Under the pieces are notes generated by a model. The model was given only the letters and a program-made list of their open reading frames with translations, searched no databases and was not told the origin of the DNA. Positions 1 through 64,000 of a stretch of DNA of 64,000 nucleotides are shown here, piece after piece; the stretch's first letter is position 1; each line of letters begins with the position of its first letter. Both the position numbers and the translations under genes were made by a program. The stretch spans positions 1-64,000 of the IMG/VR virus record IMGVR_UViG_3300023174_000052. One strand, 5' to 3'. The DNA comes from a virus.

Positions 1-59
1 GATTCTAAGTGCTTGTGCGCGTCGAATCCCCCGAGAATCGCAGCGAAGTGGAGGTAATG

Positions 60-290
60 ATGCCTGATAAGATCGATAAAATATTTCCAGGTCAGTTAAG
101 GAATTGGGTATCTGGGTCAGACTGGGGCGGTGCAGGACCCTTCGTCATACTGGATTTAAAGGAACATGACTCTCCGGCGACCGACGAGGAACCTGATTTA
201 TGGGTTGAAGTTCTGGAACCTGACGGATATACTGATGAGTATCTCTTGGATGAAGTGATATTGGGGTCCGAGGGTGTCGACGAGGAATAA
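60..290 (+). CDS. small barrel protein, PGQL type (array member 1)
   Basis: Function unknown. This 76-residue protein looks like a small SH3/KOW-like beta barrel and is the first visible member of the paralogous array filling the left 11 kb. PGQLRNW lies at residues 10-16, followed by a hydrophobic strand (PFVILDL), a WVEVLEPDG strand-turn and an acidic tail. An in-frame GTG exists at 9, but GGAGG at 50-54 sits five bases before ATG 60, so the start is placed there. The fold is inferred from motif spacing across the paralogues, not from a hit to a named family. Confidence 0.7.
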   Translation: MPDKIDKIFPGQLRNWVSGSDWGGAGPFVILDLKEHDSPATDEEPDLWVEVLEPDGYTDEYLLDEVILGSEGVDEE

Positions 291-372
291 TTTTTTGTCC
301 CGCGGTGTTCAAATCGAGGGAGTGCGTTAGAGTATAGTTATTAGAGTAACCCAAGAGAGAGGTGATTGACAA

Positions 373-576
373 ATGAGCATGCGAGTATATGACGTCGAGT
401 CTGGACAGTTGAGGAAGTGGAAGGGAACCGTTGATGATACTTTCGTCGTGGCCCGGATTTTCGTAGACAGTTCAGGACCCAAACCCTCGATGTGTGGAGA
501 GTTCGTCGGTGAGAACGGTGAAACGAAGACCATGACGCTGAAGGAAATCTGGGAGAAATCTATCGTCGCAACTTGA
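373..576 (+). CDS. small barrel protein, PGQL type
   Basis: A 67-residue protein of unknown function. SGQLRKW at residues 10-16 places it with the PGQL-type members. Strands TFVVARIFVD and GEFVGENGETKTMTL follow, and the last part is helical and shorter than in its relatives. GAGAGGTGAT lies upstream of the ATG at a workable distance. An 82-base gap separates it from the previous gene and may hold a promoter that I could not define. The next gene is on the opposite strand. Confidence 0.65.
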   Translation: MSMRVYDVESGQLRKWKGTVDDTFVVARIFVDSSGPKPSMCGEFVGENGETKTMTLKEIWEKSIVAT

Positions 577-584
577 TCGCTTGC

Positions 585-983
585 TTATCCTACTCCCTCG
601 TACCCGTTCGAACCAGTTATGACTGTGGATTGTGACGAGGGAATATTTGTTAGACCCGCGATAATCTGGTACTGGACGTTTGTTCCTGCAGAGCAGCTAA
701 TGAATAGTTTGGTGCATCGTATTTCGCCAGAGTATGGTGTGCTCGGTCCTACCGTGAAATAGTTTCCGACTGTTGCACCGAGGCCTCGTTGTGTAAAAGC
801 GATGGCGATTCTATCAGTAGAAGTTGAGGAAACGTTTCGTATCTCGAAGAACCTTGTGACTTGTGGAAACGTGATGACCTGGACACCACCAAGGCTTATG
901 AGAGATGATGTGACGTATGGAACGGCCGATGCCTGGTAAGCAGGGACGTATCCTTCATGCATGTATGGATTGTTTAATGACAT
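585..983 (-). CDS. putative virion protein
   Basis: A 132-residue protein, the only minus-strand gene inside the left plus-strand cluster. It is rich in Ser, Thr, Gly and aromatic residues. The segments FPQVTRFFEIRN, RIAIAFTQRG, NYFTVGP and VQYQIIAGLTNIP suggest a beta-sandwich. Together with the GSNGYEGVG tail they recall small head or fibre proteins of large marine phages, by memory of the pattern only. AGGAG sits just upstream of the ATG. Its direction and composition match the virion genes at the right of the window, and it shares a TTGTAAAA element with two of them. Confidence 0.6.
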   Translation of the reverse strand: MSLNNPYMHEGYVPAYQASAVPYVTSSLISLGGVQVITFPQVTRFFEIRNVSSTSTDRIAIAFTQRGLGATVGNYFTVGPSTPYSGEIRCTKLFISCSAGTNVQYQIIAGLTNIPSSQSTVITGSNGYEGVG

Positions 984-1072
984 TCAATTCTCCTAACAAA
1001 TGTAAATATATGTCCGACTGTGAATGCAGTAACTTAATTTATCATGCCCGGTTCAATTTAAGTTGCAAATAA

Positions 1073-1080
1073 TTTTACAA
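1073..1080 (-). promoter_or_regulatory. TTGTAAAA element upstream of virion gene
   Basis: On the minus strand the octamer TTGTAAAA lies about 90 bases before the virion-like gene ending at 983. The same octamer occurs in the intergenic DNA before the two fibre genes that start at 45164 and 51297. A role as a late-promoter or regulator site is inference from three occurrences. Confidence 0.3.
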
Positions 1081-1084
1081 TTCT

Positions 1085-1122
1085 GTCTGTGTATTCTTCA
1101 CACCCGCCGTGTTAATGTTATG
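1085..1122 (+). promoter_or_regulatory. candidate phage promoter, class A
   Basis: GTCTGTGTA at 1085-1093, a 16-base gap, then TGTTAATGT from 1110. This matches the two-part motif found at 7544, 10129, 36356 and 40060. It sits in the 170-base gap between the divergent gene at 585-983 and the barrel gene at 1154, pointing into the barrel cluster. Confidence 0.5.
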
Positions 1123-1153
1123 ACATGAAGACGCTCAATCTTTGGGGGATGAG

Positions 1154-1378
1154 ATGCTGAGGGTGCTGGGTAAGAACGTCGAAGTGCCACCTGTGAAACC
1201 AGGCCAGCTCAGAAAGTGGTTTGCGCCTGGCGAACAATTCATCATTGTCCTTTCTATTGACGACGACACAGGCCGGTGCATGATTAAAAACATGACGCGA
1301 GGTCACTCCGAATCTTTCAAGATTGAATTCGTTAAAAACGTATCGACGCTGGTCGCCGATGTTGAGACGAAGGAATGA
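1154..1378 (+). CDS. small barrel protein, PGQL type
   Basis: A 74-residue protein with PGQLRKW at residues 16-22, then strands QFIIVLSID and RCMIKNM, and a lysine-containing C-terminal strand. An in-frame TTG lies at 1142, but ATG 1154 follows GGGGGATGAG and is preferred. It opens a coupled run reaching to 2156 and lies directly downstream of a class A promoter candidate. The stop overlaps the next ATG in the ATGA arrangement. Confidence 0.65.
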   Translation: MLRVLGKNVEVPPVKPGQLRKWFAPGEQFIIVLSIDDDTGRCMIKNMTRGHSESFKIEFVKNVSTLVADVETKE

Positions 1379-1572
1379 AACCTGGCGAATTGAGGGAATG
1401 GTTAGAAACAACCGGTATAGACAGTGACGACGCTCAATCTCCATTTTTAATCGTTCGATGCGCCGGAAGTGACGAGATGCAAATCCTCGATAGTCGAGGA
1501 AAGTTATTCTACTACTATGCAGAATACGTTGAGCGCCTTACAAAACCTGTTGGCAAAAATGAAGGTGGGTGA
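1375..1572 (+). CDS. small barrel protein, PGQL type
   Basis: A 65-residue protein beginning MKPGELREW, a variant of the PGQLRxW motif at its very N terminus. Core strands PFLIVRC and MQILD, a SRGK turn and an aromatic strand FYYYAEYVERL follow. ATGA overlap with the preceding gene; its tail overlaps the next gene by 14 bases. Closely resembles the next gene product in layout. Confidence 0.65.
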   Translation: MKPGELREWLETTGIDSDDAQSPFLIVRCAGSDEMQILDSRGKLFYYYAEYVERLTKPVGKNEGG

Positions 1573-1759
1573 AATTTGGACCTGGGTAGAAGACATCGTC
1601 TTGGGGCACTGCGACGTCCGAGGCCCGTTCATCGTCGTGCAAAAAACCTTGAAACGGGTGATGGTGATGGACTCGTCGGGAAAGACGGAGTGGTATTACA
1701 GGTCGACGATGCGAAGAACGGCGAAGAGGGTTACACTTTCTCAAGAGGTGACATCTTGA
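1559..1759 (+). CDS. small barrel protein, PGQL type
   Basis: A 66-residue protein starting MKVGEIWTW, aligned with MKPGELREW of its upstream neighbour. PFIVVQKT, a MDSSGKTEWYY strand-turn-strand and a basic C terminus follow. A longer in-frame reading from 1469 exists but would overlap the previous gene by about 100 bases, and the motif start at 1559 is the natural one. The C terminus carries more arginine and lysine than most members. Confidence 0.6.
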   Translation: MKVGEIWTWVEDIVLGHCDVRGPFIVVQKTLKRVMVMDSSGKTEWYYRSTMRRTAKRVTLSQEVTS

Positions 1760-1908
1760 AACCGAAGTTCGAGAGGGAAGACTCGAAGATGTGGATGGTC
1801 CTCGAGAATTACACGTCAGTCCGTGACATGAAATGTGTGAAGTGCATCGACACAGTGTCTGGTGACATGGGATATTTTATCGAAGTCGAGATGGTGAGGG
1901 TCGCATGA
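1756..1908 (+). CDS. short barrel-like protein
   Basis: A 50-residue protein started at TTG 1756, which overlaps the previous stop as TTGA, with AGAGGTG just upstream. MWMVLENY and KCVKCIDTVSGDMGYFIEVEMVRV look like the last strands of the barrel, but the usual N-terminal motif is missing. It may be a shortened or decaying member. A longer frame reaching back to 1576 would overlap its neighbour almost completely and is not favoured. Confidence 0.45.
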   Translation: MKPKFEREDSKMWMVLENYTSVRDMKCVKCIDTVSGDMGYFIEVEMVRVA

Positions 1909-2156
1909 GCCCAGGAGATTTGGTCGAACTTGTGTGTGAAAACAATATGGTGATGTGGCGATTGCCTGAGGATGGATATACTGGTGATAAGGGCGTCGAG
2001 CATGTAATGTTAAAAGAAGCGAGGGTCGTATACGTCGGTGCCGGAAAAGGATTGACACAGGGATATCCCACATCGAAAGTCTTTTACGACGGCAATGTAT
2101 GGAATTGTTACACGTTAGACATCACTCGATTCAAAAAAATGATGCAAAGGATTTAA
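1905..2156 (+). CDS. barrel protein, GDLV type (long form)
   Basis: An 83-residue protein starting MSPGDLVELV, the first example of the second motif class (KPGDLVxV). It belongs to the longer forms, with an extra segment before the last strands (VFYDGNVWNCYTLDITRF). Coupled to the previous gene by an ATGA overlap. No function can be named. Confidence 0.65.
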   Translation: MSPGDLVELVCENNMVMWRLPEDGYTGDKGVEHVMLKEARVVYVGAGKGLTQGYPTSKVFYDGNVWNCYTLDITRFKKMMQRI

Positions 2157-2195
2157 GGAACTCTACTTCATATTTAGAAATTGAAGGGGTTTGAA

Positions 2196-2516
2196 ATGAA
2201 TAATATCAAACAGGAGATCTCAGACGAACAAATCCAGAAAATAGCTACCGTCGCAGTAGAGTCATACATCAGGGCTCTTGACGGTGAAGGTTTGCTGAAC
2301 GAGAGTGCAGACTATATCCTAACTTATTATTCTATCGTCTCGTATAAAAAGGGATTCTGGGGCTCGTTGGTCGAAAAGTTGTTTAAGATCGACAATGATG
2401 CCTCGCTCTACTTCAGGACAGTGAAACACATTATCCATACCAAAGAGACGCCCAGAAAAGATGGAAGCGACCCGGGAAGATTAGGTCAGGTTATCTCGTT
2501 GCGAGGTGACAAATGA
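2196..2516 (+). CDS. hypothetical protein, helical, not barrel family
   Basis: A 106-residue protein with a helical first half (EQIQKIATVAVESYIRALDGEGLL) and no PGQL or GDLV motif. ATG 2196 follows AAGGGG and is preferred over the in-frame TTG at 2181. A 39-base gap precedes it, and it overlaps the next gene by ATGA, so it is translated with the barrel genes although unrelated to them. Not recognised. Confidence 0.55.
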   Translation: MNNIKQEISDEQIQKIATVAVESYIRALDGEGLLNESADYILTYYSIVSYKKGFWGSLVEKLFKIDNDASLYFRTVKHIIHTKETPRKDGSDPGRLGQVISLRGDK

Positions 2517-2803
2517 AATCTGGTGATATCGTGTGGGTTGGTCCACCTCGAGATTTAATGTATGCCTGGTTTTATCAACACGCCGAAGATAGAAAAGATG
2601 ATATCATGATACCTACGGGCACTCCTCTTATTTACATGAGAAAAATTGAATACCATGAAATGACAGATTGGATGAAGAAACAACTTTCCATCGACGATAA
2701 AAACTGGGGGTGGGTGTTAATATTCTATAATGGTAAGGAATATTACGCACACACAGCTGACATCTCGACGAAGCCTGTGGAGATGCGAACGGACAAACGA
2801 TGA
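2513..2803 (+). CDS. barrel protein, GDLV type (long form)
   Basis: A 96-residue protein starting MKSGDIVWVG. The long insertion contains MIPTGTPLIYM, equivalent to the P-x-G strand of other long forms (4092 and 6457 genes), and the end is WVLIFYNGKEYYAHTADIS. This end pattern, strand-NG-turn-aromatic strand, is the hallmark of the GDLV members. ATGA overlap on both sides. Confidence 0.6.
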   Translation: MKSGDIVWVGPPRDLMYAWFYQHAEDRKDDIMIPTGTPLIYMRKIEYHEMTDWMKKQLSIDDKNWGWVLIFYNGKEYYAHTADISTKPVEMRTDKR

Positions 2804-3012
2804 GGGATAACTCTTACGAAGTTGGTGATATTGCGACCATAGCTTATGTAAAAGGATTCGAGAACGTTTTAATCCTCGAGTCAGACGTAGATTTAGACCA
2901 ATTCGATGGAAAGACATTGCTATGGTCATATAAAGTATCTCTTAGTAATGGAAGGACAATGTGGGTTGATGAACGAGATTTATCGAAAATTGACAAGACA
3001 GGAGGACGTTAG
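2800..3012 (+). CDS. barrel protein, GDLV type
   Basis: A 70-residue protein. YEVGDIATIAYV at residues 6-17 is the motif strand, followed by NVLILES and SYKVSLSNGRTMWVDERDLSKI, with an SNGR turn in place of DG. Coupled by ATGA to the gene before. A GGAGG near its end serves as the ribosome site for the next gene. Confidence 0.6.
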   Translation: MRDNSYEVGDIATIAYVKGFENVLILESDVDLDQFDGKTLLWSYKVSLSNGRTMWVDERDLSKIDKTGGR

Positions 3013-3013
3013 G

Positions 3014-3226
3014 TTGTTTGGTGAAGTGATACCTGGACAGCTTCGAAAGTGGACGGGAGATTCGGGAAACTCAGGAGCAATTATGATTCTCGGAGTTAAG
3101 GAATATCCAGCCGACGACTGCGCATCTAATTTATTACTCGTAGAATACCTAAACGAAAATGGAATCCGAGGAGAAATCGAATCTTTCTTCTTTAAACTCT
3201 GGACCAGCCCGATGGATGGGCAGTAA
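3014..3226 (+). CDS. small barrel protein, PGQL type
   Basis: Started at TTG 3014, eight bases after GGAGG at 3001-3005; a longer frame from 2906 would overlap the previous gene by 100 bases. The product is 70 residues, with IPGQLRKW near its N terminus, AIMILGVKEY and LLLVEYLNENG strands, and an acidic-aromatic tail. Other alternative starts nearby cannot be excluded. Confidence 0.6.
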   Translation: MFGEVIPGQLRKWTGDSGNSGAIMILGVKEYPADDCASNLLLVEYLNENGIRGEIESFFFKLWTSPMDGQ

Positions 3227-3227
3227 A

Positions 3228-3443
3228 GTGAACTTCGAAACGCAAATGCCCGACTATGAACCTGGCGAGCTCGTCATGATCAAAGCTGGTTATACGCGTG
3301 CTGGCGTTGCAGGTCCTGGTATGGTCGTAAAGAGGAGAAAAGGTGGAGAATCCCACTCACCAGAGTTTTTGAAGTATGACGTGTTGTTCGAGGACGAGGT
3401 CATCATGATGTATGAATATGAATTCACAAAATTTAAGTCATGA
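3228..3443 (+). CDS. barrel protein, GDLV type
   Basis: YEPGELVMIKAG marks the family. PGMVVKRR, YDVLFEDEVIMMYEYEFTKF follows, with ED replacing the DG turn. The start is uncertain: ATG 3216, GTG 3228 and ATG 3246 are all in frame, and GTG 3228 has GGATGGG seven bases upstream, so it is used. Ends four bases into the next gene (ATGA). Confidence 0.55.
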   Translation: MNFETQMPDYEPGELVMIKAGYTRAGVAGPGMVVKRRKGGESHSPEFLKYDVLFEDEVIMMYEYEFTKFKS

Positions 3444-3646
3444 CAGAAATAAAACCGTCCCAGCTATGGAAGAGTAAAAGACCAATTTGGGTAAGTCCGT
3501 CGGTGACAAACGAATGCGTCATGATAAAATCCACTTCTCAATTTGAAGAATTATACACTGTTGTTACTTTTTTTAGTTTTGCGTCGAAAACAGACTTTCA
3601 CATGGAACTCGAAGAATTTAGAGAGTCGTATGAAATAGTGAAGTAA
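3440..3646 (+). CDS. divergent barrel protein, PGQL type
   Basis: A 68-residue protein with IKPSQLWKS, a divergent form of the PGQL motif. CVMIKS and YTVVTFFSFASK strands follow, then an acidic helix or strand ending ESYEIV. One of the most divergent members, so assignment rests on position, size and the SQLW signature. Its last base is the first base of the next start codon (TAATG). Confidence 0.5.
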   Translation: MTEIKPSQLWKSKRPIWVSPSVTNECVMIKSTSQFEELYTVVTFFSFASKTDFHMELEEFRESYEIVK

Positions 3647-3888
3647 TGCGACCACCATACCCAAAAATCAGTGTTGGTTCCATCGTTAAGGTCATAGTAG
3701 CACCAGACCAGAGCAAGTACGTTATGCAAAGACTCTGGGGTAAATATGGCGTCGTGCTCCAGAACGTCATCACAACTTCATCACCGTCACTGTACGAAGT
3801 CTACCTCGAAGATGGAAGCACCTGGACTCTTCACTATCTCGATTTAGAAGTGGTCTCCGAGAAAAATAGTTCACTCTCGCTATGTTAA
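3646..3888 (+). CDS. barrel protein, GDLV type
   Basis: An 80-residue protein. ISVGSIVKVIV is the first strand, GKYGVVLQNV the second, and YEVYLEDGSTWTLHYLDLEVV the typical final hairpin with an EDG turn. TAATG overlap with the previous stop. The cluster then breaks for 55 bases that contain a weak promoter-like match. Confidence 0.65.
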   Translation: MRPPYPKISVGSIVKVIVAPDQSKYVMQRLWGKYGVVLQNVITTSSPSLYEVYLEDGSTWTLHYLDLEVVSEKNSSLSLC

Positions 3889-3911
3889 TTTTCAGCGACA
3901 TGTATTATGTT
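3878..3911 (+). promoter_or_regulatory. weak class A promoter candidate
   Basis: CGCTATGTT at 3878-3886 partly matches GTCTGTGTT, followed after 14 bases by TGTATTATG at 3901. Both halves deviate and the spacing is one or two bases short, so this is the weakest of the six candidates. It partly overlaps the end of the preceding gene and lies 33 bases before the next ATG. Confidence 0.3.
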
Positions 3912-3943
3912 ATGGATAGAAATGTAACCACACGAGGCATATA

Positions 3944-4099
3944 ATGGACAAAGTATTGACCAATGAATACTTCGAGAAGAGAAAACTGGAGCTCAAACAT
4001 TGTATTGAGAATGGTCTCGTCTTTTATTACACAACCCAGGACGACAGGGAATATATCAAGCTCCTCGAACAGGAAATCAAACGGTTGAAGAATGACTGA
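3944..4099 (+). CDS. short hypothetical protein
   Basis: A 51-codon open frame that fills the gap between barrel genes. It reads MDKVLTNEYFEKRKLELK, then CIENGLVFYYTTQDD, and ends in a charged helix with LEQEIKRLK. It has no barrel motif and may form a short coiled coil. It ends eight bases inside the next gene, typical of real coupled genes here. ACGAGG lies nearby upstream. Confidence 0.5.
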   Translation: MDKVLTNEYFEKRKLELKHCIENGLVFYYTTQDDREYIKLLEQEIKRLKND

Positions 4100-4382
4100 T
4101 AATAACACCTGTTATAGGTTTAAACCTGGCGACCTCGTGAAGGTAAACAAAACCAGGTTCGATAATACGACAATCGATAAGAACTATACCCTTTTACGAA
4201 GCTCGAACCTGGATGGTGACGAAAATAGGGTAACGACGACTGTAAGAGTGCCACGTGGCGAGCCTGTTTTCATCGTCGATTACTTTAATAAAGAAAATCC
4301 GGGATTACATGTCAAATGGTACGTCATGTATCAAGAAAAAATCTGGTGGGTCTATGAAAGTGAACTCGAAGCGACAGTGTGA
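4092..4382 (+). CDS. barrel protein, GDLV type (long form)
   Basis: A 96-residue protein with FKPGDLVKV at residues 10-18, the long-form PRGEPVFIVDYF strand, and an end reading WYVMYQEKIWWVYESELE. It matches the gene at 6457 most closely in overall plan. It overlaps the next gene by 29 bases. Confidence 0.65.
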   Translation: MTDNNTCYRFKPGDLVKVNKTRFDNTTIDKNYTLLRSSNLDGDENRVTTTVRVPRGEPVFIVDYFNKENPGLHVKWYVMYQEKIWWVYESELEATV

Positions 4383-4617
4383 CTTTAACTTTAATGTCGG
4401 AGACCTCGTCATCGTAGAGACAACGGATTTCCCGTCTAAAACAGGAGTCATCACTCGTGTACGATGGTGGGACAGGTTCGATTATCCTGATGATTCTGTC
4501 GAAATCGACGTTTTTATAGATGGTCGAATCCGAGGTCCTTTCATGTTCGCCGACCTTAAAAAGGTGGGTGATTCTAAAAACTGTTCCACGAGTTACGAAC
4601 CATGCAAAATGAAGTGA
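4354..4617 (+). CDS. barrel protein, GDLV type
   Basis: An 87-residue protein with FNVGDLVIVETT, TGVITRVRWWD and DVFIDGRIRGPFMFADLKKV, ending in a Ser/Lys tail. The frame is open back to 4255, but ATG 4354 with GGTGGG upstream gives a normal N terminus. The final 16 bases overlap the following gene. Confidence 0.6.
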   Translation: MKVNSKRQCDFNFNVGDLVIVETTDFPSKTGVITRVRWWDRFDYPDDSVEIDVFIDGRIRGPFMFADLKKVGDSKNCSTSYEPCKMK

Positions 4618-4805
4618 CATTTTCACCCGGCGAATTGGTTGAAGTCGTCTTTTCTCGTAACGAAATTCACCATGCTGTCTACCTCAGGCGAGCACATGTG
4701 AAATATACAAAATTTCAAATACCACATGAAGTCTTTTTTAACGGTGATGTATTCCATGTATACGATGGAACCATAAGAAAAATTAAGGGAGATAAAGATG
4801 AATAA
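4602..4805 (+). CDS. barrel protein, GDLV type
   Basis: A 67-residue protein: FSPGELVEVVF, VYLRRAHV, then PHEVFFNGDVFHVYDGTIRKI. The final hairpin has NGD at the turn. Its C terminus contains the ribosome site GGGAG of the next, unrelated gene, with which it overlaps by eight bases. Confidence 0.6.
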   Translation: MQNEVTFSPGELVEVVFSRNEIHHAVYLRRAHVKYTKFQIPHEVFFNGDVFHVYDGTIRKIKGDKDE

Positions 4806-5118
4806 GACACAGAAAAAGACGGTGACTTTCTCGTTGACAAAGAACGAATTGCTCGAAGCAATCAGCGATTACATTCTCCTCGAGACCGGTGAATTGCACA
4901 CCGACCTTTCATATGTCTGTATGAACAGTGACGGCACTGTCGTAGTGAGCAAGACCTACAACGAGGAAGAGAAAAAGAAAGAAATGGAAAGTAGCGTGGA
5001 ATTCATCGAGGACTCCGACGAAAATCATGAAAGTCCCTTCGAAAACGACACGATGAATAACTGTGGCGTGACCCCCGGAGTCATGTCATACATCAAGAAA
5101 CACATCACCTCGCGATAG
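4798..5118 (+). CDS. hypothetical acidic protein, not barrel family
   Basis: A 106-residue protein. The first half reads VTFSLTKNELLEAISDYILLETGEL, then MNSDGTVVVSKTY; the second half is acidic and probably disordered (MESSVEFIEDSDENHESP), with a short C-terminal helix. GGGAG is placed well before the ATG. No relation to the barrel family, but embedded in its operon. Not recognised. Confidence 0.6.
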   Translation: MNKTQKKTVTFSLTKNELLEAISDYILLETGELHTDLSYVCMNSDGTVVVSKTYNEEEKKKEMESSVEFIEDSDENHESPFENDTMNNCGVTPGVMSYIKKHITSR

Positions 5119-5122
5119 AGAT

Positions 5123-5332
5123 ATGCAAACTGGCGTTAAACAGGGTCAACTAAGGGTCTGGTCAAATCCACAGTGGGGTGATTGTGGTTCTACGTTCTTC
5201 GTAGTTGGTCAAGTAGTTTCTGGTCCTGACTCTGACATGCTTCGAGTTCAATGGTATATTCACAGTGCTGAAGAAGGGGTGTCCACCGTTCCAGAGAGTG
5301 ATATCATCAAAGACTCGAAGGTGTTACGGTGA
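5123..5332 (+). CDS. small barrel protein, PGQL type
   Basis: A 69-residue protein with VKQGQLRVW at residues 5-13, TFFVVGQVV and LRVQWYIHSA strands. It forms an adjacent pair with the next gene, sharing GQLRVW and the TFxxV strand, and may reflect a recent tandem duplication. GTGA overlap with its neighbour. Confidence 0.65.
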   Translation: MQTGVKQGQLRVWSNPQWGDCGSTFFVVGQVVSGPDSDMLRVQWYIHSAEEGVSTVPESDIIKDSKVLR

Positions 5333-5526
5333 AAATTGAACCAGGTCAATTGAGGGTGTGGTGTGAAAAAGACGGGGAACATTGGGCTAATCGGTATGGT
5401 CGTACTTTTTTAATCGTCTGTAGACAAAAAAATCCCATGTCACCGAACTGGTACGTATACACGAAGGTGGGAATAAGACTTCTTTACGAGAGATACATCA
5501 GTGAATCCTCTGAGTTGCTAAAATGA
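5329..5526 (+). CDS. small barrel protein, PGQL type
   Basis: A 65-residue protein begun at GTG 5329, overlapping the previous stop. IEPGQLRVWCEKDG, RTFLIVCRQ and NWYVYTKVGIRLLYERYI show the same plan as the gene before it. The central DG turn is replaced by KVG. Confidence 0.65.
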   Translation: MKIEPGQLRVWCEKDGEHWANRYGRTFLIVCRQKNPMSPNWYVYTKVGIRLLYERYISESSELLK

Positions 5527-5732
5527 GACACTATAGGGACGGCGAGTTAGTGGTTATAAAAGACGACTACTATCCATCAATATTCCGTAATGAAAAGGCG
5601 ATTGTCATGTTTTCTAAACAAGTCTTCAAGGATGAAAACAGTTATCGAGACTATAAAGTCTTCGTCTTTAAGAATGGGCACACAATGTTAATTTCAGGAC
5701 GTGACATCGAATCCATCGAGGGGGATGAATGA
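5523..5732 (+). CDS. barrel protein, GDLV type
   Basis: A 69-residue protein: YRDGELVVIKDDY, KAIVMFSK, YKVFVFKNGHTMLISGRDIESIEG. The KNG turn and closing DIESI align with DLE of other members. ATGA overlap on both sides. Confidence 0.65.
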   Translation: MRHYRDGELVVIKDDYYPSIFRNEKAIVMFSKQVFKDENSYRDYKVFVFKNGHTMLISGRDIESIEGDE

Positions 5733-5989
5733 AAGACGAACGACAACCAATCTTCTATACAACTGAACCAATTTTCGGTTGTTCACAACCCGTCAGAAAG
5801 GGAGACATCCTCAAGATTAGACAGTGCGGGAGCGCGTTCCTCGTCACGGGCGACAAGACGTTCTATCCACTCGAGTTTCTGGACGAGGACGCCGATTTTG
5901 ACCCTCCACCATTCATCGAAGGATTAGTAGATGGAGAAATCCAACGAGTGTGCATAGCGGACCTCGAGGCGTTGGTCGATGAATACTGA
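5729..5989 (+). CDS. barrel protein, GDLV type, N-terminal extension
   Basis: An 86-residue protein in which the motif strand RKGDILKIRQ starts at about residue 23 after an extension containing FYTTEPIFGCSQP. The closing FIEGLVDGEIQRVCIADLEALV is typical, with a DGE turn and DLE. The role of the extension is unknown. Confidence 0.6.
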   Translation: MKDERQPIFYTTEPIFGCSQPVRKGDILKIRQCGSAFLVTGDKTFYPLEFLDEDADFDPPPFIEGLVDGEIQRVCIADLEALVDEY

Positions 5990-6254
5990 ACCTGAAGAAT
6001 TGGGATTTGATAAGAACGGAATCCCGAGTTCTCAGCCCCTCTATAAAACTCGTCCACACCGAGGACGTCGCCACCCTGAGAAGAAAGGGAAGTGGGTCTA
6101 CATGGCGTGTTATTATTGGGATGATAGGGGGAACGCACGAGGAGTCAATTATAATTGGGCGACGAGACTCATAAAATTGGGTCACCGTGTTGGAAAATTG
6201 TCCTGGGAAGCAACAACTGAATACTATTTCTTTGTGAGTGATGACAAGAAATGA
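5979..6254 (+). CDS. hypothetical protein, not barrel family
   Basis: A 91-residue protein that overlaps the previous gene by 11 bases and the next by four. It is basic in the middle (RPHRGRRHPEKKGKW), then rich in aromatic residues (YMACYYWDDRGN, WATRLIKLG, EYYFFVS). No motif of the barrel classes is visible. Not recognised. Confidence 0.5.
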   Translation: MNTEPEELGFDKNGIPSSQPLYKTRPHRGRRHPEKKGKWVYMACYYWDDRGNARGVNYNWATRLIKLGHRVGKLSWEATTEYYFFVSDDKK

Positions 6255-6460
6255 AACCCGGTGACCTCGTACGGTATAAGAAGAGATACGAATGGCGATC
6301 AGAGTTCCAGTCTGATGGTGTACTCACCGGACTCTTGATTAGGGACGTCACACAGGAATATGGATCTAACAATAATCGAAATGACGAGATGTTCGAAGTC
6401 CTGTTTGGAGAAGAATCGGTAGTCATGTACAAGTACGAGATTGAACTGGTGACCGAATGA
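6251..6460 (+). CDS. barrel protein, GDLV type
   Basis: A 69-residue protein and the first of three consecutive genes starting exactly MKPGDL. TGLLIRDV and FEVLFGEESVVMYKYEIELVTE complete the pattern. The three genes are joined by ATGA overlaps, so this stretch looks like serial duplication with divergence of the middles. Confidence 0.75.
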   Translation: MKPGDLVRYKKRYEWRSEFQSDGVLTGLLIRDVTQEYGSNNNRNDEMFEVLFGEESVVMYKYEIELVTE

Positions 6461-6702
6461 AACCAGGCGACCTCGCTCGGTTCGTTCGAGAAAACACAGA
6501 ATCAGACCACGTGATGGTCATCAGCGTCAATGACATTGGTTCGGACGAATACGTGCCCGTCGGTGAGTTAGTCGTCTTTCTGGGTGTCAGTAATGAAGCC
6601 GACAGGGTGTTTGGAAGAACACCTCATGAAACATGGGTGAAGATTTTTTGGAGAGAATCCACGTGGTACGCCTACGCCTCAGACCTTGAGGAAGTATCAT
6701 GA
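6457..6702 (+). CDS. barrel protein, GDLV type (long form)
   Basis: An 81-residue protein: MKPGDLARF, then VPVGELVVFLGV, then WVKIFWRESTWYAYASDLEEV. The P-x-G strand and WYAY end group it with the genes at 1905, 2513 and 4092, which suggests that long forms are a sublineage spread through the array. Confidence 0.75.
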   Translation: MKPGDLARFVRENTESDHVMVISVNDIGSDEYVPVGELVVFLGVSNEADRVFGRTPHETWVKIFWRESTWYAYASDLEEVS

Positions 6703-6923
6703 AACCCGGTGACCTCGTGAGAGTCCTCAATTGTGACAATGAGTATGAACACGATGAATACTCAGGTCAGGTCGGAGTCTTAGTCGACATCGACACACAC
6801 AATAATATACGCCAGTTATTGGGGGCCGTCAATGTCTACGTCGTTATGTTAAATGGTTATGAACCCGCCTACTTCTACGAACATGAAATAGAATTAGTCA
6901 GTGAGTGTGTCAAAGATGCGTGA
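6699..6923 (+). CDS. barrel protein, GDLV type
   Basis: A 74-residue protein: MKPGDLVRVLN, GQVGVLVDID, VYVVMLNGYEPAYFYEHEIELVSE. It closely resembles the gene at 6251 in its ending (YEIELV / HEIELV). Overlaps the next start by eight bases. Confidence 0.75.
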   Translation: MKPGDLVRVLNCDNEYEHDEYSGQVGVLVDIDTHNNIRQLLGAVNVYVVMLNGYEPAYFYEHEIELVSECVKDA

Positions 6924-7146
6924 CTGTCTCGGATTCGAAAAGAACATCGGGAAACTCGTACGTGTTCCCGATTGTCGACCAAACGATTTGTCAGAGCATC
7001 CAGGAATCATCATCGATGTGTCAATAGACGACGACCACGACACATACCTTGGAATTGACATCGAGTCTTTTGTGAGATACACAGTCATGTTTCCTACAGG
7101 TCTTGAAATAATTTTTGGGGATGAAATTGAAATTCAAGAAGGGTGA
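6916..7146 (+). CDS. barrel protein, GDLV type (degenerate motif)
   Basis: A 76-residue protein with NIGKLVRVPDC in place of KPGDLVRV, PGIIIDVSID, and YTVMFPTGLEIIFGDEIEI. Started at ATG 6916, since the alternative GTG at 6901 extends deeper into the previous gene. The loss of the conserved Asp in GDLV is notable. It overlaps the next gene by 26 bases. Confidence 0.6.
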   Translation: MRDCLGFEKNIGKLVRVPDCRPNDLSEHPGIIIDVSIDDDHDTYLGIDIESFVRYTVMFPTGLEIIFGDEIEIQEG

Positions 7147-7294
7147 CCTCGTTACGACATTCACAGACTTTCGAAGACTAAAAGGAATCGTGATGGACGT
7201 AACCGTGGGTGGTGAGTACAAGGTCTGGTGGTACGACTTGAACGACTGGGACATCTTCGGAGGGTCTGAGATGGAACACTTTACAGATGGATGA
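7121..7294 (+). CDS. short barrel protein, GDLV type
   Basis: A 57-residue open frame starting ATG 7121: MKLKFKKGDLVTTFTDF, LKGIVMDVTVGG, YKVWWYDLNDW, ending MEHFTDG. It overlaps its neighbours by 26 and 8 bases. Size is at the low end for the family, with the variable loop almost absent. TTGGGG lies upstream. Confidence 0.65.
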   Translation: MKLKFKKGDLVTTFTDFRRLKGIVMDVTVGGEYKVWWYDLNDWDIFGGSEMEHFTDG

Positions 7295-7529
7295 AACGAA
7301 GTTCGAAATCGGAGAACTCGTGTGGTATCCTGTATTTGATTCCAATGATACGGCGTCACTATGCCCAGGCGTCATCATCGAACTGGACGAGGACAAAGAC
7401 GCCATCTACGCCGATGAGAGGTTATCGGCTCGCCGGTTATATCGAATAATGGGGGAACACACCGAAGAAGAATCATGGTTCTATTCCTGGGAGATTATGA
7501 AGTTCAATCCGAGTAACACACCAGAATAA
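7287..7529 (+). CDS. barrel protein, GDLV type
   Basis: An 80-residue protein: FEIGELVWYPVFD, PGVIIELDED, a charged loop, YRIMGEHTEEESWFYSWEIMKF. It is the last gene of the run that begins at 3944. A 63-base gap with a strong class A promoter candidate follows. Confidence 0.65.
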   Translation: MDETKFEIGELVWYPVFDSNDTASLCPGVIIELDEDKDAIYADERLSARRLYRIMGEHTEEESWFYSWEIMKFNPSNTPE

Positions 7530-7543
7530 AATATTTTCAATAT

Positions 7544-7576
7544 GTCTGTGTTAAAAAACGGGATATGTGTTATATT
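7544..7576 (+). promoter_or_regulatory. candidate phage promoter, class A (best example)
   Basis: GTCTGTGTT at 7544-7552, 15 bases, then TGTTATATT at 7568-7576. It lies entirely in intergenic DNA 16 bases before the next ATG and points into the next run of barrel genes. The left half is identical to those at 36348-36356 and 40052-40060 on the minus strand. Confidence 0.55.
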
Positions 7577-7592
7577 GATTTAGGAGATTGAG

Positions 7593-7769
7593 ATGTCCCT
7601 TTTCAAGGTGGGTGACCTCGCACAGGGCATGTCAGACGATGGTCCAGTCATCGTGATTATCACAGGTTCTAAACGAAAAGAATTTTGGAAAGAAACTTTT
7701 TACGATGTGTTTTGGAAAGGTAATACCTACGAACTCGCCGAGTGTTATCTAAAACGTTTAACTGATTAG
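7593..7769 (+). CDS. short barrel protein, GDLV type
   Basis: A 58-residue protein: MSLFKVGDLAQGMSDDG, PVIVIITG, YDVFWKGNTYELAECYLKRL. First gene after the promoter candidate at 7544; TAGGAG is correctly spaced before the ATG. Compact form without a long central loop, most like the next gene. Confidence 0.7.
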   Translation: MSLFKVGDLAQGMSDDGPVIVIITGSKRKEFWKETFYDVFWKGNTYELAECYLKRLTD

Positions 7770-7778
7770 GAGTCCAAG

Positions 7779-7952
7779 ATGTCTCGGTATAAAGAAGGCG
7801 ACCTCGTGAGGGTGATTTTGAACGATTGTGGATTACCCATGGTCGTCACACGTTCAATCTGGAACCTTGAATATCGTGAGATGCACTATGAAGTCTATCG
7901 TGATGGAAAGACCTACACTCTCTCCGAGAACTGGTTAACGAGGGTAACTTGA
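7779..7952 (+). CDS. short barrel protein, GDLV type
   Basis: A 57-residue protein: MSRYKEGDLVRVILNDCG, LPMVVTRS, YEVYRDGKTYTLSENWLTRV. Residue for residue it follows the plan of the gene at 7593 (MS-x-x-K-x-GDL, then YxVxxxG-x-TY-x-L), so the two are a likely recent tandem pair. GGAG upstream of ATG. Confidence 0.7.
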   Translation: MSRYKEGDLVRVILNDCGLPMVVTRSIWNLEYREMHYEVYRDGKTYTLSENWLTRVT

Positions 7953-8161
7953 CGTTCCAGAAGGGGGAACTCGTCATGGTCAAAGAGAGAAATGGTTACG
8001 GATACTCATGGGCATTGACGAAATTCGTCGGTCGGGCGGGTATCGTGACGATGACTCTTCTCGATAAGAACGAGCGAAAACCCGACAGTCAAATCATGGT
8101 CTATTTCCCAGATGGAAAAGAATTTTTCTTCTTCGAAGAAGAACTGGTCAGACTACGATGA
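7949..8161 (+). CDS. barrel protein, GDLV type
   Basis: A 70-residue protein begun at TTG 7949, overlapping the previous stop as TTGA, with GAGG just before. FQKGELVMVKERNG, GRAGIVTMTLL, IMVYFPDGKEFFFFEEELVRL; the closing hairpin is unusually rich in phenylalanine. ATGA overlap with the next gene. Confidence 0.65.
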   Translation: MTFQKGELVMVKERNGYGYSWALTKFVGRAGIVTMTLLDKNERKPDSQIMVYFPDGKEFFFFEEELVRLR

Positions 8162-8391
8162 AAACGATAGGAAAAATAGAATCGCTCAAACTCGTCAGGA
8201 TTAAAAAGTCTGTCAGTATCACTCACAGTCTCCCGACGAGTATTGGTGTCTGTGTCCGTCCACTCACCCAACAAGAGATTACGGACGAGGGATACGACCC
8301 GAAAGGTGTCACCGACCCACCATGGTTCGTCCATTTCAAAGAGACAGGTCCCGTCATCGTATTCCAGGACGAACTCGAGGAAGTTCGATGA
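8158..8391 (+). CDS. barrel protein, GDLV-related
   Basis: A 77-residue protein whose first strand (ESLKLVRIKKS) lacks the PGD turn, but IGVCVRPL and WFVHFKETGPVIVFQDELEEV reproduce the rest of the barrel pattern. Coupled by ATGA overlap on both sides. Confidence 0.6.
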   Translation: MKTIGKIESLKLVRIKKSVSITHSLPTSIGVCVRPLTQQEITDEGYDPKGVTDPPWFVHFKETGPVIVFQDELEEVR

Positions 8392-8630
8392 AAACCGATA
8401 TAAAGGTGGGTGACCTTGTATGGGTTGACCGGTCGACGTTCGATTCCAGGACCGAAGATACTCCCGGCGTCGTCGTGGGAATCGAGTGCGAGTGGGACGA
8501 CGGTGAACCCCCAGGTATGTTTTTGACGACGTGGATTGAGATACTATTCGGAGACGGGACTGTAGAGACCTGGGACTCAGACATCGTGAATCACCTGGGA
8601 AATTACACTGGTGAATGGACTGGGGAATAG
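8388..8630 (+). CDS. barrel protein, GDLV type
   Basis: An 80-residue protein: IKVGDLVWVDRSTF, PGVVVGIECEWDDG, WIEILFGDGTVETWDSDIVNHL. ATG 8388 overlaps the previous stop as ATGA, so the longer frame from 8322 is not used. The N-terminal GDLVWV resembles the genes at 7287 and 2513. Confidence 0.65.
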   Translation: MKTDIKVGDLVWVDRSTFDSRTEDTPGVVVGIECEWDDGEPPGMFLTTWIEILFGDGTVETWDSDIVNHLGNYTGEWTGE

Positions 8631-8631
8631 A

Positions 8632-9000
8632 ATGTGGGAATACATGTTATTTAAAGACATGATAGCGTTAACCATCTCATCCTTTGTCTTCCTGTTCACT
8701 GTCCTATTCATTATGAAGGTTTTAAACATTTACCATGTGCATACCAAGGTTGGGCGTCCGAACCCTCCAAAGCCTCATAATGTAACGGAATGGGACCCGA
8801 TTCCACAAGGTTCTCTGGTGAAGGTAAAGACGCCGGATGACCCGATGTTCAGGTCTCGCTGGGATGGTCTGACTGGGTTCGTCACAGGAGTCAGCGAGGA
8901 TGGAATTTGGTATAACGTCATGTTCGTATCGAAAGAGAGCATAATGACCTACCAAGTTTTCAAGAGGTCTGACCTCGAATACATCAGGGATGTAAATTGA
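8632..9000 (+). CDS. membrane-anchored barrel protein
   Basis: A 122-residue protein that joins an N-terminal membrane segment (about residues 9-31, ALTISSFVFLFTVLFIMKVL) to a C-terminal barrel with QGSLVKVKTPDD, LTGFVTGVSEDG, WYNVMFVSKESIMTYQVFKRSDLEYI. By the positive-inside rule the barrel side is hard to call. It is the only clear fusion of the array domain to a membrane anchor. GGGGAA lies before ATG 8632; an upstream ATG at 8611 would overlap the previous gene. Confidence 0.65.
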   Translation: MWEYMLFKDMIALTISSFVFLFTVLFIMKVLNIYHVHTKVGRPNPPKPHNVTEWDPIPQGSLVKVKTPDDPMFRSRWDGLTGFVTGVSEDGIWYNVMFVSKESIMTYQVFKRSDLEYIRDVN

Positions 9001-9233
9001 AGGGCCGAACAAAAATTAAAAAGGCGAAACCAGGTCAGGTGAGAGAGTGGAGGTACAGGCACGATGACATCCCATTTGACCCGAATCTGGATATATTTTT
9101 TGTCGTCGAAGAGTGCTCGATAGTGCATGGTCCGAATAGTTCATCTGAAGGGGTCAGGGTGATGTATCCGGATGGGTTCATAACAGAACACCATAAACGA
9201 GAACTCGAGCGTGATTCCATCGTGATTGTATGA
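8997..9233 (+). CDS. small barrel protein, PGQL type
   Basis: A 78-residue protein begun at TTG 8997 (TTGA overlap). AKPGQVREWRYRHDD, IFFVVEECSIV, VRVMYPDGFITEHHKRELERDS. It has both the PGQ-type N terminus and the strand-PDG-strand-EL ending typical of GDLV members, which supports a common fold for both classes. Confidence 0.65.
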   Translation: MKGRTKIKKAKPGQVREWRYRHDDIPFDPNLDIFFVVEECSIVHGPNSSSEGVRVMYPDGFITEHHKRELERDSIVIV

Positions 9234-9469
9234 AACCCGTAGAACCAGGACAGTTACGCAAGTGGATTCCTGAATGTGATGTTGGATTTGGACCGTTCGT
9301 AGTCCTCGACGTCATGAGAAAAATCGACGGAATGAAAGAGTTTTTGTGCCTCGACGAAATGGTAGTCCGTGTAATGTATGGAGACGGTCGAGTGATAAAC
9401 CACGGATTCCTGGGGATGGACGAGGATTCTTTTTTATTGGATGACGAGAACCACGATGTTTCGATTTAA
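9230..9469 (+). CDS. small barrel protein, PGQL type
   Basis: A 79-residue protein: VEPGQLRKWIPECDVG, GPFVVLDVMRK, VVRVMYGDGRVINHGFL, acidic C terminus. VRVMYGDG matches VRVMYPDG of its upstream neighbour, suggesting tandem duplication. ATGA overlap upstream. Confidence 0.7.
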   Translation: MKPVEPGQLRKWIPECDVGFGPFVVLDVMRKIDGMKEFLCLDEMVVRVMYGDGRVINHGFLGMDEDSFLLDDENHDVSI

Positions 9470-9686
9470 ACCCGGCGACCTCGTGAAGGTAAAGGGCGAC
9501 GTCATGATAGAGAGGATAAACTTATCCGGTTCTTCGGCGTTAGTCACCGGGTTCGAACATGATAACATGACCAAAGATTTACACGAAGTGTTAAATCGAG
9601 AGATTCCTTATATTATTATCTGTGGGGGCATAGAGACATATGCCTGGGACGAAGAGTTAGAAGAATTTCCAGTGGAGGATGATTGA
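9456..9686 (+). CDS. barrel protein, GDLV type
   Basis: A 76-residue protein: MFRFKPGDLVKVKGDVM, SALVTGFEHD, IPYIIICGGIETYAWDEELEEF. ATG 9441 is also in frame; 9456 is taken because it gives the usual N terminus. Overlaps the previous gene's end by 14 bases. Confidence 0.65.
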   Translation: MFRFKPGDLVKVKGDVMIERINLSGSSALVTGFEHDNMTKDLHEVLNREIPYIIICGGIETYAWDEELEEFPVEDD

Positions 9687-9694
9687 GTTTTCCG

Positions 9695-9817
9695 ATGCCG
9701 TGGGCGGATTTTTTTAGTCTGGTGGGGCAGTTCCTAATCGGTTCTCTTGCCATTATTATCGTAATTGCCATAATCACCTGGTTAATGGGTGTTTTTTTCG
9801 TCGGGTACAAAAAGTGA
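9695..9817 (+). CDS. 40-residue single-pass membrane protein
   Basis: A 41-codon open frame in a 137-base gap. MPWADFFSLVGQF leads into about 24 hydrophobic residues (IGSLAIIIVIAIITWLMGVFF) and ends GYKK, as expected for one transmembrane helix with a positive C-terminal end. Size and shape are those of small phage membrane peptides, but no function can be assigned. It stops seven bases before the next start. Confidence 0.5.
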   Translation: MPWADFFSLVGQFLIGSLAIIIVIAIITWLMGVFFVGYKK

Positions 9818-9823
9818 CTGGGG

Positions 9824-10114
9824 TTGAGAGTGCCAATAATAGAATGGAAAGGTGAACCGTTCCCGACAAACGGTGAATTTTATTATGAATCTCCGTTAGA
9901 ATTAGGCTCGCTTGTCCAGACGACAAAGGACGTGTTCGTGTGGACGGGTACCAGTGTGTATTCTGCCGTTTCGTCTCCTGTCAACGTAGAGATGGGAACG
10001 AAAGGTGTCGTATTAGAAAAGGACCAGCACAATACTTCGTTCCTGAATCATGAACGTGTCATGTTTGAGGGAGTAATCGGATATGTGCCCAGGAGATTTT
10101 TAGTTCTCCTTTAA
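9824..10114 (+). CDS. barrel protein, GDLV-related
   Basis: A 96-residue protein begun at TTG 9824 after CTGGGG. A 20-residue leader precedes YESPLELGSLVQTTKDVFVW, then GTKGVVLEKDQ and RVMFEGVIGYVPRRFLVLL. GSLV replaces GDLV. The last gene before a 65-base gap with a promoter candidate. Confidence 0.55.
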   Translation: MRVPIIEWKGEPFPTNGEFYYESPLELGSLVQTTKDVFVWTGTSVYSAVSSPVNVEMGTKGVVLEKDQHNTSFLNHERVMFEGVIGYVPRRFLVLL

Positions 10115-10128
10115 ATTATTTCTCCATT

Positions 10129-10162
10129 TTCTATGTCCACTGACGGTGAAACATGTTATTTT
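10129..10162 (+). promoter_or_regulatory. candidate phage promoter, class A
   Basis: TTCTATGTC at 10129-10137, 16 bases, then TGTTATTTT at 10154-10162. The right half matches well, the left half at six of nine positions. It occupies the intergenic gap just before the membrane protein at 10180. Confidence 0.45.
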
Positions 10163-10179
10163 ATCTCTGTGAGGTATAG

Positions 10180-10410
10180 ATGTGGTTCCCGATAGCATGG
10201 TTAAGTCTCGGGTTTGCACTGAAGTGGATTCGTGAAGCTTTCGAAAATTTTGATAAAAAATGGGGAGATAAAATGCTCAATGTTCTCTTGATTGTCCTGT
10301 CTTTTGCACTCATCGTTACGCTCGTCGGTGCGCTCAAAGTGACGTGGGGGATTCTCTCCATCTGTTTCCTGTTCTGGTTTTTAATTTGCCTCATGATTAA
10401 GGCGAACTGA
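10180..10410 (+). CDS. two-helix membrane protein
   Basis: A 76-residue protein with one hydrophobic stretch at residues 1-14 (FPIAWLSLGFAL), a charged loop (REAFENFDKKWGDK) and a long hydrophobic region at about 33-72, which could be one or two passes. Resembles phage holin-like or other small membrane proteins in shape only. Lies first after a promoter candidate and is joined to a barrel gene by TGATG. Confidence 0.5.
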   Translation: MWFPIAWLSLGFALKWIREAFENFDKKWGDKMLNVLLIVLSFALIVTLVGALKVTWGILSICFLFWFLICLMIKAN

Positions 10411-10613
10411 TGTTTAAGCCTGGCGACCTTGTGAAGGTAAGAAAAATGACTCGATACTCTCCCAACTCTAAAGACCCTCGTGAAATCGGCGGAGTGGGTG
10501 TAGTTGTCAACGTGAGTGTAGAATCTGGTAGTTTGATTCATTGGTATGATGTATATGTTAATGGACTAATTGTCAATGATATCATTGATGATAGGGTCAG
10601 TGAATATGTTTAA
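10410..10613 (+). CDS. barrel protein, GDLV type
   Basis: A 67-residue protein: MFKPGDLVKVRKMTRY, GVGVVVNVSVE, WYDVYVNGLIVNDIIDDRV. Its ATG overlaps the stop of the membrane protein (TGATG), so the two are likely translated together. Confidence 0.7.
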   Translation: MFKPGDLVKVRKMTRYSPNSKDPREIGGVGVVVNVSVESGSLIHWYDVYVNGLIVNDIIDDRVSEYV

Positions 10614-10622
10614 TGGTTGAAA

Positions 10623-10868
10623 ATGAAAAATAAAAGAATTAATCACGATGACGATTTAGAACCTGGGACTCTTGTACAGGTCATCGAAGATTACGACGGC
10701 GAAAACATCGTGAAAAAATCTGGAGTCGTTGTATCTCTTGAACACAGGACGTTTAATAAACTCTCAGGCGTTGCGTATGATGCGAAATACAAAATCATGA
10801 CTGCTGATGGTGTTAAAGAATACTTTTGGATTGACCTTTCAACTTTAGATGGGGAAGAAGATGTTTGA
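10623..10868 (+). CDS. barrel protein, GDLV-related
   Basis: An 81-residue protein: LEPGTLVQVIEDYDG, KSGVVVSLEHR, YKIMTADGVKEYFWIDLSTL. GTLV replaces GDLV while the ADG turn and DLS end are kept. ATG 10623 is chosen over the in-frame TTG 10617; neither has a strong ribosome site. Confidence 0.6.
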   Translation: MKNKRINHDDDLEPGTLVQVIEDYDGENIVKKSGVVVSLEHRTFNKLSGVAYDAKYKIMTADGVKEYFWIDLSTLDGEEDV

Positions 10869-11043
10869 GAATGGTGACCTTGTTAAGGTTGTAAAGATGG
10901 AACACTCTCGATTTGGTCATACGGGAGTCTTCTTGCATGAATATACTGTTCCGAATATAAAATTAGAAAAACCCCTCTTTAAAGTCCTTATCGATGGAGA
11001 GATTAGACTCATGCTCCTTAACGAGTTGGAACGGATTAAGTAA
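10861..11043 (+). CDS. barrel protein, GDLV type
   Basis: A 60-residue protein: MFENGDLVKVVKMEH, HTGVFLHEYTV, FKVLIDGEIRLMLLNELERI. The start at 10861 follows GGGGAAGAAG and overlaps the previous gene by eight bases; an in-frame ATG at 10849 would add four residues. Last member of the plus-strand array. Confidence 0.65.
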   Translation: MFENGDLVKVVKMEHSRFGHTGVFLHEYTVPNIKLEKPLFKVLIDGEIRLMLLNELERIK

Positions 11044-11112
11044 AGTTTTACAACTTGAAATGAACCTTCGGTCTGGTCATTGATAATTAAAGACCAGTAA
11101 GGAGGTGATTTC

Positions 11113-11325
11113 ATGGATAAGAAGAAAGTCGGCGCTATTGTTGCCGCACTCATCGCTGCTCTAACAGCGTTCTGGTATACCTACAGCTCCGAGGTTGAGA
11201 AGGAAGAGGTCGTGGCTCCTGTAGTCGAGGCACCTGTCGCTCCAGCCGTTGAGCCCGCTCCTGTTGCGCCTGTCGCTCCGGTTGAGGCCCCTGTCGCCCC
11301 TGCGGCGCCTGTCGAGGTTAAGTAA
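11113..11325 (+). CDS. membrane-anchored Val-Ala-Pro repeat peptide
   Basis: A 70-residue protein: a short basic start (MDKKKVG), one membrane helix (AIVAALIAALTAFWYTY), then about 40 residues built from PVAP and VEAP repeats with Glu, probably an extended rod outside the cytoplasm. AAGGAGGTGAT at 11099-11109 is a near-perfect Shine-Dalgarno sequence, the best in the window, so strong translation is expected. Unrelated to the barrel array; its stop overlaps the next start (TAATG). Function unknown; a TonB-like periplasm-spanning stalk is one possibility. Confidence 0.6.
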   Translation: MDKKKVGAIVAALIAALTAFWYTYSSEVEKEEVVAPVVEAPVAPAVEPAPVAPVAPVEAPVAPAAPVEVK

Positions 11326-11678
11326 TGTTTCGAGGGGGACTCCCGGTATTCTTTGAGTACTCGTGGGTCCCCCGTTTTCTTTCCCATCTTTCGCCCATTG
11401 AAATTGGAGCGATAACGCTGGGACCATTCGTGTTCGCTAGGTCTGCGATTTCTGAAAAGACCAGACGACATGAATCCATTCACTGGGAACAATATAAAGA
11501 GACGGGTGTTATCCTGTTTCCAATATTATATTTCGCTTTTTGGTTATTCAATCTCTTGAAGTATAGAGACGGTGCGAAGGCTTATAGAGAGATTCCATTT
11601 GAACGTGAAGCGTATGGAAACGAAAGAGACATAGGGTATCTCTTTAGAAGAAAACGATACGCGTGGACGAAATCTTAG
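11325..11678 (+). CDS. membrane protein with HExxH metallopeptidase-like motif
   Basis: A 117-residue protein. RHESIHWEQYKETG at about residues 47-60 holds an HExxH zinc-binding motif, followed by a hydrophobic segment (VILFPILYFAFWLFNLL) and then AYREIPFEREAYGNE, whose glutamates could supply a third metal ligand as in gluzincins. Small bacterial proteins with a similar HExxH, membrane segment and FEREAY pattern are known to me as uncharacterised. Peptidase activity is inference. The one-base overlap with the repeat-peptide gene suggests a joint role at the envelope. Confidence 0.55.
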   Translation: MFRGGLPVFFEYSWVPRFLSHLSPIEIGAITLGPFVFARSAISEKTRRHESIHWEQYKETGVILFPILYFAFWLFNLLKYRDGAKAYREIPFEREAYGNERDIGYLFRRKRYAWTKS

Positions 11679-11696
11679 AATATCGAAGCGAATGTA

Positions 11697-12662
11697 TTAG
11701 AAGTTCTCGTCTTCGTACTTCTTTCTGAATATCGTATCGTATTCTATACCGATGACCTTTCTCGCCATGTCTACGATCTCTTTTCCACCATGTTTTTCAA
11801 GTATCTCGAAGTGTCTCTTACCCCTCTCCTGCATTGCCAATATGTCGGACGGTATAGAACCTTTGAGATTATAAGAAGCGTTCAGAACCGGCATATCCGG
11901 GTGCAGATCACAGTCATCTTCGGGTGGCGGCGTCTGTGGATTTTTAACATCGTCGTATGGATGCGCGTCGACATATCCTGCGTCGACGATTCTTTGCCAC
12001 GCTTTTATAGCACCAGGCTTTACGATGTCTCGGTCCGGACCTAATTCACCTGCCGCGGCAAGTGCGGCGAGGTACGCCTTACGACCCCAGTCCTTAAACT
12101 CAGTCACAGACCTTCTCACGACGTAAGCGTAGTTGCATGGACCACCTTCGCCGTTCGGTTTACCCCACTGAACGCCCGATATGACGAGGTCATCAGGATT
12201 CGGTTTCGGTACCTTCGTTCCGAATAATCGTGACAACGACCAGTCCAACGCGGGAATGGAATAGATGACAGTAAGCTTTGAGTGAAAGCTATATTTAAAA
12301 GTAACGATGCCTAAACTTTCTGTCGGAGGTGGATCGTTTGACTCATTTATCATTTCACTGACTAACTTCCTAACAAGACTCTCACCCGCTATTTCTTTTT
12401 CCATCTTTCTTTTTTTATTAGCAAGTTGTAACCCGACAGGATCGTCGTTGTTCATTTCGAACTCTTCGCCAGGATCTTCATAGGGATTTTTAAAGTAAGT
12501 CGATCTCAATGAATAGGTCACCTCGCGGAGACCCATCGTCTTAAAGTACTTTGAAACCTTTTTTCTTACGTCTGGTTCTACGATCATGCCGTCTCTATCA
12601 AGCATGTCATCACCGGTGTCTTTGAAAGGAATAGATTTCGATTTTTTGTTCTTGGGTTTCAC
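11697..12662 (-). CDS. hypothetical protein with phage GNAT-like segment
   Basis: A 321-residue protein begun at GTG 12662. The N-terminal third is charged and probably flexible. The central part contains DWGRKAYLAALAAAGE followed by LGPDRDIVKPGAIKAWQRI, which resembles the conserved PDRxxVSxxAxxxW region of acetyltransferase-like proteins common in large phages. That match is from memory of the pattern and is tentative. The C-terminal part includes a negatively charged Pro-rich linker (PQTPPPEDDCDLHP). It ends the minus-strand block, converging with the plus-strand array, 18 bases from its last gene; no hairpin is obvious there. Confidence 0.5.
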   Translation of the reverse strand: MKPKNKKSKSIPFKDTGDDMLDRDGMIVEPDVRKKVSKYFKTMGLREVTYSLRSTYFKNPYEDPGEEFEMNNDDPVGLQLANKKRKMEKEIAGESLVRKLVSEMINESNDPPPTESLGIVTFKYSFHSKLTVIYSIPALDWSLSRLFGTKVPKPNPDDLVISGVQWGKPNGEGGPCNYAYVVRRSVTEFKDWGRKAYLAALAAAGELGPDRDIVKPGAIKAWQRIVDAGYVDAHPYDDVKNPQTPPPEDDCDLHPDMPVLNASYNLKGSIPSDILAMQERGKRHFEILEKHGGKEIVDMARKVIGIEYDTIFRKKYEDENF

Positions 12663-12681
12663 TTACATAACTATCAAGAAA

Positions 12682-12879
12682 TCAGTGCTCATACCCGCTT
12701 GTGTCTTCGAAAGTTGCGAGGACTGATAATAAGAAATTCTTATATATGATTTCTTCTTCGTTATCAGGATCTTTGAGGTTGTCTAATTCTTTAATCATCT
12801 GGTACTGTGAAGCAGCACTGATGAGATTGTCAGCCAGCTCTTCGATTCTATACATTTGTTCTTCCTGTAAATCTTTCAC
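12682..12879 (-). CDS. small helical hypothetical protein
   Basis: A 65-residue acidic protein, almost all predicted helix (EELADNLISAASQYQMIKELDNL). GTG start at 12879 overlaps the stop of the upstream HAD gene as GTGA, so it is probably its translational partner. Not recognised. Confidence 0.55.
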   Translation of the reverse strand: MKDLQEEQMYRIEELADNLISAASQYQMIKELDNLKDPDNEEEIIYKNFLLSVLATFEDTSGYEH

Positions 12880-13670
12880 CTGATGATTCCTGCTTGTTCT
12901 AAAGATCTCGTCCAGCCTGACACTCGCTTACGACGCACTCTCGCAGCATCCACGACAGAAGACGGCGATCCCCACCCATCTCCTATTTCGCGAGAATCGA
13001 TACAGTGAATTCGCTGATCAATGGCGCCCACTGACGAGAGATTTAATACATCATCGTCATAAAAAATAACGCAATCCGGAGAATACTTTTCGATGAAACC
13101 AGATCTCATCGCTTGCGCTTTATTATATGGGACACCACCTGGTAAACTACCGACGCAGTGTATGTCTTCTAAAGCTATCGGAACGCCGTGTTTTGACATG
13201 AATCTACGAATATTCGTGGCGTTCGTAATTTTAATTTCATTACCCTCAATATCTGTCATCGATTCACCACCCGTCCTGCCAGTGATAACTCCGATAATAT
13301 CACCTCGAGCGAATGCCTGCTTCGCGACTGCTATGGTCGAATCAATCACTTTCGGACGTCGAATCTTAGCAGTCATACTAAAATCAACAACATCGGTTGG
13401 TACGAATCGAACAAAACCCCCACACTCTTGTCGTCGCAGTTCGCCTGCAGAAATTAACTCGTCAGTTGCTTTTGTGTATTCCCTAAAACTACCAGTAGTA
13501 ATTTCTACTGAACCTAAAGGTCCAGGTTTGCCAGTTATTCCGAATTGCTCGAGCCACGCCAAGGTATCTTTGGGTTCGCCATTTTCATAATGTAAAATTC
13601 TGATAGTACCATCGGTATGAGCGAGAGTATCATCAAAATCAAAAACACGTACGATTACAGTTTCTCGCAC
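12876..13670 (-). CDS. HAD-superfamily phosphatase
   Basis: A 264-residue protein. The HAD nucleophile motif is FDFDDTLAHTD, with D11 as predicted nucleophile and D13 as acid/base; motif II is VITGRTG near residue 130, a lysine follows near YNKAQA, and the metal-binding acids are in IFYDDDVLNL. The fold and phosphatase chemistry are firm for this family; the substrate is not known. In T4-like phages such domains act in nucleotide or RNA end repair, but no kinase or ligase domain is attached here. GTG start; the gene overlaps its upstream neighbour by 16 bases. Confidence 0.75.
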   Translation of the reverse strand: MRETVIVRVFDFDDTLAHTDGTIRILHYENGEPKDTLAWLEQFGITGKPGPLGSVEITTGSFREYTKATDELISAGELRRQECGGFVRFVPTDVVDFSMTAKIRRPKVIDSTIAVAKQAFARGDIIGVITGRTGGESMTDIEGNEIKITNATNIRRFMSKHGVPIALEDIHCVGSLPGGVPYNKAQAMRSGFIEKYSPDCVIFYDDDVLNLSSVGAIDQRIHCIDSREIGDGWGSPSSVVDAARVRRKRVSGWTRSLEQAGIIR

Positions 13671-13942
13671 CAGCTATTCTCCAACGCCCGGGCTCGCTTG
13701 ATAAGTTGTTCTTGATAACGTTCCAATACTGGATATTCTAATTCGTTAATCGTTAGTTTATCATTACACCTGGTAATGTGTGTCAAATAATATTTACCGT
13801 ACCCGGGCTTTACGACATGAATTGCTTCCTCGAGGTCTCTTACATCTCGAGGACTATGGTGTGGTGGCGTGCCAGAGAGCGCTGGATACCAACCATCCGC
13901 AGTTACAATCATTAAACAAAATTTTACACAATTTTCTTTCAT
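13655..13942 (-). CDS. hypothetical protein
   Basis: A 95-residue protein: CVKFCLMIVTADGWYP, a Pro/His loop, DVRDLEEAIHVVKPGYGKYYLTHITR, and a basic C-terminal helix. Not recognised. It lies between a barrel-like gene (one-base gap) and the HAD gene (16-base overlap). Confidence 0.55.
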   Translation of the reverse strand: MKENCVKFCLMIVTADGWYPALSGTPPHHSPRDVRDLEEAIHVVKPGYGKYYLTHITRCNDKLTINELEYPVLERYQEQLIKRARALENSWCEKL

Positions 13943-13943
13943 T

Positions 13944-14138
13944 TCACTCGGCCTTTAATACATCTTCCTTACGCATCTTAATTATCCTCCCGTCGTCCAA
14001 ACGAACAAGAAGAATAATTTCTTGTTGAGCTGTTCCACCTTCTAAGTGCACTTGTGCACCCTCGAACATTATATTTAATACTGTCCCGACGTTCTTCATG
14101 TCGAGAAAGTGGTATACCCTATCGCCCACCCGTACCAT
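13944..14138 (-). CDS. outlying small barrel protein
   Basis: A 64-residue protein: MVRVGDRVYHFLD, NVGTVLNIMFEG, IILLVRLDDGRIIKMRKEDVL. This is the same strand-turn plan as the plus-strand array (GDxV, GxV, DG, DVL), here on the opposite strand. ATG 14138 with GGAG eight bases upstream is preferred over 14162. Ordinary KOW or SH3-like barrels with this pattern are common, so shared ancestry with the array is likely but not shown. Confidence 0.6.
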   Translation of the reverse strand: MVRVGDRVYHFLDMKNVGTVLNIMFEGAQVHLEGGTAQQEIILLVRLDDGRIIKMRKEDVLKAE

Positions 14139-14192
14139 GTTGTGTCTCCATTGTAAAGTCAATATAATTGTAATTAATCAGAAGGAAGTAAA

Positions 14193-14510
14193 ATGACTCC
14201 TGAATCTTACGTCACAATAATCGTTACGGCAATCTCAGTCCTCGGTTCATCCGCGGCCATAAATTTTTATAATAGTCGTCTGAGACGACGTGACCACGAA
14301 GAAGAAGAGCATAGACGTCACGCTATGCAAATCAATGGAGACCTCAGAGAAAGGGTCGCCGTGTTAGAATCGAAATTAGAAAGAGCTGAAAGAGAAAAAG
14401 ATGAGCTGCAACAAGAAATGTTTAAACTCATTGAATCTCTCGCTGCAATAAAAGTCGAAGTTGAGTTCCTACGGAAAGAAAACGCTTACCTAAAATCTTT
14501 AAAAAACTAA
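14193..14510 (+). CDS. membrane-anchored coiled-coil protein
   Basis: A 105-residue protein with an N-terminal membrane helix (SYVTIIVTAISVLGSSAAINF), then a basic stop-transfer (SRLRRRDHEEEEHRR) and a heptad-rich coiled coil to the end (VLESKLERAEREKDELQQEM). GAAGGAAGT precedes the ATG. Shape recalls phage inner-membrane spanin or lysis-accessory proteins, but no partner is adjacent. Ends at a strong terminator. Confidence 0.6.
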   Translation: MTPESYVTIIVTAISVLGSSAAINFYNSRLRRRDHEEEEHRRHAMQINGDLRERVAVLESKLERAEREKDELQQEMFKLIESLAAIKVEVEFLRKENAYLKSLKN

Positions 14511-14515
14511 AAGAA

Positions 14516-14560
14516 TAAAACAGGCACTTACCAAATTTTATGTAGTAAGTGCCTGTTTTA
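14516..14560. terminator. bidirectional intrinsic terminator
   Basis: Sixteen-base perfect inverted repeat: TAAAACAGGCACTTAC at 14516-14531 and its complement at 14545-14560, with a 13-base loop. A and T runs on both sides allow it to end transcription from the plus-strand gene ending at 14510 and the minus-strand gene ending at 14572. Confidence 0.85.
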
Positions 14561-14571
14561 TATTTTGAAAG

Positions 14572-15090
14572 TTACTTTCTAAATTTAGAATATTCGTACT
14601 TAAGATAGTCACTTATTGTATCAATCATTTCATCTGCGACGGCTATCTTTTCCTGCACCCATTCCGGGAGTGTATCCATATCTCCGATCGTATCGTGAAG
14701 AGACTGGGCTTTTGATGCAATCGATTGCAGATTGGATTTAATCATACCCGCCTGTTCACCAGGACCAGTATTTTCAAAAGATATACCTTCTTCATCCGGC
14801 ATCATATCAGGAAGACCCGCCGCCTTACACATTTGATCGCACTCTACCAAAAAGCGCTTTTTAGATTCATCGAGTTTACTAAATCCAATTCTTTGGTGTC
14901 TCTTCTTTTCTAGAGTAAGAAAGTGGATGAATTGACGCGCTTCGATAAGATTGAAATCGCATTGCGCGATGAGATCTCCCATCGTAAATTCGCTCGCAAA
15001 CTCGACGTCTTCTACAACAAGATTACTTCTCTCGCACATCGCATCGTAAATTTCTCGAACCCTAACACAATCTTTTTCGCTATAAGCCAT
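14572..15090 (-). CDS. hypothetical phage protein with C-terminal LPEWVQ domain
   Basis: A 172-residue helical protein. The last 60 residues (SNLQSIASKAQSLHD, then TLPEWVQEKIAVADEMID, then YLKYE) match a small domain that I recognise as recurring at the ends of many T4-like phage proteins, usually uncharacterised. ATG 15090 follows GGGAG; an upstream in-frame ATG at 15126 is less likely. Divergent from the Dps-like gene with only 34 bases between starts. Confidence 0.6.
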   Translation of the reverse strand: MAYSEKDCVRVREIYDAMCERSNLVVEDVEFASEFTMGDLIAQCDFNLIEARQFIHFLTLEKKRHQRIGFSKLDESKKRFLVECDQMCKAAGLPDMMPDEEGISFENTGPGEQAGMIKSNLQSIASKAQSLHDTIGDMDTLPEWVQEKIAVADEMIDTISDYLKYEYSKFRK

Positions 15091-15124
15091 GGTATTATAT
15101 CTCCCAACTGATATACTTATCATC

Positions 15125-15601
15125 ATGCAGACCGAACTTCTAAACGAATTTATGATGAGCCATGCAGCTATACTTCAAGCCTTTAGAGCTTGGTTTCACG
15201 CTGCGCACCACGTCACTCGCGGAACTGGTTTCCACGCCGACCACGAACTATACGCAGAGATCTACGCAGCCGTAGAGGGATACTACGACGTCGTCATAGA
15301 GAAGTCGATAGGAATTCTCAAGTGCGAACATGTAGCTTCTCCTCACAAAGTAATGAAAGAAGCCTGTACAGTACTCGGAGCGTATCCTGATCCTGTGGGT
15401 ATGACTTCATTGGCCATCGCAACGTCTGCGCACAAGATAATGTCAGACTATTCAGACTTCTTGAATGAAATGAATAGAGGTCTTGAAGATATGGAATCAA
15501 TAACTCTTGGCCTCGATGATTTTCATGCCTCAACTGCGAACGCGGTCGAGACTTACATATATAAACTTGGTCAACGAATCAAGACAGAGCTACAAGACTA
15601 A
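15125..15601 (+). CDS. Dps-like ferritin-family protein
   Basis: A 158-residue protein whose N-terminal region aligns with Dps, the DNA-binding mini-ferritin that oxidises and stores iron and protects DNA. The segment AHHVTRGTGF (residues 27-36), HADHELY and EGYYDVVIEK matches the Dps helix pair without gaps. H28, H40, D55 and E59 fall on ferroxidase-site ligands; the aspartate expected near residue 44 is alanine, followed by E45. Length is right for Dps. The ribosome site is weak. It stands alone on the plus strand between two minus-strand blocks. Iron oxidation and DNA protection are inferred from family only. Confidence 0.7.
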   Translation: MQTELLNEFMMSHAAILQAFRAWFHAAHHVTRGTGFHADHELYAEIYAAVEGYYDVVIEKSIGILKCEHVASPHKVMKEACTVLGAYPDPVGMTSLAIATSAHKIMSDYSDFLNEMNRGLEDMESITLGLDDFHASTANAVETYIYKLGQRIKTELQD

Positions 15602-15603
15602 AA

Positions 15604-15629
15604 AAAATGCGCCTTGATGGGCGCATTTT
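15604..15629. terminator. bidirectional intrinsic terminator
   Basis: Ten-base stem AAAATGCGCC (15604-15613) paired with its complement (15620-15629), six-base loop, A and T runs on either side. Placed between the Dps-like gene and the convergent gene ending at 15658. Confidence 0.8.
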
Positions 15630-15657
15630 AAATTATTATCGATGTCTATCTTGTAAC

Positions 15658-15888
15658 TTAGTCGAGTTTACCATCGACCTCATCAAGGTAGCTATCGCAA
15701 TCTGCGACATCATCCCCGAGCTTCGCTCGAATCTTAGCGATTCGAATCGCAGCAAGGAGCGCCTTGGTGTTGATCCGATCCTTATACTCTTCGAGAAGCT
15801 CCTTACGATCATCCTTGAGAAGCTGGAGTTCGCTCTCGATCGAGGTGAGCTTTTCGATGAATTCAGCAACGGTGGTCTGCGCAGTCAT
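15658..15888 (-). CDS. small coiled-coil protein, possibly GapR/DUF2312-like
   Basis: A 76-residue protein: EFIEKLTSIESELQLLKDDR, then KELLEEYKD, then INTKALLAAIRIAKIRAKLG. The order helix, KDxxEExKxxxxxTKALxxxIR recalls GapR-type (DUF2312) nucleoid proteins, but the match is only general and no search could be run. ATGA overlap with the gene upstream; first block of a coupled series reaching to the sigma factor. Confidence 0.5.
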   Translation of the reverse strand: MTAQTTVAEFIEKLTSIESELQLLKDDRKELLEEYKDRINTKALLAAIRIAKIRAKLGDDVADCDSYLDEVDGKLD

Positions 15889-16157
15889 TTCTTTTCTACT
15901 CCTTGGTTCTTTTTACTCTTCTTGGTCACAACTTCGTCGAAGACTTTCGTTTCGACTTTTTCTTCTACAACTTCAACTTGTTTTGTTTCTTTAGGAACTG
16001 GGAACAAACTTAGTAACTGTAAATCACTTGGTGGTTTAACGTTAAAGTTATTACACATGGCTACCAAATCTTCTTTGGTCTTAATTTTAAACTGTTCACA
16101 AAATTCAGAAAACTTTATAGATCTTCGAACTACGAAATCATCCCAAGCTATCATCAT
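15885..16157 (-). CDS. hypothetical protein with charged tail
   Basis: A 90-residue protein. The N-terminal half may be a small helical domain (FVVRRSIKFSEFCEQFKIKTKEDL, shown in part), and the C-terminal half is a low-complexity Val/Glu/Lys tail (VEVVEEKVETKVFDEVVTK). Not recognised. ATGA overlaps at both ends. Confidence 0.5.
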   Translation of the reverse strand: MMIAWDDFVVRRSIKFSEFCEQFKIKTKEDLVAMCNNFNVKPPSDLQLLSLFPVPKETKQVEVVEEKVETKVFDEVVTKKSKKNQGVEKK

Positions 16158-16411
16158 TGAATATCCTCATAATCTTCTTCAAATTGTTTCTCAAACCCAG
16201 AAGCGATTTGAAAAAAATCTAATAACAGTTTAGTAACATCTTTATTGTATTCATTTTCTAATGAATTTTTAAGTTCGGCCGTCGAAACATTAACTCCGTC
16301 ACTTGACAACTCTTTCGATAATTCGACAGTTCGTTTTAGAGCTTCCTCGACAGCTTCCTCATCCCAATCCAACATTTCAAAAAGCTGGGTATGGAGATGC
16401 AATAACGACAT
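16154..16411 (-). CDS. acidic helical hypothetical protein
   Basis: An 85-residue acidic protein, helical throughout (WDEEAVEEALKRTVELSKEL, then LKNSLENEYNKDVTKLLLDFF). Its ATG overlaps the stop of the upstream gene as TAATG. Not recognised. Confidence 0.5.
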   Translation of the reverse strand: MSLLHLHTQLFEMLDWDEEAVEEALKRTVELSKELSSDGVNVSTAELKNSLENEYNKDVTKLLLDFFQIASGFEKQFEEDYEDIQ

Positions 16412-16698
16412 TAGTCGGTCTCTTCATCGAGAAATTGAGCTACGGCCGCTTGAAATCGCGGATCGCATGCAGTCTTGATAGACTCTTCATCGAGTTGATC
16501 CTTGTGCACGCCATGCAACTGACACAACGGGGTCGAGATTTTCTTGAGAGCTCGCAACAATACGTTGCGCGCCGTGGCGTGATTCATCTTATCACCGCTC
16601 TTCGTCATGCGATCTGCGATGTCGTGGAATCCCATCCCGCCATCATTCGTAACGGTCGCGTAACCATACTTCGACTTGTGACCCTTAGGCATAGACAT
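16411..16698 (-). CDS. helix-turn-helix-like partner of the sigma factor
   Basis: A 95-residue protein directly after the sigma gene, its ATG sharing one base with the sigma stop (TGATG). GMGFHDIADRMTKSGDKM followed by NHATARNVLLRALKKIS reads like a DNA-binding helix-turn-helix ending in the ALKKI helix seen in sigma region 4.2 (consensus ending KALRKL). An insertion between the helices makes it imperfect. The C-terminal half is acidic. Since the upstream sigma protein stops after region 4.1, this gene may supply the missing -35-binding part as a separate chain. That is a hypothesis; a plain phage regulator is the alternative. Confidence 0.5.
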   Translation of the reverse strand: MSMPKGHKSKYGYATVTNDGGMGFHDIADRMTKSGDKMNHATARNVLLRALKKISTPLCQLHGVHKDQLDEESIKTACDPRFQAAVAQFLDEETD

Positions 16699-17513
16699 CA
16701 AACACCCCCATTCGTAGCGCGAACATTAAGTACTTCGAGTTCATCTTCCGTAATTGGATAATCTTTGTGGTTGTCTTCTCGTTCAGAAAGTCCGAATCGA
16801 AGACGAATAACCTTTTCTTCTCGAGGCGTCAAGGTCTTAAGAGCCTTTCGAATAATCGAAATTACCTTCTCACGATCAAGAGCAGCATCGGGTTCTTCAG
16901 CATCAGTGTCGGCGATCGTATCTTTAAGAGAACGAGAGTCGCCAGAATCGTCTCCACCGACCTTCGCATCAAGAGACATGGGAACACGATACGTATTCAT
17001 CAAAGTACGGTAGGTGTCAATAGACACACCCATGAACGCCGCGACTTCTTCATCATTCGGAGGACAACCAAACTCCTCAGTGTATTCGCGAATCATCATC
17101 TTCGAACGGTAGTAGAATACGTTAGCAGAAGACGGCATGCGAATCGACGCAGACTGATCCGTTACGAGGCGACGGACAGACTGTTTAATCCACCAGGTCG
17201 CGTAAGTCGAGAATTTAACACCTCGGCGCCAATCGAAACGATCCACGGCTTGAATAAGACCGATGTTCGACTCTTGGATCAAATCTTCCATGTCGCAACC
17301 GCGAGAAGCATAACGCTTAGCGATGCTGATGGCGAGACGAAGATTGGATTGGATCATGCGCTCACGGGCCGACTTATCACCAGCCTCCATACGCTGCGCG
17401 AGAGATGCTTCGTCCTCTCGAGTCAGAAGAGTGTGTCGTCCGACATCTTTGAAGAACTGTGCATTCATTCCATTGTTCATTGAACCGCTCCGTTTGTTTT
17501 GTTCGTTCGCCAT
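16698..17513 (-). CDS. RNA polymerase sigma-70-type factor lacking region 4.2
   Basis: A 271-residue factor that should redirect host RNA polymerase to phage promoters. FKDVGRHTLLTREDEASLAQ is region 1.2; MIQSNLRLAISIAKRYASRG, DLIQESNIGLIQAVDRFD and GVKFSTYATWWIKQSVRR are region 2, including the -10 recognition helix; EYTEEFGCPPNDEEVAAFMG is region 3; LTPREEKVIRLRFGL is region 4.1. The chain then runs NHKDYPITEDELEVLNVRAT and stops, with no RERIRQIEAKALRKL helix. Compared with primary sigma factors it also lacks region 1.1. ATG 17513 is used; GTG 17525 is also possible. An AT-rich TGTATTATATTAT just upstream could be a promoter -10. Confidence 0.85.
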   Translation of the reverse strand: MANEQNKRSGSMNNGMNAQFFKDVGRHTLLTREDEASLAQRMEAGDKSARERMIQSNLRLAISIAKRYASRGCDMEDLIQESNIGLIQAVDRFDWRRGVKFSTYATWWIKQSVRRLVTDQSASIRMPSSANVFYYRSKMMIREYTEEFGCPPNDEEVAAFMGVSIDTYRTLMNTYRVPMSLDAKVGGDDSGDSRSLKDTIADTDAEEPDAALDREKVISIIRKALKTLTPREEKVIRLRFGLSEREDNHKDYPITEDELEVLNVRATNGGV

Positions 17514-17544
17514 CAGTTCGCTCACTTAGATAATATAATACACT

Positions 17545-17787
17545 TTACTCTGGAAGGGAATAGTCAGAGCGAAGATTTTGTAAATATTTTTCGTGATTCT
17601 GCTTGACGAGAGTACGCCATTCAATTTCACGAGCAAAATAACATGCTTCGATCTCCAGGTCATTGTGACGTCGACCTCGACGCCATTCACGCTTTAGGTA
17701 ACCATCAAGCGTATGGTGTCGCGACTCAAGTTCTTCTTGAGACATGGTTAGTAGGTCATCGAGTCGAATCTTATTCATAGTAGTCAT
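17545..17787 (-). CDS. hypothetical protein
   Basis: An 80-residue charged protein: IRLDDLLTMSQEELESRHHTL, then YLKREWRRGRRHNDLEIEAC, then helical to the end. One-base overlap with the groEL stop (TAATG). The central RxWRRGRR patch could bind nucleic acid. Not recognised. Confidence 0.5.
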   Translation of the reverse strand: MTTMNKIRLDDLLTMSQEELESRHHTLDGYLKREWRRGRRHNDLEIEACYFAREIEWRTLVKQNHEKYLQNLRSDYSLPE

Positions 17788-19403
17788 TATACTTCCTCAT
17801 CTTCTGACATGAATTGGTCAGTATCCTCGACCACCGAGGCACCAACCGATAGCAACATTAAAGCTGCAGACGCCGCGTGTTCCAACGACGAACAAACAAC
17901 CTTCGCAGGATCAATAACCCCACGCTCGAGCATGTCGCACCACTCGAGATTAGCAGCATCGTAACCGATTCCATAGTCTTCTCGAACAAGACGTTCGATA
18001 ATCCTTTCCGAAGATACCCCAGCGTTCTCAAGGATCTGTTCGATTGGAGATAAACAGGCCTTTCGAACAACGCGGACGCCCGCTCTGTAAGCTTCTGATT
18101 GTCCACGTTCTAAATTCTTTAGAGACTTGGTCGCCTGCGCCAATGCAGAACCACCACCAGGTAGTACACCAGATTCCATCGCAGCTCGAGTTGCGTGGAG
18201 AGCATCATCGACACGATCACGCCGCTCGCGAAGCTCCATCTCGGTAGCACCACCAACTCGAATTACAGCAACGGCACCAGATAAACGGGCGAGTCGTCGA
18301 TGATGAAACTTAATCATTTCATCAGATAGAGTCGGGTCGCTTAGCTTTTCTCGAACTGCCTTTACTCGGTTCTCAATAGATTCGCGACTGCCTTTAGGAC
18401 GAACGATAACAGTCCTGTTTCGATTGACGATCATACGATCGCAGCTACCTAAATCTGCAAGAGTAATCGTCGACAACTCCTCAGGACCTCCCAGAAATAG
18501 CTTGCAACCCAGTAAAGTAGCGAGATCTTCAAGGGCAGGGATTCTACCATCGCCGAATTCAGGGGCACGAAGGACGCATGTCTGAACAACACCCTTCGCC
18601 TTATTCATAACAAGACCTTGTAGAGCTTCACCTTCGACATCATCGGCGACGATGACGAGTGGTTTAGAAGCCGACAGGATCTTTTCAAGCAAAGGAACCA
18701 GCTCTCGCATATTAGAAATCTTGCGATTAGTAATAAGGATATATGGATCCTTTAGATCTGCGACCATCTTATCCTGGTCGGTGACGAAATAAGGAGAAGT
18801 ATAACCTCGATCTAATTCTGCACCTTCAGTAACATTTAACGTTGTTGAAAAGCCCTTCGCTTCCTCAACAGTTACTACGCCTTCGTTTCCTACGGCATCG
18901 AAAGCTTTGGCCAGCAGCTCTCCGATTTCTCGTTCACCATTAGCTGAAATGGTTCCTACAGAAACAATCGCATCGCTTCCTTCAATACGTTTCGATTTTG
19001 AATCAAGCTCTTGTAAAATAGCGTGTGTAGCTTCTTCGATTCCTTGGCGTAATTCAAGAGAAGAATACCCAGCATTTAGCAACCTTTGGCCTTCACTAAA
19101 GATCGCATGTGTTAATACAGTCGCTGTTGTAGTGCCATCTCCTGCTACATCACAGGCTCGGGATGCTGCTTCTTTTACAATTTGCGCGCCGAGATTCGCG
19201 TAACGATTCCTGAGATTGATCGCCTTCGCCACAGTTACACCATCCTTAGTAACAACGGGTGGTTGCCCTGGAACTTCAATGACGACATTATTTCCTCGAG
19301 GACCGAGTGTAACGCGTACGGCATCGGCAAGAGCTGCAACGCCTTCAAGAATATGGTCTCTTGCCTTTTGACCAAATTCAAGATGCTTTAATGAACCACT
19401 CAT
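17787..19403 (-). CDS. groEL: GroEL-type chaperonin (Cpn60)
   Basis: A full-length 538-residue group I chaperonin that folds proteins in a double-ring cage using ATP. Nucleotide-binding motifs are intact: VTLGPRGNNVVIE near residue 31, KDGVTVAK with the catalytic Asp, GDGTTTATVL near residue 87, and RRDRVDDALHATRAAMESG then GGGSAL near residues 400-415. The C terminus is acidic (MSEDEEV) instead of the GGM tail of host GroEL. No GroES/Gp31-like gene occurs in the window, so it must use a host or distant phage co-chaperonin. Probable role: folding phage structural proteins. Coupled by ATGA to the small gene upstream. Confidence 0.95.
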   Translation of the reverse strand: MSGSLKHLEFGQKARDHILEGVAALADAVRVTLGPRGNNVVIEVPGQPPVVTKDGVTVAKAINLRNRYANLGAQIVKEAASRACDVAGDGTTTATVLTHAIFSEGQRLLNAGYSSLELRQGIEEATHAILQELDSKSKRIEGSDAIVSVGTISANGEREIGELLAKAFDAVGNEGVVTVEEAKGFSTTLNVTEGAELDRGYTSPYFVTDQDKMVADLKDPYILITNRKISNMRELVPLLEKILSASKPLVIVADDVEGEALQGLVMNKAKGVVQTCVLRAPEFGDGRIPALEDLATLLGCKLFLGGPEELSTITLADLGSCDRMIVNRNRTVIVRPKGSRESIENRVKAVREKLSDPTLSDEMIKFHHRRLARLSGAVAVIRVGGATEMELRERRDRVDDALHATRAAMESGVLPGGGSALAQATKSLKNLERGQSEAYRAGVRVVRKACLSPIEQILENAGVSSERIIERLVREDYGIGYDAANLEWCDMLERGVIDPAKVVCSSLEHAASAALMLLSVGASVVEDTDQFMSEDEEV

Positions 19404-19597
19404 CCCTTAAGAACCTGTCGGCCTTCACGAAGTAGAAAAGCTGCGCCATCTAATTGTCGACGCTCGCGTGTAACTACATTTTCTGCTACATACAAATCGC
19501 CATAACGAAACGCAATTTCGTTGGGTCCAATTACGTTATTCACTCGAAGCACGTCAAGTTCATTCGCAGATAGCGAACCATCTAATTGAGCAGCCAT
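19400..19597 (-). CDS. small protein coupled to groEL
   Basis: A 65-residue protein: MAAQLDGSLSANELDVLRVN, then NEIAFRYGDLYVAENVVTRE, then FLLREGRQVLKG. Probably beta-rich. GGAGG lies six bases before ATG 19597, which is preferred over 19609. It occupies the place where groES often sits, but it is too short and lacks the GroES mobile loop and beta-barrel signature, so I do not call it a co-chaperonin. Confidence 0.5.
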   Translation of the reverse strand: MAAQLDGSLSANELDVLRVNNVIGPNEIAFRYGDLYVAENVVTRERRQLDGAAFLLREGRQVLKG

Positions 19598-19598
19598 T

Positions 19599-20384
19599 CT
19601 AACCTCCAATAGTCGAAAAAGATTCTACAAACTTTGGCCAAGATTTATCACTAATAATAGAACTAAATCCAAAATGTTCTAAAGAACGCTTGAGAGCGTC
19701 CCAGTTTGTATTAGGCGTCGAGTGTTCAAGACCTCCGTCAATCTCTTCGAAACGGATGAGCGTCATGTTTCGTTCAAAGATTTGTTTGTTATCATCTTTC
19801 GACAAGAACTCTTCGAGAGATTCAGGATCGGTCATAAACTTCTCGGCTCGTTTCGGACCAACACCTTTAAACCCCGGGATATTATCCGAACCGTCACCGG
19901 TCAAAGATTTCCAGGCGACGTAATCGTAATCTGTCGGATCGATCCACTTTTCTTTGACTGGGTTGAAAAGAGTGACTCGACTATCGCCCTGTTCTAAGAG
20001 TTGGGTAAAGTCGGAGTCTGAAGAGATAATGATACACTGTTCGTCTTTCCTCATGACCTTGCAGATATGGGCGATCGTATCGTCGCATTCCCGTTCGGGG
20101 TGTCGAATGACGTGTACAGGCATGTGAGCAAGAAGTCCAAGGATTTCTGCATGCTGACGCCAGAAGTCATCACCAGCAGATTCGCGCTGTGCCTTGTACT
20201 CCGAGAAGAGTTCGCGGCGGGCACGCGCCTTGCCTTCTTTTACGATATAAACCCGATTGGGCTTGAACTGGTTCATCATTTTTCGTAGCATCAACATGAA
20301 AGTAAAAGTGATGCTGTGGTCGCCACGGTTAAACCCGGCGCGCGCTCGGTGCACCGTGTTATTGAAGTCGATAATGAGATTCAC
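19599..20384 (-). CDS. 5'-3' exonuclease / flap endonuclease
   Basis: A 261-residue FEN-family nuclease, the size of the T4 RNase H and T5 exonuclease group; these remove RNA primers and 5' flaps during replication. MNLIIDFNNTVHRA carries the first metal-binding Asp; FSEYKAQRES is the arch region; RECDDTIAHI and IIISSDSDFTQLL hold the acidic cluster; GDGSDNIPGFKGVGPKRAEK (residues near 165-184) is the helix-three-turn-helix DNA-binding motif. GTG start at 20384. It probably works with the DnaE polymerase encoded at 36367. Confidence 0.92.
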   Translation of the reverse strand: MNLIIDFNNTVHRARAGFNRGDHSITFTFMLMLRKMMNQFKPNRVYIVKEGKARARRELFSEYKAQRESAGDDFWRQHAEILGLLAHMPVHVIRHPERECDDTIAHICKVMRKDEQCIIISSDSDFTQLLEQGDSRVTLFNPVKEKWIDPTDYDYVAWKSLTGDGSDNIPGFKGVGPKRAEKFMTDPESLEEFLSKDDNKQIFERNMTLIRFEEIDGGLEHSTPNTNWDALKRSLEHFGFSSIISDKSWPKFVESFSTIGG

Positions 20385-20386
20385 TA

Positions 20387-20800
20387 TTAGAACCCGGGTG
20401 GGAGGTTGAACTTAGCTTTCGTACCATCAGATAATAACATCTGATTGTATTCATGAACAGGTTGTTCGTGAACTTTTTCTTTCGACGCAGTAACATTCAT
20501 CTCGCCAAGAAGCTGATTTGATTTCTTTACTGCGTTTTCACAGAGAGAATTGATCGCCGCTGTTGCGTTTTGAATGAGATACTCCCTCGCAGTTTCAACA
20601 TCGTTGAATACGCGAAAGTTTGTATCTGATAGCATGAACCTCTTGCGAGTGCCACCCTGCGACAACGCTTCAACAGTGTGCGTTGTTTCTTCACCGGCGA
20701 GTGTCTTTCGCACGAGTTCTTCGACGATAAGGACTGGGACCAACGAAGTATCGTCGGTCTTCATTACATAAAGGATTTGACCTACTGTTCGATTGCTCAT
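20387..20800 (-). CDS. hypothetical protein
   Basis: A 137-residue protein: TVGQILYVMKTDDTSLVPVL is a strand-rich start, TRKRFMLSDTNFRVFNDVET another, followed by a long helix (REYLIQNATAAINSLCENAV) and a flexible tail. The start resembles a small barrel followed by a coiled coil, a plan seen in uncharacterised T4-like phage proteins. Adjacent to the exonuclease with two bases between. Confidence 0.55.
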   Translation of the reverse strand: MSNRTVGQILYVMKTDDTSLVPVLIVEELVRKTLAGEETTHTVEALSQGGTRKRFMLSDTNFRVFNDVETAREYLIQNATAAINSLCENAVKKSNQLLGEMNVTASKEKVHEQPVHEYNQMLLSDGTKAKFNLPPGF

Positions 20801-20814
20801 ACTAATATCTTACT

Positions 20815-20842
20815 TGGGAGCGTAAGAATGTTTAAGCTCCCA
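20815..20842. other. hairpin between two minus-strand genes
   Basis: TGGGAGC at 20815-20821 pairs with GCTCCCA at 20836-20842. No T run follows on the minus strand, so it is not a canonical terminator; it may be a weak terminator, processing site or mRNA-stabilising hairpin between the genes ending at 20857 and starting at 20800. Confidence 0.45.
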
Positions 20843-20856
20843 GAGAAGAAATTAGC

Positions 20857-21195
20857 TTAGCGCTTGAATCCTACGCCGAGGAAGCCCATCGTGACGCCGT
20901 CTTTCTTAGCAGCGGTCTTTCCGAAGACTTCACCCGAAGCCCACATACGTTCGAGTTCAGAACGTACAGCGCGACGAACTTTTAGAGATTCCTTGATCTC
21001 ATCTGCTTCTTTTGAAACTTCGTCGGCTTCGTCGCATTCCTGCGCGTCTTCCTCTTCTTCGTCATCCTTTTTAGCAGTGACGCCATCGTTCGAGCTGAAC
21101 TCGTAGATAACTTCACGGGACTCTTTTAAAAGCTTCGACTCCCCTTCGACAGGGAGACCGGCAAGTTCAAGTAGACGCTTCGATTCTAAAATCAT
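20857..21195 (-). CDS. acidic hypothetical protein, possible prohead component
   Basis: A 112-residue protein. The middle is strongly acidic (DDEEEEDAQECDEADE), and the end reads RRAVRSELERMWASGEVFGK then GVTMGFLGVGFKR. Acidic, lysine-tailed small proteins like this often occur near prohead core genes in T4-like phages; the assignment is a guess. GGAG precedes the ATG. Confidence 0.5.
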   Translation of the reverse strand: MILESKRLLELAGLPVEGESKLLKESREVIYEFSSNDGVTAKKDDEEEEDAQECDEADEVSKEADEIKESLKVRRAVRSELERMWASGEVFGKTAAKKDGVTMGFLGVGFKR

Positions 21196-21237
21196 GATAT
21201 ACTCCTGCTTTTATATATCAAGTAGAAAGAGTATATC

Positions 21238-21585
21238 TTACTTTTTTCTGTCGCTTAGATTTGACGCGACCTTAGACATGATGTCCTTACCCTTGGACGT
21301 AGCTTCTTTAAGTGGAAGAAGACCAAGGACACCCCTTACTCGATCGTATTCACTCTCTGTAAGGTTTTCTTTAAGAATCTTAAGGTCTGCAAACTGGCGG
21401 AGATCCATCTCAACGACGGGCATTTCGTTGCCTTCGTCGTCGGGTTCTGTCTCGCCAGTCTCGCGGTTAACGAAGATGAAAAGAATGTGTGGGTCGGGTT
21501 GTTCCGATGGGACTTGTATGAAAGGGATCTGTGAATCCTCTTCGTACATGATTTCTGGTATCCAAGATTTGTGATTAGTTTTCAT
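21238..21585 (-). CDS. hypothetical T4-like phage protein
   Basis: A 115-residue protein starting MKTNHKSWIPEIMYEEDSQI, with IPFIQVPSEQPDP, FIFVNRETGETEPDDEGNEM, MDLRQFADLKILKENL and LGLLPLKEAT. I recognise this plan (opening WxPEIMYEE, ETGExEPDxEG, then QxADxxxLK) from conserved but unnamed proteins of T4-like phages. Confidence 0.55.
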   Translation of the reverse strand: MKTNHKSWIPEIMYEEDSQIPFIQVPSEQPDPHILFIFVNRETGETEPDDEGNEMPVVEMDLRQFADLKILKENLTESEYDRVRGVLGLLPLKEATSKGKDIMSKVASNLSDRKK

Positions 21586-21603
21586 AAAGAATAATCAATC
21601 AAA

Positions 21604-22947
21604 TCACTTTTTAAGTAAACCCGCATTTTTAATTTTTTCTACACCTGCTGCGATAAAGTCAGGAAACGTCGGGTCTATTTTTTTCATAGAACTTAATAAC
21701 TTGTCATCTAAACCGTCTGTGAAACTTTTAATAAATTCTTCGCGCGCAAGTTCCAAAGATTTTTGTACTTCTTCCCCAGACATGACTTCTTTGATTTGTT
21801 CTAATTGTTTCGCAGAAGTCATTTTCATTATAGCAGCCTTAACGAATTCTTCTTTTTGTTCGTCACTATATTGTTTTTTAGGATCGAATTTAATTTGTGC
21901 GCCTTTTATAAATGAATTTTTGACTTTTTCATCGTTTTTTATTTTTTGATATGTTTCATCAACTACAGCTTGCATTTTTTTTGTAGGGTCTGTATTGTCC
22001 AAACCATCGATCTTAAGTATACTATTTCCCAGAGTTTTATATGCTGCCGAAACTTCTTGTAGATCTTTCGCGTTTTCAATCATGCTTATAAATTGAAGAG
22101 GAGTATTAAGCGCATTGACATATGCATCGAGTTCTTCTTGTTTCGCTTTTAATATTTTTTTATTATCAATTTTCTTTCCAATTGCTTTCGCAAATTCATC
22201 GCTCTGAAATAGTCGTATGTATCCCTTAAGTAATTCATCACTTGGCGAACTGGATTCTTGCGTATCTTGATTATTCTTTTCTTGTAGTAATTTTTTTCTA
22301 ATAGCATGTACGCCAGCGTATTCACTAACTGTTGTATTTTCAATTTGCATAATCTTAGATATTTTTTTAAGGACAGACTGTAAAACTTCTTCTATTTCTG
22401 ATCTTTGAGAACCGCTAGTATTTCTACGAAGCATTAGTTGTTTAATGTACTCTGCATCATCAGGACTTTCGGGTGGATTGCCCAAAAATCTTTCTATTGT
22501 CTCCGACGGAATCCCAGCATTTTTACAAAATTGATGAAGTTCTATTAAGTTCGCTCTTCCATTTAACGCAATATGCGCTGCAAAATACGGTCCGGGGGCT
22601 GCTAACATCGCGAATGTAGCGAAATCTCCATTCGTTTCTACGATATCTCCCCAAAGTGATTTATATTCCGACGCTAATTTATTTAGCGTATCTTTTCTAT
22701 CTGTCTTGAGCTTTTTAATTTTTTCTTCGTCAGTTTCAACAGTAATATTATATGCGTACTTCAGCGCGCCCCAAAGATCTTTGACTCCGAGCTTAAAAGC
22801 TTTTTTTACATTTTCTAGACCTTTAGAAATAGGATTCCAAAGAATCGTATGCGAATAATGCTTGTACTCATTTAAATCACGTTGACTAGTCACGTCTTCA
22901 ATCCTGTTCGATAAGCGCAGGTGTTTGTCGTATATTAGCTCCATCAA
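21604..22947 (-). CDS. large helical hypothetical protein, possibly internal virion
   Basis: A 447-residue, mainly helical, lysine- and glutamate-rich protein. NPISKGLENVKKAFKLGVKD and FAMLAAPGPYFAAHIALNG are the most distinctive parts; the second is hydrophobic and could insert in a membrane. No enzyme motif is seen. The ATG lies 50 bases inside the preceding gene, with AAGG upstream, an unusually long overlap for this region. Confidence 0.55.
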   Translation of the reverse strand: MMELIYDKHLRLSNRIEDVTSQRDLNEYKHYSHTILWNPISKGLENVKKAFKLGVKDLWGALKYAYNITVETDEEKIKKLKTDRKDTLNKLASEYKSLWGDIVETNGDFATFAMLAAPGPYFAAHIALNGRANLIELHQFCKNAGIPSETIERFLGNPPESPDDAEYIKQLMLRRNTSGSQRSEIEEVLQSVLKKISKIMQIENTTVSEYAGVHAIRKKLLQEKNNQDTQESSSPSDELLKGYIRLFQSDEFAKAIGKKIDNKKILKAKQEELDAYVNALNTPLQFISMIENAKDLQEVSAAYKTLGNSILKIDGLDNTDPTKKMQAVVDETYQKIKNDEKVKNSFIKGAQIKFDPKKQYSDEQKEEFVKAAIMKMTSAKQLEQIKEVMSGEEVQKSLELAREEFIKSFTDGLDDKLLSSMKKIDPTFPDFIAAGVEKIKNAGLLKK

Positions 22948-23893
22948 TCGAAACCTTAGAACCCATATATTTTTTCGTTGCTAATGCCAATTGACCTTTT
23001 ATAGTTTTTATAGCTAAAGAAATAGACATATAGCTCTCAGACCCTCTTTCCTGACATGATCTAAAACGAAGCAAATCAGAAAGCATTCTTTCTAAATCAC
23101 GGATATGCGCGGTATGTCCAAATGGAACTGTCTTATTAGATTTTAGAACGAATGGAACCTCGGACAATTTCTTTTTAACTCCTTCTCCAAGAGAAGCGAC
23201 GGGCGCAACGATTGGTAAATTAGCACCAGGAGCTTGTTTTTTCTTTTCTACCTCTTTATTTTTTTCTGGGGCCTGTTTCGCTGTAGATTTTTTTTGCTTA
23301 CCAGGACCGGTCACAAGTGATGGTGTTAATACTTGTGCAGGATCAAGACCACCCAATATAATTCTTGCTAAAGAATCTAGATTGACCCATAAATCGTCTC
23401 GTTCATCAGTTGTAAGACTTTTAACGTAAGAAATAATTTTAGTCTGTATTTCTTTGTCGTTAAGTGAAGCACCTGCTCTTATTTTATTAATCTTATCTAC
23501 GAAATCATTCCCTTTTAACGTCTGTGGCAGTTCTTGTGGTGTATCGATAAGTTCATCTGCGCCCGCTAATTTTTTATCGCCAGTATCGTCTTCTTTATCT
23601 CCCGATGTATCTTCTGCACCCTTTGCGTCTTCCGCGTCGTCGGAATCGTCTCCGGAATCATCTGCACCCTTATCATCTCCCGCTGCATCGTCGCCTGGGT
23701 CGTCGGCAAATAAATCATCACCTTCATCGTCATCGGCGCCCTTTTCTTCATCGTCTTCTACAACGGGTTTAGGTTTATCTGCTTTGACCTTGCGACTTTT
23801 AATTCTACGCGTTAATTCTTTTTGAACTTTTGATTCATCTTCACGAAGCAAAACTAATGCCTCTAGGAGTTGTTTTGAAGTTGAGAGAGCCAT
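22898..23893 (-). CDS. acidic low-complexity hypothetical protein
   Basis: A 331-residue protein. Residues about 45-115 are almost only Asp, Glu, Gly, Ala and Lys (DDEEKGADDDEGDDLFADDP and repeats of GDDKGADD), certainly disordered. A folded part follows (FVDKINKIRAGASLNDKEIQ, ILGGLDPAQVLTPSLVTGPG), then a Lys/Pro linker and a helical end. Location suggests morphogenesis or scaffold. GGAG precedes the ATG. Confidence 0.55.
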   Translation of the reverse strand: MALSTSKQLLEALVLLREDESKVQKELTRRIKSRKVKADKPKPVVEDDEEKGADDDEGDDLFADDPGDDAAGDDKGADDSGDDSDDAEDAKGAEDTSGDKEDDTGDKKLAGADELIDTPQELPQTLKGNDFVDKINKIRAGASLNDKEIQTKIISYVKSLTTDERDDLWVNLDSLARIILGGLDPAQVLTPSLVTGPGKQKKSTAKQAPEKNKEVEKKKQAPGANLPIVAPVASLGEGVKKKLSEVPFVLKSNKTVPFGHTAHIRDLERMLSDLLRFRSCQERGSESYMSISLAIKTIKGQLALATKKYMGSKVSIDGANIRQTPALIEQD

Positions 23894-23894
23894 G

Positions 23895-24062
23895 TTATCG
23901 TCTCCAAGTCGTACGATTCTGTGGTAGCTCTCTATAGCGTCGAATATATTCCCTTTGTGGGGTTATATCTTGAACAGGTAATTCTTGCGGAACTGTTGTT
24001 TGTTCACGACGAGAAATATCATCAATAAACTTATCAAATTCAAAAACAATTTCTTCAGACAT
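23895..24062 (-). CDS. short hypothetical protein
   Basis: A 55-residue protein: MSEEIVFEFDKFIDDISRRE, a Pro/Gln linker, and an Arg-rich end (REYIRRYRELPQNRTTWRR). ATG 24062 has GGAG six bases upstream and is chosen over the longer TTG start at 24080. One base from the next gene. Confidence 0.5.
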   Translation of the reverse strand: MSEEIVFEFDKFIDDISRREQTTVPQELPVQDITPQREYIRRYRELPQNRTTWRR

Positions 24063-24081
24063 AAATTCTCCAACGCTCAAA

Positions 24082-24423
24082 TTAACTATTCGTTCTAGCA
24101 GCGCATATCTTAATTATTGAATCCTGTGTGAGTTCGATCGAAGTAACTATAGCTAGTCCTAAATTTGTCAAGATATTCGGTATAGAAAAATTTAAATCAA
24201 TACTATTATTCAGGATTTCAATACAATCGTTTTGTTCTAACACTGTAGTAATTTCTACCATATATTCACTTACTTTTATAGATTTTAAAGCGCACTTATA
24301 TTTTTTCGTGCCCAAAATCAAATCGGTAGATTTTAACTGATTTATCTTTGCGTTATCTTGTGAGGATTCGAGTAATTCCAGTAATTCTTTAGAAGCGATT
24401 ATTAATCCATCATCTGATATCAT
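24082..24423 (-). CDS. hypothetical protein
   Basis: A 113-residue protein: ISDDGLIIASKELLELLESS, YKCALKSIKVSEYMVEITTV, SIPNILTNLGLAIVTSIELT. Alternating helix and strand, hydrophobic core, no motif. ATG 24423 follows GAGG; TTG 24447 is also in frame. Overlaps the gene before by 14 bases. Confidence 0.5.
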   Translation of the reverse strand: MISDDGLIIASKELLELLESSQDNAKINQLKSTDLILGTKKYKCALKSIKVSEYMVEITTVLEQNDCIEILNNSIDLNFSIPNILTNLGLAIVTSIELTQDSIIKICAARTNS

Positions 24424-24790
24424 CGATATCCTCTTTAATTCGATCAATAGCTCTAAAGAACTTTTCGACTGCCTCTGGTATTCTTCGATTCGTTGATGCC
24501 TGTTCCTCTAATTTTACGTTAGTACCCTCTATCGTTATCTTAACGAAATGATGCATTCTATCTTCTAATTCTTGAACGGATGCTACGAAATCTTTAGATT
24601 TTTCCCGACTGCTAAAATCATAAGATGCAACAACAACGTCAGTTTCTTTTCTAGACCATGATGTTTTTTCGGGTTCAATAGGCAAACTACCGTTGGCTTG
24701 ACCCATGCTTTCGAGCAATCTTGAAGCATGAGAAGAGTATCCTCGACTCGTTGTCGATCGACTAGCTGCGAATTCACGCAAGTTACGCAA
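24410..24790 (-). CDS. hypothetical protein
   Basis: A 126-residue protein begun at TTG 24790 after GGGGAAGAA. A Ser/Arg-rich start (EFAASRSTTSRGYSSHASRL), then a folded core with KETDVVVASYDFSSREKSKD and HHFVKITIEGTNVKLEEQAS, ending in a helix (FFRAIDRIKEDIDDI). Not recognised; position among presumed virion genes. Confidence 0.5.
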   Translation of the reverse strand: MRNLREFAASRSTTSRGYSSHASRLLESMGQANGSLPIEPEKTSWSRKETDVVVASYDFSSREKSKDFVASVQELEDRMHHFVKITIEGTNVKLEEQASTNRRIPEAVEKFFRAIDRIKEDIDDIR

Positions 24791-25112
24791 GTTCTTCCCC
24801 AGTAAATTCAGTATATAATTTTATTACTTCTTTGTAAAATTCACCGACATGTTCATCTGATATCATCTCGCCCAATGCAGACAACGCACTCGATAGTTCA
24901 CGATTGTTTGCTGGTTCATAATCTGGGTCTTGAATAGGTGGTCGTTGTACAGACAATTGAACTGGCGACTCTAAGGAAGGACTAACTGGAACTGCTGCAC
25001 GTGGTACATCCCGTTGTTGTTTATCATCCTTTCCGCTGCGATTCGCAGTTGGATCAGCGGCTAGAGCTAATTCTAATAACATTTCTCGAAGAGCTGACTC
25101 TTTCGTTTTCAT
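24783..25112 (-). CDS. hypothetical protein
   Basis: A 109-residue protein with a helical N terminus (ALREMLLELALAADPTANR), a Pro/Gln-rich middle (PVSPSLESPVQLSVQRPP) and a helical C terminus (LSALGEMISDEHVGEFYKEV). ATGA overlap with the putative spanin gene. Not recognised. Confidence 0.5.
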   Translation of the reverse strand: MKTKESALREMLLELALAADPTANRSGKDDKQQRDVPRAAVPVSPSLESPVQLSVQRPPIQDPDYEPANNRELSSALSALGEMISDEHVGEFYKEVIKLYTEFTGEELA

Positions 25113-25504
25113 TTCATGCCTCCGAGCGCGTTAACTATAATGATTGATAAGCCAATGCCACTTACGAAACCAGCAGCTGCGACATATGGCTTCGCTGCAA
25201 CTACTCGATTATATTTTTTTGTCAAATCTATATTCTCTGTCTCTAATTTAGATAAAGAACTTTCACATGAAGTCAATTTTGAATCTACTATTTCTTTATC
25301 TCTCTCGAGAGTAGACGTCGCGGTCTTTACTTCAAGTATCGTTTTTATCTGACAACGTTTTTCTTCTGCACTTGAAGAAGAAAGAACGCCCGCGGTGGCC
25401 TCTGCATTGAACAACGTTCCTGAAAACGGGGCGACTTCTCCTTTGTTAACAGTAACAACCCTGGGATCTGCATACGCAAGAGAGATTAATAGGAACGCTA
25501 GCAT
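25109..25504 (-). CDS. secreted membrane-anchored protein, spanin-like
   Basis: A 131-residue protein with a short signal peptide (LAFLLISLAYA, likely cut before DPRV), GEVAPFSGTLFNAEA, a coiled-coil region (STLERDKEIVDSKLTSCESS) and a C-terminal membrane helix (AAAGFVSGIGLSIIIVNAL). A PF[SD]GTL motif after a signal peptide is familiar from phage lysis-associated proteins that span the periplasm. With the next gene it could form a spanin-like pair. No endolysin is seen nearby, so the role stays inferential. Confidence 0.5.
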   Translation of the reverse strand: MLAFLLISLAYADPRVVTVNKGEVAPFSGTLFNAEATAGVLSSSSAEEKRCQIKTILEVKTATSTLERDKEIVDSKLTSCESSLSKLETENIDLTKKYNRVVAAKPYVAAAGFVSGIGLSIIIVNALGGMK

Positions 25505-25505
25505 T

Positions 25506-25850
25506 TTATTTTGAATCCTCGTTTTTAAAATCGAATTTTTCTGAAATAAGACGAGTTAATTCTTTATTATCCTTCGAAGAAAGTTCTTTAATTTCTAATT
25601 CTGTTGCGTGCTTAACGTCGACAAACTTTTCATTCGCTTCTTTTAAAGCCTCGGATCGTCGATGTTCATCTTCAAGATTCGCTCGAACAGCATCATCAAT
25701 TCCAGAAACATATTCACGATGTAAATCTACGCTATCACTCTTTTTGAATTTTTTAATTCCAAATATAGCGCCGATAGAAACTATAAAAAGACCAAGAGCC
25801 CCCAGCACAATAACCCAATATTTTTTTATCGTCTTGAGAACTAGTTCCAT
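25506..25850 (-). CDS. inner-membrane coiled-coil protein, spanin-like
   Basis: A 114-residue protein: an N-terminal membrane helix at about residues 11-32 (VIVLGALGLFIVSIGAIFG), a lysine stop (KKFKKSD), then a charged coiled coil to the end (EEDHRR-like repeats, ELEIKELSSK region). This is the topology of an inner-membrane spanin. AGGAAG precedes the ATG, and one base separates it from the signal-peptide gene. Confidence 0.5.
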   Translation of the reverse strand: MELVLKTIKKYWVIVLGALGLFIVSIGAIFGIKKFKKSDSVDLHREYVSGIDDAVRANLEDEHRRSEALKEANEKFVDVKHATELEIKELSSKDNKELTRLISEKFDFKNEDSK

Positions 25851-25861
25851 TACATCACTTC

Positions 25862-26092
25862 CTAATGATAAATATCATCTACTTTTTTATGCCTAATATT
25901 CTTGTTCGCTGATTTTATTGATTCAAGCAACTGTTTAAAGTCGTCAGTGATAATAACAATAGCTCTAGAATGATTTCTAACCGCTTCGACCATCGCAACT
26001 AAAAGTTGATCTTGTGCATCTACTTTCGCTTCGAGTTGATTGATTTTTTCTTGCAACTCGTCGATTCCTAAGACACCCTGTAAAATCTTCAT
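25862..26092 (-). CDS. small coiled-coil protein
   Basis: A 76-residue protein: LGIDELQEKINQLEAKVDAQ, DQLLVAMVEAVRNHSRAIVI, DFKQLLESIKSANKNI. Heptad spacing indicates a short coiled coil, probably oligomeric. ATGA overlap with the next upstream gene. Not recognised. Confidence 0.5.
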   Translation of the reverse strand: MKILQGVLGIDELQEKINQLEAKVDAQDQLLVAMVEAVRNHSRAIVIITDDFKQLLESIKSANKNIRHKKVDDIYH

Positions 26093-26349
26093 GTCTTTTC
26101 ACCTGCAAGAATTTTATCGAATAAATCATCGGTCTCGATCCTAGAAATTTTATTAATCTTTTTATTTCTTTTTAAATCTATGAACTCTTCGAAATGTGCA
26201 ACCATTTCTGGACGACCATCGACGAGACCATTGACGAAGTGTTCGACAATCTCCTGCATTGTAATTCGTTCATCGATACACATCCTCCTAAATTCTACGT
26301 GAACATCTTTTGATAAGTGCACATGAATCGGTCGACGTTCAATTATCAA
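26089..26349 (-). CDS. ribbon-helix-helix-like protein
   Basis: An 86-residue protein. RRPIHVHLSKDVHVEFRRMC followed by IDERITMQEIVEHFVNGLVD has the strand, helix, turn, helix order of ribbon-helix-helix DNA-binding proteins (Arc/CopG type). A basic C terminus follows (LKRNKKINKISR). It could be a phage transcription regulator. TTG start at 26349 overlaps the previous stop as TTGA. Confidence 0.55.
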   Translation of the reverse strand: MIIERRPIHVHLSKDVHVEFRRMCIDERITMQEIVEHFVNGLVDGRPEMVAHFEEFIDLKRNKKINKISRIETDDLFDKILAGEKT

Positions 26350-26849
26350 GCTCCGCCTCCGCCGCTGGCCATAGCACCGACAGCTAATGGAGCCTCTACC
26401 GGACCAGATGGATGATCTACGTCGGGTGACTTAATCATTTTAGAAGCAGTAGAATCATTCTTCAATTCTTCAATAAACTGATTCGAGATATCTTCACCGT
26501 ATTTTGTTTTAAGAAATTCACTCGCTCTATTAACGATAACGCCTGGGATATCGATAATATCGGGAATATCCATGACTTTTTCGTACATCATTAAGCATCG
26601 TATGATTTCATTCGTAAACGAACCTATATCTATCGAGGGTGGTTTCGCAGCTTCACCAGCTTCAGCATCTTCAAATAAGAAATTCATTTTTAATCTAGAC
26701 ACTGATTCCTCTACTTCGCCTGCACCATTCTTCATAGCAACTTGTACAGCGACGCGTTCAGCACGATGAATCATATCATCGATTTGTTGATCTACAGAGT
26801 TCTCGCTGCGAGAAAAAGTTACATCTTCAAGTAACATTCGAAGTTTCAT
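26346..26849 (-). CDS. hypothetical protein
   Basis: A 167-residue protein with a long helix (QQIDDMIHRAERVAVQVAMK), an Ala/Glu-rich region, FTNEIIRCLMMYEKVMDIPD, and a Gly-rich C terminus (AVGAMASGGGGA). Not recognised. It is coupled by ATGA to the SOD-like gene. Confidence 0.5.
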   Translation of the reverse strand: MKLRMLLEDVTFSRSENSVDQQIDDMIHRAERVAVQVAMKNGAGEVEESVSRLKMNFLFEDAEAGEAAKPPSIDIGSFTNEIIRCLMMYEKVMDIPDIIDIPGVIVNRASEFLKTKYGEDISNQFIEELKNDSTASKMIKSPDVDHPSGPVEAPLAVGAMASGGGGA

Positions 26850-27550
26850 TTTAATATCCTACCGATTTGCTCGGATTGCTCGATTCTTTCTTCGATCTTG
26901 TCCCATCGTAATTCTCTCATCATCGCAAAGATATAAGACTTTCTATCCTTAAAATAATCAGAGTAATAACTGTGCTCCCAACAATCCACGACGACCACTG
27001 GTATACAACCGAATGGAATGTCCTGGGAATGTAGATTGACTACGACATTGATGTATCTCTTTAAGAACGTATTGTAACATGTAACTGCCCAACCATTTCT
27101 GGCGGCCAACGCGCATGCGATAAAATCTTTTTGCCACTTATCGAAAGAACCCCAGTCTCTTTCAAGTCGCATAAAAGTGAGGGAGTCTGTTGTTAGCTTA
27201 GAATTAGCGTCTCCGATATTTTCGAAGAATAGACCATGTAAGAACGCTGCGTTCAAATTATAAGCTTCGTCGATCTTCAGAGATCTAAAATCGCATCCAT
27301 TAGGAGATACTGAGTCTCTATCAACAGAATCAAGCTTGGCAGATATTTCGTTTAAAGATTTAACGTAACCATCAAGTAATTCTTGGTGATTCTTCTTATT
27401 CTTTTCAGATAAACTCTCCGTCTTACTATCTGCGTGGCGAGCCTGTACAACGTAAGCTTCATTTTTGATAGAGGTCGAAGTTATTTTTTGACCGACGTCC
27501 TTAACGACATCGTCTACTAATCCATTCAACCAATCATTTTTTCGAGCCAT
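26846..27550 (-). CDS. Fe/Mn superoxide dismutase-like protein
   Basis: A 234-residue protein whose residues 50-215 follow the Fe/Mn superoxide dismutase pattern; these enzymes turn superoxide into oxygen and peroxide. KNHQELLDGYVKSLN matches the first-ligand helix (H55), AAFLHGLFFENIG the second (H105), DWGSFDKWQKDF and RNGWAV the domain link, and VVVDCWEHSYYSDY the third and fourth ligands (D189, H193). All four metal ligands are present. An N-terminal extension of about 48 residues is unlike free SODs. It sits among presumed virion genes, so it may be a structural protein that reuses the fold, or an active enzyme carried in the particle. Confidence 0.8.
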   Translation of the reverse strand: MARKNDWLNGLVDDVVKDVGQKITSTSIKNEAYVVQARHADSKTESLSEKNKKNHQELLDGYVKSLNEISAKLDSVDRDSVSPNGCDFRSLKIDEAYNLNAAFLHGLFFENIGDANSKLTTDSLTFMRLERDWGSFDKWQKDFIACALAARNGWAVTCYNTFLKRYINVVVNLHSQDIPFGCIPVVVVDCWEHSYYSDYFKDRKSYIFAMMRELRWDKIEERIEQSEQIGRILK

Positions 27551-28075
27551 TTAGGCCTCCCTATAATGTTTTTCAAACTCTTTCTGGTTAATGACGAAGA
27601 CGGTGTCATCATCTCCACCATCACCCGCAGGTTGACTCTGCATCTTTGGATACGCTGAGATGCCGTAGTCCTTCTTGTCTTCTTCTTCATCGTTAGAAGA
27701 CGGAGATAGACTGTCTTCATTATCATCAGATACAGGTTCTTCGCCTGACATACTATCGACATCGTCTTCGGCTACGAACTGTTCGCCAGGCGGGACTGCC
27801 TTTCCTGCAAAATCAGGGTGCAAAGCAGTGGGGTCGACCGCGGTCTTTCTTGGCTGCTCAGGAGTCCTGAGAGTTATCTTAGCCGCACCAGGATTTCCTT
27901 CAACACCAACTACCGTGTATTCAAGACCTGACGGTTCATGAACGACCTTAAGGTCAGAACCTATAATGAGTTCGCCTCTGCTATCGAATACGTTCAATTC
28001 GTTTAAGATTTTATTTAAATGTCTTTCGTATTCTTCGCGCATTAACGCGACCATCTTACTTTTATTTTTTGCCAT
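27551..28075 (-). CDS. acidic hypothetical protein
   Basis: A 174-residue protein. The N-terminal half is folded: REEYERHLNKILNELNVFDS, IIGSDLKVVHEPSGLEYTVV and NPGAAKITLRTPEQ suggest a helix followed by a small barrel. The second half is acidic and disordered (DSMSGEEPVSDDNEDSLSPS), ending in a helix. Not recognised. Adjacent to the SOD-like gene. Confidence 0.55.
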   Translation of the reverse strand: MAKNKSKMVALMREEYERHLNKILNELNVFDSRGELIIGSDLKVVHEPSGLEYTVVGVEGNPGAAKITLRTPEQPRKTAVDPTALHPDFAGKAVPPGEQFVAEDDVDSMSGEEPVSDDNEDSLSPSSNDEEEDKKDYGISAYPKMQSQPAGDGGDDDTVFVINQKEFEKHYREA

Positions 28076-28088
28076 TTTATTCTCATAC

Positions 28089-28107
28089 GTGTCGGATAAA
28101 TCGACAC
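28089..28107. other. short hairpin upstream of 28075 gene
   Basis: GTGTCG at 28089-28094 pairs with CGACAC at 28102-28107 over a seven-base loop. It lies in the 60-base gap between the dCMP deaminase stop and the next gene start on the minus strand. Without a following T run it is a weak terminator or a leader hairpin. Confidence 0.35.
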
Positions 28108-28135
28108 TTCAATATAACTATGTACGTGCACGACT

Positions 28136-28585
28136 CTAAAACTGAGAACAGCGCACACCTGCTCGCTTAAATATTTCGTCCGTCCCATCACCCATACCGC
28201 AATAATCATTAACGTATAAGACACGTCTGATGTCTGAATTTGCGATCCTCTTTGCGCACATGGGACACGGCTTATGTGTACAAATCATGATTAGTCGGGA
28301 ACGAGTTTCGTAGGGTTTCGACAGATGGAGGAGACAGTTTTCTTCGGCGTGAAGGTAGCCAGACATACCAGTCTCCATCGAGTCCCTTTCGTTAGGGCCA
28401 CCCTTATAATTTCCATTGTAACCTATAGCACAAACTTCTCGAAAATCATCAGTAATGATAATCGAGCCGACCTTCATTTTTGGATCATGTGATAGTTTCG
28501 AAAGTTCAATACACATAGATTTAAAGACTTCGAACTTAATAGATTGTCTCTCGGAAATTTCTCCAACGACATCTTGGATATTCAC
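28136..28585 (-). CDS. dCMP deaminase
   Basis: A 149-residue zinc deaminase converting dCMP to dUMP, the usual precursor for dTMP. The catalytic motif LHAEENCLLHL gives H79 as zinc ligand and E81 as proton donor; KPCPMCAKRI gives zinc ligands C107 and C110. SIIITDDFREVCAIGYNGNY and the GGPNER loop fit the deoxycytidylate deaminase family. GTG start at 28585 after GGGGG. In this phage it competes with the hydroxymethylase for dCMP, so the two set the balance between thymine and modified cytosine. Confidence 0.9.
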   Translation of the reverse strand: MNIQDVVGEISERQSIKFEVFKSMCIELSKLSHDPKMKVGSIIITDDFREVCAIGYNGNYKGGPNERDSMETGMSGYLHAEENCLLHLSKPYETRSRLIMICTHKPCPMCAKRIANSDIRRVLYVNDYCGMGDGTDEIFKRAGVRCSQF

Positions 28586-28642
28586 TTTAAACCCCCAAAC
28601 ATTTCACTCTTTGGTACGCAGAGCGAGTCGATTAACGTTGGT

Positions 28643-29518
28643 CTAATAGTTTGTATTGACCTTTGAACCGTCACGCTCTGCCTTATCGAAAATCGTTTCA
28701 ATGCTAACTCCTGGAGGGAGTGAAAACCCTGCTGCCTTTCGATGTCCACCACCGCCAAACTTCTTCGCAACTTCGCTGACGTCTTCGTCTTCGTGGTGAG
28801 CCCGTAAGGATACGCGGCACTGCATCTTCTCGTGATCCCAGCACCAGATAATAGCGTAATCACACTTTGGACCCAAGCTATTTCCAATCTCACTCATCCA
28901 ATGAGATGAGTTAACTACGAGAACATCTTTTCCATCGAGCTTACGACGTGAGGCGTTCTTCACGATCTTAGAGATTACTGTCTTTGAATACGCAAGAATA
29001 TAAGCGCCGCGTTCTTTTGCGTCATCTACAGCAGAATCGTCGAGGAACTTATCGTACTCTTCGAAGTCCCAGGGAACCATGTCGAATGCTGCGGAGAATT
29101 CCTTACTGTAAGGAAGTTCCCACTTCCACAAGTCCCTATCCTCGATGAGCTTAATGAGTTGCGGAGCTTCTTTACCTGGGTGGAAGAAGTTCCAAGACAT
29201 CATGGCACCCGATCGTGTCATATCGAAGATGGCGCAATTAACATCGTGGAGTTCGACCATCGCTGATTTATGATGGTCGATGACAACAAGCGCCTCTGCA
29301 TCTTTTACCATCTGTTTGATGGTTGAATTATTGTAAGAGAAGTCGAGAATAGCAACTCGACGTCCCTTTACATCTGGCGGTTGCTCACCGTGGTTGGCAG
29401 CGTGATACTCGGCTCTATCTCCGAGTAATTTCCACGCTGCCCAAGCCGCTCCTGTTCCATCGCTACAATTAGCGTGATAGATTACGAGGTCGATCGAAGT
29501 TGGTTCAACTATTGACAT
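28643..29518 (-). CDS. DHH-family phosphoesterase
   Basis: A 291-residue protein. YHANCSDGTGAAWAAWK near residue 14 and LDFSYN hold the first metal ligands, VVIDHHKSA (D81, H82, H83) is the DHH motif, a DRDLWKWEL segment follows, and FGGGGHRKAAGF near residue 265 is the DHHA1 substrate-binding motif. Members cleave short oligonucleotides, cyclic dinucleotides or pyrophosphate-type bonds; an NrnA-like nano-RNase or anti-signalling role is possible but cannot be decided here. Overlaps the thymidine kinase gene by 14 bases. Confidence 0.85.
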   Translation of the reverse strand: MSIVEPTSIDLVIYHANCSDGTGAAWAAWKLLGDRAEYHAANHGEQPPDVKGRRVAILDFSYNNSTIKQMVKDAEALVVIDHHKSAMVELHDVNCAIFDMTRSGAMMSWNFFHPGKEAPQLIKLIEDRDLWKWELPYSKEFSAAFDMVPWDFEEYDKFLDDSAVDDAKERGAYILAYSKTVISKIVKNASRRKLDGKDVLVVNSSHWMSEIGNSLGPKCDYAIIWCWDHEKMQCRVSLRAHHEDEDVSEVAKKFGGGGHRKAAGFSLPPGVSIETIFDKAERDGSKVNTNY

Positions 29519-30083
29519 CCCTATTTCCTGTTAGCGGGTGACAACTCCAGCATAACGGTTCATAAGTATCCGCCCCACCTACCGAAATTTCTTCGAGGGC
29601 GGGCACCTTACGTCGAGTTGTGCGAGCGTCGTCTCCACATTCTACACAGACAGCAGCGCATTTTTCAATCTTCGTAGCGAATGGCATCATCCTCTCGACC
29701 TCAGAGAAAGATTTGAGATTAGAAGACAGTTCAATAGATGAGACGTAGACTGAAACACCTCGTTGAAATACTTCGACGAGAGCGTCTGCGCATCCATCGA
29801 TCATAAACGCTTCGTCGACGGCTACGACTTCGGGTTTAAGTTTATCAACGATTCTCAGAATTTGATCGCCGCTGGAGACAGGAGTCGCCTCCATTTTTCC
29901 ACCTGCATGGGTTACGACAGCATACTCTGAATATCGACCATCGATGATGGGTTTAAAACAGACAACTTTCGAACCTCTAATTTGATGTCGTTCGACGGCT
30001 GAAATTAATCGTGAACTCTTACCAGAGAACATCGCGCCAACAAACAATACAAATTCCCAAATGGGCTTTCTTTGTTTTTGCAT
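29505..30083 (-). CDS. tdk: thymidine kinase (type II)
   Basis: A 192-residue salvage kinase phosphorylating thymidine. GAMFSGKS at residues 16-23 is the P-loop, VVAVDEAFMIDG the DEAQF-type magnesium motif, and the four cysteines in CVECG and CWSCH form the zinc lasso domain typical of type II enzymes. The length is standard for the family. Eight bases separate it from the epimerase gene. Confidence 0.93.
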   Translation of the reverse strand: MQKQRKPIWEFVLFVGAMFSGKSSRLISAVERHQIRGSKVVCFKPIIDGRYSEYAVVTHAGGKMEATPVSSGDQILRIVDKLKPEVVAVDEAFMIDGCADALVEVFQRGVSVYVSSIELSSNLKSFSEVERMMPFATKIEKCAAVCVECGDDARTTRRKVPALEEISVGGADTYEPLCWSCHPLTGNRDVNS

Positions 30084-30091
30084 GTTCTATT

Positions 30092-31111
30092 CTACTCTGT
30101 AACCGTAGAAGTGTTTAAGCCCCACCATTCCCATGTTCGCTCAAGTCCTTCCTCAAAAGAAACTTGTGGAGTCCAACCCAACAAATCTTCAGCGAATCGA
30201 TAGTCGGCTTGTGTATCTCTAACATCGTAAGGACGTGTGGGTACTTTCTTAATTTCAATATCTCGAAACTTATTTTTAAATAAAGACAGAATGTAATTGT
30301 TTGAAATGTTACGACCAGTCCCGATATTAAACGATTCGCCTTCAAACGACTCTGTTCGAGTAGCAGCGAGTACATTCGCTCTTACGACGTCTTCGACATA
30401 TACGAAATCTCGAGTCTGATCGCCGTCTCCATCTAATCGAAGTGGACGTCCATCCCTTACACTATTACACCATGCAGCTACAACGGCAGAATGATAGGAA
30501 TCAATACCAAGTTGATTTGGTCCATAAACACTAAAATATCGAAGGCTTACAGCGTCGGTCCCGTATAACTTCGAAGACATTTTAAGAAATTCTTCGACCA
30601 TCAACTTTTGAAGACCATGTGGCTTCGTTGGCGCACATTCATGATACTCAACGGTAGGCCCGAGTGCATCGCCATACACAGCGCTGGTCGACGAAAAAAT
30701 AAATCGAGGACTGTTCGGAGCACGATCCATAGCCTCTAAAAGACTAATAGTCCTTGTCACATTAATGTCTGTTGTTTGCGCAGGTCGATCTACGGAATAA
30801 AGTTCTCGAGAACTTGCAGCAAGATGAAACACCCTGTCGTAATACCCACGTTCTACTCTCGACAATACATTTGGATGTTCAAAATCGGCTTCGAAAAATA
30901 GAACTTGATTTTTCTCTCGAGTATTCTCATACTCCTCTTCGAACTTCTTGGACATAAAAACGGGAACCGATCGCATTCTCAAGTCTGATAGAGATTCCAG
31001 TTGACCACTTGAAAGATCGTCAACGACATCAACTTGCCAGCCGATATTAACAAGAGCTCGAACTAAATTCGAGCCAATAAATCCTGCGCCGCCCGTAACA
31101 AGAACTCGCAT
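30092..31111 (-). CDS. NAD-dependent sugar epimerase/dehydratase family protein
   Basis: A 339-residue extended short-chain dehydrogenase, UDP-glucose 4-epimerase type. TGGAGFIGSNL at residues 6-16 binds NAD; FHLAAS, FSSTSAVYG and RYFSVYGPNQLG are family motifs. The catalytic YxxxK is altered: P164-H165-G166-L167-Q168-K169 has His in place of Tyr while Lys is kept. GDQTRDFVYVEDVVRA and FNIGTGRNIS are intact. It probably acts on a nucleotide sugar, for example to glycosylate DNA or virion proteins, or its activity is changed by the Tyr loss. No glycosyltransferase is seen in the window. Confidence 0.85.
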   Translation of the reverse strand: MRVLVTGGAGFIGSNLVRALVNIGWQVDVVDDLSSGQLESLSDLRMRSVPVFMSKKFEEEYENTREKNQVLFFEADFEHPNVLSRVERGYYDRVFHLAASSRELYSVDRPAQTTDINVTRTISLLEAMDRAPNSPRFIFSSTSAVYGDALGPTVEYHECAPTKPHGLQKLMVEEFLKMSSKLYGTDAVSLRYFSVYGPNQLGIDSYHSAVVAAWCNSVRDGRPLRLDGDGDQTRDFVYVEDVVRANVLAATRTESFEGESFNIGTGRNISNNYILSLFKNKFRDIEIKKVPTRPYDVRDTQADYRFAEDLLGWTPQVSFEEGLERTWEWWGLNTSTVTE

Positions 31112-31122
31112 GCTTTCTCCTT

Positions 31123-32103
31123 TTATCGATTAAAAAATTTATAGCAGTGATCGTTAGTATGCGTTAACGCAAATTCTGCCATTTCATTCTCATGTAATTT
31201 CCGCAACCGTCGAGACAACAAGACTCGAAACCAGTCATGAACGAGATCGAGATTGGATGCATCCAAATCTTTCGTAAATGGTGGAGATACGAACAACGCA
31301 CCAGTTAGTAGTTGTCCATTAGTTGCTGTAGACACTGCATCTTCCATCATTGACATTTCCCTCGTTGGGAATGAACCTGATAACTTACGCATTGGTTCGA
31401 TGTATGTTACTTCGCTATTCGCGATAGCATCGAGCATTTCAAAATCCCTCTGATAACAGTGAAGAGAATTTGAGGTGTGTACGTATTCTCCAAGTTCGAC
31501 GCCCAGCTCGTTTGCCATTACTTCCTGCATAATAGTAAAAGCGGGAACGTCATAAGCCAGTCCGAGAATGATATCGCTCGAACGCATGCTTACATGTAAG
31601 TGTAAAGCATTACCTCGAATGAAGAACTGGAGAGATAGGGTACAGGGGACATCCTTAGATTCATGTAAAGAATCATGAGCAGAACGAATGTGAATGACAG
31701 CTCGGCGAGAATCAGGATCTCGACGGAGTTCTTCCTTTACGTAATCCCACTGGATAATCTTTTCTGATGCTCGTTCGTGTGGCTTAAAGATCCTCGCGCC
31801 GTAAGCAGAATTCGCTGTAGAGCCATCATCTGTAATGTTCCGCCAAAATGGAGCATACCTCGAAATCCATTCCGTGGAGTTATTTCCACTCATGTACCAA
31901 ATCGTTTCTGCAACGAGGTAAGACATGGAAAACTTTCGAGCCTCAACGTATGGTAGACGATTACGGGCATCCTTAATCCTAAATTGGACACCGAGACTTT
32001 CCTTAATCATCTGCCCGCGAGGACTTGAAACCCACTCATGCTCATCTCGAAGTTGACGAGCCAGATCGATGTAAGCTTCAGTAAAGTTATCATACCTCTT
32101 CAT
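31123..32103 (-). CDS. thymidylate synthase family, probable dCMP hydroxymethylase
   Basis: A 326-residue member of the thymidylate synthase family. DSRRAVI, PCTLSLQF with the catalytic C154, MRSSD at 173-177, and HTSNSLHCY at 209-217 are diagnostic. The residue that selects dUMP in true thymidylate synthases, Asn in GLPFN, is Asp here (GLAYD, D185). In T4 dCMP hydroxymethylase an Asp at this place selects dCMP, so this enzyme probably makes 5-hydroxymethyl-dCMP with methylene-tetrahydrofolate. Neighbouring carbamoyltransferase and kinase genes support a cytosine-modification role. The usual H after PC is T. A plain thymidylate synthase with unusual specificity remains possible. Confidence 0.8.
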   Translation of the reverse strand: MKRYDNFTEAYIDLARQLRDEHEWVSSPRGQMIKESLGVQFRIKDARNRLPYVEARKFSMSYLVAETIWYMSGNNSTEWISRYAPFWRNITDDGSTANSAYGARIFKPHERASEKIIQWDYVKEELRRDPDSRRAVIHIRSAHDSLHESKDVPCTLSLQFFIRGNALHLHVSMRSSDIILGLAYDVPAFTIMQEVMANELGVELGEYVHTSNSLHCYQRDFEMLDAIANSEVTYIEPMRKLSGSFPTREMSMMEDAVSTATNGQLLTGALFVSPPFTKDLDASNLDLVHDWFRVLLSRRLRKLHENEMAEFALTHTNDHCYKFFNR

Positions 32104-32746
32104 TTAGATTCTCCAACTCCTGTAACAATGAAACTGTATCAGACCAACCCGAAGTGTTTTGAGCCGATGAAGAATAAATTGAAATTTGATACTCTTTGTC
32201 ACCGTATACAGGTTTCAAAAAGTATTCATTGATTGTTAAGATGTCTGGGACTAATTCATTAGTAACGTCTGACGCTCGAAATACTAAGCGAGGTCCTTCA
32301 GGCGAATAATGAATAAAGCTAAGACAGGTTATGTCCTGAGATGCTAAAAGTTCGCTGGCTGCGTAAGTCGAGAAGTCATGTGCGAACCGAACAAGACACC
32401 GTCGAGTGTTAGGTCGAAACCGTAGGTGTTCTTTCACACCGATGATTAGCGCGTCGTATACGGTATTGTTTTGCTTACCAGCAGCGACCGTATAAATCGT
32501 AGAATCCAATTCCTTCAGTTCCATCAAAGACCTGAGGCTCGGTCGATCATCAACGAAAGAAGTAAAGTTCTCAGGTCTTGTATCTCGATTTTCAAAAGCC
32601 TGTCGCTTAACATCGTAGTACGCAGCCAACGTCCTGTCGCTACGATATAGAGTCGTAACGACATGGTCAATATTAGAAAGATTCTTTGATGAAACTTTAA
32701 TTAGATAATCATCATTTTCAAAATCTGGATTCTTTTGAACTAACAT
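32090..32746 (-). CDS. divergent thymidylate-synthase-like protein
   Basis: A 218-residue protein that overlaps the hydroxymethylase start by 14 bases. PNTRRCLVRFAHDF resembles the DSRRAVI phosphate-binding segment of thymidylate synthases, and DITCLSFIHYSPEG then LVFRASD resembles the catalytic PCxLxxQF and RSSD segments. The first 100 residues and the end differ, and the chain is shorter than normal. It may be a degenerate subunit, a second base-modifying enzyme, or a fold relative with other chemistry. Recognition is by motif order only. Confidence 0.55.
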   Translation of the reverse strand: MLVQKNPDFENDDYLIKVSSKNLSNIDHVVTTLYRSDRTLAAYYDVKRQAFENRDTRPENFTSFVDDRPSLRSLMELKELDSTIYTVAAGKQNNTVYDALIIGVKEHLRFRPNTRRCLVRFAHDFSTYAASELLASQDITCLSFIHYSPEGPRLVFRASDVTNELVPDILTINEYFLKPVYGDKEYQISIYSSSAQNTSGWSDTVSLLQELENLNEEV

Positions 32747-32749
32747 GTT

Positions 32750-34513
32750 TCACCCGTCGAAATCGCACAGGAATAATAGCGGTCGCTTATGTCCTAACTC
32801 GATTGATTTATCGAATTCAAACTTGAAGCTATCGAATACGCTATCGAAAGAGTAAACGATAGGACGACCATGCGCATTGAAACTCGTGTTAATGAGAACA
32901 CGGTGCTTCGAATCGATCGAATTCAAAAGATTAAACATGAATGTATCACTATAATTGACAAGTTGTGGTCGACCCGACCAGACTTCTCGATCTGGGTATT
33001 TATGAGCAACGCCACCATAAGCCTCGAGGTTCGGCTTCGAGTAATCGTAAGTTAGAATCATGAACCTGTCTGAGCCTACAGTTTTAGCAAAACTTGGTGC
33101 GCTAAAATAATCTGCGACTTCGTGTGCCAACATGACAGGAGCCATGGGCATCACTGTATCGCGATCATTCAGGTCGTTGATGATTTCAACATTAGATTTC
33201 GTAGGATTCGCGAGCGTCGTAGTGCTACAGAGCGCTCGAGGCCCAAACTCCATCCTGGACTTAACGACGTTAACCAACTCGTCTTTTCGCAAAGCATTCG
33301 TCGTTTCAACGAGAGCTTCTACCCTCTGATCTTGACTAAAGTATTTAATGTACGGACCGTACTTTTCATAGTCTTCGTTGCTCAAAGTAAGTTGCCAGTC
33401 CCTAAAGCTTGGACGTTGACCCCACTTTAGATCTCCCCACTTAAAACCACCGACGTGTGCTTCGTACATTCCTACTCCACACCCCTGATCGCCCGCCAGT
33501 GGGACGACAGTAAAGAGACCAGGAACTTCGGAGAAGATTCGATTATTCAACTTAACGTTATAGAAAATACCGCCAGACAACGCGACATTAGACACATCGT
33601 AATGAGAAAGCATCTTCAACATTACACCTTCAATCAATTCCTGAATGTAGTGTCCGATGATGATTCGAACGTGTCGATTTGGAATGTCGGTAGAGGCAAC
33701 GTGTGTAATTACATCAGTAAAAACATTGCGCCAGTTAGTGCGGGTAGTACCCAGTAGATCGATATTAACTAATCGAGAATTCGAACGCCAATAACTTGGT
33801 CGAGAATCAGGACGTGCGTTCATCTCATCGAACATCTTGTCAGCCTGTTCAGCTGCGAGTCGACGAAGTTCAACAACATCTTTTTCACCGAGGACATCGT
33901 TGATGTAAGTTTCGTAACCAAGGAACTTATATTCGTCCTGATTTTCTTTCATTCCACAGAAAGATGTAGCGTATTGATACATGAGACCGAGAGAGTACCC
34001 GTAACCATAATAACGATTAAGCAGAACAGGTCGCGAGTCTTTGTCAGCCAATGAATATACGCTGAAGACTTCTTGATTCGTACCATAACCATCGGCTGCG
34101 ATGACGTGAATGGGACGATTATGCTTCTTCAAGATTTCGCCATGCTCACCCTGAAATTGGTCACGCAAGAAAGAAACGACAGACCAAGCGTGTGCATCGT
34201 GGTGTGTAAACTTCTCGCTTAGAAAGACGGGTTCGAGAGAATACTTCTGGACAAGAGCGTCGAAGTGTTCCTTATCGAAATACTTGTTCGATTCTTTATG
34301 AAAGTCGAGCTTATCGAACCAATGCGAGACGAATACCTTGCTTCCTTTTTCGATGTTCGCTCGTTTTTCGATTTCAGCAATCGACAACACAGGATAAGCG
34401 CTAGTCGACTTGACTCGATTCAATCGTTCTTCTTCATAGCCGAGCGCTTTTTCTCCGTCGAAGTACACAGCCGATGCGTGGTGACCAAGAGTTAACATAA
34501 GAGCAGAATTCAA
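32750..34513 (-). CDS. NodU/TobZ-type carbamoyltransferase
   Basis: A 587-residue O-carbamoyltransferase that moves a carbamoyl group from carbamoyl phosphate, through carbamoyl-AMP, to a hydroxyl acceptor. MLTLGHHASAVYF is the N-terminal Kae1-like strand; FTHHDAHAWS holds the metal-binding histidines; ALSGGIFYNVKLN and GDQGCGVGMYEA are nucleotide-binding; RMEFGPRALCS and NTSFNAHGRPI belong to the C-terminal YrdC-like active-site domain. TTG start at 34513 is four bases after GGAGG. Phage relatives carbamoylate 5-hydroxymethylcytosine in DNA; the adjacent hydroxymethylase makes that the best guess, with a sugar or natural product acceptor as alternative. Confidence 0.88.
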   Translation of the reverse strand: MNSALMLTLGHHASAVYFDGEKALGYEEERLNRVKSTSAYPVLSIAEIEKRANIEKGSKVFVSHWFDKLDFHKESNKYFDKEHFDALVQKYSLEPVFLSEKFTHHDAHAWSVVSFLRDQFQGEHGEILKKHNRPIHVIAADGYGTNQEVFSVYSLADKDSRPVLLNRYYGYGYSLGLMYQYATSFCGMKENQDEYKFLGYETYINDVLGEKDVVELRRLAAEQADKMFDEMNARPDSRPSYWRSNSRLVNIDLLGTTRTNWRNVFTDVITHVASTDIPNRHVRIIIGHYIQELIEGVMLKMLSHYDVSNVALSGGIFYNVKLNNRIFSEVPGLFTVVPLAGDQGCGVGMYEAHVGGFKWGDLKWGQRPSFRDWQLTLSNEDYEKYGPYIKYFSQDQRVEALVETTNALRKDELVNVVKSRMEFGPRALCSTTTLANPTKSNVEIINDLNDRDTVMPMAPVMLAHEVADYFSAPSFAKTVGSDRFMILTYDYSKPNLEAYGGVAHKYPDREVWSGRPQLVNYSDTFMFNLLNSIDSKHRVLINTSFNAHGRPIVYSFDSVFDSFKFEFDKSIELGHKRPLLFLCDFDG

Positions 34514-34545
34514 TTTTCCTCCGTTGTCTAATTGTTTTGATGTTC

Positions 34546-35817
34546 TTAGGAATTTTCAACGATTTCTTGCAATTCACAAGGCATTACAGCGTCTGTATCG
34601 ACTGGTATACCATACGGTTTGCCCATGATCAACTTGTCGTACTTAACACCCCAGTCTGCGAGTTGATTGACCGTCAATTGGTACAGATTATTATAAACCA
34701 TTCCTACATCATTGTTGAATCGTTTCATTCCTCGAGCTGTGTGTAATACGATTTCATCGCCTCGATTAAACAAAGCGTTCAGGACTCGAATGGAACTGGG
34801 AATAGCTTTAGCTTCTGCGTAATTACCACCTGTCTCAGTACAAATAGTCCCGTCGATATCCCATACCCAAGTCTTTCGACCGACCTGAAGAGTATTCATG
34901 TGTCGGGCAGTAGAATGTTCGGAACCGGGTCGACCTAAAACGATGTGACTAGAATCGAAACCAGAGAAAACGTATTTGATGTAATCCTTTCTAGAGTTCT
35001 TCGTAATGCAAAAACTTCCGCTGATTCGACAATTGATTTCAAGGAGTCGAGGAGAGCCTGCATCGTTGTACTTGAACTGCGCGAACCAGAAATAAGGAAG
35101 CTTTAATCTTCCTGCAATAATCTTTACGTATTCTCCGAGTTCTGCCCATCGTTCTGGCGAAGACTTTCCATAAGCTGTAATACCGTCCCTTACTCGTGTT
35201 CGCTCTCGTACGTTCCAATCGACCAGTTCTCCCTCATCGTTAGAAACGCAATCGACTGTATATTCATCTCCTGGCAGATACTCGGTTACGACATCGTCAT
35301 CAGTAACAGAACACCAGAAGTTCAAAGAATTCGTTCCTTTACGACCACCCTCACCTGAAGAACCATGCTTAGGCTTCGCGAATAAAGGAAGTTCCCAAGC
35401 AATATCTTCGATATCATCTTTAGTGTATACCTTGGGAGACACCTCGGGAATCAATTTGTATAGTTCATCCTTGAACAAACACGGCTTGAGACCTGTTTCG
35501 TCTGCCATCATGTATCGATCGACGTTTCGTAAGCTACTGTAATTGTCATAGAGGAACTTAAGCATCTTACAATTCGTAACGCACACGTTATCGATGGCGT
35601 TAGAATCGATAAAGTCATTCACCCAATTCAAAAACGCCTGCGAATCCTTGAATGGATTCGGGCATTCAAAAACATAGTTCTTGTTTAGATAAGCTCGACC
35701 TGGATTGAGGGTGTCGTAGTGGCAACCGTAGATTACCCAAGAATTTAGTTCTGCGACGCTCTTAACGATTTCGATAGAGCTTTCATTTCCAAATGTAAGT
35801 AACAGTAACTTCTTCAT
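34546..35817 (-). CDS. ATP-grasp / HAD phosphatase fusion protein
   Basis: A 423-residue two-domain protein. Residues 1-300 are an ATP-grasp ligase of the carbamoyl-phosphate-synthase/PylC kind: LFAKPKHGSSGEGGRKG is the ATP-binding lysine and glycine loop, VVTEYLPGDEYTVDC and LLEINCRISGS carry the metal-binding acids. Residues 310-423 are a HAD domain with VWDIDGTICT as nucleophile motif (DxD) and HTARGMKR as motif II. The substrate is unknown. It sits between the kinase and carbamoyltransferase genes (ATGA overlap with the kinase), so it may supply or tailor a modification precursor. Confidence 0.75.
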   Translation of the reverse strand: MKKLLLLTFGNESSIEIVKSVAELNSWVIYGCHYDTLNPGRAYLNKNYVFECPNPFKDSQAFLNWVNDFIDSNAIDNVCVTNCKMLKFLYDNYSSLRNVDRYMMADETGLKPCLFKDELYKLIPEVSPKVYTKDDIEDIAWELPLFAKPKHGSSGEGGRKGTNSLNFWCSVTDDDVVTEYLPGDEYTVDCVSNDEGELVDWNVRERTRVRDGITAYGKSSPERWAELGEYVKIIAGRLKLPYFWFAQFKYNDAGSPRLLEINCRISGSFCITKNSRKDYIKYVFSGFDSSHIVLGRPGSEHSTARHMNTLQVGRKTWVWDIDGTICTETGGNYAEAKAIPSSIRVLNALFNRGDEIVLHTARGMKRFNNDVGMVYNNLYQLTVNQLADWGVKYDKLIMGKPYGIPVDTDAVMPCELQEIVENS

Positions 35818-36305
35818 CGACGGCTCCTGAATTGATTGACCACGAATTCTAATCCTTCGTCATCTGGTTTTATTACGAACTTATCGATTTTAAGAGTAGG
35901 ATACACTTCTCGATAGAGTTCTTTAACCTTCTCGTTCTGTTCCTTTGTCACCGTCTCTTCTCGTTCAATCCACGGGCGATTTAATTCCAGGATGATAGCG
36001 AAATAACCAAGTTCATTGAATCGATTTTCAATCTTCGTTTGAATTTCTTCTGTGATGTTATTCCTATTGAACAACCGACCGTAAACTAATTCTGAAATGT
36101 AAGACCGGTCGTATAGAAAAGGACCGGGTCGTCGGTCAATGTCATAGAAGTATCCGGAGAAGTAATCGAACCTTCCATTGACGAACCCGTAACCCTTATG
36201 CATGTGGATTACTTCGACGCCCAGCATTTTGTTTAATCGTTCACAAAACGTCGACTTACCCTGTTGTTCTGCGCCTTCTATGATGATACCACCAGTCTTT
36301 AACAT
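35814..36305 (-). CDS. deoxynucleotide-kinase-like P-loop protein
   Basis: A 163-residue P-loop kinase. GAEQQGKST near the N terminus is Walker A; LYDRSYISELVYG resembles the DR substrate loop of thymidylate kinases; the rest is compact and helical. The likely role is phosphorylating a modified deoxynucleotide monophosphate, as T4 gp1 does for hydroxymethyl-dCMP, but the substrate is not visible. ATG 36305 is taken because GGAG lies six bases before it; ATG 36311 is too close to the site. First gene of the modification operon, 18 bases after a class A promoter candidate. Confidence 0.7.
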   Translation of the reverse strand: MLKTGGIIIEGAEQQGKSTFCERLNKMLGVEVIHMHKGYGFVNGRFDYFSGYFYDIDRRPGPFLYDRSYISELVYGRLFNRNNITEEIQTKIENRFNELGYFAIILELNRPWIEREETVTKEQNEKVKELYREVYPTLKIDKFVIKPDDEGLEFVVNQFRSRR

Positions 36306-36322
36306 TTCCATCTCCTGCTGTC

Positions 36323-36356
36323 TTTATACCACGTTGTTTCTATTTTGAACACAGAC
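36323..36356 (-). promoter_or_regulatory. candidate phage promoter, class A
   Basis: On the minus strand, GTCTGTGTT (36356-36348), 16 bases, then TGGTATAAA (36331-36323). It lies between dnaE and the kinase gene, pointing into the modification operon. The left half is identical to the copies at 7544 and 40060. Confidence 0.55.
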
Positions 36357-36366
36357 TTTTTGTTTT

Positions 36367-39300
36367 TTACGCGAGGATTTTTAACGCTCGCCACCTCGTC
36401 GAACAACCGAAGTCAGACGGTTCAAGTTCGGCGACGCAGAAAGAATATCGAGCCAATTCAGTGCCAGGCCAGTTCCAGCAATACATCTTCTTCGTCGTGC
36501 CAGATTCGCCCATAGCGTTAATGAGCAAGTATTCTTTTCCACCCTTCGTTTTCTTGGGTGTCGCATTCTCTACGATGAACCAATACAGATCAGCTCCGGA
36601 TTCTGCCAACGCATCGATTGAGCCTACGCCCTTCTCTGCGAGTTTGCGAGTAGTATCCTGGGATACAATGATCGACGGGTCGAAAGAACCGAGAAGCTCG
36701 AGACTATTCTGGACCAATTGCTGCGATGACCATTCAGGAGTCCCGACTGATTCCAGAGCCATTTCCTTGAGTCGACGAGGACCACGGTTGGGATCGGTCT
36801 TCAACTTTTTCTTTAGATCGTCCCAATTATTGACGACGACATCTAACATCGCCTGATAACTCGGGAACAACCTGCCGGGACCGACACAATCCATAGATTC
36901 AAATGCTCGAATCTTGACAAGACTTTCCATTGCCCGTTTATTGAATTTAGACCAACGCCATTCTCCGTTGTCGTCCCACAGGAACGATTCGATATTATTG
37001 AACGGACGCTTTGAGATGAGTTCATTAACTGCGATTTCACCGACACCCTTACAGGATAGGAAAGACGGCATAAACTTCTTTCCAGGCAAAATCGTCCAGG
37101 ACGACGTAGCCTGATTCACATCGATGGGAACAATAGAGTATCCAAGTCCCTTGATTTCATTAGCAGCCTTCGCTCGGTCCTTCGGGTCACCAGACATCGA
37201 CTCGAGGTAAGCGCAGAGCCATTCCTCTTCGAAGTAAGTAAGTAGCCAAGCACACTGATAAGAAACCATGGAGTAAGCTACTGCATGTGATGCGTTGAAC
37301 CCGTAACCACTGAAGAATAGAATCTTTTCGAAGAGTTCATCTGCGACTCGAGCTGGTACTCCGTTGTTAACAGAACCATCTACGAATTGCTTCTTGAGCG
37401 CGATAGCTTCGGCCTTTTGAGCCTCTGCCTTTGCTGCCGTTCGCTTTAGTAGAGCTCGACGAATCTGGTCACACTCTCGCTGCGGGAATCCTGCGACTAC
37501 GTTACAAAGCTGCATGATCTGTTCCTGGAAAACGATCGCACCGAAAGTAGGTTCCAGGACTTGTTTGATGAGCGGATGATGATAGTTTACGGCCTCTGGA
37601 TTAGACTTCGCTTCGTTATAGATTTTATCTACACCTGCCGCCAAAGGTCCAGGTCGATAGATAGAAGTAAGAGCTGCAAGGTCGACGACGCTCTTCGGCT
37701 TACACTTCGTGAATAGTCGTTGAGCACCAGCGTTAACGACCTGGAAGATACCACAATACCTGCCTTCGTGATAAACGTATTCATACACGTGTTGATCTTC
37801 GGTATCGATGACGTCTGGCGCCATGTGATTAGTATACCATTCGCTGACCTGTTCGAACGATGGATTCTCGATACCCTCACGACGTTTGAGGATTAGTTCA
37901 ATTGAACGCTGGATGATTCGAAGAGTCTCGAGACCGAGAAGGTCAAACTTAATCCATCCGAATTCTTCCAAGTGTTTGAAGTTCATGCCTTCGACCCATG
38001 GAGTCTGTTGTTCTCCTCGAGCCATGATAAGTGGCATGCGTGCATCTACATTCTCTGATACGATGACACCACCAGCATGTCGACCAAGAGACTTGTTCTG
38101 TTTGAAGAGAACGTCAATTGGTTCAACAAGTTCAGGATGCCGTTCCATGAATTCCCTGAATGGTTGGCAGTGTTCGAGCGCATCTTCATAACGGAGAACG
38201 AACATGTTTTTATCGTCGCCCTGTTTATGAATCGCTCGCATTACATCTTTCTCTACAGACTTTAGACCTTCGTTAACTTCGTCAAGTGGAATCCCATAGA
38301 ATCGTCCGACGTCTCGAATAAGAGTCTTCAATTTGAATGTGTTATAGTTCGAGATGGGAACGATGTTATCGTCTCCGAATGTTTCCCGTAGCATACCAAG
38401 AAGCATTTCGCGGTCGCCGATATCGACGTCGATGTCAGGATATCCTTCTCGGAACTCAGACAAGAATCGAGCGAAAAGCAGGTTATATTTGATCGGGTCG
38501 ATATCGGTAATATTCAGGACGTAATTAACAAGAGAACCACCACCAGATCCTCGACCCGGGCCGATGAACATGCGAGTACGAGCGACGTCGAGAATAGCCT
38601 TCATCGTCAAGAAGTATTCGCAGAAGTTCTTGTTCTTGATGACTTGGAGTTCTTCCTTGAGTCGTTCGACATATTCTGGCTTATCTGCGAGTCCACGAGC
38701 AATCAAACCTTTCTTGCACTCATCGACCAGCGCCTTGACTGCTGTCTTCCCCTCGGGAATGACATAACTCGGAAGCTTCATCGTCCGGTCAGGTTTGATT
38801 TCTCCAATGAGATTGTGAGCGATGTCGTGTGGTCGTTCGATTGCGTCTCGAACCACTTCGATGTTTTCAAGGTAGAAAGGATGAATTTGAGCAGACTTTT
38901 CTACTTCTTCCCAAACTTGGTCGGCGTTCTTCGGGTATAGTTCACACTTCAGCTCGTCGACAGACTTAGGAAGAGAGTCAGGATTGATTTCTTCGTAGTT
39001 CAACCACCCCAGCTTCTTATAGAGTTCGCGTTGTTTCCATTGAGCAGGCCGAGGATAGTGCGAATCGCAAGTAACAACCATCTTATCGGTCAGGCCAGAT
39101 TTCTTGGCGAACTCGATGAGAGCACGATTCGTTAGGTGCTGTGCGCCGAGTTTATTAAACTGTAGTTCCAAGTAAGCGTTTCCACGACCGACAGCCCATT
39201 CAAGCTTGTCCCATACGTTTCCAATACGAGCCATGACTCGGGAGAGAACACCCGGGTCGTCGAGTAGTTGTGGACCCAACTCATCGAATGCGAGTTGCTG

Positions 39301-40002
39301 GACTTCCTGGAAGATTTCGAAACTCAACATGCCACCGATACAGGCAGTGCTCACAACGAAGTGCTTTTGCTCGCTGTGTTCATGCAACATGTTGAAGTCG
39401 ATTCGAGGGAAACCATAGAATCCCTCTTTATAGCTTCGAGAAACCATGTGAAACAGTCGAGGAAGAGCCTCTGAATTTTTGGGAAGGACGACGAGGTGAT
39501 GCCGTCGTTTGAGAGGATTGAAATACTTCGTCGACTTCGTCTCGTCCTCGTTTTCGATAGTGAACGATGCGTCCTCAGCGTCTACAACGCCCAACCCGAC
39601 AGTCTCGTCGTCTTTATCGGTCTGCGCAACGATGAGTCGCTTGTTCTTTTCCTTCGCCTCTTTAGCAAGTTTCTTCTCTAACTTGCGAGCCTCGGCCTTA
39701 TCTTTGTGTTCGGCGTACTCTTCCTGCCAAGAGTTAAGATCAGGGTGGAGGTATACCTCACAACCAGGAATGAATCGAAAGTTCTTACCAGATTTCTTAA
39801 GCTTTTCAGCATAAACCTGTGCATGCCCGAAAGCATTCATGTGTCCGTGATCGGTGAGAGCCCAACCATCGACACCATTCTCAATACAAAAGTCCATGTG
39901 TTCATTCGGATACCCGAGTCCATCAAATGTACTAAATCCCGAGTGATTATGTAGGGACAAGAACCGTTTTGGTGAAGTGATGCCTTTTAGAATTTCGGAC
40001 AA
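36367..40002 (-). CDS. dnaE: DNA polymerase III alpha subunit (DnaE type)
   Basis: A 1211-residue C-family replicative polymerase, presumably the phage replicase. It starts with a PHP domain (SLHNHSGFSTFDG at 16-28, ALTDHGHMNAF, FIPGCEVY). The palm has IGPGRGSGGGSLVNYVL near residue 480, YPDIDVDIGDRE near 525 with the first two catalytic aspartates, and KFDLLGLETLR near 687 with the third; YRPGPLAAG and FQEQIMQLC follow, then helix-hairpin-helix and an OB-fold end (YLLINAMGESGTTKKMYCWN). The PHP metal sites look largely kept, so proofreading may be built in. TTG start, with GGGAG upstream. No clamp, loader or separate epsilon gene is in the window. Confidence 0.95.
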   Translation of the reverse strand: MSEILKGITSPKRFLSLHNHSGFSTFDGLGYPNEHMDFCIENGVDGWALTDHGHMNAFGHAQVYAEKLKKSGKNFRFIPGCEVYLHPDLNSWQEEYAEHKDKAEARKLEKKLAKEAKEKNKRLIVAQTDKDDETVGLGVVDAEDASFTIENEDETKSTKYFNPLKRRHHLVVLPKNSEALPRLFHMVSRSYKEGFYGFPRIDFNMLHEHSEQKHFVVSTACIGGMLSFEIFQEVQQLAFDELGPQLLDDPGVLSRVMARIGNVWDKLEWAVGRGNAYLELQFNKLGAQHLTNRALIEFAKKSGLTDKMVVTCDSHYPRPAQWKQRELYKKLGWLNYEEINPDSLPKSVDELKCELYPKNADQVWEEVEKSAQIHPFYLENIEVVRDAIERPHDIAHNLIGEIKPDRTMKLPSYVIPEGKTAVKALVDECKKGLIARGLADKPEYVERLKEELQVIKNKNFCEYFLTMKAILDVARTRMFIGPGRGSGGGSLVNYVLNITDIDPIKYNLLFARFLSEFREGYPDIDVDIGDREMLLGMLRETFGDDNIVPISNYNTFKLKTLIRDVGRFYGIPLDEVNEGLKSVEKDVMRAIHKQGDDKNMFVLRYEDALEHCQPFREFMERHPELVEPIDVLFKQNKSLGRHAGGVIVSENVDARMPLIMARGEQQTPWVEGMNFKHLEEFGWIKFDLLGLETLRIIQRSIELILKRREGIENPSFEQVSEWYTNHMAPDVIDTEDQHVYEYVYHEGRYCGIFQVVNAGAQRLFTKCKPKSVVDLAALTSIYRPGPLAAGVDKIYNEAKSNPEAVNYHHPLIKQVLEPTFGAIVFQEQIMQLCNVVAGFPQRECDQIRRALLKRTAAKAEAQKAEAIALKKQFVDGSVNNGVPARVADELFEKILFFSGYGFNASHAVAYSMVSYQCAWLLTYFEEEWLCAYLESMSGDPKDRAKAANEIKGLGYSIVPIDVNQATSSWTILPGKKFMPSFLSCKGVGEIAVNELISKRPFNNIESFLWDDNGEWRWSKFNKRAMESLVKIRAFESMDCVGPGRLFPSYQAMLDVVVNNWDDLKKKLKTDPNRGPRRLKEMALESVGTPEWSSQQLVQNSLELLGSFDPSIIVSQDTTRKLAEKGVGSIDALAESGADLYWFIVENATPKKTKGGKEYLLINAMGESGTTKKMYCWNWPGTELARYSFCVAELEPSDFGCSTRWRALKILA

Positions 40003-40026
40003 AAGTGTCTCCCTTGCTCTAAGAAC

Positions 40027-40060
40027 AATGTAACATGGTATCTCGTTTTATAACACAGAC
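40027..40060 (-). promoter_or_regulatory. candidate phage promoter, class A, for dnaE
   Basis: On the minus strand, GTCTGTGTT (40060-40052), 16 bases, TGTTACATT (40035-40027), then 24 bases to the dnaE start. Both halves fit the class A motif at 7544, differing at one position in the right half. Confidence 0.55.
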
Positions 40061-40070
40061 AAAGTGAAAT

Positions 40071-40277
40071 TTATTTCCACTTTTCCACTTCTTCGATTGG
40101 CACGCCCCGAACTATTCGATTGTCGATAAACAAATCGACGACAATCTTTATTTCGTTCCACGGGGGTTTCTCGAAGTATCCTTCTCTCGGGCCTCTAACT
40201 ATAACGCAAGGCTCATTACACGCCCCAATTTCTTCGAGGCGTGTCCACTTAACCAAATCTCCTGGCTTTAGGCTCAC
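40071..40277 (-). CDS. outlying small barrel protein, GDLV type
   Basis: A 68-residue protein starting MSLKPGDLVKW, then EPCVIVRGPREG, VDLFIDNRIVRGVPIEEVEKW. Apart from strand and place it would fit the left array without remark. GTG start at 40277 overlaps the previous stop (GTGA), the same coupling habit as in the array. Confidence 0.7.
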   Translation of the reverse strand: MSLKPGDLVKWTRLEEIGACNEPCVIVRGPREGYFEKPPWNEIKIVVDLFIDNRIVRGVPIEEVEKWK

Positions 40278-40480
40278 CGAGCCTTACGAAGCGACCAATA
40301 AAAAGCTTCGAGGTATACTGTATCGCCCTTGTCGTCTACCTGTACAGCGTGATGTAACTTTGATCTGTCTGCTACCCCGACGCTAAGAGCTGGATGGCCC
40401 GTACCCAGATAAATTCCAGAGTACTTTACATTACCGGAGTCATCGATCGCGTCTACTTTGTCACCTGGTTTAACATTCAT
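40274..40480 (-). CDS. outlying small barrel protein, GDLV type
   Basis: A 68-residue protein: MNVKPGDKVDAIDDSG, YSGIYLGTG, HHAVQVDDKGDTVYLEAFYW. ATG 40480 with AGGAAT upstream is preferred; the frame is open to 40543. GDKV replaces GDLV. It is coupled to the barrel gene after it. Confidence 0.65.
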   Translation of the reverse strand: MNVKPGDKVDAIDDSGNVKYSGIYLGTGHPALSVGVADRSKLHHAVQVDDKGDTVYLEAFYWSLRKAR

Positions 40481-40482
40481 TT

Positions 40483-40692
40483 TTATTCCTGTAGTAATAA
40501 TTCTATAGCAACGCGAACCGTGGGTATATCTGATTCTTCGCATTCACCATAAGATTTATTCAAGACTTCTCTGACTCTATCCCAAACCCTATATTTCGAT
40601 TCGTCGTAAGTATACCCGCGTCTTAGTAGTTCATCAACAGCGGTTTTAACGTGCTCTTTGATAACCAGAACATTTGGATTCACGGATTCCAT
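40483..40692 (-). CDS. hypothetical protein, paralogue of the next gene upstream
   Basis: A 69-residue helical protein: VLVIKEHVKTAVDELLRRGY, RVWDRVREVLNKSYGECEES, VRVAIELLLQE. It aligns with the gene at 40753-40986 around WDRVREVL / WERLRYHL and SYGEC / SYKDC, so the two are an old tandem duplication. Function unknown. Confidence 0.55.
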   Translation of the reverse strand: MESVNPNVLVIKEHVKTAVDELLRRGYTYDESKYRVWDRVREVLNKSYGECEESDIPTVRVAIELLLQE

Positions 40693-40752
40693 ATAGTTGT
40701 ATCCTCGTCTTTTAGATGAGTGCTAATGATTCACTATGCACACTTGAGAGTA

Positions 40753-40986
40753 TCAGCTTGGGTTGTCCCTATACCATTTAATGATATCGAGTATACCCTC
40801 CACTTGGTCGTCGTCGCAGTCTTTGTATGACATGCCTCCCAAGTGATAGCGAAGTCGTTCCCATAAGTGTGCGTGTGAATTTCTAATGGGACGACCTGGT
40901 AAGGATGGTAATTTATCGCTTAAATAATCGCCGGCTTCTTTTATCGATTCCCTGACACGAGTTATCGATTCATCAGATAACGCCAA
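40753..40986 (-). CDS. hypothetical protein, paralogue of 40483 gene
   Basis: A 77-residue helical protein begun at TTG 40986, seven bases after GGAG. ESITRVRESIKEAGDYL, HLWERLRYHLGGMSYKDCDD, VEGILDIIKWYRD. The shared W-[DE]-R-x-R ... SY-x-[DE]-C core pairs it with the gene downstream. A 60-base gap follows it. Confidence 0.55.
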   Translation of the reverse strand: MALSDESITRVRESIKEAGDYLSDKLPSLPGRPIRNSHAHLWERLRYHLGGMSYKDCDDDQVEGILDIIKWYRDNPS

Positions 40987-40996
40987 TTAAATTCTC

Positions 40997-41812
40997 CTAC
41001 CTCAGTTTTTTCTGAGGTCTTGAACCTATCTTTCGTCTCGTCGCTTCGACTTTTAATCTCTTGACATGCCCTAACTTATTAACGATGTCGAACTCAAGAT
41101 TTTCCTCGAGTTCTTTAACGATTTCTTCCAAAGCTAATTTGGGCGGCGGTACTACATTCATGATTTGACAACATCTGATTAGAATATTAACCCTCTTGTC
41201 CATATCACCGAATGAGTTGCCCCATGCCCAAGCTATTGAACCATGCGTCTTTGATATCGATTCTGTCAATTCTTTTATTTTAGAAGCGAAAGCCTCTTCC
41301 ATCATCTCTGGGTCTGCATCAACGTCAATGTCTAACTCTGCGGCGACTTCTAAAAGCTCAGACCACTTACCCGTCTTAAAAGAATCGGTAGCTTCTATGT
41401 AAAGTGAAGCCAATCTATCCCTTTGAGCGTCAGAAAGTTCTTCGTTTCTATTTAATTTGTCTGGGTGTGTTAACTGGACAACTTGACGATAAGCTTTCTT
41501 GGCCCAAGGAGGAGCCTCGGGTCTCTGTGGGTCAGCTTCTTTCTCAGCCTCTTCAACTATTTTATCTGCATCTTGAGGTGGTGGTTCTGATTGCGGGGGT
41601 GGTGGAGCTTCGTCTTCTTGTTCTTTTTTAGCCGGCGTCGGTCTATGGGCTTCTACTCTTTCTTTTTCTTTGCCATACGATAACAATGCGCTACAAGCTC
41701 GATTAACGTCATGTGCGTAGACAGCCTTACGCTCAAGAACATCGATGTGTTCATCTTTTAAATCCCGTAAACGACGGGCAAGATTACGAGCTCGGCCTGA
41801 CAATCTTACCAA
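40997..41812 (-). CDS. J-domain (DnaJ-like) protein
   Basis: A 271-residue protein with a helical, basic N terminus, a Pro/Glu linker (EDEAPPPPQSEPPP) and a J domain at about residues 101-165: AKKAYRQVVQLTHPDKLNR includes the diagnostic HPD at 116-118. J domains stimulate the ATPase of Hsp70 (DnaK) and recruit clients. No Gly/Phe or zinc-finger region is present, so this is a minimal, specialised co-chaperone. The C-terminal helical part may bind the client. TTG start overlaps the previous gene. It fits with the phage GroEL as host-chaperone manipulation. Confidence 0.75.
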   Translation of the reverse strand: MVRLSGRARNLARRLRDLKDEHIDVLERKAVYAHDVNRACSALLSYGKEKERVEAHRPTPAKKEQEDEAPPPPQSEPPPQDADKIVEEAEKEADPQRPEAPPWAKKAYRQVVQLTHPDKLNRNEELSDAQRDRLASLYIEATDSFKTGKWSELLEVAAELDIDVDADPEMMEEAFASKIKELTESISKTHGSIAWAWGNSFGDMDKRVNILIRCCQIMNVVPPPKLALEEIVKELEENLEFDIVNKLGHVKRLKVEATRRKIGSRPQKKLR

Positions 41813-42039
41813 CCACGCTTATATAATTGCCACAACTCGACTGGCCAAACAAAAGACCAAGGAAGTTCTTTCTTGACTTTCACTCGAATTTCTTTGACTT
41901 CACGCTTCGTTTCGCGAGAACGAGATATGTCTTCGTATCGAACAGAAAATCGATAAGCCGATAATTTTTCAATGACCGATGCCAATATACCAACACCGTA
42001 CAAGCCTGAAACTATGACAACGTAATCTAAAGGTTGCAT
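41806..42039 (-). CDS. small membrane protein
   Basis: A 77-residue protein: MQPLDYVVIVSGLYGVGILA is one N-terminal membrane helix, followed by a highly charged region (RSRETKREVKEIRVKVKKEL) and an aromatic end (WSFVWPVELWQLYKRGW). ATG 42039 lies eight bases after GGAGG; the GTG at 42054 overlaps that site. Not recognised. Confidence 0.55.
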   Translation of the reverse strand: MQPLDYVVIVSGLYGVGILASVIEKLSAYRFSVRYEDISRSRETKREVKEIRVKVKKELPWSFVWPVELWQLYKRGW

Positions 42040-42079
42040 AAAATATACCTCCACGAATTAAGTATAACGTGATAAGGTA

Positions 42080-42553
42080 TTATTCGTCGTCGCCTGAATC
42101 TTCTAACAATTCTTGGGCAGCTCGTCGAACCGATAGTTTCTCTGGGTGTTTCTTATCTCGATTAGGGTCGGCAGCTCGTTCAATCGCAGCGATTCTCGCT
42201 TTATGGGAACTACCCCTTTCTCCCAACCAATTTGTAATAGACTGGAGTGCGGTGACTCGTTCCTGTAATACTTGGGGTCGTGTTCGCATGCGTTCACCCT
42301 CAGCCTGGGACCAACCGACGAGCCTCTTAAGTACCTCTTCGAAAGCCTTCGCCCGATCTTCTTCTTCAATTTTAAGAAGATTTTCCAAGGATGCTCGTGC
42401 GAAGTTCGATACTTCATTTAGAATTCGTGAAGCTTCGTCTTTTACTACTTCTGCTCGTTTAACTTCGTCAAGTGCAACTTGCAAAGTTTTTTCGATAGTC
42501 GTAGATACCTCTTCAACCTCTGACAGCCTGTTTTCTAATTCGTTCTTTTTCAT
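42080..42553 (-). CDS. coiled-coil hypothetical protein
   Basis: A 157-residue charged protein, nearly all helix: KNELENRLSEVEEVSTTIEK, LDEVKRAEVVKDEASRILNE, LENLLKIEEEDRAKAFEEVL. A basic C-terminal region (AIERAADPNRDKKHPEKLSV) ends in an acidic tail. First gene after the fibre-gene terminator, so it may start a transcript. Not recognised. Confidence 0.55.
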   Translation of the reverse strand: MKKNELENRLSEVEEVSTTIEKTLQVALDEVKRAEVVKDEASRILNEVSNFARASLENLLKIEEEDRAKAFEEVLKRLVGWSQAEGERMRTRPQVLQERVTALQSITNWLGERGSSHKARIAAIERAADPNRDKKHPEKLSVRRAAQELLEDSGDDE

Positions 42554-42597
42554 GAAAAAAATCTAATCGCTACGTTTCAAGTGTTTAATGATTAGAC

Positions 42598-42627
42598 AAA
42601 AAAAGGGCCGGTCACTAAGACCGGCCC
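42598..42627 (-). terminator. intrinsic terminator of the fibre gene
   Basis: GGGCCGGTC at 42605-42613 and its complement at 42619-42627 form a nine-pair GC-rich stem with a five-base loop, followed on the minus strand by seven T (A at 42598-42604). This is the strongest terminator in the window, ending transcription of the fibre gene that stops at 42654. Confidence 0.92.
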
Positions 42628-42631
42628 AAGG

Positions 42632-42647
42632 GGGACCCGAAGGTCCC
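42632..42647 (-). other. secondary hairpin before the terminator
   Basis: GGGACC (42632-42637) pairs with GGTCCC (42642-42647) over the loop CGAA, a stable tetraloop. It lies between the stop codon and the main terminator and may protect the mRNA end. Confidence 0.6.
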
Positions 42648-42653
42648 GTTAAA

Positions 42654-45164
42654 TTAGCGAACGACCAACACGATAACGTCGTCGGCGACGAGCGGGAACG
42701 CGAAGGTGATGTTGCCACTGGCTGAGGCGATGTCATAGTCCATTCCTGAACCACCGACCATCAACTGACCGTTGACGTAGACATCGACTTTCGACATCTT
42801 CTTCGCGAGGGTGGCACCAACGAGTTGGGTCCACTTGGTTCCGAAGTCGGCGCTTTCGCCGTCGAAGTGTACGAAGTCAGAAGCGGTGATAGCAGAGCCA
42901 GAAGCGATAGTCGTGCTGACTTCCTTCTTGTACTTGCCACCGGCACCACCAGCGACGAGAGCACCGATGATGGAGACTTCAGCGCCACCGAACGCGGTGG
43001 TTAACTGGGTCCATTCTTCAGCGCTTGACGCGAGCTTGATACCAGCGGTCGGCCATGAAGAACCATCGCGGTAGGAATCCGCGAAGACCATCGCGCCACC
43101 AGCAGACATGCTGAGGTGTGAGGAAGCGGAGACGAATAGAGCGCCACCGGTCTTGAGGAGTGACTGCGCGCCAGCCTTGTCGAGGGTCATGTCGGCGGCG
43201 AAGTATGAAGCGCCGGCAACATCGAGCTGCGCGTCGAGAGTGACATTGCCAACCGCGTGAACGGTCGAAAGCATGTCGACGGAGCCAGTGACGAGCATGG
43301 AGGACTTGAAGTCCGCCGCGCCATCGATGCGGAGGGTGCTGTAGGCGTGGACCGCACCATGTAGGTCGGAAGCGCCCGCGACATCCATCGCGTCGTTGAA
43401 GTCAACCGCACCGTCAGCGCGGAGGGTTGAGTACGCGTAGACTGCGCCATGGAGGTCAGAAGCTAACGCGACGTCTAACGCACCGTTAAGGTCTGCATCA
43501 GAAGCAACCGCGAGGGTTGACTTGAGGTCAGCAGCGCCAGAAACTTCGAGCTGTGCAGCAACGAGGAGCTTGGACTGGTCGAAGGTTAACTTCGCTTCAT
43601 CCTTGATTGAACCATCTTCGTCGACGATGTAGAGGCGTTTTGCAACGTCGCCGTCGATCTTGATGAGTGATGCAGAAACACCAGCGTTCGCGTCAACGAT
43701 ACCATTGAACGCAACGGCACCGGCAACAGTTAGACCAGCCTGGAGGTTGAGGTCGCCCTGGATATCCGCGGCGCCATTGACGTCGAGGTCACCACCGACC
43801 ATCGCGTCGCCAGAGAGGTATAGGTCCTTCCACTGAACCGCAGATGAACCGAGGTCCTTAGAAGCATCGGCTGAAGCGAGGAGGTTCTCAGAGAATACCC
43901 AAGCGTCCTTCGCGTTGTCCCACATGATGGTGTGGTCGGTTGTGCCCTTAAGGGTGATACCACCGCCGTCAGCGGTCGCGTCAGAAGGAGCAGAACCTGA
44001 GATCGCACCGAGCTCGATGTTCTTGTCTTCGACGATGACGGTCTGAACGTTCGCGATGATTTGATCGCCTTGAACGACTAAGTCGCCGGCGATTGAAACG
44101 TTTCCAGAGAACGTGCCATCAACTGCAGATAGGTCACCAGCAGCGGTGACGTCGCCAGTCGCAGCGTCAACAACGAACTTGGTGGTCGCAACCTTGAAGT
44201 CACCACCGACGTCAGCGGCGCCGGACACATCGAGTGTGCCATCGACAGCAAGTTGGTCAGCAGCAAAGGTTAGCTTCGCAGAGTCAACGAGTGCGCCACC
44301 GGTTCCGACGTAAACAACGCGGGTCGCGGTGAGGTCTTCGACGATCGCGGAAGCGAGGGTCGCTTCGCCATCGACTTCGAGAGTGCCGTACGCGTGAACC
44401 GCGCCGTGGAGGTCAGAAGAACCAGAGACGTCTAACGCAGCGTTGAAGTCAACGGCGCCGGCGACTGTGAGGGTGTCCTGAAGGTTGAGAGCGCCTTGGA
44501 TATCAGCCGCGCCATTGACATCGAGGTCGCTAGCAACGTTGAGGTAACCATCGACGTCGAGGGTCATTGAAGAAGAGGTGAACGCGAAACCAGTGATGGT
44601 CTTGAGTTTGCCGTTCTCGTCCGTGAAGACAACTTCCTGAGCGCCGAGCTGGCCGAGGTCGATACCTGCTGAAACGGAGAGAGCGCCGTCAACAGAGAGG
44701 GTCGTGCCGTCCCAGGTAATCTTCGAATCGTTCTTTAGACGACCGATTGAATCGTTGAATACGAGACCGCCTTCAACCGTGAGGTCTTCAACCTTCGCTG
44801 AATCGAGGGTAGCGAGAGCGTCAACTTCGAGGGTCGAGTAAGCGTGGACTGCACCGTGGAGGTCAGACGTTCCCGCGACATCGGCATTGCGATCGATATC
44901 GAGGTCACGGCCACCCTTGATGTCGGATGAAGCAGAGAGAACGCCGATGAACTGCGCAGTATCGTGCACGAACTTACCAGCATCCTGGTTGGTGAACGCT
45001 GCATCACCGTGGATACGCTTGATAGCGCCGGCGAATTGACCGAGGACGCCTTCTAGGTCGATGGCGCTGATATCTGCGGGGGCTGCTTTTGAAGAAGCAA
45101 CGCCGTCAATGGCTGAAAGACTTCCAGTAATAGCGTGAAGTCTCATCTGAGTACGCTGTGCCAT
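42654..45164 (-). CDS. tail-fibre-like structural protein A
   Basis: An 836-residue virion protein. The N terminus (RTQMRLHAITGSLSAIDG, then FAGAIKRIHGDAAFTN) is shared with the gene at 48829 and is probably the attachment part. The body is built of short Asp/Gly/Ala/Val strand repeats, including four copies of SDLHGAVHAYSTL and many DVNGAADIQG units, a trimeric beta-fibre pattern. A conserved island reads DHTIMWDNAKDAWVFSENLL then KDLGSSAVQWKDLYLSGDA. The C-terminal part has TQLVGATLAKKMSKVDVYVN, QLMVGGSGMDYD, as a knob. AAGGA precedes the ATG; a strong terminator follows. Confidence 0.8.
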   Translation of the reverse strand: MAQRTQMRLHAITGSLSAIDGVASSKAAPADISAIDLEGVLGQFAGAIKRIHGDAAFTNQDAGKFVHDTAQFIGVLSASSDIKGGRDLDIDRNADVAGTSDLHGAVHAYSTLEVDALATLDSAKVEDLTVEGGLVFNDSIGRLKNDSKITWDGTTLSVDGALSVSAGIDLGQLGAQEVVFTDENGKLKTITGFAFTSSSMTLDVDGYLNVASDLDVNGAADIQGALNLQDTLTVAGAVDFNAALDVSGSSDLHGAVHAYGTLEVDGEATLASAIVEDLTATRVVYVGTGGALVDSAKLTFAADQLAVDGTLDVSGAADVGGDFKVATTKFVVDAATGDVTAAGDLSAVDGTFSGNVSIAGDLVVQGDQIIANVQTVIVEDKNIELGAISGSAPSDATADGGGITLKGTTDHTIMWDNAKDAWVFSENLLASADASKDLGSSAVQWKDLYLSGDAMVGGDLDVNGAADIQGDLNLQAGLTVAGAVAFNGIVDANAGVSASLIKIDGDVAKRLYIVDEDGSIKDEAKLTFDQSKLLVAAQLEVSGAADLKSTLAVASDADLNGALDVALASDLHGAVYAYSTLRADGAVDFNDAMDVAGASDLHGAVHAYSTLRIDGAADFKSSMLVTGSVDMLSTVHAVGNVTLDAQLDVAGASYFAADMTLDKAGAQSLLKTGGALFVSASSHLSMSAGGAMVFADSYRDGSSWPTAGIKLASSAEEWTQLTTAFGGAEVSIIGALVAGGAGGKYKKEVSTTIASGSAITASDFVHFDGESADFGTKWTQLVGATLAKKMSKVDVYVNGQLMVGGSGMDYDIASASGNITFAFPLVADDVIVLVVR

Positions 45165-45180
45165 GTTTAAATTCCTTTAT

Positions 45181-45261
45181 AACTGTTCAGAAATTTTTCC
45201 CGAAATCACATGATTCGGGGGACTTTGACAAGACGTTCGGCGTACAATGCGCTGAACAGTT
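45181..45261 (-). promoter_or_regulatory. structured 5' leader of fibre gene A
   Basis: In the 228-base gap before the gene starting at 45164, AACTGTTCAG (45181-45190) is a perfect inverted repeat with CTGAACAGTT (45252-45261). Inside is CCCGAA (45199-45204) pairing with TTCGGG (45214-45219). The outer right arm can instead pair with GTTCGGCG at 45235-45242 with one mismatch, so two exclusive folds are possible. A leader RNA with regulatory function is inference. Confidence 0.45.
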
Positions 45262-45352
45262 TGACTCGTGGGAATACACCCAAGATTCGCTCAACTAATA
45301 ATATCTATAACGAAATGAAGTCTCATTCAAAAGTTATTACACTTTTACAAAT

Positions 45353-45360
45353 TATTACTA
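45353..45360 (-). promoter_or_regulatory. TTGTAAAA element upstream of fibre gene A
   Basis: TTGTAAAA on the minus strand in an AT-rich stretch, about 190 bases before the ATG and upstream of the structured leader. If it marks a promoter, the leader at 45181-45261 would be transcribed. Confidence 0.3.
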
Positions 45361-45392
45361 TTGTTACTTTTTAAATATTATTTTGTCTCTCG

Positions 45393-48300
45393 TTATCCTA
45401 TCGTGAGTGTGCCGCCTGCAAATGTGAGAGTTGAATTGACTTTAAGGACCTTAGTATCAGAATAATTAGTCGCTTTTAAGTGTCCATTCTGCGTAATAGT
45501 GATTGAACCTGAAGCTATGGTATCGATGACTGGAATTTCGAGAACGCCTTCGTTGACAGAGACGCCACCCGTTAGCGTGTTTAGACCAGATAGCGTAACG
45601 GTTCCTGCTCCGTTCTTATTAAATAGACCAGAACCTGCCATGATGCCACCGTACGTTAATGTCTTTCCATTCTCAATATCGAAAGTAGAACTACCGTCTA
45701 CTCTTATTCCTCTGTTAGAGCTAATCTGGAACGATGCAGAAGCTACGAAACGACTTCCACCAGCGAATAGTAACTTATTCGCAGTCGCAGTTCCTGGCGT
45801 CGAACCAAAGACAGTATCACTCGAGATGCCTGAAGCTACAGTTAACGTACCGGTTACGAAAGTTGAACCTGCGTAGGTATTCGACGCGCCTAACGTGAGT
45901 CGACCTTGCGAACCAGAAACCATTATGGAGCCCGCTCCGGAGATTACACCGTTCTGTACCCAGTCACCTGGTCCCGAGAATCTAATCGCATCGCTATGAG
46001 CAGAACCCGTAATTCCCATAAGACCAGATACAGTCGTAGTTTGACCCGCTGGGGTTACGAGATTTCTTCCGATGCCGACTATTTCGATGTTGTTTGGAAT
46101 GCTGATGGACCCGCTGAACGTTACGCTATTTTGTTCATATGTAGAAGTCTGCCATCTTAGACCGGTAGAGGTCTTCGGTAATGAATTCTGGCCATTGAAA
46201 ATGTAAGAACCGTTATATGCGCCACCCATCATGATGTATAACGCGTCTAATCCCTGGTTATTACCGGCGTATTCTATGGTGTTAAGTTCGCGACCATCCC
46301 AACTTCTGGCAATGAAGTATTCGTTCGTGATAGAACCAGAGATATTTCCCGCGATTGTTAGTTTATTATAAACACCATATCCTGCGTCGTCCTTTTTGAA
46401 TAGTCTCTTTCTGCCTGTATTTGGAACGAGTATGATATTATTCGTTAAAGTTTCATTATTAGAATTTTCTATTATAATGTCAGAGTTTAACGAACCAGAA
46501 TAGACGATTGGTCCTGAACCAAAGGCATTGACTGAGTTGACGTATATTTTTGCTAACGCGACGTTCGCGTTGTGTATTACGCCGCCTGTGTGAGTATTTG
46601 TACCGCTTAGATACGTGTTATAAGCACCGTAAGACTTCTTCACAGGAGCCGTACCCGATAGGTTCGCAGCGATTGAAGCGTATAGATAATTATCTAATAT
46701 CGAAGTATCTAATGCGCTATCAGAGCTTAGCACCGTGGTCGTCGGAGTCGTCGAAAGGTTATGCATTACCTTCACACCCGACGCGCCACCTGCGGAATTT
46801 GTGTTACCAAGGTGTAGAGTACCCGCTGAGTGTGTCACTGGTAGGGTGAAAGTATTATTACCACCCAAAACCAATCGGCCCGTCCCAATCTTCGTAATGC
46901 CGCCGGAGCCTGTGATATTGAGCATCAAAGAACCAGTTAAACCCGCTGCGAGTCCTGAAATCTTCGATATATCGACTGGATAATTCGATGTGAACGTAGC
47001 ACCCTCTAACTGAAGCGTAACTCCCCGAGGTACTATTGGGTCTAATGTAGACGCGTTAATAACTGCCCCTGCAGTTCCACCTATCCTGGAGCTTGAAGGC
47101 GCCGCAAAAATGAGAGAACCGCTGAATCCTGGGCCGTATACTATACCGGAGCTTGCAGCTATGTCTGTAGTTCCTGAGTTAGTAAACGTTCCTGCGCCAG
47201 TGACGTATAGAACGCCTGTGACTTCTAAACGACCCGTGTGTACGACCGCCTTTCCTGATGGTACATCGATACCTCTATCGTATGCGCCAACCATCCATAA
47301 CTTTTGTGGTATGGTCATGTTAGCAGATAGTTTTAGGAGGTTATCTCTTGATGAACTACCTGGCCACGTCGTTATCATGGGAACGTTAGATAACGCGGGT
47401 ATAGAATTAGCAGATGCTATTTCGTATGCGTTAGTTACGTTATATCCTAATAATAAACTTGAAGCCGTAACTTGCTGTAAATTCGCAGAGACAACGTGTC
47501 GAGTATTTAGATTAGCGTTGGGTGATAGTAATAGAATCGTTTGACCTGGCCCACCGCCCGTCCAATTTCCAGTGTACGTAATTGAATGAAATGGTGCTCC
47601 ACCGTTTTGGAATGAAAACGCGTTTGTACCGTTAGTTACCCAAGTAGAGTTTCCAAAATCGACGTCTTGGGAAACTGTCCAAGATGTAGGATTCGTCGCT
47701 GGACCAATGTTATATGTGTTTATTCTATAGCTCTGTTGCTGGTTGAAATATAATCTGCCATTCCCCATTGCCTCAGCATTCAGGAACTGCACATTAGTAC
47801 CAGGAGACGCAGAGTTTCTGGAAGTTAATTTAAAACCACCGGTGCTTATATTATTTCCGCTGACGATAAGATTCGCGTTTGTTTCCGTTCCAGGGTCGAC
47901 TTCTAATATCTCTGAGCCGCTTAGGTTAGAACTGATGGCACCGTATAAAGCTTTATCGAACCAAGAAGTATCTAAATATTGACTCGCGCTCAATGCCGAA
48001 TTGTTCTTTATCTTAATAGTCTTCGTAGAACCGAGCTTGCCACCGTCTATGATGTCGAGCGTACCACCAGATACTTCGACGCCACCCGAGAATGTATTTG
48101 TTCCGCTTAATATTAATTTAGCAGCACCGACTTTCTTGAGTGGTCCTGCTCCTGTTATGTTTACTGATATCGTAGACGTCGCGTTCGTAACTGAAACTTC
48201 GCCGCCACCTGATGGCATGTTCCAAGCAGATGAACCATCAACAGTCCAAGAGTAATAAGGTGATGTCGAATCTCCGAGAGACATAGACGCAACCTGCGTG

Positions 48301-48452
48301 TCTCCACCTGAGATGGTAACAACACCAGCGGCATTCGAAGCGATATCGGTGCCGAGTACAGCGTTGTCACCTGATGAAGGAACTCCAGCGTCCCAATTAC
48401 CTGAACTGTTCCAAGAGCCCGCAGTCGTCTGTGTCCAATTTTTAGTAGCCAT
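45393..48452 (-). CDS. autotransporter-type beta-helix adhesin
   Basis: A 1019-residue protein rich in Gly, Ser, Thr and Asn. The N terminus (NWTQTTAGSWNSSGNWDAGV) is shared with the 2522-residue gene. Repeats of the kind LILSGTNTFSGGVEVSGGTL, LVLGGNNTFTLPVTHSAGTL and LSGLNTLTGGVSVNEGVLEI match the autotransporter-associated beta-strand pattern, which folds as a right-handed beta helix. In bacteria these are cell-surface adhesins; here there is no signal peptide or translocator barrel, so it is most likely a virion fibre. GGAAGGGA precedes the ATG. Confidence 0.8.
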   Translation of the reverse strand: MATKNWTQTTAGSWNSSGNWDAGVPSSGDNAVLGTDIASNAAGVVTISGGDTQVASMSLGDSTSPYYSWTVDGSSAWNMPSGGGEVSVTNATSTISVNITGAGPLKKVGAAKLILSGTNTFSGGVEVSGGTLDIIDGGKLGSTKTIKIKNNSALSASQYLDTSWFDKALYGAISSNLSGSEILEVDPGTETNANLIVSGNNISTGGFKLTSRNSASPGTNVQFLNAEAMGNGRLYFNQQQSYRINTYNIGPATNPTSWTVSQDVDFGNSTWVTNGTNAFSFQNGGAPFHSITYTGNWTGGGPGQTILLLSPNANLNTRHVVSANLQQVTASSLLLGYNVTNAYEIASANSIPALSNVPMITTWPGSSSRDNLLKLSANMTIPQKLWMVGAYDRGIDVPSGKAVVHTGRLEVTGVLYVTGAGTFTNSGTTDIAASSGIVYGPGFSGSLIFAAPSSSRIGGTAGAVINASTLDPIVPRGVTLQLEGATFTSNYPVDISKISGLAAGLTGSLMLNITGSGGITKIGTGRLVLGGNNTFTLPVTHSAGTLHLGNTNSAGGASGVKVMHNLSTTPTTTVLSSDSALDTSILDNYLYASIAANLSGTAPVKKSYGAYNTYLSGTNTHTGGVIHNANVALAKIYVNSVNAFGSGPIVYSGSLNSDIIIENSNNETLTNNIILVPNTGRKRLFKKDDAGYGVYNKLTIAGNISGSITNEYFIARSWDGRELNTIEYAGNNQGLDALYIMMGGAYNGSYIFNGQNSLPKTSTGLRWQTSTYEQNSVTFSGSISIPNNIEIVGIGRNLVTPAGQTTTVSGLMGITGSAHSDAIRFSGPGDWVQNGVISGAGSIMVSGSQGRLTLGASNTYAGSTFVTGTLTVASGISSDTVFGSTPGTATANKLLFAGGSRFVASASFQISSNRGIRVDGSSTFDIENGKTLTYGGIMAGSGLFNKNGAGTVTLSGLNTLTGGVSVNEGVLEIPVIDTIASGSITITQNGHLKATNYSDTKVLKVNSTLTFAGGTLTIG

Positions 48453-48503
48453 AGTCCCTTCCTATTTTCTGTTCGAGTTAATGATTTAGATCACATTACT
48501 CTA

Positions 48504-48827
48504 TTAGAGTACGTTAGCCTTACGAACGACGACTTTGACTTTTAATCCTGTTGAATCGACGTAGGTAGCCTGGACTGCATAGCCTGCGGGTACTTTTATA
48601 TCGATCTTATCATTAAGATTAGCGAGCGCGGGAAGGACAGAACCTCCCCACTTTATTCCTGAACCGGTATCGAATATAGTATATGTCCCAGGTTGTGTAA
48701 TTATCGTCGACTGTAAATTCACAACCGGAGGAGCCGATCCGAGGTCGAGGAAGGAGGCGACCTCGACGGTGCCTCCTGATACTGGCGTAGAATTGGTCTT
48801 ATGTAAAGACCTTCTTATGAGAAGCAT
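48504..48827 (-). CDS. small structural protein, fibre companion
   Basis: A 107-residue protein: SGGTVEVASFLDLGSAPPVV, then TQPGTYTIFDTGSGIKWGGS, then GYAVQATYVDSTGLKVKVVV and RKA. The same module (GIYTIFDTTLGITWNGSYLP ... YVDSTGKKVKV, RKA) occurs near the N terminus of the gene at 59381, which suggests a mobile or duplicated fibre-tip or connector domain. GAGG precedes the ATG, one base after the fibre B stop. Confidence 0.7.
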   Translation of the reverse strand: MLLIRRSLHKTNSTPVSGGTVEVASFLDLGSAPPVVNLQSTIITQPGTYTIFDTGSGIKWGGSVLPALANLNDKIDIKVPAGYAVQATYVDSTGLKVKVVVRKANVL

Positions 48828-48828
48828 A

Positions 48829-51297
48829 TTAAGCCTCGTTTCCAGATAGCGTGAATGATATGTCAGCTAATGTGGAATCAGCAGATGATGGCGCGACGAC
48901 TCGGACGATGTTGCCCGCGGCGTAAGATACCGAACCACCAGAGTAGGAGACTGCTCCGACGCTTGAACCAGCTGAGTAGACGATTGTTCCGACATTCGAG
49001 TACGAAATCGTTCCAGCCGTATTAACACCCTTCTGGATGTTGAAGGTCGCAGTCGCTGTCGCAGCAGTATCACAGTAAGCGTATCCGCCGTCGAGTGTAA
49101 CCGCGACGCTGACAGGAGCTCTGAAGATGACCTCGCCAGCTGCAGGCTTACCTGAGACATCACCACCGATATCGACAACTGATGAACCACCACCAGCGCC
49201 ACCACCGCCAGTTGTGTAACCGACGAGAGAAGCTAACGTGACTGGTAAGAAGGCAACAACGAAGTCGTCTTTCTGTAGCGCGAAGTTAAATGAAACCGAT
49301 GTACCGTCAGAAGCGATGTCGTAATCGTAGTTCGACGCGTCGAAAGACTTCGAAACGAGGAGTTGACCGTTTAGGTACAACTTGACGTTCTCGTCGCGAG
49401 CATCTGTGGGAACAGATGTGTAAGAACCAGAGAAGTGCGTTCCGTTGATTTTCTTGAGATCGCTGCCCAAGATCGAAGCGGGTGCTGAGACTGCGCTGTC
49501 GATCTTAAACATGAAGCGTGAATCGCCTGGGAGAGCAGCGGCTGTCGAGATGGCAGATAGTATTGAAACTTCGCCGAAGACAGTCTTAAAACGGTCCCAT
49601 TCTGCTGAGGCATCTGAGAGTTTGATACCGTCGGCATCTGACCAACCTGGAGATTTATTAGAATCCAAGAATTTTAGATCGGCGCCAGCTGCGATATGAA
49701 CGTCAGAAGAAGCAGAAGCGAAGAGCACACCATCGGCCGCTCTTAAATCTACGTTATCTGCATCGAGTGCGAAGTTTCCACCGACGTTGACATCCATGAC
49801 AGAAGCTACGCTAATTAAGAAATCGTCACCAACTTCGGCGACGAGGTCGCGAGCGGCTTCAACAATGATATCAGACGCAGCAGACATGCTAAGGTGCGAC
49901 GATGCAGAGACGAGTAAGTCTCCGCCGGTCTTTCCTACAACCTGCTTGCCTGATTTGTCGAGCGTAACGTCATCTCCGAAAGTAGAAGTGCTGTCGACGT
50001 CGAAAGTCGAAGCGAAGTGCGCCGCGGCCGAAACATCTAATCCACCTGTGACGTAGAGCTTCGAATCGTGGAACATGAGGTTCGCTTCGTCCTTAATCGA
50101 ACCGTCTGTATCGACGACGTAGAGACGCGTCGCAGTGTCGCCGTCAATCTTAACTGAATTTACAGTGATACCAGAGTTAAAGTCAGCAGCTCCATTGAAA
50201 GTAGATGCGCTGGCGACCGTTAGTGTACTCTGGAGGTTTAGAGCTCCTTGAACGTCTGCGGCGCCGTTAACGTCTAACGCTCCATTAACGTTTGCATCCC
50301 CAGAGAGGTATAGGTTCTTCCACTTAACCGAAGAAGAACCGAGGTCTTTAGAAGCGTCGGCTGAAGCGAGAAGGTTCTCTGAGAACACCCACGAATCCGT
50401 GGCATTATCCCACACTATCGTGTGATCTGTATTACCTTTGAGGATGATACCACCGCCGTTCGCAGACACGTCAGAGGGCGATGCAGTCGCGCCTAATTCG
50501 ATGTTTATGTCGTCTACAGTGACGACAGTCGAGTTAACAGTCGTTGTAGTTCCGTTAACGACAAGGTCACCGCCGACTGTTAATTTACCAGTAAACGTAC
50601 CGCTTACTGCAGATATATCTCTCGTTACTGTGAGGTCACGAGCGATAGTAACATCTTTTGAGAACGTCGAACCAGAGACGGTGAGTGTACCAGCAGAGTG
50701 AGAAATTTCTGCATCGACAGCGAGTCGCTTTCCCGTTCCGACGAGAGCTACTTTGCCAGCCGTGAGGTCTTCAACGATCGCAGAAGCTAATGTCGCATCA
50801 CCATCGACATCGAGAGTGCCCTTTGACGCTACATTACCTGTACCGACCGCTACAGTGAATTTGTCTGTACCGACAGTCAGGTCAGCACCGGTGACATCCA
50901 AACCAGCAAGAGCGTCGACGTTACCGACGAGTGTAGAGCCGAGAGCAACGGTTAAAGCACCACCAGCCTGAAGTGATGAAGAACCAGATATAACGCCAGC
51001 GTTTGTAATAGAAACTTTTTGAACGCCTGAACCGTCTTTTAAACTTAAAGAGCCCGAGAATACGGAAGTCGCATTCGAGAAGACACCAGCCTGAGCGTTT
51101 GTGAAGTCGCCCACACCGTGAATTCTTGAGATTGAACCTGCCATCGCAGCCAAGATGTCTTGGAGCGTCGAAGCATTGATACTATTCGAAGCTAATGGGC
51201 TCGAATAATCGCTAACTGCCATGTCAGAGATAGAAGCTATGGAGCCAGAAACAGACTTTAATCTAATTTGACTGCGTGGTGTAATTGCGGTAGCCAT
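48829..51297 (-). CDS. tail-fibre-like structural protein B
   Basis: An 822-residue paralogue of the gene at 42654. RSQIRLKSVSGSIASISDM then SISRIHGVGDFTNAQAGVF form the shared N terminus. The central island (DHTIVWDNATDSWVFSENLL, KDLGSSSVKWKNLYLSGDAN) is nearly the same as in fibre A. The C-terminal domain differs: FMFKIDSAVSAPASILGSDL, VKLYLNGQLLVSKSFDASNY, then a Ser/Gly beta domain, and is shared with the gene at 60963. Fibres A, B and the 60963 product thus mix common modules. AAGGGG precedes the ATG. Confidence 0.8.
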   Translation of the reverse strand: MATAITPRSQIRLKSVSGSIASISDMAVSDYSSPLASNSINASTLQDILAAMAGSISRIHGVGDFTNAQAGVFSNATSVFSGSLSLKDGSGVQKVSITNAGVISGSSSLQAGGALTVALGSTLVGNVDALAGLDVTGADLTVGTDKFTVAVGTGNVASKGTLDVDGDATLASAIVEDLTAGKVALVGTGKRLAVDAEISHSAGTLTVSGSTFSKDVTIARDLTVTRDISAVSGTFTGKLTVGGDLVVNGTTTTVNSTVVTVDDINIELGATASPSDVSANGGGIILKGNTDHTIVWDNATDSWVFSENLLASADASKDLGSSSVKWKNLYLSGDANVNGALDVNGAADVQGALNLQSTLTVASASTFNGAADFNSGITVNSVKIDGDTATRLYVVDTDGSIKDEANLMFHDSKLYVTGGLDVSAAAHFASTFDVDSTSTFGDDVTLDKSGKQVVGKTGGDLLVSASSHLSMSAASDIIVEAARDLVAEVGDDFLISVASVMDVNVGGNFALDADNVDLRAADGVLFASASSDVHIAAGADLKFLDSNKSPGWSDADGIKLSDASAEWDRFKTVFGEVSILSAISTAAALPGDSRFMFKIDSAVSAPASILGSDLKKINGTHFSGSYTSVPTDARDENVKLYLNGQLLVSKSFDASNYDYDIASDGTSVSFNFALQKDDFVVAFLPVTLASLVGYTTGGGGAGGGSSVVDIGGDVSGKPAAGEVIFRAPVSVAVTLDGGYAYCDTAATATATFNIQKGVNTAGTISYSNVGTIVYSAGSSVGAVSYSGGSVSYAAGNIVRVVAPSSADSTLADISFTLSGNEA

Positions 51298-51407
51298 GTA
51301 AGAACCCCTTATGTCTTTGAGTTAATATTCAATCAGACTGCGACTGGAATCGAGGTTCCAAATTTCCATTGCATGCAAACGCTAGCAATTTATACGTAAA
51401 TATCATC

Positions 51408-51467
51408 ACTAAATTTTACAATCCTAAGTTTTTAGTTTTTACTAACGAAAGAATTGTAAAATTTAGT
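51408..51467. repeat. 15-base inverted repeat in fibre-gene spacer
   Basis: ACTAAATTTTACAAT at 51408-51422 is a perfect inverted repeat with 51453-51467, separated by 30 bases. It is all but devoid of GC and lies in the 190-base gap between the gene ending at 51488 and the fibre B start. Each arm contains the TTGTAAAA octamer, so it may be a paired regulator-binding site; a weak terminator of the 51488 gene is the alternative. Confidence 0.6.
51414..51421 (-). promoter_or_regulatory. TTGTAAAA element upstream of fibre gene B
   Basis: TTGTAAAA on the minus strand, about 117 bases before the fibre B ATG, and mirrored in the other arm of the inverted repeat at 51453-51467. The third of three such elements before virion genes. 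Confidence 0.3.
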
Positions 51468-51487
51468 AATATCACTATCTAATAAAA

Positions 51488-51763
51488 TCAGACGTCTTCT
51501 GCGTCGGAAAGCTCTGGTAGTAATTTCGCAGCTTCATAACTTTGTTTCCATAAATTGTCGCTCGAAGATAGGTCGTACACGAAATTACAGTCGTAGAAAC
51601 AAATAACGCGATCGTCGCCTTTCATTTCGCGAGCGAAAAGAACAGCTCTCACGTTTCTATTTCCCGTGTCCTCTACCTTTCCTTCGAAAAGCATGTGCTC
51701 GAAAGAAATGTAGCAACCCTTGTATTCCTGATCATTAAGAGTGATGTCTTTTTTAAGTGCCAT
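51488..51763 (-). CDS. hypothetical protein between fibre genes
   Basis: A 91-residue protein: KKDITLNDQEYKGCYISFEH, then VRAVLFAREMKGDDRVICFY, DCNFVYDLSSSDNLWKQSYE and an acidic end. A small alpha/beta or beta protein of unknown function, unlike the fibres around it. AAAGGAG precedes the ATG. Possibly a fibre-assembly factor from its place only. Confidence 0.55.
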   Translation of the reverse strand: MALKKDITLNDQEYKGCYISFEHMLFEGKVEDTGNRNVRAVLFAREMKGDDRVICFYDCNFVYDLSSSDNLWKQSYEAAKLLPELSDAEDV

Positions 51764-51784
51764 TTTTGCTCCTTTATTGTGAAA

Positions 51785-54700
51785 TTAGATGAAAGATACG
51801 TTACCACCTGATAGAATCAGGTTTAAATTGCCGGTGCCAAATTTATTTACAGAACTTGGAAGAATTACGCTTCCACTGTTTTGAACTGTTATAGAACCCG
51901 ATGGGATAGCGAATGTATTTTCAAATCTTACGGTTCCAGTCAAAACGTTAACAGATCCAGTCACGTTAGTTGATCCGGATAAGATCAATAAGCCACCACC
52001 CTTCATAGTAATATTCGCAGTTCCTGCGACTTGCGAAGGAATAATGAATGTCTTACCGCTTTGGACGTCGAATGTAACGCTACCAGTCAATCCGACGTTT
52101 CTCGTCGTGCTCAATGTCAACGATGCCGAAGACGCTAACGTCGCATTTTGTAAGAACAATCTTGCCTGTGCCGTACCAGGAGTCGCGCCGAAAGAGTTGT
52201 CACTACCATTCGCTGCGATTGTCAAAACTGAGTTAGACGCTGTTATAAATCCTGTGAACAAATTCGAGTTATTAGCGATAGTAAGGCGAGAACTTGGTTC
52301 GATAACGACTGAACCGGCGCCTGCAAGCGTGCCCGACTGGATCCACTCGCCAGGTCCGACGAATGAAGTCGCTGACCACGCTAATGCTGTTCCTGCTCCA
52401 TAACGAGTCAAAGAACCCGTAAGACCATGACGACCCGTATGGATTACAGTATTTCCAGTTGGGACATTTAGCTTGGCGCCGATACCAACTGTTGATCCGT
52501 AGTAAGAAGATTCTAACGAATTAGGAACAGTCATAGAGCCAGAGAAGATCCAGTTCGCAGCGCTTGATGCGGTCGTGTAAGTAGAATAATGATATCCACG
52601 TAGCTGAGAGCCCGAGTTTGGTAGAGACTGTGACCCGACGAAAGTCATGGCAGCGTTATAATAATACGCGGGATAAATGAAACCGTAAAGATTAGAATTA
52701 TTACCCGTGAATTTAATATTAAAAGTACTCAATCCCGAGTTGACCGCGGTCGAGGAATAACCGATGTACGTCGTGTTTATACTTCCTGACTGCGAAGATA
52801 AACGACCGGAGTATATATGTGTCTGTGGTTGTGTGAACGTACCGTTTAGATAGGACAAATATCTAACACCTGTGCCCTTCGCTCCTGTCCAGCTAATATC
52901 ACCAGACATCGTATGAACTTGTACACCTGGCGTTATCATGAAGTATAGATAATTACCCGCTCCTGCGCTATAAGTACCTTTGTTCCTAAATTCTATCGAA
53001 GCAGAACCTATAGTTCTTGAACCCGATACGTAGAGGTAACCAACATTTGTACTATCGATTCTGATGCCTCTTGTGTTATTGATACCTGAGTTTGTCCCTG
53101 TGAGATAGACATACGTGCTAATTGCCGTCGCTGACCCAGAAGCAATATAGTTATCGAATATAAGCTGTCCCGTTCCCGTAACTGGAGAAAGCATGTGATA
53201 CGTAGGCGCTGCGGTATAAGAAGATGAGAAGATACCTGCACCTGATAGGTAGATTCCTCGAGTAGCCGGAATAACGTGAGATGTAGCGTTAGGATAGATC
53301 AACGTCGCAGAGTTATTTAGAGTGATGCTTGCTGTCGAAAGAGTCGCAGGTACTGGGCCCGCAGAAGTCTCTGCCGCAAGGACAACAGACCCTGAAGAAA
53401 CTGTAAATAGGCCCTTGAAATTTGTCGTAGAAAGATCGGGTAAGTAAACTCGACCGCCACCCGTTTTTGTGAATGAAGCAGAAGCTATCGAAGAACTTAC
53501 TGACGAGCTGACATATAAGAACGCGCCAACCGAAGTATCGACGTTCAAGTTACCGTCAGTTTGCAAGCGTCTGTTGACGCTCAAGAAAGTTGTTCCAGAT
53601 ACTACCAAGTTCGAACCGGTTAATTGAATCGATCGAACCGCGGTAGCTTGATCCGCGCTTGTGTCTACACCCGATAGAATGAGCGACCCACTCGTTGAAT
53701 AAATCGAATTTTGTGTAGAGAGACCCACTAACGAGAGATTACCACCTCCCGTCTTTACGAGCGCAGATGTTCCTGTGACAGGTGCGAGGATAGATAACGT
53801 CTTATTCTGATCTACTGATATAGTCGAGTCAGCGTTAAGAACGATGCCTCTATTTTGGTTTATCGAGAACGTATCTGTAATTCTCCACGAAGAACCACTT
53901 AACACGAAGTAAATCGGATTTAATACTGACGGTGTGGCACCAAAACTGCTATCAGCAGAGGCCGTGACGATGTTCGAAGAACCTGATTTCACGTCGACGG
54001 TACCTTCTAATACGTTGAAAGTTACGCCGGATGAAGTTACATATTCGAACGTACCAGGTCCACGTTTATTAATCGTGGCAGATGTTCCCGCTACGTAAGA
54101 ACCAAGCGCTAATGAAACTATAGAACCAGACGAAATGTTTAGGTTTATAGTTCCCGTCATGTAGAGTTTGGAAGGATTCAATATTAAACTTGAAGAAATA
54201 TTTAGAGTGCTACCATCGACTAAGTTTATTTGTCCTGTGCCAAGAGTACCTGATGTGAGTCCGGCACCGATTGTCAAAGTTCCTGAGTTGATTAGTCCAC
54301 CTGCGAAGGTATTCGAAGCATTCGCGAAGGTCACACAAGCACCAGGTTCAATGACCAAACCACCTGCACCAGCTAAAGTGCCGGACTGGATCCATTCGCC
54401 TGGACCAACGAACGAAGTCGCTGACCACGCGAAATTAGCGCCAGAGCCTTGTCTGGTCAATGAACCTGTGAGACCGTGGCGACCTGTGTGGATTACAGTA
54501 TTTCCAGACGGGACATTTAATTTAGCGCCGACCGTGCCGTTGTTCGATGATTCTATAAGGTTCGGTACTGTCATTGAACCGGAGAAAATCCAGTTTGCAG
54601 AGTTTGAAGCCGTCGTGTAAGTATTAACATGAACGGCTCTTAGCATAGCGCTTGGGTGTGGAAGCGACTGTGAACCCACGAACGTTACGGATATGTTACC

Positions 54701-57700
54701 TGAATCACCGACCCAAATCGGACCATATAGACCAGAGTTATTACCAGTTAATACTACGTTGATTAATCGATCGAAACCAGAAGTTAGACCGCCGATAGAA
54801 CCAAGCGAGAAATTTGATGTACTATCTACTTGATTCGTTAATCGTCCTGAGAATATATATGTCTGTGGTGTCGTTAACGCGCCGCGCATATAAGCGATGT
54901 GTTTATGGCTTGTTGCGCCACCGGATGGACCCGTAAACTTGATGTCGTTTATGATTGTATCTGTTGTTTTTGCAGGATCCTGGAAGAATCCTAAATACGA
55001 CGTTCCAACTAATCCTGACGCCAAGCCCTTATTTCTGAATTCGACCGTACCAGAACCCATCGTTCTGGAGCCCGATGTTGTTAACGTCGCGAAACCTGTC
55101 GCATCGATTCTTATACCACCGGCATTATTAAGCGCAGAATTTGCTCCTATGAGATAGACAGCCGTGTCAACAACGGTTGCAGAACCAGACGCTACACCGT
55201 TATTAAAGATAATTTGTCCTGAGCCCGTAACCGTGCTGTCGACGTAATAATTCGGAGCTGGCGCCGCGGCGATCGAAGACGAGAAAATACCATCGCCCTG
55301 TAAATTGATTCCTCGAGTACCAGAAATTATAAATGTCTGGACGTTATTGGTGTAAATATCGGAAATACCGAGCGGGAACGTAATGTTCGAGGGATCGACA
55401 GACGCGGGAAGAGCTCCGAAGTCTGCGTCGCCATAGACAGCTCTCGAAGTCCAACCAGCTACGGAACCAGTGTTGAGATAAGGTACACGTGGTGTAGTTA
55501 ATGTACCACCACCGATTATTCTCAAGCTCGCTCCAGTCCATCCCAAATCCAATCCTTGCGGGACTGTTAACGTCATTCCCGTCGGGATGTCGAAAGTAGC
55601 AACGCCAGCGTCAATTTGTAGTCTGCGAGTGTTACCGAAGGAGAACGAAGATGAAACTGCCAACGTCGCGTTGTTTAGATAGAGCGATGTTGTTGGAGAT
55701 CCTGGCGTCGCACCGAAAGAGTTCGTTCCACCGTTCGCTGCGATAGTAACGACAGAGTTAGACGCCGATATAGGACCTGTTGATATATTAGAGTTATTCG
55801 CTAACGTGAGTCTTGAGCCAGGTTCGACGACCAACGCACCAGCACCAGCTAACGTACCAGATTGAATCCATTCACCTGTACCGACGAACGAAGTCGCGTT
55901 CCATGCGATGACAGGCGACGTACCTTGACGTATTAGAGTACCTGTGAGACCGTGTCGACCCGTTGCTATAATGGTTGAACCAGCGGCGACGTTCATCTTC
56001 GCGCCAACACCATTGGCGCCATAATTCGAAGACTCTATTTGGTTAGCGACAGTCATAGAACCGGAGAAGATCCAGTTTGCAGAATTCGACGCAGTCGTAT
56101 AAGCGCTAGCATAATATCCAATCATTTGCGCTATTGAATTCGGAAGAGACGACGACCCAATAAAATGAATAGAATTATTACCACCGTAACTCGGAAATAT
56201 TTGACCATATAATCCGCTATTATCACCTGTTAACTTTACAGTCAAAAGTCTATCTAAACCGGTCGAAGCATTATTATAACCTAAATACACAATAGATGTA
56301 TTGCCAGGTTGCGTAATCAAGCGACCTGAGTAGATGTGCGTCTGAGGTTGCGTGACGTTGCCGATCATGCGAGAGATTGACTTGGCACCTGTACCTGTCG
56401 CACCTGTCCAGCTAACGTCACCAGACATCGTGTGAATCTGCGTCGACGGATCCTGAAGGAAATAAAAATCACTACCCCCCGCACCGACGTATATTCCTTT
56501 ATTTCGAAATTCTATTGAAGCAGAACCGATGTTGCGAGAACCAGAAGAGTAAAGATAACCATAGCTCGTACTATCGATTCTGATTCCACCAGAATTGCTT
56601 AAATAAGAGTAGGTTCCAGTGAGGTAAACGAAGGTGCTAACTGCCGTCACCGACCCAGACGAGATATAGTTATCGAATACGATCTGTCCCGTTCCCATAA
56701 CTGGCGAGTTAACATAGAAAGTAGGAGATCCTATATAAGAACTCGAGATAACGCCAGATCCAGAAAGGTATATACCGCGGTTAGCAGGGATAGCGTGCCC
56801 CCCTAAAATCGGGTTAGTATAGATCAACGTCGCAGAGTTATTTAGAACAATGCTAGCTGTCGAAAGAGTCGCGGGTACAGGACCTGTAGAAGTCTCTGTA
56901 GTGAGGACGACAGACCCTGATGAAACGGTGAACGAGCGATTAAAATTCGTCGTAGAAAGATCAGGTAAGTAAACTCGACCGGCGCCCGTTTTTATGAATG
57001 AAGCAGAAGCTATCGACGAGCTTAAAGAAGAACTAACATATAAGAACGCGCCCGCGTCGACGTCGATGCTCAAATCGCCATTCGTTGTTATGTCTCTATT
57101 CGATCCGATGAAAGTCGTTCCGGATATTATTAGATTTGAACCCGACAATTCGAACGATCTGCGAACACCAACGTCTGAAGCCGTGGCTCCCGATAAAATA
57201 AGATTTCCACTTGTGTGTTTTATCGCAGTAATAAAGCTATTATTGAGTTGTAAATTACCACTTCCAGTTTTGATGACTGGATACGTTCCATTGACGGGTG
57301 CTCCAATAGCGAAAGTCGTAGAACTGTTTATAGCGATATTCCAATCTTTTAATAGTAAAAACCCTCTGTTCGCGTTCGAAGTAAACGAATTCGTGATCAA
57401 CCAATTCGAACCACTTAGAGGGAAGAAAAGAGAATCGTAAGAAGCAGGAATAGAACCGAAGTCAGAATCTGCCGAAGCAGTTAGTACAGACGTTAACGCA
57501 GAAACTCCTGTCGCGACACCAGCTACTTGATTAACGTTAACGTTTGGAGAGACTACATATCTAAACGTACCTAAACCGATCTTATTAATCGTTGTAGCAT
57601 TGCCCTGCGCCTGGACTAAAGCAGTTAGCGTCGTCGCATTTAAAACGTCAACCGTAACAGTTCCAGTAGATACGAGTGTATTCGAAATATTCGCGACGCT

Positions 57701-59353
57701 CGCAGAAGACGCAAGCGTACTACCTGCGGCTAACACTACAGTACCGAATCCGAGCGCCTGCGTTGCTGTACCGCTTCCTGTTCCGATTGTCAAAGTACCA
57801 GAGTTTACCAATCCACCTGCAAATGTGTTAGAATTATTTGCGATTGTAAGTCTGGCGATGGGCTCGACGACTAACGCACCGGCACCCGTTAACGTACCAG
57901 ATTGAACCCATTCGCCAGGACCGACGATTGAAGTTGCCGACCACGCAAGATTCGCACCATTGATCCAGCGATATAGAGGACCCGAAAGTGTGTGTATACC
58001 TGTAGCCGTGACTATACTACCAGACGAAACGTTTAATTTCGTGCCGATGCCGGAGGAGCTGGCGAGATATGCAGTATTAAGCGCGTTTGGAACTGTCATA
58101 GAACCAGAAAAGATCCAGTTCGCAGAGTTTGAAGCTGTTGCATAAGTAGAGGGGTAATATCCAATCATTTGCGCATTCGAGTTCGGAAGAGAAGACGACC
58201 CGATGAAATGAATAGAAGCGTTGGAATAATAACCAGGATATATCACGCCATATAAAGAGTTGTTATTACCAGATAGTTTAACTGTCAAAAGTCTATCGAA
58301 GCCACTGGCTGCATTATAACCCAAATACACAGGAGACGTATTACCAGGTTGCGTAATCAAGCGACCTGTATAGACATGCGTCTGTGGTTGGGTAATTGTT
58401 CCCGCGAGACTAGAGATGATTTTCGCGCCTGTACCTGCCGTGCCTGTCCAACTAACGTCTCCAGACATCGTGTGAATCTGCGTCGACGAATCCTGGAGGA
58501 AATATAAATAGCTGCCCGCTCCTCCGGTGCTAGTACCTTTGTTCCTAAATTCTATTGAAGCAGAACCTATGTTTCTGGACCCTGAAGTATAGAGATAGTT
58601 ATAAAATGTCGAATCTAATCGTATACCACCTGAATTGCTTAAATAAGAGTAGGTTCCAGTGAGGTAGACGACTGTGTTAAGCCCCGAAGCTGACCCAGAC
58701 GCGATATAGTTATCAAATATAATCTGTCCTGTTCCCGTAACTGGCGAGTGAACATAGAACGTAGGCGCGCCAGCGTAAGAAGACGAGATAACGCCAGAGC
58801 CAGAAAGGTATATACCACGATTAGCAGGAATAACGTGAGATATAACGTTAGGATAGATTAGCGTCGCCAAGTTATTGAAGATGATATTCGACGCGCTAAG
58901 ACTTGTTGGGACTGCGCCCAAAGACGTATCAGCAGCGATTCTCAAAGCACCGCTTAGGATTGCAGTACCACCTGTGTACGTGTTAGCAGTACCACTCAGG
59001 GCCAAGTAGTTACTATAAGAAGACGCCGTGACTATTAAAGCAGAGTTTCCTGAGATCGTGTTCCAAATGAACGACGGCGCGTAATCGACGTATACTGACG
59101 TACCCGTACCGAAGGTGACGATATTCGCAGAACCAGTAAGCTGCCAGGGATAAAAAGTCGCTGTGGGATCGGCGAATTTAATCGCACCCGGTTGCGCGTT
59201 TGTAGTCGATAACGTGACTACACCAGCGGCGTCAGAGGCAATATTCGTATTAAAATAGACATCATCACCTGCTACTGGAAGTGTTGATAAGTTCCAGTTA
59301 GTCGTAGTATTCCACGCACCTGCTACTGTTGGTACCCAAGTCTTAGTCGCCAT
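51785..59353 (-). CDS. giant beta-helix adhesin/fibre (2522 residues)
   Basis: The longest gene of the window. The N terminus (TWVPTVAGAWNTTTNWNLST) matches the 45393 gene. The body holds four large modules, each beginning near PATLSTASI..LNNSATLIY-type text (about residues 160, 840, 1334, 2017), with RGIYLSGSGVISSSY, GSASIEFRNKGT, TQPQTHIYSGRLITQPGNTS, and ending AWSATSFVGPGEWIQSGTLA then GAGALVVEP and a LTIANNSNTFAG repeat (about 485, 1160, 1655, 2340). The third module is shorter by nearly 190 residues. These are autotransporter-type beta-strand repeats, so a long right-handed beta-helix spike is likely. DNA of the modules stays near-identical in places, indicating recent duplication or ongoing recombination. 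Confidence 0.85.
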   Translation of the reverse strand: MATKTWVPTVAGAWNTTTNWNLSTLPVAGDDVYFNTNIASDAAGVVTLSTTNAQPGAIKFADPTATFYPWQLTGSANIVTFGTGTSVYVDYAPSFIWNTISGNSALIVTASSYSNYLALSGTANTYTGGTAILSGALRIAADTSLGAVPTSLSASNIIFNNLATLIYPNVISHVIPANRGIYLSGSGVISSSYAGAPTFYVHSPVTGTGQIIFDNYIASGSASGLNTVVYLTGTYSYLSNSGGIRLDSTFYNYLYTSGSRNIGSASIEFRNKGTSTGGAGSYLYFLQDSSTQIHTMSGDVSWTGTAGTGAKIISSLAGTITQPQTHVYTGRLITQPGNTSPVYLGYNAASGFDRLLTVKLSGNNNSLYGVIYPGYYSNASIHFIGSSSLPNSNAQMIGYYPSTYATASNSANWIFSGSMTVPNALNTAYLASSSGIGTKLNVSSGSIVTATGIHTLSGPLYRWINGANLAWSATSIVGPGEWVQSGTLTGAGALVVEPIARLTIANNSNTFAGGLVNSGTLTIGTGSGTATQALGFGTVVLAAGSTLASSASVANISNTLVSTGTVTVDVLNATTLTALVQAQGNATTINKIGLGTFRYVVSPNVNVNQVAGVATGVSALTSVLTASADSDFGSIPASYDSLFFPLSGSNWLITNSFTSNANRGFLLLKDWNIAINSSTTFAIGAPVNGTYPVIKTGSGNLQLNNSFITAIKHTSGNLILSGATASDVGVRRSFELSGSNLIISGTTFIGSNRDITTNGDLSIDVDAGAFLYVSSSLSSSIASASFIKTGAGRVYLPDLSTTNFNRSFTVSSGSVVLTTETSTGPVPATLSTASIVLNNSATLIYTNPILGGHAIPANRGIYLSGSGVISSSYIGSPTFYVNSPVMGTGQIVFDNYISSGSVTAVSTFVYLTGTYSYLSNSGGIRIDSTSYGYLYSSGSRNIGSASIEFRNKGIYVGAGGSDFYFLQDPSTQIHTMSGDVSWTGATGTGAKSISRMIGNVTQPQTHIYSGRLITQPGNTSIVYLGYNNASTGLDRLLTVKLTGDNSGLYGQIFPSYGGNNSIHFIGSSSLPNSIAQMIGYYASAYTTASNSANWIFSGSMTVANQIESSNYGANGVGAKMNVAAGSTIIATGRHGLTGTLIRQGTSPVIAWNATSFVGTGEWIQSGTLAGAGALVVEPGSRLTLANNSNISTGPISASNSVVTIAANGGTNSFGATPGSPTTSLYLNNATLAVSSSFSFGNTRRLQIDAGVATFDIPTGMTLTVPQGLDLGWTGASLRIIGGGTLTTPRVPYLNTGSVAGWTSRAVYGDADFGALPASVDPSNITFPLGISDIYTNNVQTFIISGTRGINLQGDGIFSSSIAAAPAPNYYVDSTVTGSGQIIFNNGVASGSATVVDTAVYLIGANSALNNAGGIRIDATGFATLTTSGSRTMGSGTVEFRNKGLASGLVGTSYLGFFQDPAKTTDTIINDIKFTGPSGGATSHKHIAYMRGALTTPQTYIFSGRLTNQVDSTSNFSLGSIGGLTSGFDRLINVVLTGNNSGLYGPIWVGDSGNISVTFVGSQSLPHPSAMLRAVHVNTYTTASNSANWIFSGSMTVPNLIESSNNGTVGAKLNVPSGNTVIHTGRHGLTGSLTRQGSGANFAWSATSFVGPGEWIQSGTLAGAGGLVIEPGACVTFANASNTFAGGLINSGTLTIGAGLTSGTLGTGQINLVDGSTLNISSSLILNPSKLYMTGTINLNISSGSIVSLALGSYVAGTSATINKRGPGTFEYVTSSGVTFNVLEGTVDVKSGSSNIVTASADSSFGATPSVLNPIYFVLSGSSWRITDTFSINQNRGIVLNADSTISVDQNKTLSILAPVTGTSALVKTGGGNLSLVGLSTQNSIYSTSGSLILSGVDTSADQATAVRSIQLTGSNLVVSGTTFLSVNRRLQTDGNLNVDTSVGAFLYVSSSVSSSIASASFTKTGGGRVYLPDLSTTNFKGLFTVSSGSVVLAAETSAGPVPATLSTASITLNNSATLIYPNATSHVIPATRGIYLSGAGIFSSSYTAAPTYHMLSPVTGTGQLIFDNYIASGSATAISTYVYLTGTNSGINNTRGIRIDSTNVGYLYVSGSRTIGSASIEFRNKGTYSAGAGNYLYFMITPGVQVHTMSGDISWTGAKGTGVRYLSYLNGTFTQPQTHIYSGRLSSQSGSINTTYIGYSSTAVNSGLSTFNIKFTGNNSNLYGFIYPAYYYNAAMTFVGSQSLPNSGSQLRGYHYSTYTTASSAANWIFSGSMTVPNSLESSYYGSTVGIGAKLNVPTGNTVIHTGRHGLTGSLTRYGAGTALAWSATSFVGPGEWIQSGTLAGAGSVVIEPSSRLTIANNSNLFTGFITASNSVLTIAANGSDNSFGATPGTAQARLFLQNATLASSASLTLSTTRNVGLTGSVTFDVQSGKTFIIPSQVAGTANITMKGGGLLILSGSTNVTGSVNVLTGTVRFENTFAIPSGSITVQNSGSVILPSSVNKFGTGNLNLILSGGNVSFI

Positions 59354-59380
59354 GTTTTCCCCAAAAAAATGTTATTATAA

Positions 59381-60961
59381 CTATCTAGCTACGATGAATC
59401 CAATTTTAGGACGATAGGTAACAGTCCCAGTCCCTGCTGTCGCTAGTGTATATCCTGATGTATCGGCTCTTGCATAATACATATTTCCATTCAAAGAATA
59501 TTCAAGAGACGCGCCTCCTGAAACGAATGCCGTATTCGAGAAGACCACTTTCGTCAATAGATTAGAAGTTCCGTCCCAAGTAAAAGAATTCGTAAAATTA
59601 AATTTTGGAGTTATTAACGAGGTGTAAGTTGCGACGTCTGGTACGAAGGGGCCAACTCTTTCGTAAACCGATGTGTACCCAGATGTGACAGACGATGTCA
59701 TCGTACTACCTTGCGAAGTATGTTGCATTCCGATTACGAAGTTTTTCCATCCACCCGACAAAGAAGAGACCCATGGCGAAGCGGCGTTTAAACAGATGTA
59801 CATACCTGTTATTCTATCGTTGGCATTAATGCCAGCTGCCGATAATTCCGCTGCCGTGAATACGAACTCGGTTGCACATGACCAATAGTATGAATCAAGC
59901 GGCCCAACGTCGGTCGAGGAACCAGCTACGGTTACAGTATTAACTGGTACTGCAGCAACTATGTCATTTATGTAAATCGTAGTACTCGCGAGAGTGTCAC
60001 CAGTATAAGAGCCTTGTTTTAAACTAAGTCTAAAACTTTCCTGACCCTCTGTCGCACCGTCAAAATTGATAGACTTTTCTAAATAGCCTAATTTAGTAGT
60101 AGCGTTTACGGCTATAGTTCCAGACAATTGATTATCAACGAAATCAGCTGCTGTGATACTTCCTGTTAAGCTTTCAATTACGTAATAATAATTCGCGTCG
60201 AGTGTTCCGAGTCCCATGTTGACGAACGACGCGGTTAAATATAGCGTGTTACCTTCTGATATGTTAGAAGAATTGACTGTTATAACAGGAGATTTTGAAA
60301 CGTCTTGAACAGTGATTACAGGAGTCGAACCTACTATTTTATTAAAAGAACTATCGTTGCTAATTTTAAACTGAAATAACTCGTCGCCTTCTGTGTTTAG
60401 GTCCAATCTAAACTTTTTAGAGAATGAACCTGTTCCATTGACGAGTAAAAAGCTACCCGTCGACGTGCGATCTTCGAAATCTGCGCCATTTAATACAGAC
60501 GCCGAATAATAAAGCGTCCTAGCCTGTAATTCGGTAGACGCGTCGTAGATTATAATCGTATTTCCTTCTCTTGTAGTATTTCCAGCAGAAGACATTACGC
60601 TGTCAAACGTTAATGTATGCGAATCTTCGGTCTCGGTAGCTTTTCTAAGTCCTACTTTAACTTTTTTACCAGTAGAATCTACATACGGTTCGGTTATGAC
60701 AGCGTATCCTGAGTTTGGTACGATGATCAATTTATTTGTCAGAGCGCTTCCAGCAGGTAAGTACGAACCGTTCCAAGTTATTCCAAGTGTAGTATCAAAT
60801 ATTGTATAAATTCCCTCCTGACTCGCGAAATCCCTGGGGAGATTGACGCGTGTCAAAGCGTTGTTTAACGCAAGAGCGCCAGTGACTTGAAAAACGCTAC
60901 TTGATATTTCGTTTTGATAATTTGAAACGGTACTGTAAATACCTTTGAAAACGCTCTGCAT
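59381..60961 (-). CDS. structural protein with Calx-beta-like repeats
   Basis: A 526-residue virion protein. ATG 60961 with GGAG eight bases upstream is used; the frame is open to 61012. The N-terminal module (GIYTIFDTTLGITWNGSYLP, YVDSTGKKVKVGLRKA) is shared with the 48504 gene. Residues about 125-330 contain three repeats with EGNTIIIYDAS, EGDELFQFKIS, EGNTLYLTASF and EGQESFRLSL, resembling Calx-beta-type immunoglobulin folds. The C-terminal third (YYWSCATEFVFTAAELSAAG, GWKNFVIGMQHTSQGS) is a separate beta domain, possibly receptor binding. Confidence 0.75.
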   Translation of the reverse strand: MQSVFKGIYSTVSNYQNEISSSVFQVTGALALNNALTRVNLPRDFASQEGIYTIFDTTLGITWNGSYLPAGSALTNKLIIVPNSGYAVITEPYVDSTGKKVKVGLRKATETEDSHTLTFDSVMSSAGNTTREGNTIIIYDASTELQARTLYYSASVLNGADFEDRTSTGSFLLVNGTGSFSKKFRLDLNTEGDELFQFKISNDSSFNKIVGSTPVITVQDVSKSPVITVNSSNISEGNTLYLTASFVNMGLGTLDANYYYVIESLTGSITAADFVDNQLSGTIAVNATTKLGYLEKSINFDGATEGQESFRLSLKQGSYTGDTLASTTIYINDIVAAVPVNTVTVAGSSTDVGPLDSYYWSCATEFVFTAAELSAAGINANDRITGMYICLNAASPWVSSLSGGWKNFVIGMQHTSQGSTMTSSVTSGYTSVYERVGPFVPDVATYTSLITPKFNFTNSFTWDGTSNLLTKVVFSNTAFVSGGASLEYSLNGNMYYARADTSGYTLATAGTGTVTYRPKIGFIVAR

Positions 60962-60962
60962 A

Positions 60963-63900
60963 TTATGACTCCAAACCGATGAGTGTAAACGCTGGGCTGC
61001 TAAACGTCGCATCGACGCTGGACGGTGCGACGACTCTTAAAACGTCTCCACGAGATACGTTCTGTGAACCGCCTGTCCACGCGACCGTGCCGCTTGCAGC
61101 TCCTGCAGCGTATGTAATCGTTCCGATATCACTATAAGTGATTGAACCAGCAGAATAAACGCCTTTTTGTATCTTCAATACGACCTGTGATGTCGCAGCG
61201 ATATCTACGTAAGCGTATCCACCATTAAACATCGCCGTTCTCGGCATGATTAACTTGAATACAACTTCACTTGAAGCTGGTTTACCATTGACGGTCGCGC
61301 ATAGATCGTAACCAATCGTCGCGATATAGTTATCGGTCGAAGCAACTGACAACGGAGTGATTGCTGAAATCGTATCATCTACGTCGAAGTTAAACTTAAA
61401 CGTGATCGTTGAACCATCCCATGCAACATCGTAATCGTAATCTGTCGCGTCGAAAGACTTCGAAACGAGAAGCTGACCGTTTAGATACATTCTAATATTT
61501 TCATTTCTTGAGCTGCCTGGCGTCGCCAAGAATGAATTCGTGAACGTCGTACCACCTGGTCTCGTGAGAGAACTACCATTTATCGTTACTGGTCCTGTGA
61601 CTGGCGAAGCGACCTTGTAGAGATGTAATCCGTCGCCGAATCCACTCGCACCAGCGGAAATCGCAGAAATAATCGATCTTTGACCGAACGTATTAACGTA
61701 ACTCTGCCATTCAGCTGAGCTATCTGCTAACGATATTCCCGCGTCAGACCATGTTCCTGCCATGTACTGATCTGAGAATTCGAGGGTCGATCCTGACATT
61801 CTAACTGCGACCGAACCATATGAACCGGTTAAGTTGCCGCCGCGTAACGTTAATATTCCACCCGTGAGTAGATCAACGCTCGCATCAGCATTAGCGCCCG
61901 ATCCAACGAAAGCCATCGTAGAACCACTAATGTTAACGCTTCCAGAAGTTATAACGTTTCTGTTAGATAGCGTTATCGTTGTAAGGCCATCAGACGCTCT
62001 TATTTTATTTCCATCGAGTTCTAAATCGCCGGCTAAAATAGTGCGCTTTTGTCCGTCACCAGAAAGAGTAATAACTGTGTCGTTGTTAGAATCTCTTATG
62101 TCGTTACCCATGACTCTAAGATCGGCCGCAACCTTGAGAGAAGCGGTAAGCGTAGGAGCATAGGCAGTGACGGTTATAGATCCATTTGTGAATGATCCAC
62201 CATTCGCATCACTTATCGTTATCGTGCCAGATACGCCTGGTGCAACCGTGATCGTAGAACCACCGCTATACGTTTGATTATCCCACGAAGTAACTGCTAC
62301 TAAAGCATTAGATAGTGAAGATAAAACGCTCGGTAATACGAACGAACGTTGCGTTGAAGTCGAAGCGAGCGTAATAACTTCCGTTATCCAAGAAGCAGGG
62401 AAAGTGATAGTTCCTTGATCGCCCGAATATGTTTGCGTATCACCATCGATAGCGAACGTGAGATTCTGAGTCGAATAAACAGGAACACCATCATCGAATG
62501 TAATTCTTGTAACGCTTGCTGAATCTTTGATATCGTTGCCAGAAACAATTAAGTCGCCGGCGACGGTTACAGTTCCCGCATTATTACCGATCACTACTGC
62601 GGTTGAAGCGGTTACGAAGTTAAACGAAGCCTGTGTCGTTGTAATGTCGCCACCGTTAATAGCAACGTCATTATAGAAGAGCGCGTTTGAACCAGTAATG
62701 TTTCCACCGATCTGAAGATCGGACGAACCCGAGATAATTCCGAGCGTTGTTAATGTACCAGAAACTATCTCATTACCAGAGACAGTTATGCTTGAACCAG
62801 TCAACTGGATAGCGACTGCGCCTGTCGAACTTTGAATATCATTACCAGCGACCTGTAGATCGCCAGCCAATGTGACAAGCCCCGTTGATGCTCCGATACT
62901 AACTGCCGTAGCAGCTCCTGCCATATTAACGGTCGTCGCAACAGTATTAAATAACGTCGCTGTAGTTTGCGATGTTATAACGTCTCCGCCATTGACTGCA
63001 ACGTCTCCTGCAACGATAACGTCGCGACCTGACATCGTAATTGTGACCGAACCGTCAGAGGCTTTAATATCATTACCCGCGATTTTTAAATCGCCGGCGA
63101 CGACGACGTCAGACGCTGCATTACCGATATTAACGCCTGAAGTTGCTCCACCCGCGATATTGACAGACGTTGCGTTTGCATTAAACACAGTAGCTGTCGT
63201 TTGAGTCGTCGTGATATCGCCGCCATTAAGCGCAAGATCACCATACAACATCATGTTTGAACCAGTGATATTTCCACCGATCTGTAATCCACCGGATCCT
63301 GATATCGCGCCAGCTGCAGTGACTTCAAAATATTTCGTAGAAGTATTATAGTCACCAACCAAAATGCTATACGGCGTAGCTAGACCTCTTTCTGCCCCTA
63401 ATCTAAGCTGTCGACCGATTTCGGTACCACCGTTACCGAATCCACCGTTAGCTGAAACTGACTGCATAGAGAATATGCCACCGTCTGCATTAATAGCGCC
63501 GTCGTTATAGATAGTAACACCAGACGACCCGAATCCCCCGCCGATCTTCGCATTATCAGCATCGATCATACCAGAGATCTTGATATCTCCTGAACCTGAA
63601 ATGTGGCTTCCCACCAACAGTCTTGAAGAGCCTGAAATAACTCCTATTGCCGTTAATGTGCCCGAAATGATTTCATTTCCAGAAACAGTGACGCTTGAAC
63701 CAGTTAACTGGATAGCAACTGCTCCTGTCGAACTCTTGATATCATTACCGGATACCTGCAAATCACCCGCGATTGTTACATCACGAGCAGACATGGTAAT
63801 TGTTGCTGTGCCGTCGGAAGCCTTGATATCGTTACCAGTAACCTGTAAATCTCCCTTGACTTCGACGTCTGCACCCAGAAGCTCTAGAGCGTCGGCCGTA

Positions 63901-64000
63901 GAAGATTTAATCGTATTGCCAGTTACTTTAATATCGCCAGCGAGCGTTGTAAGTTTGTTACCGTCGCCAGACATCGTGATGACAATGTCACCGTTTCCGT
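60963..64000 (-). CDS. tail-fibre-like structural protein C (runs off the window)
   Basis: At least 1011 residues; the frame is open to the right edge, so the true start lies outside. It consists of repeats around GDLQVSGNDIKSSTGAVAIQ, LTGSSVTVSGNEIISGTL, SDGTVTITMSGRDVIVAGD and QIGGNITGSN, a regular strand-turn pattern of a trimeric fibre. DNA near 62776-62870 and 63680-63785 is very similar, showing repeats about 900 bases apart. The C-terminal domain (QYMAGTWSDAGISLADSSAE, IRMYLNGQLLVSKSFDATDY, DVDDTISAITPLSVAS) is shared with fibre B. It ends two bases before the next gene's ATG. Confidence 0.8.
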   Translation of the reverse strand, partial: GNGDIVITMSGDGNKLTTLAGDIKVTGNTIKSSTADALELLGADVEVKGDLQVTGNDIKASDGTATITMSARDVTIAGDLQVSGNDIKSSTGAVAIQLTGSSVTVSGNEIISGTLTAIGVISGSSRLLVGSHISGSGDIKISGMIDADNAKIGGGFGSSGVTIYNDGAINADGGIFSMQSVSANGGFGNGGTEIGRQLRLGAERGLATPYSILVGDYNTSTKYFEVTAAGAISGSGGLQIGGNITGSNMMLYGDLALNGGDITTTQTTATVFNANATSVNIAGGATSGVNIGNAASDVVVAGDLKIAGNDIKASDGSVTITMSGRDVIVAGDVAVNGGDVITSQTTATLFNTVATTVNMAGAATAVSIGASTGLVTLAGDLQVAGNDIQSSTGAVAIQLTGSSITVSGNEIVSGTLTTLGIISGSSDLQIGGNITGSNALFYNDVAINGGDITTTQASFNFVTASTAVVIGNNAGTVTVAGDLIVSGNDIKDSASVTRITFDDGVPVYSTQNLTFAIDGDTQTYSGDQGTITFPASWITEVITLASTSTQRSFVLPSVLSSLSNALVAVTSWDNQTYSGGSTITVAPGVSGTITISDANGGSFTNGSITVTAYAPTLTASLKVAADLRVMGNDIRDSNNDTVITLSGDGQKRTILAGDLELDGNKIRASDGLTTITLSNRNVITSGSVNISGSTMAFVGSGANADASVDLLTGGILTLRGGNLTGSYGSVAVRMSGSTLEFSDQYMAGTWSDAGISLADSSAEWQSYVNTFGQRSIISAISAGASGFGDGLHLYKVASPVTGPVTINGSSLTRPGGTTFTNSFLATPGSSRNENIRMYLNGQLLVSKSFDATDYDYDVAWDGSTITFKFNFDVDDTISAITPLSVASTDNYIATIGYDLCATVNGKPASSEVVFKLIMPRTAMFNGGYAYVDIAATSQVVLKIQKGVYSAGSITYSDIGTITYAAGAASGTVAWTGGSQNVSRGDVLRVVAPSSVDATFSSPAFTLIGLES

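Follow-up and report, generated by a model that had tools for sequence, protein, structure and literature searches.

Is the crowded run of small genes at one end of this phage genome a family built on a single small fold, and if so, how could such a run change and what might it do? The window, the 64,000-nucleotide stretch analysed here, makes up one terminus of a record of 175.6 kb (175,594 bp). A block of 11.7 kb (60–11678) holds 49 plus-strand ORFs with a coding share of 93%. Neighbouring ORFs overlap by at least 1 nt in 33 of the 48 pairs and by exactly 4 nt in 18, as in the ATGA, GTGA or TTGA junctions described in an earlier note on this DNA. Since the array starts at the extreme edge of the record, it may be incomplete.

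The earlier note counted about 39 paralogous barrel genes. Each candidate was scored by an HMM built without that candidate, against a control set of 1339 sequences: 975 shuffles that preserve composition and 364 further ORFs from the genome. This leave-one-out analysis supported 36 of the 39 candidates at an empirical p < 0.007 (g12 at 0.007), and most outscored every control (Table 1). While g36 is borderline, g08 and g25 received no leave-one-out support. However, g25 has a homologue in the relative G002 (27% over 73 aa, E 2e-5), to which the family model gives 32 bits; because this homologue is recognisable and fits the model, we count g25 as the 37th member. Across the remaining 164 kb the family HMM found almost nothing, with one extra paralogue, a 38th barrel gene on the minus strand that stands apart from the array. 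The dense plus-strand array is real, and the count becomes 36–38. Since the HMM is nearly empty in the rest of the genome yet detects arrays in other phages, the similarity among members goes beyond chance motifs, and the HMM comparison that the earlier note proposed for exposing such motifs upheld the family. The closest paralogue of g33 is g34 (35%, BLASTP E 2e-9). With many homologous genes in tandem and a copy number that differs between relatives, the window genes are a paralogous tandem multigene family.

Table 1 Features of the barrel array and its solitary paralogue (bits, leave-one-out HMM score)
Feature	Position	Strand	Evidence
g01, PGQLR-W type	60..290	+	15.4 bits, above all controls
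g02, PGQLR-W type	373..576	+	17.2 bits
Non-barrel small ORF inside array	802..939	+	ORF list; no Pfam match
Non-barrel Cys-rich small ORF inside array	917..1072	+	ORF list; no Pfam match
g05, PGQLR-W type	1154..1378	+	13.0 bits
g06, PGELR-W type; overlaps g05 by 4 nt, g07 by 14 nt	1375..1572	+	20.4 bits
g07, VGEIW type	1559..1759	+	22.5 bits
g08, doubtful member	1756..1908	+	1.1 bits, p 0.27, unsupported
g09 barrel	1905..2156	+	9.0 bits
Non-barrel ORF inside array	2196..2516	+	ORF list; no Pfam match
g11 barrel	2513..2803	+	10.0 bits
g12 barrel	2800..3012	+	7.6 bits, p 0.007
g13, PGQLR-W type	3014..3226	+	10.5 bits
g14 barrel	3246..3443	+	26.9 bits
g15 barrel	3440..3646	+	6.8 bits, p 0.005
g16 barrel	3646..3888	+	19.8 bits
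Non-barrel small ORF inside array	3944..4099	+	ORF list; no match above cut-off
g18 barrel	4092..4382	+	26.3 bits
g19 barrel	4354..4617	+	12.8 bits
g20 barrel	4602..4805	+	14.9 bits
Non-barrel acidic ORF inside array	4798..5118	+	ORF list; no match above cut-off
g22, QGQLR-W type	5123..5332	+	17.5 bits
g23, PGQLR-W type	5329..5526	+	21.2 bits
g24 barrel	5523..5732	+	11.1 bits
g25 barrel	5729..5989	+	homologue only (G002); fails leave-one-out
g26, non-barrel ORF, sub-threshold Tad2-like match	5979..6254	+	PF11195 E 0.041, 14.9 bits vs cut-off 25; a lead
g27 barrel	6251..6460	+	25.6 bits
g28 barrel	6457..6702	+	29.2 bits
g29, GDLV type, predicted SH3-like barrel	6699..6923	+	29.9 bits; AlphaFold2 pLDDT 85.6, pTM 0.71
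g30 barrel	6916..7146	+	14.4 bits
g31 barrel	7121..7294	+	14.2 bits
g32 barrel	7287..7529	+	16.5 bits
g33 barrel	7593..7769	+	9.3 bits; BLASTP to g34
g34 barrel	7779..7952	+	20.6 bits
g35 barrel	7949..8161	+	26.0 bits
g36, marginal member	8158..8391	+	3.9 bits, p 0.043
g37 barrel	8388..8630	+	22.4 bits
g38, hydrophobic, probably membrane-anchoring segment, then barrel	8632..9000	+	22.6 bits; sequence
g39, PGQVR-W type	8997..9233	+	14.6 bits
g40, PGQLR-W type, moderate-confidence model	9230..9469	+	21.2 bits; AlphaFold2 pLDDT 72
g41, overlaps g40 by 14 nt	9456..9686	+	16.8 bits
Single-span membrane peptide inside array	9683..9817	+	sequence
g43 barrel	9830..10114	+	7.7 bits, p 0.004
Hydrophobic membrane protein inside array	10180..10410	+	sequence
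g45 barrel	10410..10613	+	22.6 bits
g46 barrel	10623..10868	+	19.1 bits
g47, final array member	10861..11043	+	27.8 bits
Isolated additional paralogue of the barrel genes (MSLKPGDLVKW...), just upstream of DnaE-type DNA polymerase gene	40071..40277	-	held-out HMM E 0.001 and 7.6e-5; translation

AlphaFold2 gave a confident SH3-like barrel for g29, one member of the GDLV type, with five strands (E6-9, E25-33, E45-51, E56-60 and E64-66) and a short helix ahead of the last. In a Foldseek search of solved structures with this model, none matched at E ≤ 0.001, and the nearest folds, at E 1.4e-3 to 2e-2 and TM 0.60–0.68, were the SH3-like barrels PetP (E 1.4e-3), nitrile hydratase beta and SPbeta YorP (PDB 2heq), which have no significant sequence relation to g29. 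PetP is a photosynthetic subunit, and to our knowledge YorP has no known function. The GDLV type is thus predicted to be an SH3-like barrel. The ten members of the PGQLR-W subtype are weakly linked to it by profile-profile comparison (hhalign P 6e-4, probability 29%), and the model of g40, from this subtype, has three strands and a best Foldseek match of E 0.6. Judging from these comparisons, the window members do not form one tight family. The genes had been called SH3/KOW-like; the HMM, the g29 model and Foldseek agree with a tandem SH3-like barrel, but the Pfam KOW model (PF00467) reached at best 11.3 bits genome-wide against a cut-off of 22.3, with one member at E 0.014. Pfam, PHROGs and PADLOC assigned no family to the barrels and revealed no functional theme among their neighbours. 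Several BFVD structural matches have common accession stems (A0A516L..., A0A516M..., A0A8D9C...), hinting at multi-copy phages.

The carrier has a gp23-type capsid, portal, terminase and UvsX (PHROG matches), and the relatives of its capsid are 61–71% identical in IMG/VR and 32–49% in cultured or deposited phages, including RM378 and immuto. By these gene matches the carrier is a Far-T4-like myovirus. The outward search proposed in the earlier note detected 525 barrel genes in 46 loci, the window counted in, at a threshold of at least 12 bits that none of 4167 shuffled ORFs reached, and the barrels within each locus all lie on one strand. The genes interspersed in related arrays mostly match nucleotide kinases, endonucleases or ATPases, or have no match. 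Searching cultured phages by tblastn with members or the consensus gave no convincing arrays. Among deposited phages, the HMM found at most three adjacent matches in Pseudomonas phage Roomu-2, two of them weak or modest, one match each in Yappy, EG103P3 and phiPMW, and zero in S-PM2, P-SSM2, phiM9, PAK_P4 and RM378.

The kept ends of the genes had been ascribed to a stable barrel, an account that is incomplete, since in the relatives they double as a DNA device. There, the end of a gene encodes the ribosome-binding site (RBS) of the next gene and overlaps its start by 14 nt; the C-terminal ...LEVIxESR codes the Shine-Dalgarno sequence, and the N-terminal MKxGDLV is the start of the following gene. 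This overlap is exactly 14 nt in 146 of 275 adjacent barrel pairs (46 loci), and the seam DNA of same-contig paralogues is 75% identical, compared with 27% in the middles. An EVI tail occurs in 52% of the genes followed by the 14-nt seam and in 20% of those not followed by it. A search of IMG/VR for the seam pattern returned 41 stretches on about 37 contigs, and all 34 contigs searched after the pattern match carry 4–21 barrels each (E ≤ 0.001), making the seam a DNA signature for finding such loci. In 257 Gb of bacterial genomes the pattern occurred in one stretch, whose assembly also holds phage contigs and a terminase 59% identical to that of this phage.

In related phages, whole barrel genes come and go between seam repeats. 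Two contigs that are 99.7% identical (L142 and L143) are set apart by a single 176-nt barrel cassette bounded by a perfect seam repeat of 20 nt; L177 and L173 differ in one barrel of 172 nt, where the repeat is 24 nt long and near-perfect. G037 and G022 have a handful of array genes in common, two of them with nucleotide identities of about 92% and less, and most of their array regions are unalignable to each other. A tyrosine recombinase (PF00589) was found in none of eight records tested, which are possibly fragments, and in 14 of 14 positive controls. Within the window, the exact 14-nt consensus seam is absent; its junctions are mostly 4-nt overlaps, although g06/g07 and g40/g41 overlap by 14 nt, and amino acids common to the proteins account for part of the start-region DNA identity of 51% versus 28%. 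The seam is weaker here, so cassette exchange in the window is something that we infer.

The gain and loss of single genes via short seams points to a set of host-directed proteins that phages can exchange. We give about an even chance to an expandable array of SH3-like barrels whose repertoire of binding proteins, shuffled through seams, would act on the host and possibly against its defences. Because each cassette ends in the start signal of the next gene, homologous recombination could add, remove or copy any of them while leaving reading frame and translation intact, and recombination from seam to seam would let a phage lineage quickly reshuffle its repertoire. The seam offers a concrete, testable mechanism for swapping accessory genes in phages without operon breakage. 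The products would be small, mildly acidic binding proteins, co-produced early in infection if early expression is assumed, each binding its own host protein, whether a defence protein or a takeover target, and its loops and barrel faces would decide which one. Function is the least certain step of this explanation, and the inhibitors of host factors or defence proteins proposed in the earlier note are a reasonable guess. None of the barrel members matched a known anti-defence family, the PADLOC models covering defence and not anti-defence, and the only such signal in the array is the Tad2-like match of g26, below the cut-off. Sigma-70 promoter-like sites are no commoner than chance (19 versus 20.3), and Rfam RNAs gave nothing above chance. 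An arms race would also predict positive selection, and the orthologues show none. Should the array indeed target the host, each phage would carry a ready library of dozens of natural binders built on a common scaffold, aquatic phages together would carry hundreds, and every binder would be likely to lead to a yet-unknown host factor or defence protein.

The barrels could instead be nucleic-acid-binding KOW/SH3-like proteins, with the DNA or RNA of the phage or its host as their joint target. T4 MotB, an early protein of a T4-type phage with a predicted KOW N-terminal domain, binds DNA and changes H-NS binding (PMC7827196), and the barrels have a weak profile similarity to the ribosomal SH3-like proteins uL24 and bL19. 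However, the barrel proteins tend to be slightly acidic, with a median pI of 5.3 and a median net charge of -2 (above +1 in 2 of 39), and they fail the KOW model, while MotB is a single two-domain gene outside any array and the best single HMM match in T4 is unconvincing (E 0.012). We consider this reading unlikely.

Similarly unlikely is a near-neutral or selfish build-up, in which seam recombination makes and imports copies that are mostly idle. The clean seam-flanked gain and loss of genes and the very different repertoires of related phages would fit it, as would the lack of diversifying selection within orthologues (63 pairs). On the other hand, the window ORFs are unbroken across 11 kb, homologues are long retained at 60–95% identity, and dN/dS over the 63 homologous pairs from related phages is 0.23 overall. 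Orthologous barrel genes are under purifying selection, loops (0.25–0.30) as well as strands (0.13–0.28); this constraint leaves unsupported the diversifying selection on variable loops that the earlier note expected.

We find it harder still to credit that all copies share one function, through dosage or as subunits of a large assembly such as a sponge, shell or scaffold. Although a single fold, single strand and tight packing speak for it, mean column identity across members is 12%, copy number ranges from a few to about 37 per phage, and coming from the same phage makes two members scarcely more similar than coming from different ones (7 same-contig versus 149 cross-contig pairs at 40–95% identity). 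That the common ends are chance likenesses among unrelated small phage proteins, as the short ends, highly variable loops and weakly linked PGQLR-W subtype might imply, is very improbable given the leave-one-out scores, strand exclusivity, zero shuffled matches and confident g29 fold, and is already contradicted for the GDLV type.

The earlier note knew of no described phage system of this kind, and we likewise found no described counterpart in the open-access literature searched. Multigene families (MGFs) of African swine fever virus (ASFV) and poxvirus gene families are tandem, terminal, copy-number-variable paralogues tied to host interaction. The barrel array resembles them in these layout features, but they belong to other viruses, hosts and folds, and we know of no coding seam of this kind in them. 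In integrons, short repeated junctions permit gain, loss and reordering of whole genes in a one-directional array. The barrel array follows a similar short-junction logic, but a tyrosine integrase was not found in the eight records tested, all cassettes are of one fold, and the junction is itself part of two overlapping genes, where it supplies the RBS and start. We tentatively propose, at somewhat less than even chances, a recombinase-independent phage gene-cassette system with single-fold binders as cassettes, a dual-coding seam as both translation coupler and recombination site, and a shifting set of host-targeting small proteins that a phage lineage draws from a shared environmental pool.

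The 26-gene host-takeover module of SPO1 is likewise a contiguous, dense set of small phage genes with products thought to act on the host (PMC6873191), and the window block is a compact cluster of this type. However, the SPO1 genes are not described as one family or with a seam mechanism, and several of their products are demonstrably toxic (PMC6873191), whereas host action of the array is what we infer. Nip of Bacillus phage phi3T, from an early-expressed region, binds the SpbK TIR NADase and inhibits it (PMC11984713). In contrast to the array members, Nip is a single-copy, multi-domain protein of 279 aa with two predicted SH3-like domains and an HU-like domain; the likeness is one of predicted fold class, and the Nip operon holds another counter-defence gene (PMC11984713).

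For g29, an array gene of the GDLV type (named, like the PGQLR-W type, after its N-terminal motif), AlphaFold2 predicts a five-strand SH3-like barrel with a pLDDT of 85.6 from a 49-row alignment. The closest solved structures are also SH3-like barrels, namely PetP, nitrile hydratase beta, and YorP of Bacillus phage SPbeta, none of them below an E value of 0.001, and the sub-threshold profile matches are mostly SH3-like as well (uL24, CarS, and bL19). The SH3-like fold put forward in the earlier note is thus predicted for the GDLV type, while g40, a PGQLR-W member, gave only a moderate model (pLDDT 72). The KOW label of that note is not supported, as the barrels score below the Pfam KOW cut-off.

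Each of the 39 candidate paralogues in the window was scored against an HMM built from the remaining 38, with a control set of 364 further ORFs from this genome plus 975 shuffles of the members. This analysis supports 36 of the candidates (p < 0.007), most of which beat every control; g36 is marginal, and g08 and g25 fail. A clear homologue of g25 in the related record G002 scores in the family model, which brings the original count of about 39 to 36-38. Ten of the supported members form the PGQLR-W subtype (set A4). Since these align end to end with the GDLV profile (P 6e-4, probability 29%) yet score poorly with a GDLV-only model, it is likely, though unproven, that the two subtypes belong to a single family.

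In relatives of the window phage, barrel genes meet at a conserved DNA junction (hereafter the seam), where the end of one gene encodes the ribosome-binding site of the next and overlaps its start. Of 275 adjacent pairs, 146 show an overlap of exactly 14 nt. From position -12 to +20, the junction consensus is TGGAGGTGATCA(A/G)TGAAAGTCGGTGATCTGGT, with information near background on either side. It includes GGAGGTGATC, which is complementary to the 3' end of 16S rRNA, and is read in two frames, as ...LEVIxESR-stop and as MKxGDLV.... Paralogues on the same contig share 75% identity over 28 nt of the seam vs 27% in the middle of the gene. Of the genes that lead into a 14-nt seam, 52% carry the EVI tail, vs 12% of genes with a 4-nt junction and 20% of genes not followed. 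Given this enrichment, some of the apparent conservation at the protein level is that of a translation signal.

A pattern search matched the seam in 41 IMG/VR stretches, and all 34 contigs searched carry 4-21 barrels at E ≤ 0.001, of which one per contig is expected by construction and the others are not. Among 84,980 bacterial and archaeal genomes, a single stretch was found, in a Flavobacteriales assembly; since its terminase is 59% identical to that of the window phage, this assembly includes phage contigs. The Far-T4-like contigs with barrel seams in this Flavobacteriales metagenome-assembled genome (locus L183, record DQKQ01000147.1) may be a hint of the host or binning contamination.

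Related contigs were reached via the capsid protein, and the barrel HMM then revealed arrays in several of them. Across 46 loci, including the window, an iterated HMM identified 525 members at ≥12 bits vs 0 of 4167 shuffled ORFs, and no locus has matches on both strands. Other phages do carry many-member loci, as the earlier note had proposed to look for: L160 holds 32 barrels in 11 kb, L142 23, and L149 21, with 35 in the window at the 12-bit cut-off. T4, S-PM2, P-SSM2, RM378, and Flavobacterium phage immuto gave no convincing barrel match (best E 0.012, in T4). Among the largest contigs with seams, several (G041, G054, G056, G061, and G073, each >140 kb) encode a related gp23-like capsid protein, which was not detected in G068 (147 kb) or G047 (135 kb) at the sensitivity used.

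Alignment of loci revealed whole-gene differences located at seams. One 176-nt barrel cassette distinguishes L142 from L143, which are 99.7% identical; in the longer allele it lies between two perfect 20-nt copies of ATGAAAGTCGGTGATTTGGT, and the shorter allele has a single copy. L177 and L173 are distinguished by a single 172-nt barrel, here with a near-perfect repeat of 24 nt. Between L159 and L149, the difference is 3.6 kb, which holds five barrels and has 15 nt at its junction. Some other clean indels lie off barrel seams, as in L151/L158 and L142/L144. Of all 332 breakpoints, 13% are no more than 25 nt from a barrel start vs 6% expected, which makes the seam a favored breakpoint site, though not the sole one. 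G037 and G022 have two adjacent barrels in common at 92% nucleotide identity, and most of the remaining array does not align. Since pairs at 40-95% identity comprise 7 within and 149 between contigs, the arrays seem to come from a shared pool more than from recent duplication in situ. A search of eight records detected no tyrosine recombinase. Cassettes would instead be recombined by the UvsX-type system of the phage itself.

The exact consensus seam is absent from the window, whose junctions are mostly 4-nt overlaps (18/48, with two of 14 nt); that cassettes may also be exchanged in the window phage is thus inferred from these relatives. Of 39 close starts in the window, 16 have an SD-like tetramer ahead of them, vs 19% of random positions. 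DNA identity is 51% in the start region vs 28% downstream, which shared amino acids partly explain.

The Nei-Gojobori dN/dS is 0.23 over 63 homologous pairs, which are not independent and have partly saturated dS. This value indicates that single barrel genes are maintained, and the arrays change mainly by whole-gene gain and loss. Loops give 0.25-0.30 and strands 0.13-0.28; the loop values speak against the diversifying selection suggested in the earlier note.

We give an even chance to the barrels being a repertoire of host-directed binding proteins. This reading is favored because of their acidic charge (median pI 5.3), the accessory-type neighbors of related arrays (kinases, endonucleases, and ATPases, with virion genes absent from the families listed), and two precedents. 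Nip, a phage protein encoded in an early region, has predicted SH3-like domains and both binds and inhibits a defence NADase (PMC11984713); together with the SPO1 host-takeover module (PMC6873191), it is the nearest functional precedent. A single assembly shared by all barrels seems less likely, as does general nucleic-acid binding, against which the charge speaks. Copy-number games without function are also less likely, given the dN/dS of 0.23. Viruses are known to carry tandem multigene families, and phages to carry takeover modules. To the extent that could be tested, an array of one fold whose seam is dual-coding and recombining is a new form within these known kinds, and no description of such arrays was found in the open-access literature.

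The window covers the first 64 kb of an IMG/VR virus record that is 175,594 bp long. By its capsid, portal, terminase, UvsX, helicase, and polymerase, the phage belongs with the Far-T4 group of myoviruses (PMC4360716). Nearly every gene from 11.7 kb to the end lies on the minus strand, leaving the array in an isolated plus-strand block at the left edge. As the array starts at the very edge of the record, it may extend past it. In record G000, the ribonucleotide reductase large subunit apparently contains a split intein: it is divided into two ORFs, and where these face each other, one matches positions 2-93 and the other positions 116-155 of the Pfam intein splicing domain, its two halves; a 265-aa ORF without a Pfam match lies between them.

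Coordinates of the array and of other features in the window and in record G000
Location	Strand	Feature	Observation
60-11678	+	Plus-strand block
5979-6254	+	g26, non-barrel array gene	Sub-threshold C-terminal match, Tad2-like (Thoeris anti-defence), E 0.041
11113-11678	+	End of plus-strand block	Proline/alanine/valine-rich membrane peptide; PHROG 'protease' family protein phrog_15610
17787-19403	-	GroEL	Phage-encoded
32750-34513	-	NolO-like carbamoyltransferase	Phage-encoded
40071-40277	-	Extra solitary paralogue	Adjoins DNA polymerase gene
45393-48452	-	1019-aa protein	Repeats of the passenger-associated-transport (autotransporter) type, Pfam PATR E 4e-14; unusual for the structural region of a phage
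51785-59353	-	2522-aa ORF	No PHROG or Pfam match
L003:9271-13058 (G000, ~73.3-77.1 kb)	-	Ribonucleotide reductase large subunit	Two ORFs
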